Source of the DNA: Terfezia claveryi
Taxonomy: Eukaryota > Ascomycota > Pezizomycetes > Pezizales > Pezizaceae
DNA length: 64,000 nt
Direction: 5' to 3'
Assembly: GCA_015179025.1 (NCBI GenBank)
Contig: WHUX01000220.1
Location: 1 to 64,000, forward strand
Shown: positions 1 to 64,000 of the stretch, one piece after another
Numbering within the stretch: the first letter of the stretch is position 1
Layout of the letters: each line of letters starts with the position of its first letter
The notes under the pieces: model-generated
Seen by the model: only the letters and a program-made list of their open reading frames with translations
What the model was told of the DNA's origin: nothing
Database searches by the model: none
Program-made: the position numbers and the translations under genes

Positions 1-2521
1 TAGAATTGAATTATATCCATTTGACTAAGGTAGTTCTGTAATGAAATCTATTGAAATATCTCACCAAGCCCCTTGTGGTATTGATAATCATTATAGGATT
101 CCTAAAGAAGCATGTTGTGATATTTTTGATTATTGATAGGGATGAAAATTGCGAATATAATGATCTACTTCTTTATGCATTTGTGGCCAATAGTATTGTC
201 ATGATAATAATTCCAAAGTTTTAGAATACTCTGGATGTCCTGCTATTGGGATTATATGGTGATCTTCAATTAATTGTAGCTTTAGAGGATTATAGTTTAG
301 TACATAAATTTTCCCCCGAAATCTCAGCTTACTATTATCCTCTTCATATTTTGCTAATGAGATATCTTTTGATTGTTTTTGTCCCTGTTGAAGTTTCTTC
401 AAGGTTTCTTGTAGTACCGGATCAATAGCAAATCCCTGTTGGAACAAGTCCTCAATAGATTGGCCCTTTTCCATTATCATATTTATCGCCAGGTTATAGG
501 GTTTTAATACCACTTGGTGTTAGAATTATGTATGTTCATCCCCTTCTTTAGGAATGTCTCCTGACCTTCTTGTAAAGGTATCCGGTTTTCCAGCGGATTT
601 TCCTGGTCAGTAGATTATCTTAAAGTTAAAGCAGGATAAAATACTCTGACCATCTAATTTAGTGTCTATTTAATAGTTTTATAGATATGAAATATTCCAG
701 ATTTCTATGGTCAGAGAGTACTTTAATAGAATGTATAGTAGATTCTAGTTCTGGTCTCTATTCTTCAAAGCATCATACAATTGCCATTAATTCTTTGTCA
801 TATATTTCATAGTTGTACTCAGCTGGAGAATGTTTTTTGAGAAGTATGCTATGGGATATAGTATTCCATTCTTGTTGTATTGTGACAGTATTCCAGCAGA
901 AACATAGTCAGAGGCATTAGCTTCTATGAGTATTTCGTCGTCTGGATCGAAACATTGGAGGATGAGAGCAGTAGTGAATGCTTTTTTAAGGTGTTGGAAT
1001 ATAGATTCACATTCATTATCCCATTTCCATAGTGTATCTTTTTTAGTAAGCTTTACTATAGGTACTACTATAGAGGAAAAATCTTTTATGAACCGTCGAT
1101 AGAAATTAGCAAATCCTAAGAAACATCTGGCATCATGTAAGTTAATTGGGGATTCCCAGTCAATAATAGCTTTAATTTTTGTAGGGTCCATTTGTATGCC
1201 ATTTTTAGATATTATCATGCCGAGATATTGTACTTTTGTTTTATGGAATTTGTATTTTTCTGGTTTTAGGTATAGTCCGGCGTTTTGTAGTGCTTCTAAT
1301 ACCTTTGATATATAGTGTTTATATTCCTCTAGTGTATAGCTGTATATTAAAATATTGTTCAAGTAAGCTGTACAGAAATTATCCAGAAACGGGTGGAGGA
1401 CGTCATTAATGAAATATTGGAAACTGGCTGGGGTATTTATAAGGCCAAAAGGCATGATGAGTATTTCAAATAGGTCATAGCTTGTTTGAAATGCTATTTT
1501 CCATTCCTCCCCTTCTGCCATTCTGATTAGGTTGTATTCAATTCATATATCTAGTATTGTATAGTAATGAGCTTTTGATAGTCTGGTGAGTGTTTTGTAT
1601 ATTAAAGGTAATGGATATCGATTCTTAATGGTACCATCATTTAGTTCTCGATAATCAACACATAAATGCAATGACCCATTTTTATTCTTGACCAATAATA
1701 TAGGTACTCCTACAGGTAATGATGAAGCGTATATAAATCCTTTTGAGAGGTTTTCATCTATCTATTCTTTAAAGGCTTGTAGTTCTGGTTTAGATAGGGA
1801 ATATAGAGGCCCGAATGCTGGTGTAAATCCTTCTTTCAGTGGAATTTTATGATCATAGGATCGGTGAGGTAGAAGTACTTCTGTAATAGCTTTCTTAAAG
1901 AGAGGTAAATATTCATGGTATTCTGTAGGAAGGAGTTCTTTAATTTTATTATCTTTACTGTGAAGTTCCTGTTTAGCTGGCTTGAGAGCTTGATAGAGTT
2001 TGTAAATAGTGAACTGAAAAGGTTGTTCTATTCCTTTCCCTTTTTTAATTTGTCTGCTGAACGTGGAGCTAGCTATCATGACAATTTGAGGTTGTTGTAG
2101 AATCAGTATAGAAATCCCAGTAATTGATGAGGGTTTTTGAAAGCAGTATTGTATACAATATTCGGAATCAAAGGTAATTGTATTTTATATGAATCGGATG
2201 CTGACATCATGATAGCGAAGTCAAGGTATTCCCAATACTATGGGGTAATGTCTAAGTTTAGTAACAAATAAGAATAGTTGTTCATGGTGTTGCCCAATGG
2301 TCATTTGTATTTTGGTCATATGCATGATAATTCCAGATTCGATTAGTTGTTCATTGATTACTTCTAGTATTCAAGGTTTTCTTAGTTTATATAGTGGAAG
2401 TTTGTGATGGCTTGCAAAATCTTGATCTATAAATGCATACCCTGTAGTTCCACAATCTATAAGTGCATGTATAGGAATGAGGTTATTCTTATCTTTTATT
2501 TCACAAGTAACTACAAGATGA
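1..2521 (-). pseudogene. G1' Ty3/gypsy pol remnant: integrase, RNase H, RT, protease (3' half of split element)
   Basis: Read on the minus strand, the order is protease, reverse transcriptase, RNase H, integrase, as in Ty3/gypsy pol. The protease motif HALIDCGTTGYAFID lies near 2420-2465. The RT block at 787-1521 contains MPFGLINTPASFQ and a catalytic motif changed from YLDD to YLNN, so the enzyme should be dead. RNase H continues below 1000, and the integrase amino end runs from 513 past the window start. The translation parallels the better preserved element G1 at 22308-34838 throughout. Many stops and frameshifts interrupt it. The upstream part (gag and 5' LTR) is not adjacent. It lies at 45015-46837, because a 42.5-kb hAT-bounded unit splits the element inside the protease region. 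Confidence 0.9.
2514..2521. repeat. 8-bp target site duplication, left copy (CAAGATGA)
   Basis: CAAGATGA stands immediately left of the hAT-like end at 2522. The identical 8 bp stands immediately right of the opposite end, at 45007-45014. Removing one copy and everything between restores an open gypsy reading frame matching G1. Eight-base duplications are the hallmark of hAT transposition. Confidence 0.93.
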
Positions 2522-3060
2522 TAGTGTGCACTATAAGGCGAGTACAACTCAAACCTGGTCACCAAGACCCGCCTCGGTAAGTGAGTTTTGTAGTTTCAAC
2601 AACTCGCCAAGTCGGCTTTCCTGTCCTACAACTTGACTTGCAATTAATTGGTAATCTACAGATTACTTGCCAAGCCTACCCTGTTTCCTTTTTTTTTTTT
2701 ATTGTTTTGTCCTGACTCTTCTATAATCTCATCACGTTTAACATCCTCATTCCGTTCTCCTATATCTTGGTTGTCTTTGTATGACTAATTCTTTCTACCT
2801 TTATAGGTTGCTTGTATAGTGCCAGATTGCTTGTCTAGTATTCCTTGCACTATCACAGATTGTATGCACTGTGCCCGATTACTTGTCACAGATTTCTTGC
2901 ACTATCACGGATTCCTTGCTTCTTTCACTATGCGAAATTGCCTGTCATAGATTGCTTGCACTGTCATGGATTGCTTGCACTATGATGGATTGCTGGCACT
3001 GTCACGGATTGCTTGCACTATCATGGATTGCTTACACTGTCACAGATTGCTCCCATCCAT
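2522..3060. repeat. Left terminal region of giant hAT: TIR and subterminal repeats
   Basis: The terminal TAGTGTGCACTA is followed by an ACTCGCC/CGAGT-rich stretch. From about 2815 to 3050 comes an array of short repeats of the form ATTGCTTGCACTATCA. The right end (about 44695-44785) has the same kind of repeat in opposite orientation. Such subterminal arrays are known transposase-binding regions in hAT elements. The binding role here is inferred. Confidence 0.75.
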
Positions 3061-3615
3061 TGACAAACAATACTAGCAATCTGTACTACATAGCCAAACA
3101 AAATCCTTACCCAAATATCAGTTAAGAAATATATTAATATACCTTAAATAAATCACAAGACCCATCACCATAACTATAACAAAAATCCTTCCCATATCCT
3201 ACAAAACCTGAAAAATCCTTCCTAACCTCACTTGAGTTTACCAATAATCCCCCGTAAATCAATTCATACAACTATGCAACATAGAAAGAAAAAAAAAAAA
3301 CTCTTGAAAGCAAAACCAAATGCCCTAAACGTTCCCTAAAAACAGTACTTAGCTGGTAGGATGGTGTTCAACTAGTAGGAAGTCGGGTACTGGAACCTAA
3401 TTCGACAAAGATTCCAATATTTACCTTAGCTGTCAGGCGTTCGAGTATCTGTGTTTCTTAGTAATTGACATCTAAACTAGAATTGTATAACATCAGGGCA
3501 GTCCCTCTTCGACTGTTGATGTAAACCTCCCTACATTATAGTCGTTCTTGTAACTATATATTTCATCCTCAGTAATAGTGAACTTTCTGCTAGGTGATGT
3601 ACAGTATGCTAATAC
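3061..3615. other. Non-coding stretch
   Basis: AT-rich sequence without a convincing gene, apart from one A12 run near 3290. No long open frame or paired repeat was recognised. Confidence 0.5.
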
Positions 3616-3895
3616 AAGGGAATGATTATTAGGTACCTGCGCCTCCTCCTCCTGCTGCCCCTCTGCCTGCTACTGCCCCCACCATTGCTACTGCTTCTCC
3701 TCCTCCTCCTGCTTCTAGTCCTCCTCCTCCTGCCTCTAGTCCTGCTCCGGCTGCTGCTGCTGCTACTACCACTACTCCTAGTCCTCCCCCTGCCCCTGGT
3801 CCTGCTCCTGCTGCTGCTGTTGCTGCTGCTCCTCCTCCTCCTGCCCCTGCTACTGCTGCTGGCCCTCCTCCTCTGGCTAGTCTTGGTACTGCACG
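3616..3895. repeat. Low-complexity CTG/CTC tract
   Basis: A run of CTCCTC, CTGCTG and related triplets. It is open in several frames: poly-Leu on plus and an Ala/Gly-rich reading on minus that ends a frame beginning at 3988. The openness follows from the triplet composition, so I do not call a protein. The minus reading starts about 100 bp downstream of the H3-like frame and could be untranslated or a further exon. Confidence 0.7.
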
Positions 3896-4094
3896 GTATC
3901 CTCTTTTTGCTTTTTTAGCTATTTGTCGGCTCACATGAGGTACATGTAGAAATGCCCCTGGTACATTACCCCTGGCCAATATATTCACCTAAATTTTATA
4001 CCATAGTCTAACATCCCGCTGTAAGATTGTTTGTCTATTGTTTGTTTCACTGCCTTGTATTGCAATCAGGGCACCGCTTTTTCTGTATTCGTAA

Positions 4095-4583
4095 TTAGTC
4101 ATATTTGTCTGTGATAGCATCTATAACAGCATCTGTGATATATTTTGACTTACTAGTGAAATACTCATGCATATTTGCTTCCGCCACCTCCTGTATGGCA
4201 TCTGTTGCCCTCACTTGGATATGCTCCATATTATTCTGATCTATGAACTGCAGGTATTTGTTGTTATTATCCCTATTAACGTTTAGTACAATCTCCTTGC
4301 AATGCCTATAGAATGCAATCTTCGGAAATATTAGGTCAATGCTTCTCTGTTGATTCCTAATCTGACATATAAGGCTGACTAATAATATAGTTAGATTAGT
4401 CCTTTTTACTTCATAGAATAGAATACTTCATGGAATGGAATGCTAACGTCCTTGTGACTGCTTTCTTATGGTTTCTGGTGCTACCACTTTTTGGGAGGGC
4501 ACGACTGATTTTATATTCTTAGGGACTTGTGACCTTGCTGGTTGCCCAGGGTTTTTCTTCGGAACCTACTTTGTTCTTGCCAT
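4095..4583 (-). pseudogene. Divergent histone H3-like gene, degenerate, one intron
   Basis: The reading starts MARTK at 4583, the canonical H3 start, followed by TAG where H3 has Gln5 (CAG). Exon 1 (4583-4448) gives 45 codons, the same length as the H3 tail up to Gly44. Lysines align with K4 and K9, and glycine with G12. A 69-nt intron (4447-4379) has donor GTTAGC, a CTAATCTAAC branch region and an ATTAG acceptor. Splicing joins phase 1 correctly. Exon 2 (4378-4095) then reads like the H3 fold: QIRNQQRSIDLI resembles the REIRRYQKSTELL helix, KIAFYRHCKEIV resembles LPFQRLVREIA, and RATDAIQEVAEA resembles SSAVMALQEASEA. The loop between helices 1 and 2 is about a dozen residues longer than in H3. 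The frame ends at TAA (4095). The final helix is not clearly preserved. A CENP-A-like origin is possible, but the MARTK tail favours H3. Confidence 0.72.
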
Positions 4584-4589
4584 TATTAT

Positions 4590-5390
4590 ATATTAGCTGG
4601 TTAAAGGAGGTAATAAACTTGGTAACTCAGGGGCGATAGTGATGATCTTATACGAGACGAAGCAATACAGAGCATTGTGGGGATCCAGACCTAACTATCA
4701 AACAATGAATCCAAGTTTGCCTGCATGTTCCCTTAAGTTAGCTTAGATACTTTAGTGTTATACATCAATAAAGGAAACCCGACAAAGGAAACACGACAAA
4801 CGAAACCCTATAAAGGATATCGACAACTAGCTGTTAGGCTATTAGTCATATACACAATTAAGCTAAACAAGTATTATCATGGCAGATTAACTCACCTTTT
4901 GCCAAATTCTCCCTAGGGACTGACTCATTTTGGCCCCCTTAATGGGGCCGCATATGGGTTACTTTTGCCTGCAGGTGGGCTAGAATTACCGGAGGAGACC
5001 AGACAAGCTGGAAGGCGATATATACTAGAGTATATATATATACCTATCTGTCTCATATGCAACCTTAGAATACCGAGGGACTAGTGCAAGCCGACTCGTG
5101 AGTTGTACCCTAGTCTAAGCCTGCACCATTAGCCTAATATACCGGGCTTGTGCCAACCAGACTATATCTTAAGTACTCTATTGTCCACCTAGTAACTAGT
5201 CTATACTAACCTATTGCTGTATCCAAAAGAATAATAAATCAACAATCCTGACCCACAATGATATATCAAACAACTAATACTAAACATTCCATTAGAGAAC
5301 AAGGAAATAGAGAAATAATTACTGGACAACATAGGGATCTGTAACAAAATATAAATTCCGTGACAAAGTATAAGGTCTGTGACATCCCAT
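4590..5390. other. Intergenic region between two minus-strand genes
   Basis: No coding region recognised. A GACTAGTGCAAGCCGACTCG motif near 5090 resembles a hAT-type terminus (TAGTGCA followed by CGACTCG). No inverted partner with a duplication was found, so it is only noted. Short direct repeats (GACAAAGGAAAC-like) occur near 4775-4815. Confidence 0.4.
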
Positions 5391-5396
5391 ACATGG

Positions 5397-6691
5397 TCGT
5401 TATTCATCATGTTCTTCTCCCTCGATATCATCCTCTCCTTCACCCTTTTCATCCTCTTCATCTTCTTCATCCTCTTTATCTTCTTCACCCTCTTCATCTT
5501 CTTTATCCTCTTCACCCTCTTCATTTTCTTCATCACCTTCTTCCACTTTATTCTCCTCAATCCCCTCCACATCTTCGTAATTATCATCATCTGTGTTGCT
5601 CGGGATAAGTTCTGAGGGTGAATCGCCACCAAGATGAGGCAATCCTTTTTGACGTAGCCTCGATACTGGCCATAATGGAGTTTCGATTACGCTATCCTTT
5701 ACCAAATATACCTTGGCATCATCGTTGGAATCAGTAAGCTCGGCCTCAGCGTCAAATGATGAAAGGTCGTCCTCTAGAACCTGGCCATTGCTTTCATCTT
5801 CGAAGTCCTATGCTATGGTGAATAATATATCACAATTCTGAAGGGAGAGATACATACGGGTTCAATATCCTCAACTGTATTACTTAAACAATCTTCCGCA
5901 CCCCCTTCAGCTATTTCTATTTCCTGTATGATCCAATCAGCTATGGCAATTGCATCGTCTTATGCATGTGGCTGTTCAATTGGGCCTTTGAACCGTGCGT
6001 ATGCTTGGCGTGAAATAGGCTCAATACTAACAACAACACTAAACTTATTTACTGGCTTTGTTCCTGTTTCTTCCAAATCACTTTCTGGAATTGTAAATGC
6101 CAGTATATTATCACCTTCGCCTAGCTCAAGATAAAACCTCTTCTGTGCTTGGGAGAGCCCATACCAGTAATATAAAATATACGCCTTCTTCCTAACTAAC
6201 ATTGCCTCCCAGGTCTTTTGGACAAGTCATTCGAACTTGCCGCATTGCACATCACTGAGCTGATTCCTCTTCATCCCAATTGGTGCACCGGTAACAGTGG
6301 CATGCTCACTCTCCGCTACGCCATCTTTAAGAGCCCTATTAACTTTTTGGCACTTCCACTCCTTGGCTCGTTCGAACGCTAGAAGTGGATCTAGCAATCT
6401 TTTCTGAGTTTCCCAGATTTTTCTGGTATGTGGATTGGTTGATGTTCCCCAAACTTTATGACCCCCACTAAACTCTTTGTCTAGGTCGAATTCTTTTGAG
6501 CTCCAAAGAAATTCTGCATACTTCTCATATGGGTTTACTGGTATAACTGGGGCTGGGGCAGGCATAGCTAGAATAGATATGACTGGCATAGTTGTTACAG
6601 AAGTCTTTCTCCATTTGTATTTATCTGTTGTTCGATTCCGAATGTTGTGTTCCTCTTCATCGCATCTTCTTTTTTGTATGGGGCCTACCAT
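5397..6691 (-). pseudogene. Unrecognised protein with long acidic C-terminal tail, two in-frame stops, one intron
   Basis: One continuous minus-strand frame starts with MVGPIQKRRCDEEE at 6691. Exon 1 (6691-5858, 278 codons) carries two stops, TGA at 6227-6229 and TAA at 5960-5962, and the protein-like sequence continues in the same frame after both. A 50-nt intron (5857-5808) has GTATGT and CATAG boundaries and joins in phase 0. Exon 2 (5807-5397) ends in about 60 residues dominated by Glu and Asp, with repeats such as GEEDKEDEE, then TAA. The total is about 414 codons. I do not recognise a family. Acidic tails are common in histone chaperones and nucleolar proteins, and the H3-like gene is the next gene downstream on the same strand. 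A chaperone role is only a guess. Confidence 0.6.
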
Positions 6692-7430
6692 TATGATCCC
6701 TTGCTTTGATAGTCTGTTTTTTTGGCTATATGCTTTCTTGTCAATCTATAGACGTCCTAGACACCAACCGTGACACTGTCCATGACACCATCCATGACAC
6801 TATTATGACACAGCCCTTGGAGCACTTTGGATCATACATGACCTTGGAGCACATACCTGCAGAAATGAGGCCTTGTAACCGGCGCTGACAATAGCTAATA
6901 GTGGGTATTATACTGGACGCAGCATGAGACTTTTACAATTCAGTGAATTACACTATCTTTCCAATTTAGGCAACCCATAAGGATACAACCTTTGAATATT
7001 CTGAGGCCAAGTTATGTGGGTTAAAATGTCTATGATATCTCCGTCAATAATCTTTCCACCTACGACTTACATAGCTGGTCTCCGGTTATAGAACTTAAAG
7101 CACTTACCCCTGAATTATTATGAGCACAATTTATATGGGTTGAACTGTCAATGTTTGTTGTAACAAATGAATGAGATTCTCAGATGCCTCACAAGTTATG
7201 GCGAGTTGAAGTGAACAAAGAGGCAAATTGAACAAAGGGGAAATTGAATAAAGGCATGCATTCATTCTTTGTATGCAAGCAAACATCGAGACTATAAGCA
7301 AACTTAGATGTCATAAACTGAAAAAGGAAAATATGACTTGTATTACTACTAAGCGAGCATATGTTACTAAGCGCATAGATGCATTCCAAATAAACCAGAA
7401 TTATTATTTCTTAAAATTCATAGTTATAGG
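6692..7430. other. No gene recognised
   Basis: Contains a short direct repeat of TCCATGACAC units near 6778-6812. Otherwise no coding, RNA or inverted-repeat feature stands out. Confidence 0.4.
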
Positions 7431-7439
7431 GCCAATATG

Positions 7440-8010
7440 GGCAATATAGATATTTGAACAGCCAGGCCGATAAGATGCCCTTCCATTGAGCTGACTATCT
7501 CAAGCTGTCTACCTAGACCTGCCCTCCTTTTTTCCCTCCGCTTCTAATCGCGAGCCCTTTGTTGCTTACGGAGGAGCTGCTGTTAAGTATCCATAGTCCT
7601 GAGGGGAGCTACCTCATCCCCATCCTTATCAGATAAATGACTTAGTACTCGCAATGGGGAAGGGGCTTCACTGGGCAGAAACCAGAAGGGGCAGGGTCTA
7701 AAATCATAGGACGTTCTTAGAAGGCAGAAGCAGATGTAATAAATTGGGATAATTCATATTGCTGCTTGGGACAGGCTTCTCATTCTCCTTATTCTCTGGC
7801 TACTCGCTAGGAAAATCGTCTTCAACTCCTCACTATCTATAGGTGCCTCACTTGGGGTAGCAGGGACCTCTACTGGCCTGCGAGACTGGTAGTGCCACAG
7901 ATATCGGTTCCTAAGATCACTAGAGTAAAATTCGGATTAGCTGTAGGCTTCTAACAAGGTCCTGTTATTTTCAAGTGATGTGCCCACATACCGCTATAGC
8001 GCCTATTTCT
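7440..8010 (-). pseudogene. Degenerate coding-like stretch, family unknown
   Basis: On the minus strand, protein-like segments appear in switching frames. A segment with RNRYLWHYQSRRPVEVPATP and SEELKTIFLASSQRIRRM is followed by a charged, coiled-coil-like segment with LLRKQQRARD and KRREKRRAGLGRQLE. Stops and at least one frameshift separate them. No start is assigned and no family is recognised. It has the same orientation as the two minus-strand genes to its left. Confidence 0.3.
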
Positions 8011-8569
8011 GTCCACTGGAGCCTTAACTATTTTCTACTACTATAAGCCACAGTGCTTTTGGCACGTGCAGTTGCCTATGGCTTCCAAAAGTTCAGTCCC
8101 CAGAAGTAATGAAAATACGATCAGAATCTATCCAGTGCAACCGGTCAATTGGGCAAGCCTATTAAGCCTAGAATCACAAATACCAAGATTACGTAGGATA
8201 ACTGCAAAAAATGATATTGGACAAGAAACTAAGTATGAGAAGTTATACCTTGGGGCCATGCTTTGCTCTGAGATTCTTGTGCTCGAGTTGTATGCATAGT
8301 GTTGTTCGGTGTGTGAGATCTTGAGGATAAGGATTATGGTAGTTGAAGAAGTAGTGTAGTGATTGCAGTTACTGTAGTTGAAGGAGCAGCGAGGACATGC
8401 GGATTTTATCTACCATTGCTATGGCCACTATCTGGCTATGGTCTACCCTCCAGCCCCTTGATGTCTCTATTGCTAAAGTAAAGGAGTCTCAGAAACGAGA
8501 TAAACTATACAATTAGAGCGAAGAAAAAAAGCCAATACCCAATTAGTATGTAGTTAGTCATTAATGTGG

Positions 8570-9040
8570 AGGTATCTTCTACACGATTGGGAGTTTGATA
8601 TGGTTGGAATCACTTGACAGTTAGTTGGTTGTCTTGTCACGGATTGTTTGTCTTGTCACAGACTAGTTGACTTATCATTTGTTGTCTTTCAGATTGACTG
8701 TCTTATCATAGATTGGATTATCTTTTATGTACTCGTTGACTTGTTAGTCGGTTGGCACTTGACTTGTTACAGACTGATCGTCTTGTCATAGACTTATCAC
8801 TGAGTAATTGTGTTGGTACGTACTGGTTGACTAGTCTGTTGCACTACCCGTCATTGTTGTCAGACTAGTTGACTTGTTAGTCTCGATCAGACCCTCGTAG
8901 AGGTTGACTTGTGAGGAGGGTGTTGTGCCAACCAGACTATTGACTTGTCACGGACTAGTTGACTTGTCACAGAATAGTTAACTTGTTAGACTAGTTGACT
9001 TGTTACGGACTAGTTGAATTGTCACGGACTGGTCACTGCT
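8570..9040. repeat. Array of GACTAGTTGACTTGTCAC-type repeats
   Basis: About a dozen imperfect copies of a unit combining GACTAGTTGACTTGTCAC with GGATTGTTTGTC. The same words (TTGTCACGGATTG and relatives) make up the subterminal arrays of the giant hAT unit at 2815-3050 and 44695-44785. It may mark another hAT terminus or an internal extension of the left subterminal region. Confidence 0.6.
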
Positions 9041-9357
9041 GAGCAGTTTGGTACTTGCGGTTATACCAAGCAGGCATAGGTATTTCGTAGCATTACCAAA
9101 TATGGTCACATACCGTAGAGCTCCAGTTATTCGTAGCGTAATTTCAAATTGGGTGGCATACTTAAGTAGTGTTTCTGTTGAGGCTTAACTAAGCAACTTC
9201 ACCCAACAGGTATAGATTTCATAAGCTAAGCAGCATTAGCCACCAGATCTTAGTACACTACTGGGTATGTAGGCCAGATTTAAATAAGGCTACTGAGTAA
9301 CTAGTATGTACTGATCTAAAGTAGAATAAAGAGGTATGTAAATAGGATACTACATCC

Positions 9358-9515
9358 ACTAGCGAACAACGATCCTTGTCAGTTTAATGACATAGGCCGA
9401 GATTATGCAGTAAAGGTGATGTTGAGTGCAAAACAGTGGTGGTAACATGCTACTGACTTGCTAATAATGTCTGCAGTGAAAGTCAGAGAACTGACAAGGA
9501 TCGTTATTCGCCAGT
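9358..9515. mobile_element. Short foldback MITE with 27-bp terminal inverted repeats
   Basis: The left end reads ACTAGCGAACAACGATCC and continues to CTTGTCAGTT. The right end, read inward on the other strand, is ACTGGCGAATAACGATCC with the same continuation, giving two mismatches in about 27 bp. The interior is non-coding. No target duplication was clear, so the superfamily is unassigned. Confidence 0.7.
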
Positions 9516-9681
9516 AATGCAGTATTACAATATCCAGATAATTCCTAAATAGGCAATAGTCATCGAATATGAGCAATGAGTTTTTTCTTTTTTAAAAATG
9601 AAAAATAAAAAATCAAATAAATGAATAAAACTATATATATATAGAGTATGTAGGTATTGCCATTTATATTAGCCTAACAAT

Positions 9682-10595
9682 ATGGCGGAGAACTATTACA
9701 ACCCGGATGATGAAGAGTCATTTGAACACTTCAGAGTGTTGTGGGAGCAGAACAATGGACTATAATATTTCCTGAGCTGGGTAGTAGTGAATTGGTAAAA
9801 TTTGAGGCTACGCTGTTGGTTATAGAACGATTCGACTCAAGCAGGATTGAGTCTCGAGTAGCAGCCCAAGTACTCCTTGAGCTGATCTGGATAGGTTGGT
9901 ACTACTTATACCTTGTAGCCCATCTACTTGGGATCCATTTTATCTAGACAACTACACTTTTTACGATTTATTGTAGGTTACTCTTTTCAACTTTTACCTA
10001 ACTCTCTGCTGACCAACTACCAATAGCATGGGTGTGTTATCCTGGGTTTATGCGAAAATTGTCAATTTCTATCTGTAAGTTGATACTGGGCCGAAGAACA
10101 TCTAAGCTGTAACTTACCTTATTCTAGGTGCTTTCCAAGACCCATCGAATACTAGACACCTTAGTGTCTTGATGTCATGTATTTGTGCCTCAACCATGGC
10201 ACCTATCACCCAGAATAATAGTTCAATGTTATGGGGAGCGCATCTTGCTTCTACCTTCCTGAAGGCATGTTCTTGATGTTGCATCTAATCACAATGTCAG
10301 GCTAACTCCATGTAGACCTCCAGAGATTATCAACTTCTACGCAATGCCCGACTGGACTTGGAGATGCTCTTTACTACAATAGAACACTCCCACATCTAGT
10401 GAGAGTGACACGGACATGGAAGTGGATATGATTGCGGACAATGTTGAAAAGTGTGTAGTGGATTCGGAGTATAGTGGTTCCTCAGGTGCATTCTGCTCAA
10501 CCAATAGTGAAAGCTTTGGCTCTCCAAGCGAGCTTTGGAGGTCGTCTTCTAGTTTGGAAAGCTTACAAGCTTCAGAAGTGTCAGAAGCGTCAGAA
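9682..10595 (+). pseudogene. Possible gene fragment, family unknown
   Basis: A TATA-like CTATATATATATAG at 9631-9644 precedes an ATG at 9682 that opens MAENYYNPDDEESFEHF and stops at 9763. A later protein-like stretch on the same strand (about 10340-10590) reads FYAMPDWTWRC, then a TAG, then an acidic, serine-rich segment (SSESDTDMEVDMIADN). The two could be exons of one broken gene ending where palindromic element B1 begins. The link is not proven. Confidence 0.25.
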
Positions 10596-10674
10596 GCATC
10601 AGCAAGAAATCGTGTTTGCGTCCTGTGCATCCGGACGCATAGGACGCAAAGGACGCACAGGACGAAAACTCAAG

Positions 10675-10965
10675 ATCAGGACGCCAGTGCTTGGTGCTCG
10701 TGCATCAGGACGCCAGTGCTTGGTGCTCGTGCATCAGGACGCACTAGCAGTTTGCGCCCGCGTTTGGGACGCAACGCACTGTGCTCCAGCTCCTGGGACG
10801 CAACACTCGCCCGTGGCAGATGTTCCCGCGCCCAGGATGCAACACAAGTGTGCTTCTGCTCCTAAAACGCAATACAAGTGTGCTCCCATGCCTGGGACGC
10901 AACACATTTGTTTGGCAGATGCTCCCTCTCCTAGGACGCAACATGTGATGGACTGCTCGTCCCAA
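10675..10965. repeat. Minisatellite of GGGACGCAACAC-type units
   Basis: Imperfect units of about 30-50 bp built around GTGCTC and GGGACGCAAC. They lie in the arm of B1 and are open in several frames by composition. They are not taken as coding. Confidence 0.6.
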
Positions 10966-11199
10966 ACGCTATAGGTTCTACAGCTGGCATTGCTAACGGA
11001 TAGCCCACAATCGCTCTCTTCTACAATGCACCCGCTTGTATGTACGACGCTCTAACACCAGCCAGGTGCGTAGCCACTATTGCAGCCATTGCATATGCAT
11101 GCAGCGGAAATATCCATTGTATTCGCTAATAATTATATACACAGAAGTATTAAGTAATAGATATATATAGAGAGTATGCACTCGCTGCTTCAATCACTC

Positions 11200-11400
11200 T
11201 AACACTCGCTCTAATACTTGCTCCAATACTCGCTCTAATACTCGCTCTAATACTCGCCCTAATACTCGCCCTAATACTCACTCCAATACTCGCTCTAATA
11301 CTCGCCCTAATACTCGCTCCAATACTCGCTCTAGTACTCGCCCTAATACTCGCTCTGTTACTCGCTCCAATACTCACTCTAATGCTCGCCGTAATGTGCT
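11200..11400. repeat. 12-bp minisatellite (CTAATACTCGCY)
   Basis: About 16 tandem copies of a 12-bp unit, CTAATACTCGCT or CTAATACTCGCC. The same array occurs in both arms of B2 (39300-39410 and, inverted, 40635-40830). Confidence 0.85.
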
Positions 11401-11606
11401 GGGATATAGAGCGAAGGGAAAATGCGCGGGAAGGGAGGTATATATACAGGAAAACCATAATTACCAAGGCCGACTGCTAAGGCCGACAATATAGACTTTC
11501 CGAAGAGAATGAGATAAGGGATAACCAGAGAAGTGGCATGACAGTGATCAGCCCCCTGTCGCACATGGGTGCCGTACTATTCAATGCCTGGGCTGGTAAT
11601 AGTCAT

Positions 11607-12240
11607 CATCACAAAGGAATATAGTTTGCCTTTATGGCATCTGATGCCTTCGGTGCCACTAATGACAAACTGCCAGTTACCAGCGCACTCCGCTGTTTCT
11701 CTGTCTCCCCGATGCTGGCTCTTCACAGGCTGCCTGCTGATGCTGGCACCACATGGTCCTCCTCCTGACCCTGACATTCCTGCACAATCATCAGGAATGA
11801 GCTCTGACGCTATGTCTTGGGAGGTACCGCCCTGGCTCCATGTTTTCTGAGGTGGCGCCATGATGCGTGTCTTTAATATCGACGCCCTGGCATAACTACC
11901 TGATAGGCAAACCACTGTGTGCACTCAAAGCATGGAGGTGATAGTAACTATACATTGTAAGAACTATGTACGTTTGAATTTCTATAAACATAGCTGAGCT
12001 ATATATGCACTTCCAACAAACCATTCCCTTATGCATCCCACTTGAACTCATCCTGCACATATGCCTCCAAAAATCCTAGCGGTTCCCTGATCTGAGCTGT
12101 CTGCAAAGTCGTTATCGCCATGCTTTGATCTAATAATATCTATATAGCTATTAACAACAGAATGCTGATATCGCGAGACTGCATATGCCTAGAGCTACCC
12201 AATTGCTGGCTGATATAGTCATCTACTGCCATGAGTAATG
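11607..12240 (-). pseudogene. Inverted gene copy in left arm of foldback A
   Basis: Read outward on the minus strand, a frame opens MAVDDYISQQLGSSRHMQ near 12235 and continues through TLQTAQIREPLGFLEAY. A second segment (from about 11924 down) ends in NWQFVISGTEGIRCHKGKL. The two segments are in different frames, so an intron or frameshift separates them. The right arm encodes nearly the same protein. The 3' end is cut at the element border. No family is recognised. Confidence 0.5.
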
Positions 12241-12251
12241 CCTATTACTAG

Positions 12252-13620
12252 AGCAATTAGCTATGCGTTCCCATAAAGTCCATGGATTTGCTGGCGAGTT
12301 TACGTACCTAAGTATGTCTACACATATAGATGGGGAATATCTCGGAAGTGCACTTGCAGAGTCCTAAGAGCAATTAGCTATGCCTTCACATACAGTCCAC
12401 AGATTTTCTGGCGAGTTCACGTACCTGGCTATGCCTGTGTCTGTACATATAGATTGGGGATATATTGGAACTGCACTGGCAGAGTCCTAAGAGCAATTAG
12501 CTAGAGTCCGCTGGTTTTCTGGTGAGTTCACATACCTGGCTATGCCTATGTCTGCGCATATAGATTGGGGATATATCGGAACTGTACTGGTGGAGTCCTA
12601 AGAGCAATTAGCTATACATTCACATAGAGTCTGCTAGTTTTCTAGCCAGTTCACGTACCTAGCTATACCTGTGTCTACGTATATAGATTGGAGATATATT
12701 CGAACTGCACTGGCGGAGTCCTAAGAGCAATTAGCTATACATTCACATAGAGTCTACTGGTTTTCTGGCCAGTTTACGTACCTGGCTATGCCTGTGTCTG
12801 CGCATATAGATTAGGGATATATCAGAACTGCACTGGCGGAGTCCTAAGAGCAATTAGCTAGAGTCCGCTGGTTTTCTGGTGAGTTTACGTACCTAGCTAT
12901 GCCTGTGTCTACTCATATAGATTGGGGATATATTGGAACTGTATTAGCGGAGTCCTAAGAGCAATTAGCTATACATTCACATAGAGTCTGCTAGTTTTCT
13001 GGCCAGTTCATGTACCTGGCTATGCCTGTGTCTGAGCGTATAGATTGGGGATATATTGGAACTGCAGTGGCTGAGTCCTAAGAGTAATTAGCTATACATT
13101 CACATAGAGTCCACTAGTTTTCTGGCGAGTTCACGTACCTGGCTATGCCTATGTCTGTGCATATAGATTGGGGATATATTGGAACTGCACTGGTAGAGTC
13201 CTAAGAGCAATTAGCTATAGTCCACTGGTTTTCTGGCGAGTTCACATACCTAGCTATGCCTGTGTCTGCGCATATAGAATGGGGATATATCGGAACTACA
13301 CTGGCGGAGTCCTAAGAGCAATTAGCTATACATTCACATAGAGTCCACTGGTTTTCTGGCCAGTTCACATACCTAACTATGCCTATGTCTGCGCATATAG
13401 ATTGGGGATATATCGGAACTGCACTGGCGGAGTCCTAAAAGCAATTAGCTAGGGTCCGCTAGTTTTCTGGCAAGTTTACGTACCTAGCTATGCCTGTGTC
13501 TGCGCATATAGATTGGGGATATATCGGAACTGCACTGGCAGAGTCCTAGGAGCAATTAGCTCTACATTCATATAGAGTCCGCTAGTTTTCTGGTGAGTTC
13601 ACGTACCTAGCTAGCTATGT
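12252..13620. repeat. Tandem array, left arm of A (about 11 units of 110-122 bp)
   Basis: Units start GAGCAATTAGCT and include TTTTCTGG, GTACCTGGCTATGCCTGTG, ATATAGATTGGGGATATAT and GAGTCCTAA. Some units lack a short CATTCACATAG segment, which explains two length classes. Confidence 0.9.
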
Positions 13621-13949
13621 CTCCACATATAGATGGGGGATATCTCGAGAGTACACTGGGGGAGTTCTAACCTCAGCTTGACTTGCTGCCAACTGGCTGG
13701 TTGAGTTATCTGTGCAAAGAGGGGGCACCCTTGCTCTTGTGTTCAGTTCGTTCACGCATGCCTGGATATATGTCTCGGTTGACGCAGGCGACAAATATGT
13801 ATGATTGGTGGGAAGGTAGATTGGCGCATGCTGGTGTGACAGATCAGCATATACATGTTTCAGGCCACATATGCCCGCCAGCCATGAGATTACCGAAGTG
13901 GGTAATAGGTATGAAAGAGGAGCCCTTATGGCAGGCTTGTAAATATGGA

Positions 13950-15240
13950 CTTGTTTATGTAAGAAACTCATGCTTTGAGATTTATATATATATATATGTA
14001 AGAAACTCATTCTTTTCGAGGCTTATATATAAATATGTGACAAACTCATACTTTTCGAGGCTTATATATAAATATGCGAGAAACTCATGCTTTTCGAGAC
14101 TTATATATATATATGCGGGAAACTCGTGCTTTGGAGATATATATATATATATATGCGAGAATCTCGTGCTTTGAGACTTATATATATACTCATGCTTTTC
14201 GAGGCTTCTAGAAATATATGCGAAAAACTCATGCTTTTATGACTTATATATATATATGCCAGAAACTCATGCTTTTCGAGGTTTCTAGTATATATGCGAG
14301 AAACTCATGCTTTGTGACTTATATATATATATATGCGAGAAACTCATACTTTTCGAGGCTTATATATAGATATGCGAGAAACTCATGCTTTTCGAGGCTT
14401 ATATATATATATGCAGGAAACTCGTGCTTTGGAGATATATATATATATATATGCGAGAAACTCATGCTTTGAGATTTATATATATAGTCATGCTTTTCAA
14501 GGCTTCCAGATATATATGTAGGAAACTCGTGCTTTGGAGATATATATATACTCATGCTTTTCGAGGTTTCTAGATATATATGTGAGTAACTCATGCTTTT
14601 GAGGCTTATTAGTATATATGCGGGAAACTCGTGCTTTAGAGATATATATATATATATATGAGAAACTCATGCTCTTGAGGCTTATTAGTATATATGCGGG
14701 AAACTTGTGCTTTGAAGATATATATATATATATGCGAGAAACTTGTGCTTTGGGATTTATATATATACTCATGCTTTTCGAGGCTTCCAGATGAAACTAA
14801 TGATCTGTTTCTCATATATATATATATATAAGTCTCAAAGCATGAGTTTCTCGCATATATATCTAGAAGCCTCGAAAAGCATAAGTATATATATATCTCC
14901 AAAGCACGAGTTTCCCGCATATATATATATAAGCCTCGAAAAGTATGAGTTTCTCGTATATCTATATATAAGCATCGAAAAGTATGAGTTTCTCATATAT
15001 ATATATATATAAGCCTCAAAGCACGAGTTTCTCGCATATATATATATATATATCTCCAAAGCACGAGTTTCCTACATATATATATATAAGCCTCGAAAAG
15101 CATGAGTTTCTCGCATATCTATATATAAGCCTTGAAAAGTATGAGTTTCTAGCATATATATATATAAGTCTCGAAAAGCATGAGTTTCTCGCATATATAT
15201 ATATATATAAGTCTCAATGTATGAGTTTCTCACATAAACA
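13950..15240. repeat. TA-rich hairpin array at centre of A
   Basis: Many copies of GAGAAACTCATGCTTTTCGAGG separated by TATATATATA runs of about 10-20 bp. The orientation inverts near 14800. Long open frames across it (IYIYARNSC-like) follow from the periodicity and are not genes. Confidence 0.85.
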
Positions 15241-15589
15241 AGTCCATATTTACAAGCCTGCCATGAGGGCTCCTCTTCCATACCTATTACCCACTTCGGC
15301 AATCTCATGGCTGGCGGGCATATGTGGCCTGAAACATGCATGTTCTGATCTGTCATACCAGCGTGCGCCAATCTGCCTTCCTGCCAATCACACATATTTG
15401 TCAGCTACGTCAACCGAGACATATTTCCAGGCATGTGTAAACGAATATTACACGAGAGCACGTGCGCCCTCTCTTTGCACAGGTAACTCAACCAGCCAGT
15501 CGGCGGCAGGTCAAGCTAAGGTTAGGACTCCCCCAGTGCACTCTCGAGATATCCTCCATCTATATGCGGAGACATAGCTAGCTAGGTAC

Positions 15590-16460
15590 GTGAACTCGCT
15601 AGAAAACCAGCAGACTCTATGTAAATGTATAGCTAATTGCTCTTAGGACTCCGCCAGTGTAGTTCCAATATATCCCCAATCTATATGCGCAGACACAGGC
15701 ATAGCTAGGTACGTGAACTCACCAGAAAACCAGCGGACTCTAGCTAATTGCTCTTAGGACTCCGCCAGTGCAGTTGCGATATATCCCCAATCTATATGTG
15801 CAGACACAGGCATAGTTAGGTACGTGAACTGGCCAGAAAACCAGTGGACTCTATATGAATGTATAGCTAATTGCTCTTAGGACTCTACCAGTGCAGTTCC
15901 GATATATCCCTAATCTATATGCGCAGATACAGGCATAGCCAGGTATGTGAACTGGCCAGAAAACCAGTGGACTCTATGTGAATAGATAGCTAATTGCTCT
16001 TAGGACTCCGCCAATGCAGTTCCAACATATCCCCAATCTATATGTGCAGATACAGGCATAGCCAGGTATGTGAACTCGCCAGAAAACTAGCGGACTCTGT
16101 GTGAATATATAGCTAATTGCTCTTAGGACTCCGCCAGTGCAGTTCGGATATATCACCAATCTATATGCACAGACACAAGCATAGCTAGGTACGTGAACTC
16201 GCCAGAAAACCAGCAGACTCTAGCTAATTGCTCTTAGGACTCCGCTAGTGCAGTTCCGATATATCCCCAATCTATATGCGTAGACACAGGTATAGCCAGG
16301 TACATGAACTCGCCAGAAAACTAGTGGACTGTATGTGAAGGCATAGCTAATTGCTCTTAGTACTCTGCAAGTGCACTACCGGGATATTCCCCATCTATAT
16401 GTATAGACATACCTAGGTACGTGAACTCGCCAGCAAATCCACGGACTTTATGGGAACGCA
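15590..16460. repeat. Tandem array, right arm of A (about 8 units)
   Basis: The inverse of the left-arm array, with the same internal words in reverse complement (TTAGGACTCCGCCAGTG, ATATCCCCAATCTATATG). It has fewer units than the left arm. Confidence 0.9.
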
Positions 16461-16485
16461 TAGCTAATTGCTCTAGTAATAGGCA

Positions 16486-17117
16486 TTGCTTATGGCAGTG
16501 GATAACTACATCAGCCAGCAATTGGGTAGCTCTAGGTATGTGCAGTCTTGCGATATCAGCGTTCTGTTGTTAATAGCTATATGGATATTATTAGATCAAA
16601 GCACGCTGATAACGACTTTGCAGACGGCTCAGATTAGGGAACCGCTAGGATTTTTGGAGGCATATGCGTAGGATGAGTTCAAGTGGGATACATGAGGGAA
16701 TAGTTCGTTGGAAGTACATCTATAGTTCAGCTATGTATATAGAAATTCAAACGTACATTGTTCTTGCAATATATAGCTGCTATCACCTCCATACTCTGAG
16801 TGCACACAGTGGTTTGCCTATCAGGTAGTTGTGCCAGGGCGTCGATGTTAAAGACATGCATCACGGTGGCACCTCAGAAAACATGGCGCTAGGGTAGTAC
16901 CTCCCAAGACATAGCATCAGAGCTTATTCCTGATGATTGTGTAGGAACGTCAGGGTCAGGAGGAGGATCATGTAGTGCTAGCGTTAGCAGGCAGCCTGTG
17001 AAGAGCTGGTGTCGGGGAGACAGAGAAACAGTGGAGCGCGCCGGTAACTGGCAGTTTGTCATTAGTGGCACCGAAGGTGTCAGATGCTATAAAGGCAAAC
17101 TATATTCCTTTGTGATG
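16486..17117 (+). pseudogene. Inverted gene copy in right arm of foldback A
   Basis: The plus-strand counterpart of the left-arm gene. It opens with AVDNYISQQLGSSRYVQS, runs through REPLGFLEAYA, and in a later frame reads VISGTEGVRCYKGKL up to the element border. Stops occur in both copies. Because the copies diverge outward from one centre, a transcript through the whole element would form a long hairpin. Confidence 0.5.
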
Positions 17118-17120
17118 TTT

Positions 17121-20100
17121 CTAGTTTCCATCATGAATATCATTCTATGTATGGAGATTAATACGGTTATTAACAATGTAAAGCTCTTGATTATGAATGG
17201 AGATGAGATGGGCCATACCCTCTATATCTATAATTCTCATTACCTGATTCTTCTTCGGCAAGCCGACGCGCACCATGCCCTCTAGGCCATCTGGCGTCGA
17301 TGAGCCGACTACTATCATTAGTGAAACATGTGTAAGGTAGTACGTATCATTATTTTCTACTCGCAGTTTGAACACGGAATTTAGTTGGGCAGGAACCCTG
17401 CCGTCAAGTCCATCACGGGCTTTCCCTGGTGCGGACTTACGCCATCGCATGAATACCCAGTCATGTCTTTCATCTTAGTTTCGGAACTTACCTCCAGTGT
17501 ACTGCAGATGGTATATCATGTACCCATCATCATTGAATGTGGGAACCGTGACTTGGAGGGTGTTAAATACCTCCACCAAGGTGTGTTGTAGACGTGTAAC
17601 GTCGGATTCTAGGTCGGGGAACTGGGGATAATTGCGTGCAAGAAAGGTACTTGTAAGACTGAGTAGGTCAGGTAGCTGGTATAGTGCCTGCAATATTTGC
17701 AGATTATGTATATCTTTTGTATTTATCGGCCTTTGCAACTTATGTCTAGACTGGTCAGGGGCAGCTTCTCTCGGCAGATGTATACCCCATGTCGTTGGAT
17801 GAAGGATGATTCGTATTTCGTTAGGTATATGGGGAAGCTCTGTGACCCATTGGGCAATATTCTTCTCGCGCATGGTAAAATTGTGTGCTCGCGTGTAGGT
17901 CGGAATCACTTGAGGTACCGCATTGACATGATTGCTCCACCGGTATCCATCCTTGAGAGGCTTATGTAAAGCCTTACAGATATCTGTCAAAAATTGTGGC
18001 AGAGATCCATATTCCGCAATTTGATCCGCAAAATGCGAAATCAAATGCATTTTTGGAAAATTGTAGTGCACCCCACTGGTCAGCATGTCATGGACCAATT
18101 CCTCCGCCTCTTCCTGTAGCTCCTGCTGTAGCTTCCACCATTTTGTTTGGGTTGTTAGACGTGATTCATCTAACGCAAGCAGTCGGAGATGTTCCGCATG
18201 GAGGTCTTTCGATGCCAACATTGCTGCGGCTTTAGAGGACTTGGATGCTCGAAACCAAAGAAATAGTTCCTTGTATATATGGAAGTTCTCAAGATAATCC
18301 TTCATTGATTGGATCGTTCCCGGGGTGTGGACTTTGTACTGTGCAATTAGGATAAAGTCAGTGATATACGTAACACATAATATTGCCTTATAGCATGATG
18401 CTTTATGTTGGGTCGCAAGAGCAGGGGCATCGGAGGTTCAACTGAGTGCAGCAGCAAATACTGCCAAAAGTACCCGTAGTAGGTTCCATATTTCTTTCCC
18501 TTGCCATTGGGAGACAGATCAGTATGCATTGTTTGGTCTCGTAAACCCTAGAAATGGTGGCAATCGGGACCAAATGTGATCGAAAACTGTAAGGCGTCCG
18601 ACGTAATCTAGGAATTCCTAGATCCATTTCATCAAGTGTTTTAGCATTCCAAGATACAGTGTGTGCAATGTATCCCCACGAACAAGTTTATGGGGTTCGA
18701 GGTTGGGGATATGCCAAAGGGCATTGTTGATCTACTTGACTCTGTCGATTTGTAGTACAGCCTGGTTGGACTTGCAGTATGCGGTGGCATACCGGAAGTG
18801 TTGCCGGGGGTTGTATGGCATATCTGGGAGGTCTCCAAATTCATTTGGGGGGGCAATGCAAACTGGGCAACGATTGGTGAGAATGCTATGAATCATGACA
18901 TTCTCCATGTGATCGGCCAACCAAGTAGAGAGTCTAGGTACACATTTGTATACCTTCTTATCACAGAAGACCTTTTCTATCCCTTCCTGACATCCTGCAT
19001 TGGCCAAAGGGCTGAGGATGGAACTTAGAATCTCATGCGTGACCTGGAGGGCGTCCAATTCCTGTGCTTCGACTGGGTTGCCAGGAATCTTGTTGAGATA
19101 CTTAGGGGGGATGGGTAATAGTGCAATTAGGATCCAAGTATTCATAGTTGGTTTATTGTATATGGTGGACTTGATGTTCCCTATGCTCTTGTATAGGGGC
19201 CACAATTTCTTGTCCCCAGAAAAGTTTGTAAGATGGGTCTGGTCCGATGCCAAAAGGACGGGGACCAGTGTAGACCCGATGGGAATGAGCTTTTATAAGA
19301 CGTAAGCAAGGAGCCATGGTAGGATAATTAGGGAACATGCCTGTTGCTCCCACCACTAGGTTGTGATATTCATCTCGGAATATATTCAGTCATTATCCTT
19401 GTTAAATAACCTCATCGGTTCCCAGACCACATGGGTCACAAATGCTCTCTGCCGCAAGAGATATTTAATACAATCTACTATGTTCCGATAGTAGAAATTA
19501 GACTTCGGATGTAACGCATATTGCACAGATCCTGTGGTCCACTCAGGATCCGCAACCATTTTGTCCATTTGCTTCTATAATGTGTACCCGATTTGAACAA
19601 GACCTTTGACGTCAGACTGACGCTGGGTATACTTAGCAATAAGTCGTCATGGAAGAAACCATCAATCCTGTGCTTTGGAACCTTGCTAGAGGTAAAAAAG
19701 TGGGCAAGCTTATAATCCCGTGCATTGAGAAATAGATAGAGGTGATTGTACCTGACTATACACTGATTCACAAATGATACTCGCGTACACGCTGTCCAGC
19801 CTGATATCTGGCGGAAGGCTGCCTAGTGACGTCAGTGGTGTATGGATATCCGTTAGTAGGGGGTCGGTGGCGGGGTCAACAGTTCCAGGAATGGGTTTTG
19901 CATCAGACTTATTTCCGTAGTCTTCAACCTCATCCTGCTCCACCTCCTCAAGGCTGGGACCGTCAATATCATCCTCCTCAACTGGCGAAAAATGTTTGTC
20001 AACTTCCTATTCAAATTCATCAAATTCAGGAATGCCTCCGTAAAACCCTTCAGCTTTAACAGTTAGATATCAGCAATGCTTCAGCAAGAAGCCTTACCTT

Positions 20101-20305
20101 CGTAGGTCAATTCTCCACCTGGTTGTTCACCTGATTTTTTAAGGGAGGCCTCGGTTTGCTGCGGACCGTAGGTTGGCCAACGTGCAGGAAGGGTGAATAT
20201 CTGTCTGACTTTGTCGCGTTGTTTATGCTCTAGATGATTAGAATATTCACCCCAAGAAGCATACTTACTATTACATCAGGGACAGTAGGTTTTCGTAGTG
20301 TTCAT
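17121..20305 (-). pseudogene. Plavaka-type transposase, copy 1
   Basis: The frame starts at 20305 with a C2H2-like finger (YCP-stop-C...H.LEHK), as in Plavaka transposases. A 44-nt intron (20097-20054, GTAAGG donor, CTAAC branch) follows, then an acidic stretch. Further on come the conserved Plavaka blocks: ASDQTHLTNFSGDKKLWPLY with SIGNIK (about 19250-19150), NRCPVCIAPPNEFGDLPDMP, and near the carboxyl end NFPKMHLISHFADQIAEYGS with KPLKDGYRWSNH (18305-17475). The carboxyl end runs to TAG at 17121-17123. Several stops and frameshifts make it inactive. Gene X lies divergently upstream at 35876, separated by about 730 bp once G1 is removed. Plavaka elements belong to the CACTA/EnSpm-related DDE transposons of fungi. 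Confidence 0.9.
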
Positions 20306-20452
20306 TTCGGAGGTTATGTAATTTTACATTGTCTTTGGTGAGTGGTATTGTTGGTAAGTAGTGTCAAAGTAAAGTTTATATCAAGCTCATCAGGAGTTTG
20401 CTTAGAGCCGTTAGGTTTAGACATAAATAAGCTTTGTATTAGTTGGCAAATA

Positions 20453-20503
20453 TAAAAAAAAAAGTCAAAGACTGTGTACGGAATCGAACCTGTGCATTAG
20501 ATA
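20453..20503 (-). other. tRNA-like sequence, 3' half (B box and T-run), split by G1
   Basis: The minus strand carries GGTTCGATTCC (plus 20480-20490), a perfect tRNA B box, then T10 (20453-20462) like a Pol III terminator. The matching A box, TGGTGCAGTGGTTAAG, lies at 35378-35393. The gypsy element G1 sits between them. A related, unsplit sequence precedes Plavaka copy 2 at 48221-48301. Confidence 0.6.
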
Positions 20504-20508
20504 CCTAC
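20504..20508. repeat. G1 target site duplication, left (CCTAC)
   Basis: CCTAC is repeated at 35344-35348, directly after the right LTR. Five bases is usual for Ty3/gypsy integrases. Confidence 0.95.
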
Positions 20509-20978
20509 TGTTACGGCGTTAATTTACTTGCGAGGTATTTGACACTCGAACAGGCTTGTTGAGTGTCAGCGTGGTATTTGACACCCGAATAGGCTTGTTC
20601 GAGTGTCAGCATGGTATTTGACACCCGAACAGGCTTGTTCGAGTATCAGCGTGGTATTTGACACCCGAACAGACTTGTTCAGAGTGTCTTAATACTAGAA
20701 GGGATTAGAGAGGTGGATCGCGGAGTATCACCTGCGATCGTAGGTGACGTCAAGTTAGTTGGGCGCCACTCCTTTGGCCACAGCAATCGTATATATAGGA
20801 AGCCGTAATTGTCGTTTCTTGTTCTTGTTCCTTACGCAATGTCTTGTATTATAACCTTGGTAATACAGACTCTGCCTTTTGTCTTGATACTTCAATCTAC
20901 AGTTATAGTCTCGTCTTCGTGCGCTCCTTAGAGTCACGTCTTTAGTTATAGCCACAGCCAACGACTCACGCCGTTACA
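20509..20978 (+). repeat. G1 5' LTR
   Basis: Contains four imperfect repeats of TATTTGACACCCGAACAGGC with TTGTTCGAGTGTCAGCG, each able to fold through GAACA/TGTTC, in its first 190 bp. Ends CGCCGTTACA. The sequence after it does not show a standard tRNA primer-binding site that I can name. Confidence 0.95.
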
Positions 20979-21027
20979 CTACGTTCCGTCGATACACTCC
21001 ACTGAGCGCAACCACTACCTATGAACA

Positions 21028-22233
21028 ATGACTCAGCCTGTTGTTGAATTGCCGGCCGCTATTGTCGACCTAGTTCCTCGTTTGCGAACTGCGTTGAATT
21101 CAGTAAACCAGGATTACACCGGAATACTCAATGAAACTATTACCCTATTAGATCAGCTATTAGGGCTACCAGACTGACAACAAGATGTCGTAAGATTACG
21201 AACCCAAGTAACGAACTTAATGAATCAACTTACGGCACGGCAACAAGAAGACACAACCTTACACACAGCCACTCAAGAGTTACGAAATGAAGTAACTACT
21301 CAAGAGACAGTAATTAATGAGCTTCGAACGCAGTTGAAAGATATGAGGGCTATCAATGCGACTTTGGCTCGGTTACAACTAGGAGAAGGAGGGGGTCGTT
21401 TAGAGAAGATACCCAACCCAGAAAAATTCTCTGAAAAAGACCGAAATAAGCTGCGTCCTTTCCTCACCTAACTACAACTAAAGGCTGCTACTTATAGTGA
21501 TGAACAAGCAAAACTTCGACTAGCAGTAAATTCCTTAGCTGAAGATGCCCTAAATCAGGTTACCCCTTACGTTGAAAACCATACGGTGAACTTAATCAAC
21601 CTAGCAACACTTATTACCATTCTTGAAAATGCGTTCGGCGATCTAAATCGAGTAGCCAATGCAGAGTACAAACTACAAACTATGATTCAGGGGGCCAGAG
21701 AGTTCGCTACTAATTTTGCAGAATTCCAACGATATGCAGCTGAAACGAGTTGGGGTAATACGGCTAAGTTGACAGCTCTAAAGCGCGGACTTTCCTACCA
21801 ACTACAACAAGATCTCATCGCCATACATCCTGAGCCTACGGAGTTTAACGAGTATGTGGAAGTCTGCCAAAGGCTAGATACTCGTCGCCACGCGCTACAA
21901 ACCCAAATGCGTAATCGTGTTGGACCAACGCCCCGAATGATACCACGCCCTACCACTCCTGCTCCAGTTAACCCCCAAATAGTTCAAACTCCCTCTACCT
22001 CGACAGCCATGGGTACTCACCCTGGGCCCATAGATTTGTCTGCAGGAAAGAAGAAGATATCTCCAGAGGAAAAAGCAAAGAGAATGGCTGAAGGAAGGTG
22101 CTATTATTGTGGAGGAATGGGACATAGAGTCAGAACTTGCCCACACATACAAAAACGTACTCTACAAGCTGCCGAAATGGTTATGGAAACCACGAATAAG
22201 GGACTAGAAGTTGAGGAACAGGCAAAAGAGTAG
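21028..22233 (+). pseudogene. G1 gag
   Basis: ATG at 21028 opens TQPVVELPAAIVDLVPRLR. It is followed by a heptad-like glutamine-rich segment, the capsid-like core (about 21586-21890) and a zinc knuckle CYYCGGMGHRVRTC at 22099-22140 (C-X2-C-X4-H-X4-C). TGA at 21175 and TAA at 21469 interrupt an otherwise continuous frame and fit CGA-to-TGA and CAA-to-TAA changes. The frame ends TAG at 22231. Pol follows in the -1 frame with a short overlap around GGCAAAAGAG. Confidence 0.9.
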
Positions 22234-23776
22234 CCTCACCTCAGAGGGATGGCACTGAGCTGAGGCAGAATAAATTTCTGGACTCTTTAAGCATTTCCAG
22301 TTCGTCTTTGCAGTCTTCGGAGGAAGAGTTTTTGGATGGGAATCACCTTGTAGTTAGTTGTGAATTAAACGACCATGGTTCCAGAATCCTTACTCATGCC
22401 CTGATAGACTGCGGAGCAACGGGTTATGCATTTATAGACCAGGAATTTGCAAGCCATCATCAACTCCCCCTTTATAAACTCAATAATCCCCGAACACTAG
22501 AAGTCATTGATGGGCGACCAATCGAGTTAGGGACAACCACACATATTAGCAAGCTAAAGCTAATAATTGATCAGCACCAAGAGAAACTTCTACTGTTTAT
22601 TACCAAACTAGGCCACTACCCCATAGTATTAGGACTTCCATAGCTATGACGTCATGATGTGAATATCCGTTTCGCTAAGAACACTATTACTTTCGACTCT
22701 GATTTTTACCTCCACCGTTGTTGTGAAAAACCCTTGACCATAAAGGGTATCTCAATTCCAGTTCCAGAAAACCCTCGAATTGCCCTCATTGTAGGATCAA
22801 CCTTTAGTCGCCTAGTTAAAAAAGCAAAGCAGATGGAAACAGCCTTTCGGACAACTATCTATGAGCTTAATATGGCTTTAAAAGATCCTGAACAACAACC
22901 TAAGACGGAGGAGGATAAGATTAAGGAATTAGTGCCTTCTGAATACCACGAATTTCTCCCATTATTTAAGAAGGCTATTGCGGAAATCCTTCCCCCCCAT
23001 CGACCTTACGACCATAAAATTCCTCTTAAAGAAGGATTTACTCCCCCTTTTGGACCTCTATACTCCCTATCAAAACCAGAGTTAGAGGCTCTTAAAGTAT
23101 GGCTGGAAGAAAACCTGTCTAAAGGATTTATTCGTGCCTCTTCATCTCCCGCAGGTGCACCCATCTTATTTGTTAAGAAGAAGGATGGGTCTTTGCGTCT
23201 TTGTGTGGATTATCGTGGTCTTAATAATGGTACTATCAAGAACTGATACCCACTACCCCTTATACGAGAGACTTTGACTAGACTTTCTAAGGCACGATAC
23301 TATACGGCTCTTGACATTAGAAGCGACTACAACCTCATCCGGATGGCGGAAGGAGAGGAATGGAAAACAGCGTTCCGAACTCGTTATGGCTTATACGAGA
23401 CCTTAGTTATGCCTTTCGGCCTCACAAATGCTCCTGCCAGCTTCCAACATTTTATTAATGATGTTCTCCATCCCTTCCTTGACAATTTCTGTATGGCTTA
23501 TCTTGATGACATTTTAATATATAGCGATACCCTCGAAGAATACCGAACACATGTTACCAAGGTATTGCAAGCTCTCCAAAAAGCCGGCCTATACCTAAAA
23601 CCCGAAAAGTATGAATTTCATAAGACCACGGTCCACTCCCTGAGCATGATTATCTCAGCAGAAGGGATACAAATGGATCCAACTAAAGTTAAGGCAGTAA
23701 TGGACTGGGAATCCCCAATTAACCTTCATGATGCTCGTGCTTTTCTAGGATTCGCCAATTTTTATCGCCGGTTTAT
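22215..23776 (+). pseudogene. G1 pol, part 1: protease and reverse transcriptase
   Basis: In the -1 frame to gag. The aspartic protease shows HALIDCGATGYAFID (about 22396-22440) and ends YPIVLGLP. RT begins with a [14 protein letters not shown] block, has CVDYRGLNN, and carries the intact catalytic YLDD at 23499-23510. In-frame stops occur at 22641, 22647 and 23244, where W, R and R are expected. The reading breaks at FYRRFI (23776) where G2 inserted, and resumes at 32738. Confidence 0.93.
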
Positions 23777-24457
23777 TGTAATGAATGGTACAAGATAGTA
23801 TTCATTCGGTACCGTTTATACAATCTATATCCGTAGGCACGGACGTTTTGTGTATTTCGGTTCTGCTGAGGCAAGACCTTAGAAGGGTAGGGAGATTACT
23901 ATGTGGGACGTTTCTGAAGGGAACAGTAATTAACTGGTGTAATCTATCTTATATGATTTGTGCTATCTAAGCTATATGATCTTGATCTGATCGGAATATA
24001 GGCTTGCTTGCTCTGAAGGCTTGCTTGGTTGCTTCTTCTCTTTCTTGTGGATTCCAGAGGGAATCCGGCGGCCTATTTATACTCCTCTGAGATCTGATGA
24101 CTAAGGAAATAAATACAATAAAGGGTGGCACACCAGAAGGTGGTGCGCTGTACAAAAGGGGTCATGTGGCCATAGTAATGAGTCACACGCCATAAATGAT
24201 GGTCATGTGGCCATAGTAATGAGTCACACGCCTTAAACAGAGGTCACGCAGCCATAATGAGGGTGTCTTCATATGGCAAGTGCCATGGAACTTCCCATGG
24301 CAGATTCCGCATACTATGGACGCTTATAAAGCAATAGGAGGTGGTAGAAGGCTAGTCCTTCAACCGAGAGGCTTAGTTACATAACATAGTAGTAATATAG
24401 GAAATACAAAATTATATAATCAATTATATAAGCAATGAAATAACGTTCTCCATTACA
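23777..24457 (-). repeat. G2 3' LTR
   Basis: Minus-oriented. Preceded (in element sense) by the polypurine tract GGGGAAG at 24464-24458. Includes direct repeats of GGTCATGTGGCCATAGTAAT with GAGTCACACGCC (about 24150-24250). Confidence 0.95.
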
Positions 24458-24485
24458 CTTCCCCACATAGAAGGATTTCCTATCC

Positions 24486-26219
24486 TTACTTCCTTCGCTC
24501 TGCCATATTGGTTTCCATACGTCCTAAGATTTGATGCATTATTAATACATTAGCATTAACATGAATATCCTTAGTGTTTCCTTGACTCATGATTCTATCT
24601 CGTTCTTGTTGGATGAGAGCTCGGGTCTCATCTCTGGTTCGTGGTCCTTGTTTTCCTTTAGTCCTACGACGTCTCTTGAATGTGTCTTCCATACTTCCAG
24701 TCGTCCAGAAGTCTTGAAGAATTTCGGTGGTGATATCCTTGGCGTTTACCCAGGAATCATATTTAGGAGTGTATCCTAGCCATCTGACCTTATATTGTCT
24801 TTCTCCAGTTCGAGGAGCTGTTCTGAATTCTAATACCTTTTCAACTTCATGATGATCTTCTTGAATTGGTCCTGGTTCCTGAGATTGTCTATGAGGGAAC
24901 TGGGTAGGATCGTTTTTATAGTAGGGTTTAAGTTTGCTGATATGAAAAGTATTATATATGAGGTGGAGGTCAGGTTGACTGGATAGGTCTAGGCTATAGT
25001 TATTGCATTTCCGATTACTAGAAATAATGGGAAATGGGCCTAGCCATTTTGGTTTGAGCTTGGGTGAGACATTCGATGGGTTGATATTTTCTGAAGAAAG
25101 CATAACTTGTTGTCTGACTGAAAATTTGGCTATATTGGGTAGTCGTTTGTTCGCTTGAGATGCTTGAGTCTTCTTGGCGTCATATAGGTTTTTAGACATT
25201 ACCTCATGACGTTCATTTGTGGGTACATATGCATTAATGGGGTATGGAAGTATCCATACGCCAAGATGTGCATTAAATCCAAATAGTGTGGAAAAGGGAC
25301 TATTCTGTCTAGCGGCATTATACCTAGAGTTAAGTTTCAACTGTATCTCTGGTAGTTTCTGTAGCCAATCAAATCCTTCGATTTTACAGGATCTTGCTAC
25401 TTGTAGAATTTCTTTGTTCACAATTTCCGATTGTCCATCTGCACGTGGATGATATGCGGTGGACGGTTCCAACTTGATTCCTTTATTCCTAGCCCAATCT
25501 TGAAAGTGCGTTGACATAAAAAGAGTGTCGCGGTCAAAAACAATACAGAAAGGGTATCTCATAGTTGGGACTACATGAGTATCAAAGGTAGCAGTATATT
25601 GTTCTGCTGTGAAATTATCTGAGACAGGAATAAGAAACTTGAATCCTGATTGTCTATCGACAATCGTCCAAAGTCGTGAAATACAAACTACATGATCTTC
25701 TTCAACAGGAATATTCGGGTACAAAATTGAACACTTAGTAAACACAGGTGCTACTTTAAGAAAATCCATCGATATGTCAGTCCATGGCCTGCTTGGTACA
25801 TGTAATGGGGTTACGAGTCCAAGTGGCGCCTTATTGGAATACTTTGTCCGTTGACAAGTATCACAACTTCTGATATAGTCCTTAGTTGGTTCTGCAAAGG
25901 ACTGGCAATCATATCGGTCAGTAAGATATTTTATTGTTTTTTCAATGCCACCATGAGCGGTTGCTTCATGTGCGTCTTTAATAACCAATTCGAGATAGTT
26001 CTTACCTTCGATGTTAAAGGTAGAGGGCAAGACTAGTCTCCATTGTCCTTGTCGGTTCTTGACATACAAAAATCCGTCTTTTCTTCTATGATCCTTACGA
26101 TTCACAAAGGTATCATAATAGTTCTTCCAGATAGGACATACTCTCATGCATGATTGATATGCGGCTTTCATACCTGTTCCTTGGTCAAGCCAGTGTGTGA
26201 TGAAGTAGTCCTTGTCGTC
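24486..26219 (-). pseudogene. G2 integrase and chromodomain
   Basis: A 561-residue open stretch. It includes the histidine/cysteine zinc region (HEATAHGG...CDTCQRTK), the core with MDFLKVAP, FDRDTLF and HPRADGQSEIVNKE giving the D,D,E triad, a GPF/Y-like LGPFPIISS segment, and a carboxyl chromodomain near 24850-24735 (EVEKVLEFR...YKVRWLGY...DSWV). Chromodomains in this clade direct integration to modified chromatin. About 100 further basic residues follow to the stop at 24486. This is the best preserved part of G2. Confidence 0.93.
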
Positions 26220-27322
26220 TATCCATCCGTCGCTGATGTGTTTCTCTTCAATGAGCTTGTTGAGGGTCGGTTCGATCCTTGTGTTGAAGTCATTGATGGT
26301 GGGTTTCTTCTCCTTACATGTAGAAGCATTATGTCCTGAGAACTTACAGAAATCACAACGCTGTCTGGAGGTCTTGGTGTCTTGAATGAAAGAGGGTATA
26401 TCTTCGTCAATGGCTACTCGCTTTTTAAACGAGTGGTGACGGTGGCAGTGTTGATTGGAATTGCGTTACTGCTGCTAGCAGTTGCAGCTAGTTGTTGAGG
26501 TGCATTCCATGGTTGTTGTGGAGCAACAGGAGTATCCATGATCTCCTGTTCCATTTGTTGGTTGGTCATCTGTTCGGTAGGGTTACTGAACTGAATGCTG
26601 GGTTAGAGAGTAGGTTGTGTCGGCTTGTTGGCGATCCATCTTTTTGCCCATTCTCCAATTTCCTGGATAGCTTCTTCACGGCTGAGAGCTGGTGGAGGTG
26701 GATAACCCGGCGCTTATTGTACTGGGGCTAGTTCCTTTTGAGGCTCATTTGTGGCTAGGATATGCGCAATACGAGTCGTAAGGAATTCCTTCTCCTTCTT
26801 AAGAACTGAGGCTGTCAGGTCACAGTTCAAACTGCCATGTCCGTGGTGGTTGCAGATTGCACATGTTTCGACGGTGAACATGCGGTTGTTCATGGCGTGG
26901 GAGCTGCCATGAACTGGACAGTAAAAATCACGGCAAAAGGACCAGTGTATCCTTTTGTGTTGTTGCCAATTGCTATGAGCCAGGTCGATAGCAATTTCTT
27001 TCGCTTCTTCAGGAGCGAGTGTATTTTGTTGTGCGTTTTCAGAAGATGGAGGCCTATATCTTAGTCCAAGAACTGTTAAGGGTTTGTTCTTGTTTATATT
27101 GGGTACACGATCATACCCACTGAAAACTTCTTCTGGTATAGTAGACAGAGTCTCGTCATCTGAGGACTCTTCTTCCTTCATCATGTCATATTCGCTTTCT
27201 TCATCCTGGATGCCCTCGAAGTATGGACAGAAGACATGGTGTCCAAGTTCTTCGGCTCTTCCACGACATTTGTTGAAGTCGCAGTCGACATGCTTGAAAT
27301 TGATAGCTCCGCGAGAAACCAT
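26220..27322 (-). pseudogene. G2 pol: extra zinc-motif domain between RNase H and integrase
   Basis: This stretch of about 360 codons is absent from G1, where integrase follows RNase H directly. It starts near MVSRGAINFKHVDCDFNKC (27322), with a Cys/His cluster (CDFNKC...GHHVFC). It continues through an acidic segment and FYCPVHGSSH to a zinc knuckle CAICNHHGHGSLNC (about 26865-26821). After a proline/glutamine-rich linker with stops comes a second knuckle, CDFCKFSGHNASTC (about 26362-26318). The same domain is present in G2' (60703-61800). Position and cysteine spacing suggest nucleic-acid binding. I know no named domain for the whole. Confidence 0.75.
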
Positions 27323-27399
27323 ATTGTTCTGAGTAGAGGTTTCTGGTGAGTGGAAAGTTCTTAAAGCATTGGTAGAGATATTGCGGTTGTAGGTATGGT

Positions 27400-29377
27400 T
27401 AGGAAGATCGATGCTGTTGGAAATATAATGTCCTCGGTGGTGGGAGTGTCCAAGTATTTATGCTTTCTGATAGAGCATCTGCTATCAAATTTTCCTTTCC
27501 TGCGGTATGCTGTATGTCTGTATCAAATTCTATTAGGTAATCTTGCCATCGCCTCAATTTCTGACTTGCAGGCGTTTGAGTATGGAAGGTTACTAACGGT
27601 TTGTGGTCGGTAAGGATAGTGAACTTGTGACCTCTAATTGTGCTTCAAAAAATTTTAATGAGTCAATAATCGCTAATAATTCTTTTGAAAGGTAGGATAA
27701 TTGAGTTGTGCTGGATTAAATTTTCTAGAGTGGAAGCATGATGGTCTGATGTGTGTCAACGGTCCTTGACCTATCCAAGATCCTAGTCCTACATCACTTG
27801 CATCACAGACTAAATATTTGGGTTCAGTAGATTCATTATTCCAGGGTTTTAAAATATGTGGGGAATTCACGAGTTCCTTAAGTTTTTCAAACGCTGCATT
27901 ATGAGTATCTGTCCATTCCCATTTCTTTGTTTCTCTTGCAGTTCTGACAGGGTGCTTGCATACGATGCTAAGTCAGAATAAATCTGCTGAGATAATTAAC
28001 GATTCCAAGGAATCCTCTAAGATCCTTTTTCTTGTGGAGTTGGAAATGTTAATATAGTAGTCCTCTTCTTCGGGTCTACATGTAATCCATCTGATGTCAA
28101 AACGTGTCCTAAGATTTCCAATCTTGGAGTAAAGACTGGCATTTGCTTTCTTTGAGATAAAATTTCTCATCCTGTAGACGTTGAAGTACTTTCTTCAATA
28201 ATTCTACATGTTCTTCATACGTTTTAGAGAATATAATAATATCATCGATATAGATGATTAAATTTTTATAGACCATGTCCTTAAAAATTTCATGCATAAC
28301 GCGAACCATGGTAGCAGGTGCGTTACGATCCCCTTGTTGCATAACTCTACTTCTGAAATATCCCATGTGACATAAAAAGGTAGAGTGTTGCTCAGATTCT
28401 TCATCGTTCCTGATATTAAAAAATCCGTCGGCTAAGTCGACCTTAGTCCAAATGGGATTCTCCGCTACTAGTTCAATTGCTTCATTAATATCTGGCAATG
28501 GGGTGTGGTCCGGTTCGACGGCTAAATTGCGGTCTCGACAGTCATTGACATGTCGGCTTCTTCCGGTTTATCTCGTTTAGGGATAGTGAACATGACTACA
28601 GCATTTGTGTCATTTTCTACTCTATATATGCGACCTGATGCTTCTTCTTCACTAATTTGTCATGGATTTGTTGTCTAAATCGATGTCCTGAGGGTCGCCA
28701 TTTTGGTATCCAAGTAGCTCCTGCTTTTGGTTTGATAGAGTGATTAATTTTCCTTAGTGGCGGTAATTCCCATGGAATTGTCTTGGGAAATAATAAGGGA
28801 AACTCCATTACAGGGTTGAATTGTTTCTGTACCGTAGAAACAGCTGTCACGAGTTCTCTTTCTGAATCAGTTTCGTCTGCGTCACTAATATTTTCCCAAT
28901 TATCCGGTTCACTATAATCTGTGACTGATTTACAGCTGACCTGTGTATACGCTGATCTTATACTATTCGCCATGGTTCTAGATCCCTTCCATACACTTAG
29001 CTGGAATCGTGGAATGTTTTCCGGTGGATAGTAACTAGTTCCTGATGGGCAGGAATTATTGCTCGCACTTTGCTGAGAGCAGGTTCTCCTAGTATCATGT
29101 CCCATCCAGTCAAATGAGCTACATAGAACGTTCGTTCTTCTACATAACCTGTCCAATCAAGTTTGATAGTACAAGCTTTGTCTATCGTTCCTTTTGAGCC
29201 TTTAATTGCAGTACTTAATGATTTCTTCTCGATACTTCTAGTTGGTATTTTGTACAGGTGTACAAATTGAGAATTGATTAAGTCTCCTCCCTTCGTTTGG
29301 AGATCAATTAAAGCTAGTGCAGGGTGTTCGTTAGCTTTAACGAATACCTTGCTAAAATCTGGTACCTGTCTTGACAA
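27400..29377 (-). pseudogene. G2 pol: protease, reverse transcriptase, RNase H
   Basis: The protease-like segment (29377-29000) has ALIDLQTKGG, where most gypsy proteases have D[ST]G, and the flap-side motif WDMILGEPALSK. RT (28600-27980) carries VDLADGFFNIR and the catalytic YIDD at 28252-28241, with several frameshifts. RNase H (27970-27430) includes YLVCDASDVGLGSWIGQG, LTDHKPLVTFHTQ and AGKENLIADALSRKH. Comparison with G2' shows the breaks fall at different points in the two copies. Confidence 0.88.
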
Positions 29378-29379
29378 GG

Positions 29380-31222
29380 GTCATTCCTTGATTTTATCCT
29401 TGTTGTTTTTATCCTTGTGGCTATCGGCATAGCTAAATCTTGTGCGGCTGTATGCATGGGTACCTTATTTTTTCGTTTCCTACAGTCCTTGTAGGAGTGT
29501 CCAGGGTTCCAACACCATAGACATTTCTTGTCTTTAATTAATTGCATCTTCGTCTTCTGATCCAATTTTTTTGTGATGGTGTCCCAATCTGAGTCCTTCC
29601 GATTTTCTGTGTTGGGTTTGGTGTTGGGATTGCTGCTAGGATTAAATCCTGTTTTTTGTCGTTGATTCTGGTCCCTGCGTGGACCGTGACTTCGATTTTC
29701 ATTCCGAGGGTGTTGTCGTCGGGATGTATTTGTTGTGGATGGTGGGGCAATATCCTTCTTAGAAGCTTCATATGACTCCGCTTGATGTACGAGCTGATCA
29801 TATGACATTCTTCTTTGATTAAAGGAATTAATGTAGCTGACATGTATGGCGGCAGGTGATTAAGAAACTTTCTTCTTTTTACTTCCTGCGATATTGATTG
29901 TTTGCCATCCTTGTCAATCAATTTGATTTGCATTTCAGTAAGCCAGTTGGCAAACTGTTTGATTCCCATGTGACGTCCGTCCTTGTATGGTGTGGCTGTC
30001 TCCCATCATTTCCACAAAATGTCCTTACTAGTAGAGGGTATCAGAAAATCCCTTAGCGCTAGTATGAATCAAAGAATGTCGCATTCTTTCCTTTTTCTCT
30101 TAGGAATTGATTATAAGTAGTGAGCGCGCTCCCTTCCATTCTGAATCCAACAATTTCAGAGCTGAAGCGCCTTCAAATCTATTCTTTTGAGAACAAACCA
30201 ACGTTGCATTGCTGTGGCCCAAGAGTCAAAATATTGTGAGTCTTGCCATTTTTTGTCTTCTCCTCTTAATTTTTCTGGCATATCAATCTTTATTCCTTTT
30301 AAAGCATTCGTTGCTTTATGGTTACCCATTGTAACCATTCCTGTTGTAGATTCCCATTGCTGGTGTTCAACTGATTTTCCTCGTTTGGGTTTTCTTTTAA
30401 GAGTTTGACTTGCAACTGACGATGCCTTATCAGAGTCCGAGCTATCATCTCCGCTATCATCGGGGTCTCGTCCTCCTCCTTGTGTTTTCTGCTGCTGTTG
30501 GTCTAGTCCTGTATCTAGATCATCATCATCTTCTGGTAATTCTATATCTTCTGGTGGTTGGTCTTTGTCGTCTGGTTCTTTGGCTGACCCAGTCCTCCTT
30601 TCTGGTGTCTCAGGTGCTCGACCTTTGCCTTTCGATTGATCTTTTGGTGTTCTCAGGAACGCTCCTGGAAGTTCTTTGCTAGGATTGAAAAAATCCTCCG
30701 CGGTATGTGCTGATTCTTCTAGATGAGTGCCGCTCATCATGAATGCCATTATTTCTTCCCAGTTATTTATTACCCAATTCGGTTTCCTTAAAAGTGGAAC
30801 AACAGGTTTCCTTAATTCTTTACTTAAAAATGCGTTCATTTCTAAGTCTTCTTCTTTGAATGGGTAAGGTGTTAGCCATAAGTAGTGTTTTCTACGGCTT
30901 CCATTAAGAGTCGAGTATCATCAGGATGATACTGTTGGGCATGTCCCATTGAGCGAGTATATTTCAAAATCTCCTCAATTGTTGGAAATGTCTTCCCAAA
31001 ATTCTTCTGGTGCGAGAGGTAAGCCATACTAAAATATAGTTTGGTTCCTGCTCCACCTGGTTCTCCTAATTCTATATCCATGGGCAGATTTATTTCCCCT
31101 TCTGTGTTAGGAACTATAAATCTGGTCTTTCTGGGAGTTTCTTCTACTAATTTCTTAATATCTTCGGGTAACATAGTTAACCGTCTCGACCTCTTAGTCT
31201 TCTTACTAAGTTCAGACGCCAT
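29380..31222 (-). pseudogene. G2 gag
   Basis: ATG at 31222 opens ASELSKKTKRSRRLTMLPED. A capsid-like region and an acidic/glutamine-rich linker follow (30839-30400), then a conserved KWQDSQYFDSWATAMQRW block and a zinc knuckle CLWCWNPGHSYKDC at about 29523-29482. At least three frameshifts or stops break it. The start codon is separated by one base from the start of the antisense frame on the plus strand. Confidence 0.85.
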
Positions 31223-31223
31223 T

Positions 31224-31825
31224 ATGTCTGATTTCGTCGTCTGTCCCAACCAAATGCAGCTGGTTATGCGATACGATCGTCGAGTTACTTTTCTTCTTTG
31301 GCACCTTTCTGTGCTGATGGTGTGGTGGCTGATGATCCTTATGATCTCCGTTCGACTGACGGTTCTGTTGGCTCGGTGGCTCACGAGGCTGGTGAGGCTG
31401 GATGTCAGGATCCTGATGTTTCTTATGGTCCTGGTTTTTCTTCGTCTACTGGTCTAGAATCTAGTTCTAGTTCTTCCGGCAAGAGTGTCACGTTTTCTGA
31501 TTGGTGTGTTGAGGTAGACGTTGGGGGCGCAGAGGTATTGGTAGAGATGTCTGGGCCTAAGGAAGGTTCTGATGGAGGTAATTCTTTTCTGGAGGAAATG
31601 GCTGCAGTGGAGGCAGCGAGATTTGAGCCTTGGGATTGTGACGCTTGGTTGTTTAGACCAATTATTCCTGGGACCTGGGGGGCCGGTTTTTCAATGGTGT
31701 ACTGGATTTACAGGTACAGATGTAATGGCGGTTGCCAGGAGTGCAAGATGAGTTGTCGATCTTATTGGGAAAAGTGTTGTGAACGAGGGTGGGATTGTTT
31801 AATGTGGGATACCACTGCCCGTTAG
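31224..31825 (+). pseudogene. Antisense ORF of G2 (about 200 codons), conserved in both copies
   Basis: It lies between gag and the 5' LTR on the opposite strand. ATG at 31224 and gag ATG at 31222 are back to back (CAT-T-ATG). In G2 a 1-bp loss near codon 8 shifts the frame, which is then open to TAG at 31825. G2' (56784-56182) keeps the start in frame but has TAG codons. The predicted protein is acidic and serine-rich at the amino end. It has SGKSVTFSDWCVEVDVGG in the middle and a Cys-rich, aromatic carboxyl end (CNGGCQECKMSC...CCERGWDC). No family recognised. No comparable open frame exists in the sense direction. Confidence 0.6.
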
Positions 31826-32052
31826 AGCTCTGCTTAGCTTGCTTCTAAGTCTTTTGTTGATGTACTGCAGTTGAGAGTCTGATGTCTCGTTTGTTGGATT
31901 TTTGTTGGCTAGCTAGTTGAATAACGATATCGATTTTATATGTGCACTTGGGTGTCGAATTGTATACACTTGCGTGAGTGTAATAAAGGTATCCGAAGGT
32001 TGATCAGGCCTTGGATTTAAGAGTAAAGATTAGGTAAGTAAGTTAAAAAAAA

Positions 32053-32732
32053 TGTAATGAATGGTACTAGACAGTATTCATTCGGTACCGTTTATACAAT
32101 CTATATCCGTAGGCACGGACGTTTGTGTATTTCGGTTCTGCTGAGGTAAGACCTCAGAAGGGTAGGGAGATTACTATGTGGGACGTTCCCGAAGGGAACA
32201 GTAATTAACTGGTGTAATCTATCTTATATGATTTGTGCTATCTAAGCTATATGATCTTGATCTGATCGGAATATAGGCTTGCTTGCTCTGAAGGCTTGCT
32301 TGGTTGCTTCTTGTCTTTCTTGTGGATTCCAGAGGGAATCCAGCGGCCTATTTATACTCCTCTGAGATCTGATGACTAAGGAAATAAATACAATAAAGGG
32401 TGGCACACCAGAAGGTGGTGCGCTGTACAAAAGGGGTCATGTGGCCATAGTAATGAGTCACACGCCATAAACGATGGTCATGTGGCCATAGTAATGAGTC
32501 ACACGCCTTAAACAGAGGTCACGCGGCCATAATGAGGGTGTCTTCATATGGCAAGTGCCATGGAACTTCCCATGGCAGATTCCGCGTGCTATGGACGCTT
32601 ATAAAGCAATAGGAGGTGGTAGAAGGCTAGTCCTTCAACCGAGAGGCTTAGTTACATAACATAGTAGTAATATAGGAAATACAAAATTATATAATCAATT
32701 ATATAAGCAATGAAATAACGTTCTCCATTACA
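32053..32732 (-). repeat. G2 5' LTR
   Basis: Minus-oriented, TGTAATGGAG...CATTCATTACA when read in element sense. It is followed by a T-run and TTAACTTACTTACC. No recognisable tRNA primer site. The TTTAT duplication is at 32733-32737. Confidence 0.95.
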
Positions 32733-32737
32733 TTTAT

Positions 32738-34838
32738 CAAAGACTTCTCCAAGATTGTAGCCCCTATCATGAAACTAACAAAAAAAAATACAACTTGGCA
32801 TTGGAGCGAAGAATACCAGAAGGTGTTACAAAACCTTAAAATAGCGTTTACTTCCGCTCCCGTTCTTCAGCATTTTGATCCCGACCGTGAAATTATAGTA
32901 GAAACAGATGCATCAGACTACATTTCTGTTGGAATTCTTTCGCAATATGATGATAATAATATACTTCACCCTATTGCTTATTTCTCTAAGAAGCACTCAC
33001 CAACTGAATGCAACTATGAGATTTATAACAAGGAATTAATGGCTATTATCCAATGCTTCGAAGAATGGCGAGGTGAATTGGAATCCACACCCCATCCAAT
33101 TAAAGTACTCTCAGATCACAAAAATCTAGAATACTTTCTGCTAACAAGGCTCCTCAACCACCGGCAAGCTCAATGGTCAGAATTTCTCTCCCGCTTCAAC
33201 TTCAAGATAGTTTACCGTCCAAGTAAAGCAGGGGGAAAACTAGATGCATTAACAAGAAGGTCAGGAGACCTTCCAAAGGAAGGAGATGGATGTATAAGGT
33301 TTCAAAATCAAGTCGTTCTCAAACCTCACAATTTAACAATCAATGCGACAGTAGAAGAGCTAGGACTAGAAGACTTGTTTAATAGAGGTTTTGAAGTTGA
33401 TCCACTACTAAGGAAGATATTAGTTAAGCTGCAACAAGGAGAGAAGCGATCTAAGGACATCTTGCTAGCCGAATGTGAAGAGGATAATGGAAAGCTAAAA
33501 TATCGTAGGCGGATATATGTACTAAATTATATGCCTCTAAAGTTACGTCTAATCCAGGACCATTACGATATCCCAGCAGCGGGGCATCCAGGGCAATCCA
33601 AGACGCTTGAGCTCATCTCATGACAATATTATTGGCCAAAAATGCATAAGGATGTTGATCAGTATGTACGCAACTGTCACCCCTGTCAACATGCTCGAAC
33701 AACACGACATGCCCTATATGGTATTCTTCGACCACTCGCAATTCCCCAAGGCGCTTGGCAGGATATCTCCATGGATTTCATTATTGGGTTACCCTGGTCA
33801 AATGGATACAACGCAATTTTGGTAGTAGTATGTCGACTAACTAAAATGTGGCACTTTATTCCCTGTCGTGATACCACTACTGCAGAGCAATTAGCAGATC
33901 TATATGCTCGGCATATCTTCCGCCTCCATGGTCTTCCTAGAACAATTGTATCAGACCGTGGGCCTCAATTCATCTCTCACTTTTGGAAAGCTCTCTGTCA
34001 AGTGCTTGAGATTCAATCTCTCCTGTCCATACCGTTTCACCCTCAAACTGACGGCCAGACCGAACAAGTCAATGCCACTCTAGAACAATATTTACGGGTT
34101 TATGTTAATTATTTGCAGGATGACTGGGAGAACTGGTTGCATCTCACCGAGTTTGCAGCTAATAATGAAGCTTCTGAAACAACTGGGTCATCTCCCTTCT
34201 TTGCGAATTATGGTCATGACCCACTGTGGCAATTTGATTTCGAGGAGAAGCTCATATGACCTGATGAGCGGAGTGCTATAGAGGTGGCCAGGAAGATCAA
34301 GGAAATAACGGAACACTTACAAAACGAGATGGCTAGGGTGCAGGCACGGCAACAGGAGCAAGCAAACAAAGGACGAGATAATGCTCCAGTATGCAAGGAG
34401 GGAGATCTGGTTTGGTTTAATAGCCAGCACATTACAACACAATGGCCAAGTAGAAAGCTCCACCATTAACGGATTGGCCCCTACAAGATCACAAAGGTCA
34501 TATCCCCCTATGCATACGAACTCGACTTCCCCGCTAGTATGCACTATTATCGAGTCCAGCATGTTTCACTTCTCGACCCGGCAAATAATAATCCCCTACC
34601 TGGGCGATACAACCCACCACCTCCACCAGTGATAGTTGATAATGAGGAAGAGTGGCATGTGGAAGAAATCTTGGATTCTGGTCTTCGGAGGAAGAAATTA
34701 GAGTACTTAGTGAAATGGGTAGGGTTCGAAAGACCAGACTGGGAACCGGCAACAAACATCAACAAACTCAAGGCTATTGATGACTTCCACAGGCGAAATC
34801 CGAGCAAACCAGGACCATTGCTGGAAGACGAAGACTAA
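32738..34838 (+). pseudogene. G1 pol, part 2: RNase H, integrase, chromodomain
   Basis: Continues the codon broken at 23776 (FYRRFI then KDFSKIVAP). RNase H has VETDASDYISVG and YEIYNKELMAII, ending near ALTRRSGD. Integrase shows the H-H-C-C zinc region (GHPGQSKT...CHPCQHA), then [22 protein letters not shown] and [17 protein letters not shown] for the D,D,E triad. A TGA at 33621 and another at 34257 interrupt it. The carboxyl chromodomain is at about 34651-34790 (EWHVEEILDSG...EYLVKWVGFERPDWEP), and the frame ends TAA at 34838. Confidence 0.93.
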
Positions 34839-34859
34839 GCCTCAAGAGACTTCGGCCGT

Positions 34860-34869
34860 AAGGAGGGGA
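34860..34869 (+). promoter_or_regulatory. G1 polypurine tract
   Basis: AAGGAGGGGA sits 3 bp before the right LTR, the expected place for the plus-strand primer. Confidence 0.8.
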
Positions 34870-34872
34870 TAT

Positions 34873-35343
34873 TGTCACGGCGTTAATTTACTTGCGAGGT
34901 ATTTGACATTCGAACAGGCTTGTTCGAGTGTCAGCGTGGTATTTGACACCCGAACAGGCTTGTTCGAGTGTCAGCGTGGTATTTGACACCCGAACAGGCT
35001 TGTTGGAGTATCAGCGTGGTATTTGACACCCGAACAGACTTGTTTGGAGTGTCTTAATACTAGAAGGGATTAGAGAGGTGGATCGCGGAGTATCACCTGT
35101 GATCGCAGGTGACGTTAAGTTAGTTGGGCGCTACTCCTTTGGCCATAGCAATCGTGTATATAGGAAGCCGTAATTGTCGTTTCTTGTTCTTGTTCCTTAC
35201 GCAACGTCTTGTATTATAACCTTGGTAATACAGACTCTGCCCTTTGTCTTGATACTTCAATCTACAGTTATAGTCTCATCTTCATGCGCTCCTTGGAGTC
35301 ACGTCTTTAGTTATAGCCACAGCCAATGACTTACGCCGTTACA
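34873..35343 (+). repeat. G1 3' LTR
   Basis: Starts TGTCACGGCG and ends CGCCGTTACA. It has the same four direct repeats as the left LTR. CCTAC follows. Confidence 0.95.
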
Positions 35344-35395
35344 CCTACCCAAACAAAATTTAATCACATAATGAAAACTTAACCACTGCACCACA
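35344..35395 (-). other. tRNA-like sequence, 5' half (A box), split by G1
   Basis: The minus strand shows TGGTGCAGTGGTTAAG, a good A box, at 35393-35378. With one CCTAC removed, the A box lies about 50 nt before the B box half at 20490-20480. Because an equivalent lies in the same place in Plavaka copy 2, it appears to be part of the transposon's intergenic region. Confidence 0.6.
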
Positions 35396-35875
35396 ACTCA
35401 TAATATGTAAAATTAATTATAATGCGTTACATATAGAATGCTGCTCCATTAGTCTTGATATTTATTGTATTCAAAGCAAAGTTGTTTATGTTATATATAT
35501 TCTCGTGTGCAGTGCATACTAAAGTATACATTTGTAGGCCAAGCATGTTCTAGGATGGCCTAGTGCCATCGGGTTTGAACATGACCTGGTACTTGCATTT
35601 CTTTACATTTTGAAGTTTGACTACAAATGGTCATATTCTCCAATGTAGCCATCGGAAATGTAGTATAAGAGATCCGATAGACCCCATCTTGTAGTCCTAT
35701 TATTCCTACGTACTTAGTATCCACTTCAGCTTAACGAGACTACTTCAGCTATCACAGCCACCTTTGCATTGACCGCAAATACCAAGAAGAACTTATTTCC
35801 CTATACGGTAATCTCTAACTCACACCCGACGCACGTAGGCTAATATGACACATACCCAGAGATAAGTCAGCAAGA
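35396..35875. promoter_or_regulatory. Divergent intergenic region of Plavaka copy 1
   Basis: It aligns, inverted, with 47700-48220 of copy 2 through shared blocks such as ATGGCACTAG, GCTTTGAAT and ACAGCCACCTTTGC. It should hold the promoters of gene X (plus) and the transposase (minus). Conservation between two diverged copies supports function but does not prove it. Confidence 0.55.
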
Positions 35876-37066
35876 ATGGTTACTCCGATAAACTTAATTC
35901 AGAATGCAAAGACTGACTTTGGGTAGGACACCTAAGATGCTGATTACACATCGTGGCGCAATGCTGTGAAGGACTATTGTGCGCAACAATCAATCTGAAG
36001 TTGGGCCTTAGGTAGCCACAATGAGAAGGATGCTCTGGTTATTGCAGCTCAAAACTTCACTGGGATGAGGAGTACTATGAGAAATCGACTAGCTGTGGGT
36101 TCCGAACACCACAAAAAGGTACTGGAAGCACTACTCCAGGATTGCCTCAAAAAGCGCTTCGAGACCGCAAAAAATTTGGCGATCAAGCGAGCTCGTAAGA
36201 GGGCACAGCCTGATGAGAACTCCGACGCAGAGGATAAAGTGTCTGACGGCAGCGAAGACCCAGGAACTGCCGTAGCTTTCTGGGTGGGTAACCCTGAGAT
36301 AGGAGGGCATAGGGATATCAACGGGTGGATTTGGGATGTGAGGAATAGAAGAAATATGGGGGTTATTGAGAATAAGACTCTAGATGGTATATGGAATATG
36401 GTGAAAGCTGATGTTCCTACGGATAGAAAAGTGCACCAAATTTTGGAAGCTCTTGAGGGCCCCATGGCTGCCGTCCTGACATTTCTACCAGACTATATGA
36501 GTCTGAATTCTGACGCACAAGTGAGGGCTTTCTTTCAAATAACGCAAGCAAAACCAGTACGTATATTCATTCTACTGCATTCCGTGCCCCCAAGGGCCAA
36601 CACCCTCCTCCCTGCTGGAGCCAAACCATACTTCGATCTGGACAGATTTAACCCACTGAATGAATATGATGATTTTGCTAAGGATTCCGATGCCAATATA
36701 CGCAATATCACTGGAGTCTGTCAGTGCTGCATACCAACAAGAGACCACATATTTGAACAATGAAAGCATGAACTACGTGCAAGAGTGGCCCGCCAGGAAG
36801 AAACCCTAAGGGAAGTAAAGAGGGAGCATAAGCGCCTCTTCCCCAACGCCGGCATTATCGACTCTGATGATAAGGATTACTGCTATATTTGGTGCCTCAA
36901 ACGGCCCAAATGTACTACTGGTCCGCAACTCATCAAGGCACGTCAAGTTGTAGGTGAAAGGCGTCGGGCTACCCAGTTAAACCGACATCTCGGAGTTCGA
37001 CGATTTGTGAGCAAAGTTCGTGGGCTGAATGCAGCCCAACATGCATGGGAGGCGTTAAATGGTTAG
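35876..37066 (+). pseudogene. Gene X, copy 1: second gene of the Plavaka element, function unknown
   Basis: A single frame starts MVTPINLIQNAKTDFG at 35876 and ends at 37066 (about 396 codons), interrupted by TAG, TAA and TGA near the start and TGA at 36761-36763. It includes a conserved TMRNRLAVGSEHHKKVLEAL block, a basic segment (KRARKRAQ) followed by an acidic one, DINGWIWDVRNRRN, LTFLPDYMSLNSD and FILLHSVPPRANT. The carboxyl part is basic and coiled-coil-like (RVARQEETLREVKREHKRL). The homologue at 46838-47699 is similar along the whole shared length and has the same divergent placement beside a Plavaka transposase. I recognise no domain. A helper of transposition or a DNA-binding partner is possible. 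Confidence 0.75.
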
Positions 37067-37515
37067 TACACCCCTACCCTCATCCCCAAATCTGCTACAC
37101 CTAACTCCTGGAATTGCGAGCTAACCTACAACATATAGCCTAGGTGACTTTGTACGTCGGGAGTTAGTCTGGTCAGTGGAATTTCTTTACTGTTAGTTCA
37201 TTTTTTTTTATAGTTAGTCGGGTTGATTATAGTTAGTTTTTTTTTATTAAGGGTAGTCGAGTTCTTTTGTAGTTAGTCAGGTTTTAGTATAGTTGAGTCG
37301 GGTGTTTCTCAAGATAAGAGAATAGATAAGCATTTCACCCATTGACCACTTCTCGTCCACCCTCACCCCTACATTTCCTTTACATCTAACATCCAAGATT
37401 TACAACTTCACACATCCAACATCCCTACGTACCCCTGTCCCCTCCCTACCTATCTCCTCCCTGTCCCTCCCTGTGCCCTTGTCTTCTATCCCTGTCCCTC
37501 TAGATTACTTGCATA
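37067..37515. other. Intergenic region between gene X and the DUF6532-like gene
   Basis: Contains imperfect direct repeats around TAGTTAGTCGGGTT (37200-37300) and a C-rich CCCTGTCCC tract before the next ATG, like a fungal pyrimidine-rich promoter. No gene seen. Confidence 0.5.
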
Positions 37516-37664
37516 ATGTCCCAATGCTCCCAAGGAGTCAACCGACAGCGAACAGTTACATCCTCTTTATTTCAGAAGGACACCAAAGGGGAGGATGATG
37601 AGGATACTGTATTACAGCCTCTCCATCTTGCTCTGTCTTCCAAAAGACTTGCTGAGTCAGATGG

Positions 37665-38137
37665 TGTAATGGCGTAAGTCATTGGCTGTGGCTATAACTA
37701 AAGACGTGACTCCAAGGAGCATACGAAGACAAGACTATAACTGTAGATTGAAGTATCAAGACAAAAGGCAGAGTCTATATTACCAAGGTTATAATACAAG
37801 ACGTTGCATAAGGAACAAGAACAAGAAATGACAATTACGGCTTCCTATATACATGATTGCCATGGCCAAAGGAGTGGCGCCCGACTAACTTGACGTCACC
37901 TGCGATCGCAGGTGATACTCCGCGATCCACCTCTCTAATCCCTTCTTGTATTAAGACACTCCGAACAAGTCTGTTCGGGTATCAAATACCGTGCTGACAC
38001 TCGAACAAGCCTGTTCAGGTATCAAATACCACGCTAACACTCGAACAAGCCTGTTCGGGTGTCAAATACTATGCTGACACTCGAACAAGCCTGTTCGAGT
38101 GTCAAATACCTTGCAAGTAAATTAACGCCGTGACAGA
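37665..38137 (-). repeat. G1-family solo LTR
   Basis: A 473-bp LTR, inverted relative to G1's, TGTAATGGCG...GCCGTGACA on the plus strand. Flanked by perfect GATGG duplications (37660-37664 and 38138-38142). It interrupts exon 1 of the DUF6532-like gene and arose by recombination between the LTRs of a full insertion. Confidence 0.95.
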
Positions 38138-38820
38138 TGGAGGATATCCAGCCAGAAAACTTCAAATCGATTATGGTGCACCAAAGACACCACGTTCTGC
38201 AGCACACCCATCGCGTTTTGCAGCATACCCATTGAGTTCTGCAGTACACCCATCAAGTTCTGCAGCACACCCATCAAGTTCTATAGCACACCCATCGAGT
38301 TCTGCAGCACACCCATCTAGTTCTGCAGTACACCCATCAAGTTCAAGGCAGCAAGTAAGTACTACCCCCACACCTAAATCAAGATGAGCCTGGCTAACCA
38401 TAATGTATATAGTCCTCGCCACCGCCGCTCTCTACTAGCAGAGGGCAGCCACGTACCCACTATACTGAGTCCAGTGCTGGTGATATGCCAAGTGATGCAT
38501 TCAGCTTGAACTCAGAAGGCCATACTTAGGAGGAAGAAGAGCTTGGACTCACGATCCAGAAGCCACCACGCGTTGGGCCCAGATCCTGCTCATTTTTCTC
38601 AGTTCCTGATGAATACAAGAAACTGGTCCATCAAGCTGCCTCCCATGTATGGCATTATACCCTTTTCGGAAATCCAATGCTCAATGCAAAGGAAATCCAA
38701 CAATTATTATCTGTAACTTGGGTCAAGGCACAGGAGGAAACTGGCGAGACACTACCACGCCTGAAAATTCCAAGTACTCATGTATGTAATACTCCCTATG
38801 CATGACATCGGATGGTACAT

Positions 38821-41265
38821 CAGGAAAAAAGATTTGGCGTCCGGACGCAGCACTAAGCGTCCAAATGCGATTTTGCGTCCTGTGTGTCCTGTGCATCCAG
38901 ATGCCTCGGGGTATTGCATTATGATCCGGACGCAACTAGGGCCTTGCACTGCGTCGCAATACAATCCCGACGCTATTGGGGCAACAATAGCCATCCAGAT
39001 GGTGGTTGACATAAGCTCAATGTCTGGATGTCAGAGTTCATTCCTATCGCATCAACAACTCAATTAAGGTTGTTAATGCTATAGGTTCTATGTCTGGCGT
39101 TGCTGAACCACGGCCCCAAATCGCTCTCTTCTACAATGCACACCCGCTCACTACTTGCATGTACGACAGCCAGGTACGTAGCCACTATTGCAGCCATTGA
39201 ATATGCACATAGTAGAAATATCCATAGTATTCGCTAATAATTATATAAACAGAAGTAATAGATATATATATTGAGCATGCAATCGCTGCTCTAATCATAC
39301 TAACACTCGCTCTAATACTCGCTCTAATACTCGCCCTAACACTCGTTCTAATACTCGCTCTAATACTCGCTCTATTACTCGCTCTATTACACGCTCTAAT
39401 GCTCGCCGTAATGTGCTGAGATATAGAGTGAAGGGAAAATGCGTGGGGAAGGGAGGTATATATACAGGAAAACCATAGTTGCCAAGGCCGACTGGTAAGG
39501 CCGACAATTTAGACTTTCCGAAGACAATGAGATAAGGGATAACAAGAGAAGTGGCAGGACAGTGATCAATGGCGCTCAGCCCCCTTTCGCTCGTGGGTGC
39601 CGTACTATTCAATGCCTGGCCTGGTAATAGTCATATTGGGAAATCGTAGTCATTGTATAGAGATATGTGTGGAGTTCACGCTTTGTGATATGTTTCATAG
39701 GAATTCATGTATTCTCGCACATATATATATATATATATATGTGCGAGAAACTCGTGCTTTTGGAGACTTATATATATATATGCCCGCGGATGTATGTAAT
39801 TCTCGCATATATATATATAAGTCTCCAAAAGCACAAGTTCCTCGCACACACATATATATATGCCCGCGAATGCATGCATTTCTCTATATATCTCCTAAAG
39901 CACGAGTTTCTGGCATAAATATATATATATGCCCGCGGATGCATGGAATTCTCGCATATATATATATAAGTCTCCAAAAGTACAAGTTTCTCGCACACAT
40001 ATATATATATGCCCGTGAATGTATGCATTTCTCTATATGTCTCCAAAAGCATGAGTTTCTGGCATATATATATATATATGCCCGCGGATGCATGGAATTC
40101 TCGTATATATATATATAAGTCTCCAAAAGCACGAGTTTCTCGTACACATATATATATATGCCCGCGAATGTATGCATTTCTCTATATGTCTCCAAAAGCA
40201 CGAGTTTCTGGCATATATATATATCTATGCCTCCGGATGCATGGAATTCTCGCATATATATATATAAGGTTCCAAAAGCACGAGTTTCTCACATATATAT
40301 ATATATATATATATGCCCGCGAATGCATGAATTCCTACGAAACATATCACAAAGCGTGAACTCCGCACATATCTCTATACAATGACTACGATTTCCCAAT
40401 ATGACTATTACTAGGCCAGGCAATGAATAGTACGGCACCCGCGGGCGAAAGGGGGCTGAGTGCCATTGATAACTGTCCTGCCACTTCTCTTGTTATCCCT
40501 TATCTCATTGTCTTCGGAAAGTCTAAATTGTCGGCCTTACCAGTCGGCCTTAGCAACTATGGTTTTCCTGTATATATACCTCCCTTCCCCATGCATTTTC
40601 CCTTCACTCTATATTCCAGCACATTACGGCGAGCATTAGAGTGAGTATTGGAGTGAGTATTAGGGCGAGTATTAGAGCGAGTATTAGAGCAAGTATTGGA
40701 GCGAGTATTAGGGCGAGTATTAAAACAAGTATTGGAGCGAGTATTAGAGCAAGTATTGGAGCGAGTATTAGAGCGAGTATTAGAGCGAGTGTTAGTGCGA
40801 GTATTAGAGCGAGTGTTAGTGCGATTGGAGTAGCGATTTCATGCTCTATATATATATCTATTACTTCTGTGTATATAATTATTAGAGAATACAAAGGATA
40901 TTTCTGCTATGTGCATATTCAATGGCTGCAATAGTGGCTACATACCTGGCTGTCGTACATGCAAGTGGTGAGCGGGTGTGCATTGAAGAACAGAGCGATT
41001 GTGGGCTATCCATTAGCAACGCTAGCGGTAGAACCTATAGCGTTGGGGACGAGCAGCCCATTCCATGTTGCGTCCAAGAGGAGAGAGCATCTGCAAAGCG
41101 CATGTATTGTGTCCCAGACGCGCGAGCACCACGCGAGCACCGTCCGAGTGCGTCCGGACGCTCGTGCGCCGAGCGTTTGGCATCTTGATCTTGAGTTTGT
41201 CTCCCATGCGTCCTGTGCGTCCCAGGCGTCCAGACGCACAGGACACAAATAATATTTTTGGTGAT
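38821..41265. mobile_element. Element B2: 2.4-kb palindromic element
   Basis: The arms are inverted copies around about 40020: GCGTCC-rich ends, the block with CTATAGGTTCTA and TCGCTCTCTTCTACAATG, the 12-bp minisatellite, the AGACTTTCCGAAGA block, and a block with AATCGTAGTCATTG. The centre (39710-40340) is a TA-rich array. Edges read ATCAGGAAAAA and TTTTTGGTGAT, so inverted ends of about 25 bp are imperfect and no clear duplication is visible. It sits inside an intron of the DUF6532-like gene. Confidence 0.8.
39710..40340. repeat. TA-rich hairpin array at centre of B2
   Basis: Alternating units: TATATGCCCGCGAATGCATG with AATTCTCGC, and TAAGTCTCCAAAAGCACGAG with TTTCTCGCAC, separated by TATATATATA runs. 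Individual units fold on themselves, e.g. the palindrome at about 39713-39752. Open frames here are artefacts of the period. Confidence 0.8.
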
Positions 41266-42201
41266 ATAATCTAAACCATTACAGCTCCATAGCATTCACC
41301 TCCGAACTCGTTCACATCTTGTTTATGAATGTAAATGCAGTATTGTGGGCGTCTTCGGATTGGACAAGCTGCCCCAACACGAGGTAGCTCAGCGGGTGAG
41401 CTATCTCCTATTCCAGGATCGGTTCATCTGTTGGGAAGACAGATGAGAGGTAAAGCTTCCTTCTTGCGTCAAAAGTCTGAAATGTCTAACCTGTCTAATA
41501 CTCATGTAGACCCACCAAAAGCATTTCCGAGGGAGCGAAATAATAGAAATCATTTTCTGCAAATATTTCTCCACTCTCAGGCAGCGGGGGAACTGCAATG
41601 AATCCTTCTTTGATGCTATCAATGAAGTCTTTATTTGCCTGGTGACCTCGGCCATGCGATATTGCCTCAAAGCATAGATGACCGAGGTGTATATTGAACC
41701 TCCGAGTGCAACAAAATTCAAATACGATTCAACCATCAGTAAGTATTTCTAATCTGACATAGGCAGCTTACTTTCTGATGCATATAGCAACGTACCAATA
41801 GTTTTTGGCCACCTGGAATGCCCACCCAAGGAGAGTACGTATGCTCCTTTTGGCGGCTATTAGGGCGATATACGTACACGTTTGGCCACTGCATAACGAA
41901 AAGGGTGTCTAGAATCAGACCAGCACCTAGAAGTTGGTGATACCTCGGCCTTTGAGGCCGAGCTTATGCAGTCTCTTCTCCAAGCGACCCAAGCAGCTCG
42001 CGTTACACGGCAATGGATTTCCGACGCCTTCCATTGGCAGAGCGACCAATATGAGGAGGAAGACCACTCCCATAAGTTTACATCTTTCTATACTCATAAC
42101 TACTCAGAAAAGGCTAATTCTAACTTACATGTGAAAACCGATGTGGAAGCCGCAGAACACGAGACTGATAATGAACTTGAAGAGGAGACGGATAATGACT
42201 G

Positions 42202-42769
42202 AATAACTCCGGAAATATCATACCCCAATACATATAACATGGCAGCATTCTGGCCTTTTTTTTTTTTTTGGCTACATGATTTTTCTTTTTCTTAATATAC
42301 ATGCATGTATAAATATACGTTTTTTGTAAATGGATTAGGTACCTCAAGTATGAAATAAAGGCAATATCAGAGTAGAACTAAGTACAATGGTAGATGCATA
42401 TACGGAATTCATCCACTTGGTACGCAGGCAGTCCCGACATAGCATATCGGGGACCCAGTGTTTGTGGCATAAGATCTGAGCAGACCAGAGTTGAAGCCGG
42501 GTAGGCATTTGTGCAAGCATTAGGGAAGAGTACCCAATAGACCTATAGAGTTGGTGACGAAGTTCATGAGTGCGATGGCGTCAAGATGGATCTGCAATTT
42601 GCTAGGGTATCATGAATGGTTCTACAATTCGGATTGACATCAGGGATCCAGGAGGACCGTGCATAGACATCAAAAGTGTGGGTTCACCGACAAGTTGCAT
42701 CAGGACAAGGCTTCCAAGCATAGTCACGTCCCAGGTACAGGGCCTCCTGCCAAGCAATGGTGTTATGTA
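42202..42769. other. No gene recognised
   Basis: A T15 run lies near 42258-42272. No frame continues the DUF6532-like gene or the hAT transposase convincingly. Confidence 0.4.
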
Positions 42770-42911
42770 TCAGGCGTGAGAGCACTGTCTGAATGCGTCC
42801 GGACGCTTATGCACCGAGCGTTTGGCATCCTGATCTTGAGTTTGTCTCCCAAGCGTCCTGTGCGTCCCAAGCGTCCGGACACACAGGACGCAAATAATAT
42901 TTTTGGTGATT
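42770..42911. mobile_element. Element B3: right-terminal fragment of a B element
   Basis: Matches the last 140 bp of B2: GAATGCGTCCGGACGCT, TTTGGCATC, TTGATCTTGAG-like words and the end AATAATATTTTTGGTGAT. Its other side is missing. Confidence 0.75.
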
Positions 42912-43198
42912 TACATATATAAGCCACGAATGCATGATTTCCATATATATATATGAGCCACGAATACACAAATTCCATGTATATATATAAGCAGCAAATG
43001 CACGAATTTCATGTATATATGGCTGGCGAAACTAGGATGCTAGCCTATTCCCCGTAACACAAGGGCTTAGTGAGTACTCGCGAGTAGCCAGCAAGTCGGC
43101 GTGAGCTGGCTTCTCATGGATTGCCATCCGTGAGAGTCAGCATCGAGTAGGAAAAATAGTTGGCAAACTCGCCTCGACTCGGGCCAATGCTCACACTA
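42912..43198. mobile_element. Element C2: right half of a hAT MITE
   Basis: TA-rich units (TAAGCCACGAATGCATGATT) are followed by the same right-terminal block as C1: ATGCTAGCCTATTCCC, GTCGGCGTGAGCTGGC, GGAAAAATAGTTGGCAAACT, ending CACACTA at 43198. The left half is absent. Its end joins the hAT transposase coding sequence. Confidence 0.8.
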
Positions 43199-44000
43199 TC
43201 GGAGCCTCAGGCTCAGAAGAGTCGCCTCGACGATTCAGAGCAATCCTACATTATGCATCAACTAGAAGAGCAGATAGTGACCAAATCAGAGAATATTCCG
43301 GAGGTCAAAAGATACTTAACCAGTGGTCTGGCTATACTAGATAGGCAGTGTCCCCTATCCTGGTAGAAGGTTCATGCTATTGAATACCCGACACTAGTAC
43401 GAATAGTAAGGGACATATTGAGTATTTCACTGACATCTGTGGCTATTGAGCATATATTCAGTAGTGCTCGAGATATTTTACCTTACCACTGGAACCGAAT
43501 GGCTCATCAGATGAACACAGTGCTAATGTTGATAAAATCTTGGGACTCGATACATGTAAAATATACAGAACTAGACCCTGAGAACACTCCTGCACATGTG
43601 GAAGAAGGATTAGCTGATTATGATGAAATTGATATGAGTTAGGAGAGACAAGCTCTTAGATATGATACAGAATTCCTCTGCCAGATGATGCCAGTCACTC
43701 TAGATAGACCATCAGGAAATGGTAATATAGTGTCAGAGTATAAGAGTAGCATGGAGGGAGAGGAAGAGTTTGAGGGAGATGATCTTGATGTAGAAGATAC
43801 AACTTCTCAGATTTCTAGCCCATTCAACAATTTCAGTGCGCAGTCAGTGGGAGGAATTGGCTTATTCCAAGGCAGCCTATTATGGAAGGAAAGAGGGACC
43901 CCAACACTCTGCACCCCATATCGCGGGACTAAGTTCCCTACCTCTCCATCCGTCAACCTGACGCCTTCAATGGCAACGAGGCTCCAGAAAAGGTTATAGC
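43199..44000 (+). pseudogene. hAT transposase, C-terminal part with dimerisation domain
   Basis: The frame runs SEPQAQKSRLDDSEQSYIM... to CPLSW, a TAG where hAT proteins have a second W, then KVHAIEYPTLVRIVRDILSI, SLTSVAIEHIFSSARDIL and NTVLMLIKSWDS. This is the hAT C-terminal dimerisation region (WW...YP.L...A...L.I..TS...E..FS...). A TAG at 43638 and a frame with an acidic tail follow to TAG at 43997-43999. The amino-terminal part, including any BED finger and catalytic residues, is missing upstream, where fragments B3 and C2 lie. Its position inside the right end of the giant unit makes it the candidate for that element's own transposase. Confidence 0.85.
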
Positions 44001-45006
44001 CCACTCAGCATAGGAATTACAAAGTGTGAGCCTGCATACTTGAGAGGGCACAAACCGAGGTAGGTATAGTCAATTATTCTTTATTCATTGTTTTTTTCCT
44101 TTGTCCTTTATACTTGAGTTTTGCTTTTTCCTATTAGCTTCCCTTATATGGGTGGGTTTCTTTTTATGCATGGGTTTCCTTAATGTATTGTTTTTTTGGT
44201 TGAATTGTGATTATTATAACAAGCGATACCAGGGTGGATTAGTTCTCATGATAAATCTGTGGTTGATAATCTTTTTTATTTTTTTTATTTTAGTCATTGA
44301 TTACTTATGGGATGTAAATTGAGTTTGGGGAGAATGGGAATAATTCATGATGTGGAACTGTGGGCACTTTTTAGGTGGACGTAGAAATCTTGAGAGTATT
44401 TATATATAAATTATTATTAAGATAGGGTAGATGGAGGGTTTAGAGATTAGAAGCAAACGTGAGAAATTTAGGTGCAAGGAAAAGGATAATATAGGGATGA
44501 GTAGGTAGGACGTTTAATATAGAATGTGTGGACATATGGCAGTACAAACAGAGCATAGTGAATGTGAGAGAGAAATTTGAAAGAATGGTTCTAGAAATTG
44601 TGACAGCAGGAGTAATCTGTGACTAAGAATGGTGACATTGGCAAAAACCATACAAAGGGACAGGAACGGGGTTTGGTGGGATCGGTACCATGCTGGAAGA
44701 CGAAACGAGCGATCTATGACAAGACTGGCAATCTATGACAAAAGTGGCAATCCATGACAAGACGGGCAATCTGTGACAAGCTGTATGCATGGATAAAGAG
44801 AGGAAAGAATGGAAAACCCTGGACTTGGCAAATGCATAAGTGTGAATGAGGTTAGTAAGGGATTTTAGTGAGTAATCTGTGGATCACCAATTAATCGGCA
44901 AAGTGGTCCGAGGTGGGTTGTAGTAGGCAAAGACCGAGGTGAGTCGATAGCTGAACGAGTTGTAAGTGCCAGAAACTCAGGCCGACTCACCCTGTAGTGC
45001 ACACTA
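44001..45006. repeat. Right terminal region of giant hAT: subterminal repeats and TIR
   Basis: Repeats GATCTATGACAAGACTGGCA, GGCAATCCATGACAAGAC and GGGCAATCTGTGACAAGC at 44705-44785 are inverted relative to those of the left end. The sequence ends CCGACTCACCCTGTAGTGCACACTA-like at 45006. The AT-rich 44001-44690 part has no gene. Confidence 0.75.
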
Positions 45007-45014
45007 CAAGATGA
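45007..45014. repeat. 8-bp target site duplication, right copy (CAAGATGA)
   Basis: Identical to 2514-2521. Confidence 0.93.
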
Positions 45015-46296
45015 TTTCCTTCCAATTCCTCTTCTAACATGGGGTGTAATGATAAACTGGAAATACAGAGAGAAGATTTCAATGGCCTCACATCAGTGCC
45101 ATCCTACTGAAGTGAGGCTAATCTTTTAGTGTTGGTGAATTTAGTTCATATATAGTAGCTTCTGCTACCTGAATAGGACAACATTGGGTTTTAGGACAAG
45201 TCTTTACTCCATGACCTAATCTGCCACAATAATAGTAATGGCCTTCTACTAAGCGTTTGGCTCATTCTTCTGGAGATATCTTCTTTCATATAGCTGAAAG
45301 GTCCATTAGTCCTACATGTATTCCTGTTACTATAGATATAGTAGCAGTTGGTGCCATAGGAGGGTTTGATGTAGAATGAGATGTTAGGTTTGTATGGGGA
45401 TTGGAAGTTGTAAGGCAATTAGTGAATTGTGACTGTAAGGCTCATCGTCATGTATCAAGGCATTGACATACAGGAACAAAATTATCAAAGATAGTTAGTT
45501 CAGGATGTATGGCTAAGAGATCTTATTGCAATTGATAAAAGAGGCCTCTTTTTAGAGCAACTAACTTAACTATATCATTACAAGTAGTTTTGGCTGCATG
45601 TCATTAAAATTCTGCAAAGTACATTGCAAAGTCCCGAGTACCTTATATAATACTATGAAGCTTATATTCCGCATTCGTGATTTGATTGGGATCTCCAAAT
45701 GTGTTTTCTAGAATTATAACAAGAGCCCCTAAGTTGGTTAAATTAACAGTAATGTTCTAAACATATGGTATGACTTGGTCAAGTGCATCTTTAGAAAGTG
45801 AGTTAACTGTAAGATATAACTTAGCTTATTAATTGGCATATGTAGTAGCTTTGAGATACAGCTGTGTTAAGAAAGGACGTAGTTTGTTTCCATCTTTACC
45901 AGTGAATTTTTTAGGGTTTGGAATTTTTTCAGTTCGAACTCTGCCTAGTTGATTTCTAGCTAACGTAGTGCCAACAGCTCAATTAGCTTGTAGTTGAGCT
46001 CGTAAATCCTTGATAGCAGTTTCCTGAATATTTATTTGTTCTCTGGCTTCTCATAAAGCTGTATAGGGTCGTTTATTGAGTTATTAACATAACTTAGCAT
46101 TTTTGGCTTATAGTGCCATAACATCGGTGCTTCGGTCTAGAAGGCTAATGATTCAATCAAGAAGGGTAATAGTTTTTTGGACAATGGTAGTATAATTATT
46201 ATTGGCATTGGCAGGGTCTACTTCTGCTCGCAATCTTACAAGTAGGTCTATGACCTCTGGTGGTAACTCAATAAGTGGCTGCATTGATTGAGACAT
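45015..46296 (-). pseudogene. G1' gag (5' half of the split gypsy element)
   Basis: ATG at 46296 opens SQSMQPLIELPPEVIDLLVR, parallel to G1 gag. The zinc knuckle region (YYYCGRLGHGVKTC) lies near 45245-45200. The gag-pol junction and the first pol codons end at EGNHL next to the giant hAT unit. The matching VVTCEIKD continues at 2513 downward. There are many stops and it is AT-richer than G1. Confidence 0.9.
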
Positions 46297-46349
46297 AGTA
46301 ATCATAGGATCTAAGACAAGGTTACACTCAGTAGAGTGTAGAGACGTAA

Positions 46350-46837
46350 TGTAATATGATGGCATAGGCTATGGCATAGACAATTGGCAATGAACGTGAC
46401 TTTAAGGAATGCATACAATGGCTAAACTATACCACACTAGTATAGTATAGTTTCAAGTGACTATATGTATTGTTGTGGGTTTAGTAGACAATAGTATAGA
46501 TATAGACTATAGATAAAAGGCAACTTGTATGAAAGACTCGATATACAAGATGTTGTGTGAAGAGCAAGAACAAAGAATACAACTATGGCCTCATATATAT
46601 ACAGCTGTTTACTCTATAATATCACCACACATGTAAGGAAGATTATACATGTGATACTCAACATCTTGTCAATCTGAGACTTGGACTAAACCCTGTCTAA
46701 CTCTGAAAGTGCAATAACCATTACTTGTGATTGTAGGTAATAATCCATAACAGAATCCGTAACAAAGTCCGTAACAAATTCCATAATAGAATCAATGACA
46801 AAGTCTATAACAAAGTTCTATGACATAGCCCGTGACA
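46350..46837 (-). repeat. G1' 5' LTR, diverged
   Basis: Aligns with the G1 LTR through AGTCACGT, AAGGAATGCATAC, ACAAGATGTTGTG, AGAGCAAGAACAA and the distal end CCCGTGACA. Together with the adjoining gag it shows G1' was inserted minus-oriented. The 3' LTR is outside the window. Direct repeats of CCGTAACAAAGT lie at 46750-46800. Confidence 0.8.
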
Positions 46838-47699
46838 CTTTTGTAGGCATCTGACACCAATGGACCCTAGCAATATTATATACATTCGCATCAGAATCCT
46901 CTGCAAAATCTTTATATTTATTCCAGGGGATAAACTTCTCAAGTTCGAAGTAAGGATTAGTTCGAAGGGGAGTATTAGCTCTTAGGGGTACAGAATGAAG
47001 TAACACCATTAGGTATACTAGGTCACTTTTAGATATTCAGAAAAATACCTTTACCTCTGCATTAGAATGGAGACTGGAATAGTTGGCAGGGAAGTTGAGG
47101 TTAGGAGAGTTCGGGTCCTTAAGTGTGCCCAATATTTCTCAAACCTTTCAATTGGCAGAAACATGAGCTTTAACCATATCCCAAATCTTATCTAGAGTTA
47201 TTGACTGAATAACCACTAATCTTTTCCTATTCTGTTCATACCAAATCCACCTATTGATATCCCTATACTCTCCTATCTTAGGATCACATACTCAGAATGC
47301 TACTGCTGTCTCTACAGCTTCACCAGCATTGGAAATGTCATCTTCTTCATTGGAGTTCTTATGAATATATGCCTTCTTTTGAGCATGCTTGATAGCCAGG
47401 TTTTTTGATATCTCAGAATGTTTCTTCTGGCAATCTTGTAGTAGTACCTCCAGTGCCTTTTTGTGGGATTCAGACCCACCGGCCAGTCGATTCCTTATAG
47501 AACTCCTAAATCCAGTTAGGCTATAAGCAGTAATAATAAGAGCATCTTTCTTATTTTGGCTTCTTGAGGCCCAACTTTGAATTAAATGTTGGGTATAATA
47601 GTCCTTAACAGTATTACGCTATAATATGTAGTTGGCATCTCGAGTGTCCCACCCTAAGTCAGTCTTCAAGTTCTGAATTAGGTTCTTCGGAGTAACCAT
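46838..47699 (-). pseudogene. Gene X, copy 2, truncated by G1' insertion
   Basis: The minus-strand frame opens MVTPKNLIQNLKTDLGWDT at 47699 and follows gene X copy 1 through RNRLAGGSESHKKALEVLLQ, DINRWIWYEQNRKR and LLHSVPLRANTP, down to the G1' LTR at 46838. Several in-frame stops (TAG/TAA) fall where W or Q is expected. It keeps W where copy 1 has a stop, so the two decayed independently. The remaining carboxyl part should lie beyond the window's left edge, across G1'. Confidence 0.8.
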
Positions 47700-48480
47700 T
47701 TTGGTTGAATATGGGTCATATTAGTCTAGTCTGGGTTAGTCGAGTTGTCCTCCTAGTACGTCAGATATGAGTTTGGATAAATAGAAGATTACCTTATATG
47801 GAAATATGCCTAAATAAGATTTTGGTATTATACTCAACGCAAAGGTGGCTGTTGTTTAAGTGGATATGATATATAGATTATGAATAATAATTCATTATAA
47901 CTATGACAGAGTATATAGAGTCTTTTATATACTACATGTACAAAGGCCTTCGTTTGAGCTTTGAAATCATGACTATTTAAGGTCAATCTTCAAAATAGAT
48001 AGAAAGTAATACATATACTAGGTTATATATAAACTCAATGGCACTAGCCCACTCCAGGACAAGCTTGGTCTATAAGTATACTAGAGTAGTATATACAATA
48101 TAGCAATATATATATGAGAACAACCTCAAGTTTGCTTTGAATATTAATAAATTCTAAGATTATAATACTAATATTGTACATATAGCTTTATTAATAGTTA
48201 TTTTGTATAATGAGTTAAAGTATAGTAGTTAAGAATTAAGTTGACATTGAGTTTATCTAGGTAACTAGTAAGATATGGGTTCAATTCTTCTTCAGTTTTT
48301 TACTTTTTAATTTTTATTAGTTTGCTAAGGAACTCATAATTTAGACAGTCATCTGACTGCACTAAGCAAACTCCCGACGAGCTTAGCAGAACACTTAAAC
48401 AATATCATTTCACAAAAATACTCTCGCTTTTTACTTACTTACCAATTGTAAAACTACCCCACAAATACCTAACTTCCAAA
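47700..48480. promoter_or_regulatory. Divergent intergenic region of Plavaka copy 2
   Basis: 780 bp separate the two divergent ATGs. It corresponds block by block to 35396-35875 plus 20306-20503 in copy 1 and contains the tRNA-like sequence at 48221-48301. Confidence 0.55.
48221..48301 (+). other. tRNA-like sequence upstream of Plavaka copy 2
   Basis: A-box-like TATAGTAGTTAAG, B-box-like GGGTTCAATTCT (48277-48288) and a T6 run by 48301. It is more decayed than the split copy 1 version. The strand is the same as the transposase in each case. Confidence 0.5.
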
Positions 48481-50504
48481 ATGAACAGCAACAAAACTCG
48501 TTGTTCTTGGTGCAATAGTATGTATGCTTCTTAGGGAGCATATATTAATCACATCGAAAACAAACATTCAGACAAATATAAAATATTCATCCCTCATGCA
48601 TGTTAGCAAAATGATGTTCCACAGCATATAGAGGCCTACATAGAACAATCAGGCATTGTATTAACCTATAAAGGTGAAGCTTTTCCTTGAGGCATTTCAA
48701 GTATTGATTATGCTGATACTAGATGGTTAAGGTTTGGCAGAAGGATTTTAGATAATAATAAGGATAAGGATGACTTTAGTCAAGATATTAATAGGGATGA
48801 CCTTGGCCAAATACAACAACTCTACGAAGATTTCCAGCCTATAAAACATGATGATATTGATGATCCAGCAAATGACTCGGATATAGAACCAATTCAGGAA
48901 TCCACTAATTTCTTCTCCAACACTAAAGTATATAAAACTGAACAGATTTGGCAGTTGTCAGCTGGATTTCAAGCTGGCCAACTACTCTAAGATTTTCCAT
49001 TCTCATTGTAGTGATCAATAGGATACAATCATCTTCATCTCTTCTATAATGCCCATGATTTCAAGCTAGCCCAGTTTTTTACTTTCAGCAAGGTGCTTCT
49101 AATTAAGATTAATAATTTATTTTAGGAGAATATCTTACCAGGGTCACTCACTAACTCTCTGACATTTGGTATCTTCTTTAAATCGGGGTACACATTCACC
49201 AGACAAACTGACAAAATAGTTATCAATCCTGAGTAGGCAACAAGATTGGTTCCATATACTGAGTATCTCAAGGTTGATTTCTACTATTACAACATAATAG
49301 ATTGTATCAAATATCAATTGTAGCAGCAAGCCTTTATGAAACATATACTCTGGGAACTGGTAAAGTTGTTCAACTCTAATAATAAGAGAATATATTCCAA
49401 GCTAAATACAGGATCATGGTAGTGGAATCAATAAGTATATACCCTAATTAAATTACCCTACTATGGCTGCTTACTTATATTTTCTAAAAGCAAGTTTCCA
49501 TTAGGTGTACAATAGTTCTAGTCCTTTTGGTATTAGATCAAACCTATCTCACCAACTTCTCTAGAGATAAGAAGTTATAGCTGCTGTATATAAGTATTGG
49601 GAATATCAAATCTACTATTTATAATAAACTGACCATAAATATATAGATTCCTATTGTCCTACTCTCAATCCCCCCGAAATGCCTTAATAGAATTCCTGAG
49701 CACCCTGTCAAGGCTCAGGAATTGGACACTCTCAAGAATACATATGGGATCCTGAGTTCTATACTCAGTCCCTTGGCTGATACAAAAATTCAGTAAGAAA
49801 TTGAGATGGTATATTATGATGAAAAGGTATACAACTATATGCTTAAGCTATCTGCCTAGTTGGCAGACCACATGGAGAATATCATGATCTATAGCATTCT
49901 TTCCAATAGATGCTTGGTCTGTATTGCTCTTTCTAACAAATTTGGGAATCTTCCAGACACACTATATAATACACGGCAATACTCCCAGTATGCCACTGTA
50001 TGCCACAAATGCAACTTGCACATGCTTGAATCCGATAGTGTTAAGAGAATCAATAATGCCTTTTAGTATCTCCCCAACCTTAAACTTTATACTCTTTTTT
50101 ATGGGGATAACTTGTATACACTTCTCTAGTAGATACTTACCCACCTAATGAAGTAGATTCAGAAACTCTTAGATCACGTCAGATATCTTATAGTATTCAA
50201 TTACATATGGTCTTGATTACTACCCTTTCCGGAGTTTACTAGGCCAAACAAGGTATACCATTCTGTCACCTAATGGTTGGGTAAGGAAATGCACAATCTA
50301 CTATGGGTACTTCTAGCAGTGTTCATAGCTGCACTTACTAGGAAATCAGACATCTCTGCAATTGAAACCCAACATAGAGCATCTTGCCATAAGGCAATAC
50401 TTTATGTTTGATATTTAACGGACTTTATTCTCATTATACAATATAAGGTGCATACTTCAGAAACAATCCAATGAATGAGGGATTACCTTGAGGACTTTCA
50501 TAAG

Positions 50505-51462
50505 TAGTGTATGCACCGAGGCGAGTTTTCCCCATGCCGACTTGCCAAGACTCACGCCAACAGCCGAGTTTTGCCCAACCCTCAAACTCAGTGAGTCGGC
50601 TACATGATTCTCTGGAATATACAGGCTAGCGCCGAGTAGCCGATAAGTACTCGCCAAGCCTTTTTGTTATGGGGAATATGCTGGAAGTCTACCTTCGCCG
50701 CCCATATATATATGGAATTCATGGGAATTCGTGCTTTCAAGCCTTATGTATATAAATGGAAATCATGCATTCTCGGCATATATATATACTTGGAAGTCTT
50801 GTATTCATAGCTTATACATATACATGGAAATCATGCATTCACAGCTTATATATATACATAGATTAGATATATACTAGCTGCGAATGCATGAACTCCATGT
50901 ATATATATAAGCCACGAATGCATGATTTCTATATATACATATATATAAGCTACGAATGCAAGACTTCCAGGTATATATATAAGCCGCGAATGCATGATTT
51001 CCATGTATATGTATAAGCCATGAATGCAAGACTTCCAAGTATATATATAAGCTGCGAATACATAATTTCCATGTATATATATAAGCCACGAATGTACGAA
51101 TTCCATGTATATATATAAGCTGCGAATGCACAAACTCCATGTATATATATAAGCTGCCAATGCACGAATTCCATGAATATATATAAGCTGCGAATGTACG
51201 AACTCTATGTATATATATAAGCTGCAAATGCACGAATTCCATATATATATATAAGTCGCGAATGCATGAATTTCATGTATATATGGCCAGCGTAGGTAGG
51301 ATGCTAGCCTATTCCCTATAATAAAAGGCCTTGGCAAGTACTTGTGAGTAGCTGGCGAGTCGGTGTGAGCTGGCTTCTCATGGATTGCTATCGGCACGAG
51401 TCGGTGTCGAGTAGGAAAAATAGTTGGCAAACTCGCCTCGATTCGGGCTGATGCGTACACTA
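50505..51462. mobile_element. Element C1: 958-bp hAT MITE
   Basis: Ends TAGTGTATGCACC and, inverted, TAGTGTACGCATC. Perfect 8-bp duplications TTCATAAG lie at 50497-50504 and 51463-51470. Subterminal blocks rich in CGAGT/ACTCG motifs flank a TA-rich array at about 50700-51290. No transposase. Ends resemble those of the giant unit (TAGTGT), so the same transposase family may mobilise it. Confidence 0.93.
50860..51290. repeat. TA-rich array inside C1 (about 37-bp units)
   Basis: Roughly a dozen units of TAAGCTGCGAATGCACGAAT plus TCCATGTATATATA. The logic is the same as the arrays of A and B2: a 20-nt word, then an alternating TA run. Confidence 0.85.
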
Positions 51463-52634
51463 TTCATAAGTACAAAGAGGTGTTCCTCCGTTTTCATGCA
51501 ATAAAGTCCACTAAGGCTACAGCAAAGGTAGCATCAAAAGACCTTTATGCAGAACATTACTGCTTACTGGCATCAGATGAATTATGTCCTACTATACCCT
51601 CTAAACGATGCAAGCTCCAGCAGGAGTTGCAACTAGAGACTAAGGAATTAGTGAACAAGACCCTTACCAGTAGTGCCTACTACAACTTTATAAAGATGCA
51701 TTTAATATCACATTTTATGGAACAAATAGCCAAATATGGATCTCTCTTACAATATTCAATAGAGATCTGTGAGGCTTCACATAAGCCTCTCAAAGATGCA
51801 TACTATTATAGTAATCATATCAATACATTACTACAAATCCTTCAGTCTTATATGTAGGCATACTATTTCATTATGTAGGAAAGAAATCTTAAATAATGGA
51901 TCTCTAATCTTCCTTACCTGCCTGATGAAATAAGGAGTATTACTCATCTGACATGTAAGGGTTTACATCTCTCTAGTGATACTGCTCCTAACCTAACCAG
52001 ATATAAGTTGCAAGGACCTCTAACTACAACAGATATATATAATCTGAAAATATTAAAGAAACTCTACTAGCTACTAGACATCTGAGCCCTAATAATGACC
52101 TATCTTGCTTATAATTATTATACCTAGTCCTCTAATCTTGAAACCGATGTCATATATCTACACAACGCCTCATTGGAGGCATTTCATACTCTCTAAGTTG
52201 TAGTTCCAACATTCAATGGTGATGGATATATGCTACACCATATATAATGCACCAGAGGTAGGTTATTTTATAACTAAGATGAAAGGCATAACTGGGTGTT
52301 TGTCTGACATCATAAGTCAGTACAGGAGAAAGTCCCTGGTAGACTTGATGGTAAGGTTCCTACCAAACTAAATGCTTTGTTCAAACTGTAAGATATGGCA
52401 GCCAAAGATATATACTACCTTGCTCATATTTCACTAATGACAATAGTGGGATCATCAACACCCTATGGCCTAGAGGGCATGGTGTGTATTAAATTACTAT
52501 TAAAGAATCATGTAATAAGAATTGCAGATATAGAGAGTATAGCTCATCTAGTCTCAATCTATAATAAGGAGCTTTATATTATTAATAACCACATTGATCT
52601 ACATACATGGAATGATATTTATGATAGTTACTAG

Positions 52635-53060
52635 ATTATATATAGCTAGCAGAATAATAAATGAACATATAGCTAGCAAATCAATAAAAGAATTTGAATA
52701 GAATATATATAGAGTATTCTGCAGTCCAAGAGTTTGAGGATGTATACATATAGACATCTAGGAAGTTATAGAGTCAGTACACTCATTAAATTGCATGCAA
52801 GTAATTTATGTTAGATAGCACTAAAATCACAAATGGTGTCAAGTTTGTCATGTGAGACAGCGGGTACACTGCTGGCATCTAGATTATGTTGCAAGGCAGC
52901 AGGTGCGCTACTGGTATCTAGATTGTATCATAAGGTAGCAGGTGCACTGCTGGTGTCTAGATTATGTTGGGAGGCAGTGAGTGTATATATAGGATGCACA
53001 GAATATACTTGCCTGAGCTCTCGTATCTAGATACTGGGCCATATATCCAAACACCACTTT
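52635..53060. repeat. Region with a short tandem repeat
   Basis: Three to four units of about 42 bp (GGCAGCAGGTGCGCTACTGG, TATCTAGATT) between 52850 and 52985. No gene. Confidence 0.6.
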
Positions 53061-53099
53061 TTTCTTACTAATAGTCTCTATATCTTATTGATATAGATA

Positions 53100-54370
53100 T
53101 CAGTTATATTAAATATTATCTATATAGTCTTTACTAGAATATAGTATTGTACTTTTGTAAACTGGTTTATAATAATGAGTATTGTATTAAAACCTTTTAA
53201 CTCTAGTAGCTTACTAACAAAGTTTATAGCTATCTCCCTAAATAGTTGTTCTCTAGTTAGTATCAGTACCAACTTTATTTGCCTACTATACCTATCTACT
53301 TTTGCTTTCTGACATTTAGTATATGCTACCATATAGTTTACAATATTTTTCTGCTACTTGTCCTATATAAAGTTCCTTGATACTAGCTTTTGAGTATAAT
53401 ATTTTCTCTAATATCTTGCCATTTAACTATTATAGTATTGCTTTAGTACACCCAACTTGAATTAGAAGGGTATAACCTATAATCTATCCTTTTTCTGCCA
53501 TTCTAGTATATCTATCCCTTTTATTTTAATATTTTTTACTTCCTCTTCATCTTCTTTCTCTAGTACTATAAGTTGTCTATCTTCAAAGAATCTATTATTC
53601 ATACTAGATTTTTCTTCCCCTAAATATCTAGATAAACTATCTGGCTTGCCTATCTTTGAACTAGGTCTATAGTAAATATTATAGATAAACTCTGATATAT
53701 AGAGATACTAGGTAGCTTGACAAGAGTTAAGCTTCTACTTTATATTGAAATACTATAACCCTTAATAGTCTGAATAGATATTTACTAAAATACCTACTAA
53801 CTAATCTCACTCCTTTCAGAAATAATACACGATTATGAACAATTCTTTATCATAGATAGGCTAGTTGCATTAAGCTGCAGAGAGTATTTTTGCATGATAT
53901 TCGATAGAGTGAAGCTACTTTCCTCTATTAATAATATAGTATTAAGAAAAAATACCAGTAATAGGTTAATTACTTGCAGTAGTCTCTATAATTATCTTGA
54001 ATTGTCTGTTAAACTGTGTGAGAATTAGTGCTATAAGGAATAATTCTCAGAGGTCTTCAAAGGCTTACTATTGTTCATATCTCCAACTAAAGAGAGCATC
54101 TTTAGTTAAGTTGATTAAAAGTCATGCTTTAGCACTATATGATAGTTGACAATTAATTAATAATAGTAATTAGTAAAGTCTAAAAATGCTTGTACCTCTT
54201 TCTTTTTAATAGAAATAGGCTACTGTAATATAGTTTCAAGCTTAGAAGGGTCCATTTGCACTTATTGACTATTAATAATATGACTAAGTAATAGAGTCTC
54301 TTAAATATAGAATTTAGACTTTATCAGGTTAACTACCTACCTATATTGGATACATTACTAGAAAACTTTT
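53100..54370 (-). pseudogene. G3: heavily decayed Ty3/gypsy pol
   Basis: On the minus strand, an RT carboxyl end is readable (QMDPSKLETIL, KKKEVQAFLDFTNYY, near 54280-54150). RNase H-like words follow (IIIETTASN, HSIEYHAKILSAA, YDKELFIIVYYF, 54010-53830). An integrase segment is at 53332-53120 (YTKCQKAKVDRYSRQ, FNTILIIINQFTKV). Every few codons are stops and the sequence is strongly AT-rich. No LTRs recognised. Confidence 0.75.
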
Positions 54371-55266
54371 TCAACTAGCTATTAGTATAACTTACTGCAT
54401 AACGATCGACAACCACATAACGATCGACACGGGCTCCCCTGCCATATGTAGTGATATTCTAATACCTCCATCAATATATGCAATATCAATACAGTAAGAA
54501 CAATGAATATAGGATAAAAACACTCGAAAAACCCAAATTTAACATCTCCAACCCGCTCTGATCTACCCTGAACCTTCTATAGCACCTAAACCCTTAATAC
54601 CCTATATGACTACCTCTCTAGCATAACCACTCATCCTACACCCCCCATGCCACCCACAACAACTACTACTAGCAGCCATAGGTTCCCTAGAGGTCCACTC
54701 TATAAGCCATATTAGTATAGACTTAAGCTGCTCACTATATATAGAACTAGACGCACTGCAAACTGTATTGCTCTATATAACCTATATAACTTTTACAAGC
54801 TAGCTTCCTCAATATCGAATTTTAGCTTTTTTAAGCTATTTAATCAAGCTATATTTGTGGTACTATAATCTTAATATCTTAGGGTGTCCTTCTATGCAGT
54901 TTCTCAAGCCCAGTATGTTCTGTAGCCCCTGTATTATGCAAATCTCTGACCTAGCTCTATTTATCTCAATATGCAATCTACTCGGCCTCAAGGATTGTAG
55001 CAATTATAATACTAAGCCCCTCGCATTTAATACAGGCTTAGCCGAGACTTTTAAAGGTCCTTGATCTGCTTCTATGACTGGGGCTTCACCTTTATGCCAT
55101 TGTTAAGTATTTTGAGGGTTTAGGTGTATGTACACATTATACCAACTCTAGGATTGAAGTTTATCAATTTCGAGCTTCAATTGTGCCATATTCACCAAAG
55201 TGCAAGGTAGACGCCTTTACCACATTCTTGTATTCAGTGCTGGCCCTACTGCGCTGCTGGTGCAAG
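54371..55266. other. No gene recognised
   Basis: A direct repeat of CATAACGATCGACA lies at 54397-54431. The rest is AT-rich with fragments of open frame but no family resemblance. Ends at the left edge of G2'. Confidence 0.4.
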
Positions 55267-55953
55267 TGTAATGGAGAACGTTATCTCATTGCTTATATAA
55301 TTGATTATATACTTTTGTATTTCCTATATTACTACTATATTATGTAACTAAGCCTCTCGGTTGAAGGACTAGCCTTCTACCACCTCCTATTGCTTTACAA
55401 GCATCCATAGCACACGGAATCTGCCATGGGAAGTTCCATGGCACTTGCCATATGAAGACACCCTCATTATGGCCGCGTGACCTCTTGTTTAAGGCGTGTG
55501 ACTCATTACTATGGCCACATGACCATCGTTTAAGGCGTGTGACTCATTAATATGGCTACATGACCCCTTTTGTACAGCGCACCACCTTCTAGTGTGCCAC
55601 CCTTTATTGTATTTATTTCCTTAGTCATCAGATCTCAGAGGAGTATAAATAGGCCGCTGGATTCCCTCTGGAATCCACAGAAGACAAGAAGACAAGAAGC
55701 AACCAAGCAAGCCTTCAGAGCAAGCAAGCCTATATTCCGATCAGATCAAGATTATATAGCTTAGATAGCATAAATCATATAAGATAGATTACACCAGTTA
55801 ATTACTATTCCTTCCGGGAACGTCCCACATAGTAATCTCCCTACCCTTCTGAGGTCTTACCTCAGCAGAACCGAAATACACAAACGTCCGTGCCTACGGA
55901 TATAGATTGTATAAACGGTACCGAATGAATACTGTCTAGTACCATTCATTACA
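55267..55953 (+). repeat. G2' 5' LTR
   Basis: 687 bp, TGTAATGGAG...CATTCATTACA. Includes a duplicated GACAAGAAGACAAGAAGC not present in the G2 LTRs, also found in the right LTR of this copy. Confidence 0.95.
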
Positions 55954-56181
55954 TTTTTTTTAACTTACTTACCTAATCTTTACTCTTAAATCCAAGGCCT
56001 GATCAACCTTCGGATACTTTTATTACACTCACGCAAGTGTATACAATTCGACACCCAAGTAAACATATAAAATCGATATCGTTATTCAACTAGCTAGCCA
56101 ACAAAAAATCCAACAAACGAGACATCAGACTCTCAACTGCAGTACATCAACAAAAGACTTAGAAGCAAGCTAAGCAGAGCT

Positions 56182-56784
56182 CTAACGGGCAGTGGTATCC
56201 CACATTAAACAATCCCACCCTCGTTCACAACACTTTTCCCAATAAGATCGACAACTCATCTTGCACTCCTGGTAACCGCCATTACATCTGTACCTATAAA
56301 TCCACTACACCATTGAAAAACCGGCCCCCCAGGTCCCAGGAATAATTGGTCTAAACAACCAAGCGTCACAATCCCAAGGATCAAATCTCGCTGCCTCCAC
56401 TGCAGCCATTTCCTCCAGAAAAGAATTACCTCCATCAGAACCTTCCTTAGTCCCAGACATCTCTACCAATACCTCTGCGCCCCCAACGTCTACCTTAACA
56501 CACCAATCAGAAAACGTGACACTCTTGCCGGAAGAACTAGAACTAGATTCTAGACCAGTAGACGAAGAAAAACCAGGACCATAAAAATCATCAGGATCCT
56601 AACATCCAGCCTCACCAGTCGCGTGATCCACCAAGCCAACAGAACCGTCAGTCGAACGGAGATCATAAGGATCATCAGCCACCACACTATCAGCACAGAA
56701 AGGTGCCAAAGAAGAAAAGTAACTCGACGATTGTATCGCATAACCAGCTGCATTTGGTTGTGGACAGACGACGAAATCAGACAT
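56182..56784 (-). pseudogene. Antisense ORF of G2' (201 codons)
   Basis: ATG at 56784 lies one base from the gag ATG at 56786. The frame runs SDFVVCPQPNAAGYAIQSSS to CCERGWDCLMWDTTAR, with TAG codons where G2 has Q and Y. The frame is continuous in length (603 nt), confirming the 1-bp loss in the G2 copy. Confidence 0.6.
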
Positions 56785-56785
56785 A

Positions 56786-58590
56786 ATGGCGTCTGAACTT
56801 AGTAAGAAGACTAAGAGGTCGAGACGGTTAACTATGTTACTGAAGATATTAAGAAATTAGTAGAAGAAACTCCCAGAAAGACCAGATTTATAGTTCCTAA
56901 TACAGAAGGGGAAATAAATCTGCCCATGGATATAGAATTAGGAGAACCAGGTGGAGCAGGAACCAAACTATATTTTAGTATGGCCCTACCTCTCACACCA
57001 GAAGAATTTTGGAACAGACATCTTCCAACACTTGAGGAGATTTTGAAATATACTCGCTCAATGGGACATGCCCAACAGTATCATCCTAATGATACTCGAC
57101 TCTTAATGGAAGCCGTAGCAAAACACTACTTATGGCTAACACCTTACCCATTCAAAGAAGAAGACTTAGAAAGGAACGCATTTTTAAGTAAAGAATTAAG
57201 GAAACCTGTTGTTCCGCTTTTAAGGAAACCGAATTGGGTAATAAATAACTGGGAAGAAATAATGGCATTCATGATGAGTGGCACTCATCTAGAAGAATCA
57301 GCACATACCACGTAGGATTTTTTCAATCCTAGTAAAGAACTTCCAGGAACGTTCCTGAGAACACCAAAAGATCAATCGAAAGGCAAAGGTCGAGCACCTG
57401 AGACACCAGAAAGGAGGACTGGGTCAGCCAAAGAACCAGACGACAAAGACCAACCACCAGAAGATATAGAATTACCAGAAGACGATGATGATCTATATAC
57501 AGGACTAGACCAACAGCAGCAGAAAACACAAGGAGGAGGACGAGACCCCGATGATAGCGGAGATGATAGCTCGGACTCTGATAAGGTATCGTCAGTTGCA
57601 AGTCAAACTCTTAAAAGAAAACCCAAACGAGGAAAATCAAGTTGAACACCAACAATGGGAATCTACAACAGGAATGGTTACAACGGGTAACCATAAAGCA
57701 ACGAATGCTTTAAAAGGAATAAAGATTGATATGCCAGAAAAATTAAGAGGAGAAGACAAAAAATGGCAAGACTCACAATATTTTGACTCTTGGGCCACAG
57801 CAATGCAACGTTGGTTTGTTCTCAAAAGAATAGATTTAGAAGGCGCTTCAGCTCTAGAAATTGTTGGATTCAGAATGGAAGGGAGCGCGCTCACTACTTA
57901 TAATCAATTCCTAAGAGAAAAAGGAAAGAATGCAACATTCTTTGGATTCATACTAGCGCTAAGGGATTTTCTGATACCCTCTACTAGTAAGGACATTTTG
58001 TGGAAATGATGGGAGACAGCCACACCATACAAGGACGGACGTCACATGGGAATCAAACAGTTTGCCAACTGGCTCACTGAAATGCAAATCAAATTGATTG
58101 ACAAGGATGGCAAACAATCAATATCACAGGAAGTAAAAAGAAGAAAGTTTCTTAATCACCTGCCACCATATATGTCAGCTACATTAATTCCTTTAATTAA
58201 AGAAGAATGGTCATATGATCAGCTCGTGCATCAAGCGGAGTCATATGAAGCTTCCAAAAAGGATATTGCCACACCATCCACAACAAATACATCCTGACGA
58301 CAACACCCTCGGAATGAAAATCGAAGTCACGGTCCATGCAGGGACCAGAATCAATGACAAAAAACAGGATTTAATCCTAGCAGCAATCCCAATACCAAAC
58401 CTAACACAGAAAATCGAAGGACTCAGATTGGGACACCATCACAAAAAAATTGGATCAGAAGACGAAGATGCAATTAATTAAAGACAAGAAATGTCTATGG
58501 TGTTGGAACCCTGGACACTCCTACAAGGACTATAGGAAACGAAAAAATAAGGTACTCATGCGTACAGCCGCATAAGATTTAGCTATGCCA
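56786..58590 (+). pseudogene. G2' gag
   Basis: Starts ASELSKKTKR, with a frameshift near codon 18 (MLLKILR instead of MLPEDIKK). Otherwise it follows G2 gag with the PNWVINNWEEIMAFMM block, the acidic/glutamine linker, the DSQYFDSWATAMQRW block and a knuckle CLWCWNPGHSYKDY whose last Cys is Tyr. Confidence 0.88.
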
Positions 58591-60620
58591 ATAGCCACCA
58601 AGGATAAAAACAACAAGGATAAAATCAAGGAACGACCCTTGTCAAGACAGGTACCAAATTTTAGCAAGGTATTCGTTAAAGCTAACGAACACCCCGCACT
58701 AGCTTTAATTGTTCTCCAAACGAAGGGAGGAGACTTAATCAATTCTCAATTTGTACACCTGTACAAAATACCGACTAGAAGTATCAAGAAGAAATCATTA
58801 AGTACTGCAATTAAAGGCTCAAAAGGAACGATAGACAAAGCTTGTACTATCAAACTTGATTGGATAGGTTATGTAGAAGAACGGACGTTCTATGTAGCTT
58901 ATTTGACTGGATAGGACATGATACTAGGAGAACCTGCTCTCAGCAAAGTGCGAGCAATAATTCCTGCCCATCAGGAACCAGTTACTATCCAACCGGAAAA
59001 CATTCCATGATTCTAGCTAAGTGTATGGAAGGGATCTAGAACCATGGCGAATGGTATAAGATCAGCGTATACACAGGTCAGCTGTGAATCAGTCACAGAT
59101 TATAGTGAACCGGATAATTGGGAAAATATTAGTGACGCAGACGAAACTGACTCAGAAAGAGAACTCGTGACAGCTGTTTCTACAGTACAGAAACAATTCA
59201 ACCCTGTAACGGAGTTTCCCTTATTATTTCCCAAGACAATTCCATGGAAATTACCTCCACTAAGAAAAATTAATCACTCTATCAAACCAAAAGCAGGAGC
59301 TACTTGGATACCAAAATGGCGACCCTCAGGACATCGATTTGACAACAAATCCATAACAAATTAGTCGAAGAAGAAGCATCAGGTCGCATATATAGAGTAG
59401 AAAATGACACAAACGCTGTAGTCATGTTCACTATTCCTAAACGAGATAAACCGGAAGAAGCCCGACATGTCAATAATTGTCGAGACCGCAATTTAGCCGT
59501 CGAACCGGACCACACCCCATTGCCAGATATTAATGAAGCAATTGAACTAGTAGCGGATAATCCCATTTGGACTAAGGTCAACTTAGCCGACGGATTTTTT
59601 AATATCAGGAACGATGAAGAATCTGAGCAACACTCTACCTTTTTATGTCACATGGGATATTTCAGAAGTAGAGTTATGCAACAAGAGGATCGTAACGCAC
59701 CTGCTACCATGGTTCGCGTTATGCATGAAATTTTTAAAGACATGGTCTATAAAAATTTAATCATCTATATTGATGATATTATTATATTCTCCAAAACGTA
59801 TGAAGAACATGTAGAATTATTGAAGAAAGTACTTCAACGTCTACAGGACGAGAAATTTTATCTCAAAGAAAGCAAATGCCAGTTTTTTACTCCAAGATTG
59901 GAAATCTTAGGACACGTTTTGACATTAGATGGATTACATGTAGACCCGAAGAAGAGGACTACTATATTAACATTTCCAACTCCTACAAGAAAAAAGGATC
60001 TTAGAGGATTCCTTGGAATCGTTAATTATCTCAGCAGATTTATTCCTGACTTGGCATCGTATGCAAGCACCCTGTCAGAACTGCAAGGAGAAACAAAGAA
60101 ATGGGAATGGACAGATACTCATAACGCAGCGTTTGAAAAACTTAAGGAACTCGTGAATTCCCCACATGTTTTAAAACCCTGGAATAATGAATCTACTGAA
60201 CCCAAATATTTAGTCTGTGATGCTAGTGATGTAGGACTAGGATCTTGGATAGGTCAAGGACCGTTGACGCACATCAGACATCATGCTTCCACTCTAGAAA
60301 ATTTAATCCAGCACAACTCAATTATCCTACCTTTCAAAAGGAATTATTAGCGATTATTGACTCATTAAAATTTTTTGAAGCACAATTGAGAGGTCACAAG
60401 TTCACTATCCTTACCGACCACAAACCGTTAGTAACCTTCCATACTCAAACGCCTGCAAGTCAAAAATTGAGGCGATGGCAAGATTACCTAATGGAATTTG
60501 ATACAGACATACAGCACACCGCAGGAAAGGAAAATTTGATAGCAGACGCTCTATCAAGAAAGCATAAATACTTGGACACTCCCACCACCGAGGACGATTA
60601 TATTTCCAACAGCATCGATC
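58591..60620 (+). pseudogene. G2' protease, reverse transcriptase, RNase H
   Basis: Protease segment with ALIVLQTKGG (Asp of G2 replaced by Val). RT is open over 308 codons at 59424-60350 with the catalytic YIDD near 59767-59778. RNase H has LTDHKPLVTFHTQ and AGKENLIADALSRKH (60245-60590), after a frameshift near 60330. Confidence 0.9.
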
Positions 60621-60702
60621 CTCCTAACTATACCTACAACCGCAACATCTCTACCAACGCTTTAAGAACTTTCCACTCACAGAAACCTCTACTCAGAACA
60701 AT

Positions 60703-61800
60703 ATGGTTTCTCGCGGAGCTATCAATTTCAAGCATGTGACTGCGACTTCAACAAATGTCGTGGAAGAGCGAAAACTTGGACACCATATCTTCTGTCCATA
60801 CTTCGAGGCATCCAAGATGAAGAAAGCGAATATACATGATAAGGAAGAAGAGTCCTCAGACGACGAGACTCTATCTACTATACCAGAAGAAGTTTTCAGC
60901 GGGTATGATCGTGTACCCAATATAAACAAGAACAAACCCTTAACAGTTCTTGACTAAGATATAGGCCTCCATCTTCTGAAAACGCACAACAAAATACCCT
61001 CACTCCTGAAGAAGCGAAAGAAATTGCTATCGACCTGGCTCATAGCAATTGGCAACAACACAAAAGGATGCATGGTCCTTTTGCCACGATTTTTACTGTC
61101 CAGTTCATGGCAGCTCCCACGCCATGAACAACCGCATGTTCACCGTCGAAACATGTGCAATCTGCAACCACCACGGACATGGCAGTTTGAACTGTGACCT
61201 GACAGCCTCAGTTCTTAAGAAGGAGAAGAATTCCTTACGACTCGTATTGCGCATATCTTACCGCAAATGAGCCTCAAAAGGAACTAGCACCAGTACAACA
61301 AACGCCAGCTTATCCACCTCCACCAGCTCTCAGCCGTGAAGAAGCTATCCAGGAAATCGGAGAATGGGCAAAAAGATGGATTGCCAACAAGCCGACACAA
61401 CCCACTCTCCAACCCAGCATTCAGTTCAGTAACCCTACCGAACAGATGACCAACCGACAAATGGAACAGGAGATCATGATACTCCTGTTGCTCCACAACA
61501 ACCATGGAATGCACCTCAACAACCAGCTGCAACGCTAGCAGCAGTAACGCAATTCCAATCAACACCCCGCCGTCACCACTGTTCTAAAAAGCGAGTAGCC
61601 ATTGACGAAGATCTACCCTCTTTCATTCAAGACACCAAGACCTCCAGACAGCGTTGTGATTTCTGTAAGTTCTCAGGACATAATGCTTCTACATGTAAGG
61701 AGAAGAAACCCACCATCAATGACTTCAACACAAGGATCGAACCGACCCTCAACAAGCTCATTGAAGAGAAACACATCAGCGAGGATGGTAGACGACAAGG
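60703..61800 (+). pseudogene. G2' extra zinc-motif domain
   Basis: Same place and order as in G2: VSRGAINFKHV, an acidic segment, YCPVHGSSHAMNN, knuckle CAICNHHGHGSLNC (about 61158-61199) and, after the proline/glutamine linker, CDFCKFSGHNASTC (about 61653-61694). Frameshifts are in other places than in G2. Confidence 0.75.
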
Positions 61801-63508
61801 ACTACTTCATCACACACTGGCTTGACCAAGGAACAGGTATGAAAGCCGCATATCAATCATGCATGAGAGTATGTCCTATCTGGAAGAACTATTATGATAC
61901 CTTTGTAATCGTAAGGATCATAGAAGAAAAGACGGATTTTTGTATGTCAAGAACCGACAAGGACAATGGAGACTAGTCTTGCCTCTACCTTTAACATCGA
62001 AGGTAAGAACTATCTCGAATTGGTTATAAAGATGCACATGAAGCAACCGCTCATGGTGGCATTGAAAAAACGATGAAATATCTTACTGACGATATGATTG
62101 CTAGTCCTTTGCAGAACCAACTAAGGACTATATCAGAAGTTGTGATACTTATCAACGGACAAAGTATTCCAACAAGGTGCCACTTGGACTCGTAACCCCA
62201 TTACATGTACCAAGCAGGCTATGGACTGACATATCGATGGATTTTCTTAAAGTAGTACCTGTGTTTACTAAGTGTTCAATTTTGTACCCGAATATTCCTG
62301 TTGAAGAAGATCATGTAGTTTGTATTTCACGACTTTGGACGATTGTCGATAGACAATCAGGATTCAAGTTTCTTATTCTGTCTCAGATAATTTCACAGCA
62401 GAACAATGTACTGCTACCTTTGATACTCATGTAGTCCCGACTATGGGATACCCTTTCTGTATTGTTTTTGACCGCGACACTTTTTTATGTCAACGCACTT
62501 CAAGATTGGGCTAGGAATAAAGGAATCAAGTTGGAACCGTCCACGCATATCATCCACGTGCAGACGGACAATCGGAAATTGTAACAAAGAAATTCTACAA
62601 GTAGCAAGAGCCTGTAAAATCGAAGGATTTGATTGGCTACAGAAACTACCAGAGATACAGTTGAAACTAACTCTAGGTATAATGCCGCTAGACAGAATAG
62701 TCCTTTTCCACACTATTTGGATTTAATACACATCTTGGCATATCGATACTTCCATACCCCATTAATGCATATGTACCAGCAAACGAACGTCATGAGGTAA
62801 CATCTAAAAACCTATATGACGCCAAGAAGACTCAAGCATCTCAAGCGAACAAACGACTACCAATACAGCCAAATTTTAGTTGGACAACAAGTTATGCTTT
62901 CCTCAGAAAACATCAACCTATCGAACGTCTCACCCAAGCTCAAACCAAAATGGCTAGGCCCATTTCCCATTATTTCTAGTAATCGGAAACGTAATAACTA
63001 TAGCCTAGACCTATCCAGTCAACCTGACCTCCACCTCATATATAATACTTTTCATATCAGCAAACTCAAACCATACACAAAAACGATCCCACCCAGTTCC
63101 CTCACAGACAATCTCAGGAACCAGGACCAATTCAAGAAATCGTTATGAAGTTGAAAAGGTATTAGAATTCAGAACAGCTCCTCGAACTGGAGAAAGACAA
63201 TATAAGGTCAGATGGCTAGGATACACTCCTAAATATGATTCCTGGGTAAACGCCAAGGATATCACTACGAAATTCTTCAAGACTTCTGGACGACCGGAAG
63301 CATGGAAGACACATTCAAGAGACGTCGAAGGACTAAAGGAAAACAAGGACCACGAACCAGAGATGAGACCCGAGCTCTCATCCAACAAGAACGAGATAGA
63401 ATCATGAGTCAAGGAAACACTAAGGATATTCATGTTAATGCTAATGTATTAACAATGCATCAAATCTTAGGACGTATGGAAACCAATATGGCAGAGCGAA
63501 AGAAGTAA
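61801..63508 (+). pseudogene. G2' integrase and chromodomain
   Basis: Starts with KAAYQSCMRVCPIWKNYYDT. Integrase core pieces SMDFLKV, FDRD and the HPRADGQSEI region are in shifted frames. LGPFPIISS lies near 62950, the chromodomain (YKVRWLGYTPKYDSWV) at 63200-63260, then the basic tail to TAA at 63506. The polypurine tract GGGGAAG stands directly before the right LTR. Confidence 0.88.
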
Positions 63509-63536
63509 GGATAGGAAATCCTTCTATGTGGGGAAG

Positions 63537-64000
63537 TGTAATGGAGAACGTTATCTCATTGCTTATATAATTGATTATATACTTTTGTATTTCCTATATT
63601 ACTACTATGTTATGTAACTAAGCCTCTCGGTTGAAGGACTAGCCTTCTACCACTTCCTATTGCTTTAAAGCGTCCATAGCACGCGGAATCTGCCATGGGA
63701 AGTTCCATGGCACTTGCCATATGAAGACACCCTCATTATGGCCGTGTGACCTCTGTTTAAGGCGTGTCACTCATTACTATGGCCACATGACCATCGTTTA
63801 AGGCGTGTGACTCATTAATATGGCCACATGACCCCTTTTGTACAGTGCACCACCTTCTAGTGTGCCACCTTTATTGTATTTATTTCCTTAGTCATCAGAT
63901 CTCAGAGGAGTATAAATAGGCCGCTGGATTCCCTCTGGAATCCACAGAAGACAAGAAGACAAGAAGCAACCAAGCAAGCCTTCAGAGCAAGCAAGCCTAT
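63537..64000 (+). repeat. G2' 3' LTR, truncated by window end
   Basis: Starts TGTAATGGAGAACG. 464 bp are present, matching the left LTR. Confidence 0.95.

What the first reader, a model, noticed from the sequence alone, without database searches (positions are those of the whole stretch)
2522..45006. A 42.5-kb unit with hAT ends and a perfect 8-bp duplication
Seen directly: inverted TAGTGTGCACTA ends, CAAGATGA on both outer sides, and a gypsy frame restored across the two flanks (EGNHL then VVTCEIK). Inverted subterminal repeats of one type lie at both ends, and a hAT dimerisation domain lies inside the right end. Known: hAT elements make 8-bp duplications and are usually a few kb. Even without recognised later insertions about 12.7 kb remains, with several non-transposase genes. 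This may be a giant cargo-bearing hAT, a class not generally described for fungi.
Basis: partly seen in the sequence, partly recalled or inferred. Interest (0 to 1): 0.92.

Follow-up and report, generated by a model that had tools for sequence, protein, structure and literature searches.

The report
Large fungal hAT transposon with histone gene
The 42.5-kb unit is one old, dead copy of a roughly 12.6-kb jumping gene, probably of a desert-truffle fungus, swollen by other mobile elements that landed inside it; the unusual part is that this jumping-gene family carries an altered histone H3 gene and a second conserved gene.

Summary
In detail: inverted ends (2522, 45006), a perfect 8-bp duplication, and gypsy flanks that adjoin in 11 of 11 fetched empty-site relatives. 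It is one hAT insertion. The 'giant' reading is not supported. Ten further copies in the same genome (probably Terfezia claveryi) show a mobile unit of about 12.6 kb; of nine with both ends, eight have a perfect 8-bp duplication and one 7/8. The window copy keeps element bases 1-8088 and 10774-12596; the 32.6 kb between, as far as identified, is other mobile DNA, and most of the transposase gene is missing. The one apparent second composite (contig C201) is a chimera near a contig end. The family encodes an 880-aa hAT transposase (uninterrupted in copy C21), a divergent H3-like histone, and an acidic-tailed protein with relatives in Terfezia boudieri and Tirmania nivea. Of 38 diverged H3-like places, 27 have the second gene upstream on the same strand, and 10 of these also the transposase in the same layout. 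H3-bearing hATs are already published in Dothideomycetes; size, class and retention across diverged places are what is new.

The parts
2514..2521 (.). Left 8-bp target-site duplication CAAGATGA
2522..2543 (+). Left terminal inverted repeat (TAGTGTGCACTATAAGGCGAGT)
2522..10602 (+). hAT element, left part = bases 1-8088 of copy C773 (91.9% identical)
3962..4583 (-). Remnant of the H3-like gene (exon matches 4446-4583, 4143-4379, 3962-4096; one stop each in the first and third)
   Evidence: reading frames; PF00125 on exon 2 only below its cut-off (0.0038)
5858..6691 (-). Remnant of gene 2 (acidic-tailed protein of unknown fold; two in-frame stops here)
10603..43199 (.). Foreign nest in place of hAT bases 8089-10773; partly identified as other mobile elements
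18732..19292 (-). Plavaka transposase fragment inside the nest
   Evidence: PF18759 1.3e-38
20506..35344 (+). Ty3/gypsy element, LTRs 20506-20979 and 34870-35344 (95.4% identical), interrupted by the next one
23777..32735 (-). Inner Ty3/gypsy element, LTRs 23777-24460 and 32053-32735 (98.0% identical)
43200..45006 (+). hAT element, right part = bases 10774-12596 of copy C773 (91.0% identical)
43367..43639 (+). C-terminal hAT dimerisation domain, the part of the transposase gene that is left here
   Evidence: PF05699 9.1e-12
44985..45006 (-). Right terminal inverted repeat
45007..45014 (.). Right 8-bp target-site duplication CAAGATGA

Best explanation
The unit is one copy of a roughly 12.6-kb hAT DNA transposon family. 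A hAT transposase moved the element into a gypsy element with an 8-bp staggered cut, which gave the CAAGATGA duplication (insertion shown by anatomy, sister copies and empty sites). The copy then took many C-to-T changes of the RIP type, lost 2.7 kb including most of the transposase gene, and was filled with a 32.6-kb nest of other sequence, so that its ends now lie 42.5 kb apart (shown by comparison; the order of events is inferred). The family encodes a transposase, a divergent H3-like histone and an acidic-tailed protein; the last two probably serve the element itself, for instance in its chromatin, rather than being random passengers (inference).
For: Ten other copies (L021-L040): nine have both ends; 8 of 9 have a perfect 8-bp duplication and 1 of 9 has 7 of 8. 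Five without large inserts measure 12.57-12.84 kb (C54 and C23 hold insertions of 249 and 165 bp), and all ten are collinear with C773, pairwise 90-99% identical. 11 of 11 fetched empty-site relatives are uninterrupted. Copy C21 reads as an uninterrupted 880-aa four-exon hAT transposase (PF05699 3.2e-20); its 44 protein hits are led by fungal hAT proteins, mostly Penicillium. The window's left and right parts are similarly diverged from the young copies (0.936 and 0.920 identical to C773) and similarly C>T-biased (88% and 89%), as expected of one old copy. The three-gene layout recurs at diverged places.
Against: No second locus shows the whole 42.5-kb composite; its right inner junction matched nowhere else among 40 scored of 521 candidates. 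The 2.7-kb gap and the order inside the satellite-rich nest rest on one assembly. None of the ten fetched copies has all three genes free of stops and frame breaks. The function of the H3-like and acidic genes is inferred only. 11 of the 38 diverged H3-like places lack gene 2 in the set position.
Confidence: 0.9

Rival explanations
1. A giant cargo-bearing hAT: the 42.5-kb composite itself transposes as one unit, moved in trans by intact relatives.
For: Ends and duplication frame the whole composite. Contig C201 carries a copy at another site that shares the inner junction at 10602/10603 and 4 kb of the insert. Other copies are also long, e.g. C67 with about 33 kb between paired ends (not fetched).
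Against: Identity between window and C201 in 250-bp steps is 0.89-0.98 up to about 10,010 and 0.99-1.00 after it (last partial step 0.96), with the change inside the hAT and before the junction; the shared piece runs to the end of the fetched stretch, 207 bases short of the contig end: a misjoin or ectopic recombination, not a moved composite. No right end carries the C201 left-flank 8-mer (exact pattern). The insert is absent from the ten fetched copies.
Confidence: 0.05
2. Two ends of different short hAT copies brought together by rearrangement or assembly.
For: At least 40 places of each end exist in the genome; the interior is repeat-rich.
Against: Perfect 8-bp duplication, contiguous flanks in 11 of 11 fetched relatives, left and right parts collinear with one 12.6-kb unit and similarly aged.
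Confidence: 0.04
3. The H3-like and acidic genes are neutral passengers (transduplicated host sequence under drift), as the authors suggested for Pyrenophora.
For: Many copies carry stops; published H3-hAT copies in Mycosphaerellaceae are RIP-dead (PMC6710886).
Against: Places at 38-59% identity in the H3-like protein still keep it next to gene 2 in the same order and strand (27 of 38; 0 of 38 on the 3' side; 2 of 38 with one on the opposite strand), several with open frames. Gene 2 has 28 database homologues, in Terfezia boudieri, T. claveryi, Tirmania nivea and jgi, ena and lgn sources.
Confidence: 0.35

Closest known systems
hAT element with H3L in Pyrenophora tritici-repentis (PMC3538342; passages and section 20 part 1 read)
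   Same: [quoted passage not shown] copies with open H3L frames exist
   Different: 5.6 kb there, about 12.6 kb here; near-identical copies there, strongly diverged H3-like places here; homology of the central ORF to gene 2 not tested; whether the H3-like protein here is closer to H3 or CenH3 not tested
H3-carrying hAT of Pseudocercospora fijiensis and relatives (PMC6710886; abstract and sections 6, 7, 9 and 10 part 1 read)
   Same: Large hAT (9.5-9.9 kb), 8-bp duplication, H3-like sequence, RIP-type decay
   Different: There the extra H3 copies are RIP-inactivated and the dimerisation domain could not be identified; here some copies keep open H3-like and gene 2 frames and the dimerisation domain is present
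ToxhAT of wheat pathogens (PMC6737239; passages read)
   Same: hAT-like transposase and several other genes between inverted ends, 14.3 kb
   Different: No target-site duplications were found for ToxhAT; different genes; a composite of at least two transposons
TET+ hAT7 of Puccinia (PMC12730594; abstract, section 12 and figure legends read)
   Same: Fungal hAT carrying a chromatin-related gene
   Different: 7-bp duplications and a TET/JBP dioxygenase instead of H3

Membership tests
hAT superfamily | 8-bp target-site duplication | tested here: met
   window 8/8; of nine other complete copies 8 perfect and 1 with 7/8
hAT superfamily | Short terminal inverted repeats | tested here: met
   12 of 12 identical in the window
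hAT superfamily | Transposase with C-terminal hAT dimerisation domain and homology to hAT transposases | tested here: met
   PF05699 3.2e-20 in copy C21; relatives with PF27041/PF27039/PF05699; DUF659 only below its cut-off
hAT superfamily | Catalytic activity (excision and reinsertion) | not testable with these tools
   recent movement implied by five copies 98-99% identical at different sites
   C201 is a chimera; right inner junction found only in the window, 40 of 521 candidates scored
H3L-bearing hAT (Dothideomycete type) | Transposase plus H3-like gene between the inverted ends | tested here: met
   PF00125 1.5e-11 for the joined exons of C773; H3-like matches in all ten fetched copies
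H3L-bearing hAT (Dothideomycete type) | Central ORF homologous to that of Pyrenophora | not tested
   The Pyrenophora protein was not at hand; one search names no Pyrenophora protein among its 28 hits
Starship | DUF3435 tyrosine recombinase captain (recalled) | tested here: not met
   No such domain in the element ORFs scanned; a hAT transposase and 8-bp duplications instead

The most novel reading that the evidence does not exclude
An old hAT lineage of Pezizomycotina carries its own chromatin kit: a dedicated H3 variant (with the ARTKQ start kept in the main family) and an acidic, chaperone-like partner, inherited as a three-gene core with the transposase and used to package the element or shield it from silencing. 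The Pyrenophora and Mycosphaerellaceae elements would then be branches of the same lineage and not separate captures of a housekeeping gene.
Probability: 0.25. Interest if true: 0.78.

Novelty: new variant of a known kind. Interest (0 to 1): 0.52.

Why it matters
Published H3-bearing hATs were read as captures that decay or drift. A genome with many diverged H3-like places, most of them next to the same second gene, makes a question testable: does a transposon use its own histone? It also shows how a very long 'unit' with perfect ends can be an ordinary transposon inflated by nesting.

Tried and rejected
Giant composite moved as one unit: favoured at first when C201 shared the inner junction, rejected after the stepwise comparison; note 3 of the notebook holds the superseded reading, corrected. 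Search for a right end with the C201 left-flank 8-mer: no match. H3-like protein against 5.8 billion proteins: 10 candidates, none significant, so no relative outside this genome was shown for it. Gene 2: no Pfam or NCBIfam match; the AlphaFold model of its homologue P0008 has mean pLDDT 53.8, blocks of 79-93 only at about residues 121-190, and no PDB match at E <= 0.001. KDZ, P and CACTA were considered because of the 8-bp duplication and the CACTA letters in the end; the transposase settles hAT. A plus-strand ORF set upstream of the transposase (C773 7157-8207) and a minus-strand ORF (4878-5411) were seen but not validated. Selection (dN/dS) on the H3-like gene was not computed. Papers PMC13152902 and PMC7550596: passages only, nothing used.
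Full report
Check of the observation. The window holds TAGTGTGCACTA once (2522-2533) and its reverse complement once (44995-45006), each with CAAGATGA directly outside. The ends agree at 12/12, 19/22 and 22/30 positions. A search with the left flank alone gave 40 matches, of which 12 came as loci, the window itself and 11 others. In 11 of 11 the sequence that lies right of the unit in the window follows on, with an overlap of 8 bp. Ten of these sites were printed: five have CAAGATGA unchanged, five differ at one base. So one insertion made the two ends.

What the unit is. The left 579 bp give 53 matches (some are pieces of one place) and the right 707 bp give 40 in the 72.6-Mb genome; 40 of 102 and 40 of 82 first-look candidates were scored. 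Ends pair in the right orientation on 13 other contigs, from about 12.5 to 33 kb apart (my pairing). Nine of the ten hold both ends, C133 being cut by its contig end. Eight of nine have a perfect 8-bp duplication, and C21 has 7 of 8. Copies without large inserts measure 12,574 to 12,844 bp (C21, C773, C778, C23, C54; C23 and C54 hold insertions of 165 and 249 bp) and align end to end. The window matches bases 1-8088 (2522-10602) and 10774-12596 (43200-45006); bases 8089-10773 were not found in it.

The host. Gene 2 of the element is most like proteins of Terfezia boudieri (71-73% for the three best); others are from Terfezia claveryi. One of the latter, P0025, lies on a contig of 166,279 bases, the same length as contig C23 of this genome. 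I infer T. claveryi, a Pezizomycete. Against this, no T. claveryi hit reaches the near-identity expected of the main-family gene (best 53%); repeat masking before annotation would explain that, but it is a guess.

Age and decay. Five copies (C773, C21, C54, C419, C246) are 98-99% identical; the others and the window parts are 91-95% identical to these. Against the majority of the young copies, the five older copies and the two window parts show 85-94% C-to-T or G-to-A changes, mostly at CG (24-36% of sites) and CA (12-19%), against 2-5% at CC and CT. This is RIP-like. The window's left and right parts are alike in this, as expected of one old copy.

The interior. 10603-43199 is not hAT sequence. 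A sequence starting at about 10598 is a common repeat end in the genome (40 of 570 candidates scored), with inverted partners at 41150-41265 and 42795-42910 (77%). 42909-43199 is part of another repeat. Inside are a Plavaka fragment and two nested gypsy elements with LTR pairs 95.4% and 98.0% identical. So what could be identified is other mobile DNA. Not all 32.6 kb was identified; the ORF at 35999-36763 had no Pfam match.

Does the composite move? Contig C201 holds a copy at another site that shares the inner left junction. Its left part, however, is a young copy (94-100% identical to C773 in 250-bp steps up to 10,010), while the window's left part is old. From about 10,010 onward, still inside the hAT, the two become 99-100% identical, to the end of the fetched stretch at C201:459,018, 207 bases short of the contig end. 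This pattern means a misjoin near the contig end or an ectopic recombination, and not transposition of the composite. No right end with the C201 left-flank 8-mer was found.

The genes. In copy C21 a four-exon reading gives an uninterrupted 880-aa protein with PF05699 at 3.2e-20 and DUF659 below its cut-off. The best of 44 database hits are fungal hAT proteins at about 30-34% identity, mostly Penicillium. On the other strand lies an H3-like gene. Its exons from C773, joined by eye, match PF00125 (1.5e-11) and solved H3 chains over residues 1-150, starting MARTKQ, with an extension where loop 1 lies. Five copies (C773, C62, C712, C21, C246) have matches to all three exons, each listed without stops; C793 has too, with a shorter match to exon 2. 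Many others and the window have stops, and the list was cut. Upstream of it on the same strand is gene 2. It has 28 homologues, a conserved core, an acidic tail, no Pfam match and no known fold. It is open over the searched 279 aa in C773, C54 and C419 and carries stops in the window. None of the ten fetched copies has all three genes free of breaks.

Is the set conserved? From the printed matches I took 38 diverged H3-like places (38-59% identity), 61 diverged gene 2 places and 54 diverged transposase exon places. 27 of 38 H3-like places have gene 2 on the same strand on the 5' side within 15 kb, 23 of them at 1.3-2.2 kb and four at 3.5-12.9 kb. None has it on the 3' side, and 2 have one on the opposite strand. 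11 of 38 have none in the set position. 10 of the 27 also have a transposase match on the opposite strand beyond gene 2 within 25 kb. The transposase search scored 62 of 428 candidates, so more may exist. Whether these places are full hATs with 8-bp duplications was not tested, since their DNA could not be fetched.

Compared with what is known. The Pyrenophora 5.6-kb hAT has transposase, central ORF and H3L (PMC3538342). The Mycosphaerellaceae H3-hAT is 9.5-9.9 kb with 8-bp duplications and RIP-inactivated H3 copies; the authors give about 5 kb as typical and cite lengths up to 7,144 bp (PMC6710886). ToxhAT is 14.3 kb without duplications (PMC6737239). TET-bearing hAT7 exists in Puccinia (PMC12730594). 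My literature searches listed no paper on such an element in Pezizomycetes. They cover only the open-licence library, and several lists were cut (10 of 1,066, 15 of 48, 12 of 64, 15 of 68).

Mechanism. Shown: hAT-type insertion, decay and nesting. Inferred: mobilisation by intact copies, and a role of the H3-like and acidic proteins in the chromatin of the element. The retained ARTKQ start and the tight gene pairing speak for a role; the missing selection test leaves it open.

Noticed in passing
window 24327-32735 and 55264-63667: Two copies of the same gypsy element in opposite orientation, matching pieces 97-98% identical: a possible site for ectopic inversion.
   Followed up: no
G000 contig C201, about 454,390-459,018: About 4.6 kb near the contig end is 99-100% identical to window 10,010-14,620 while the rest of that hAT copy is a different, younger one: probable misassembly or recombination.
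   Followed up: partly
window 11179-17117, 39075-41044, 50724-51463: Large arrays of 111/123-bp, 39-bp, 12-bp and 34-bp repeats, partly inverted.
   Followed up: no
window 10598-10713, 41150-41265, 42795-42910: Inverted terminal-like repeats (77%) of an unidentified element whose end is common in the genome.
   Followed up: partly
protein P0003 (Terfezia boudieri): Its N-terminus resembles a plus-strand ORF at bases 1054-1446 of hAT copy C773 (LTQGND.WVPAPP), suggesting the same element, with a fused gene model, in T. boudieri.
   Followed up: no
proteins P0004-P0009, P0013, P0014, P0017, P0019-P0021 (source jgi): Gene 2 homologues at 51-71% identity on short contigs of the jgi source, probably metagenomes: related elements in other fungi.
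   Followed up: no
diverged H3-like places such as C253:28994-29335 and C355:11285-11623: These 42-43% identical places match residues 4/5 to 122 in one piece, so they seem to lack the intron that the main family has after residue 45.
   Followed up: no
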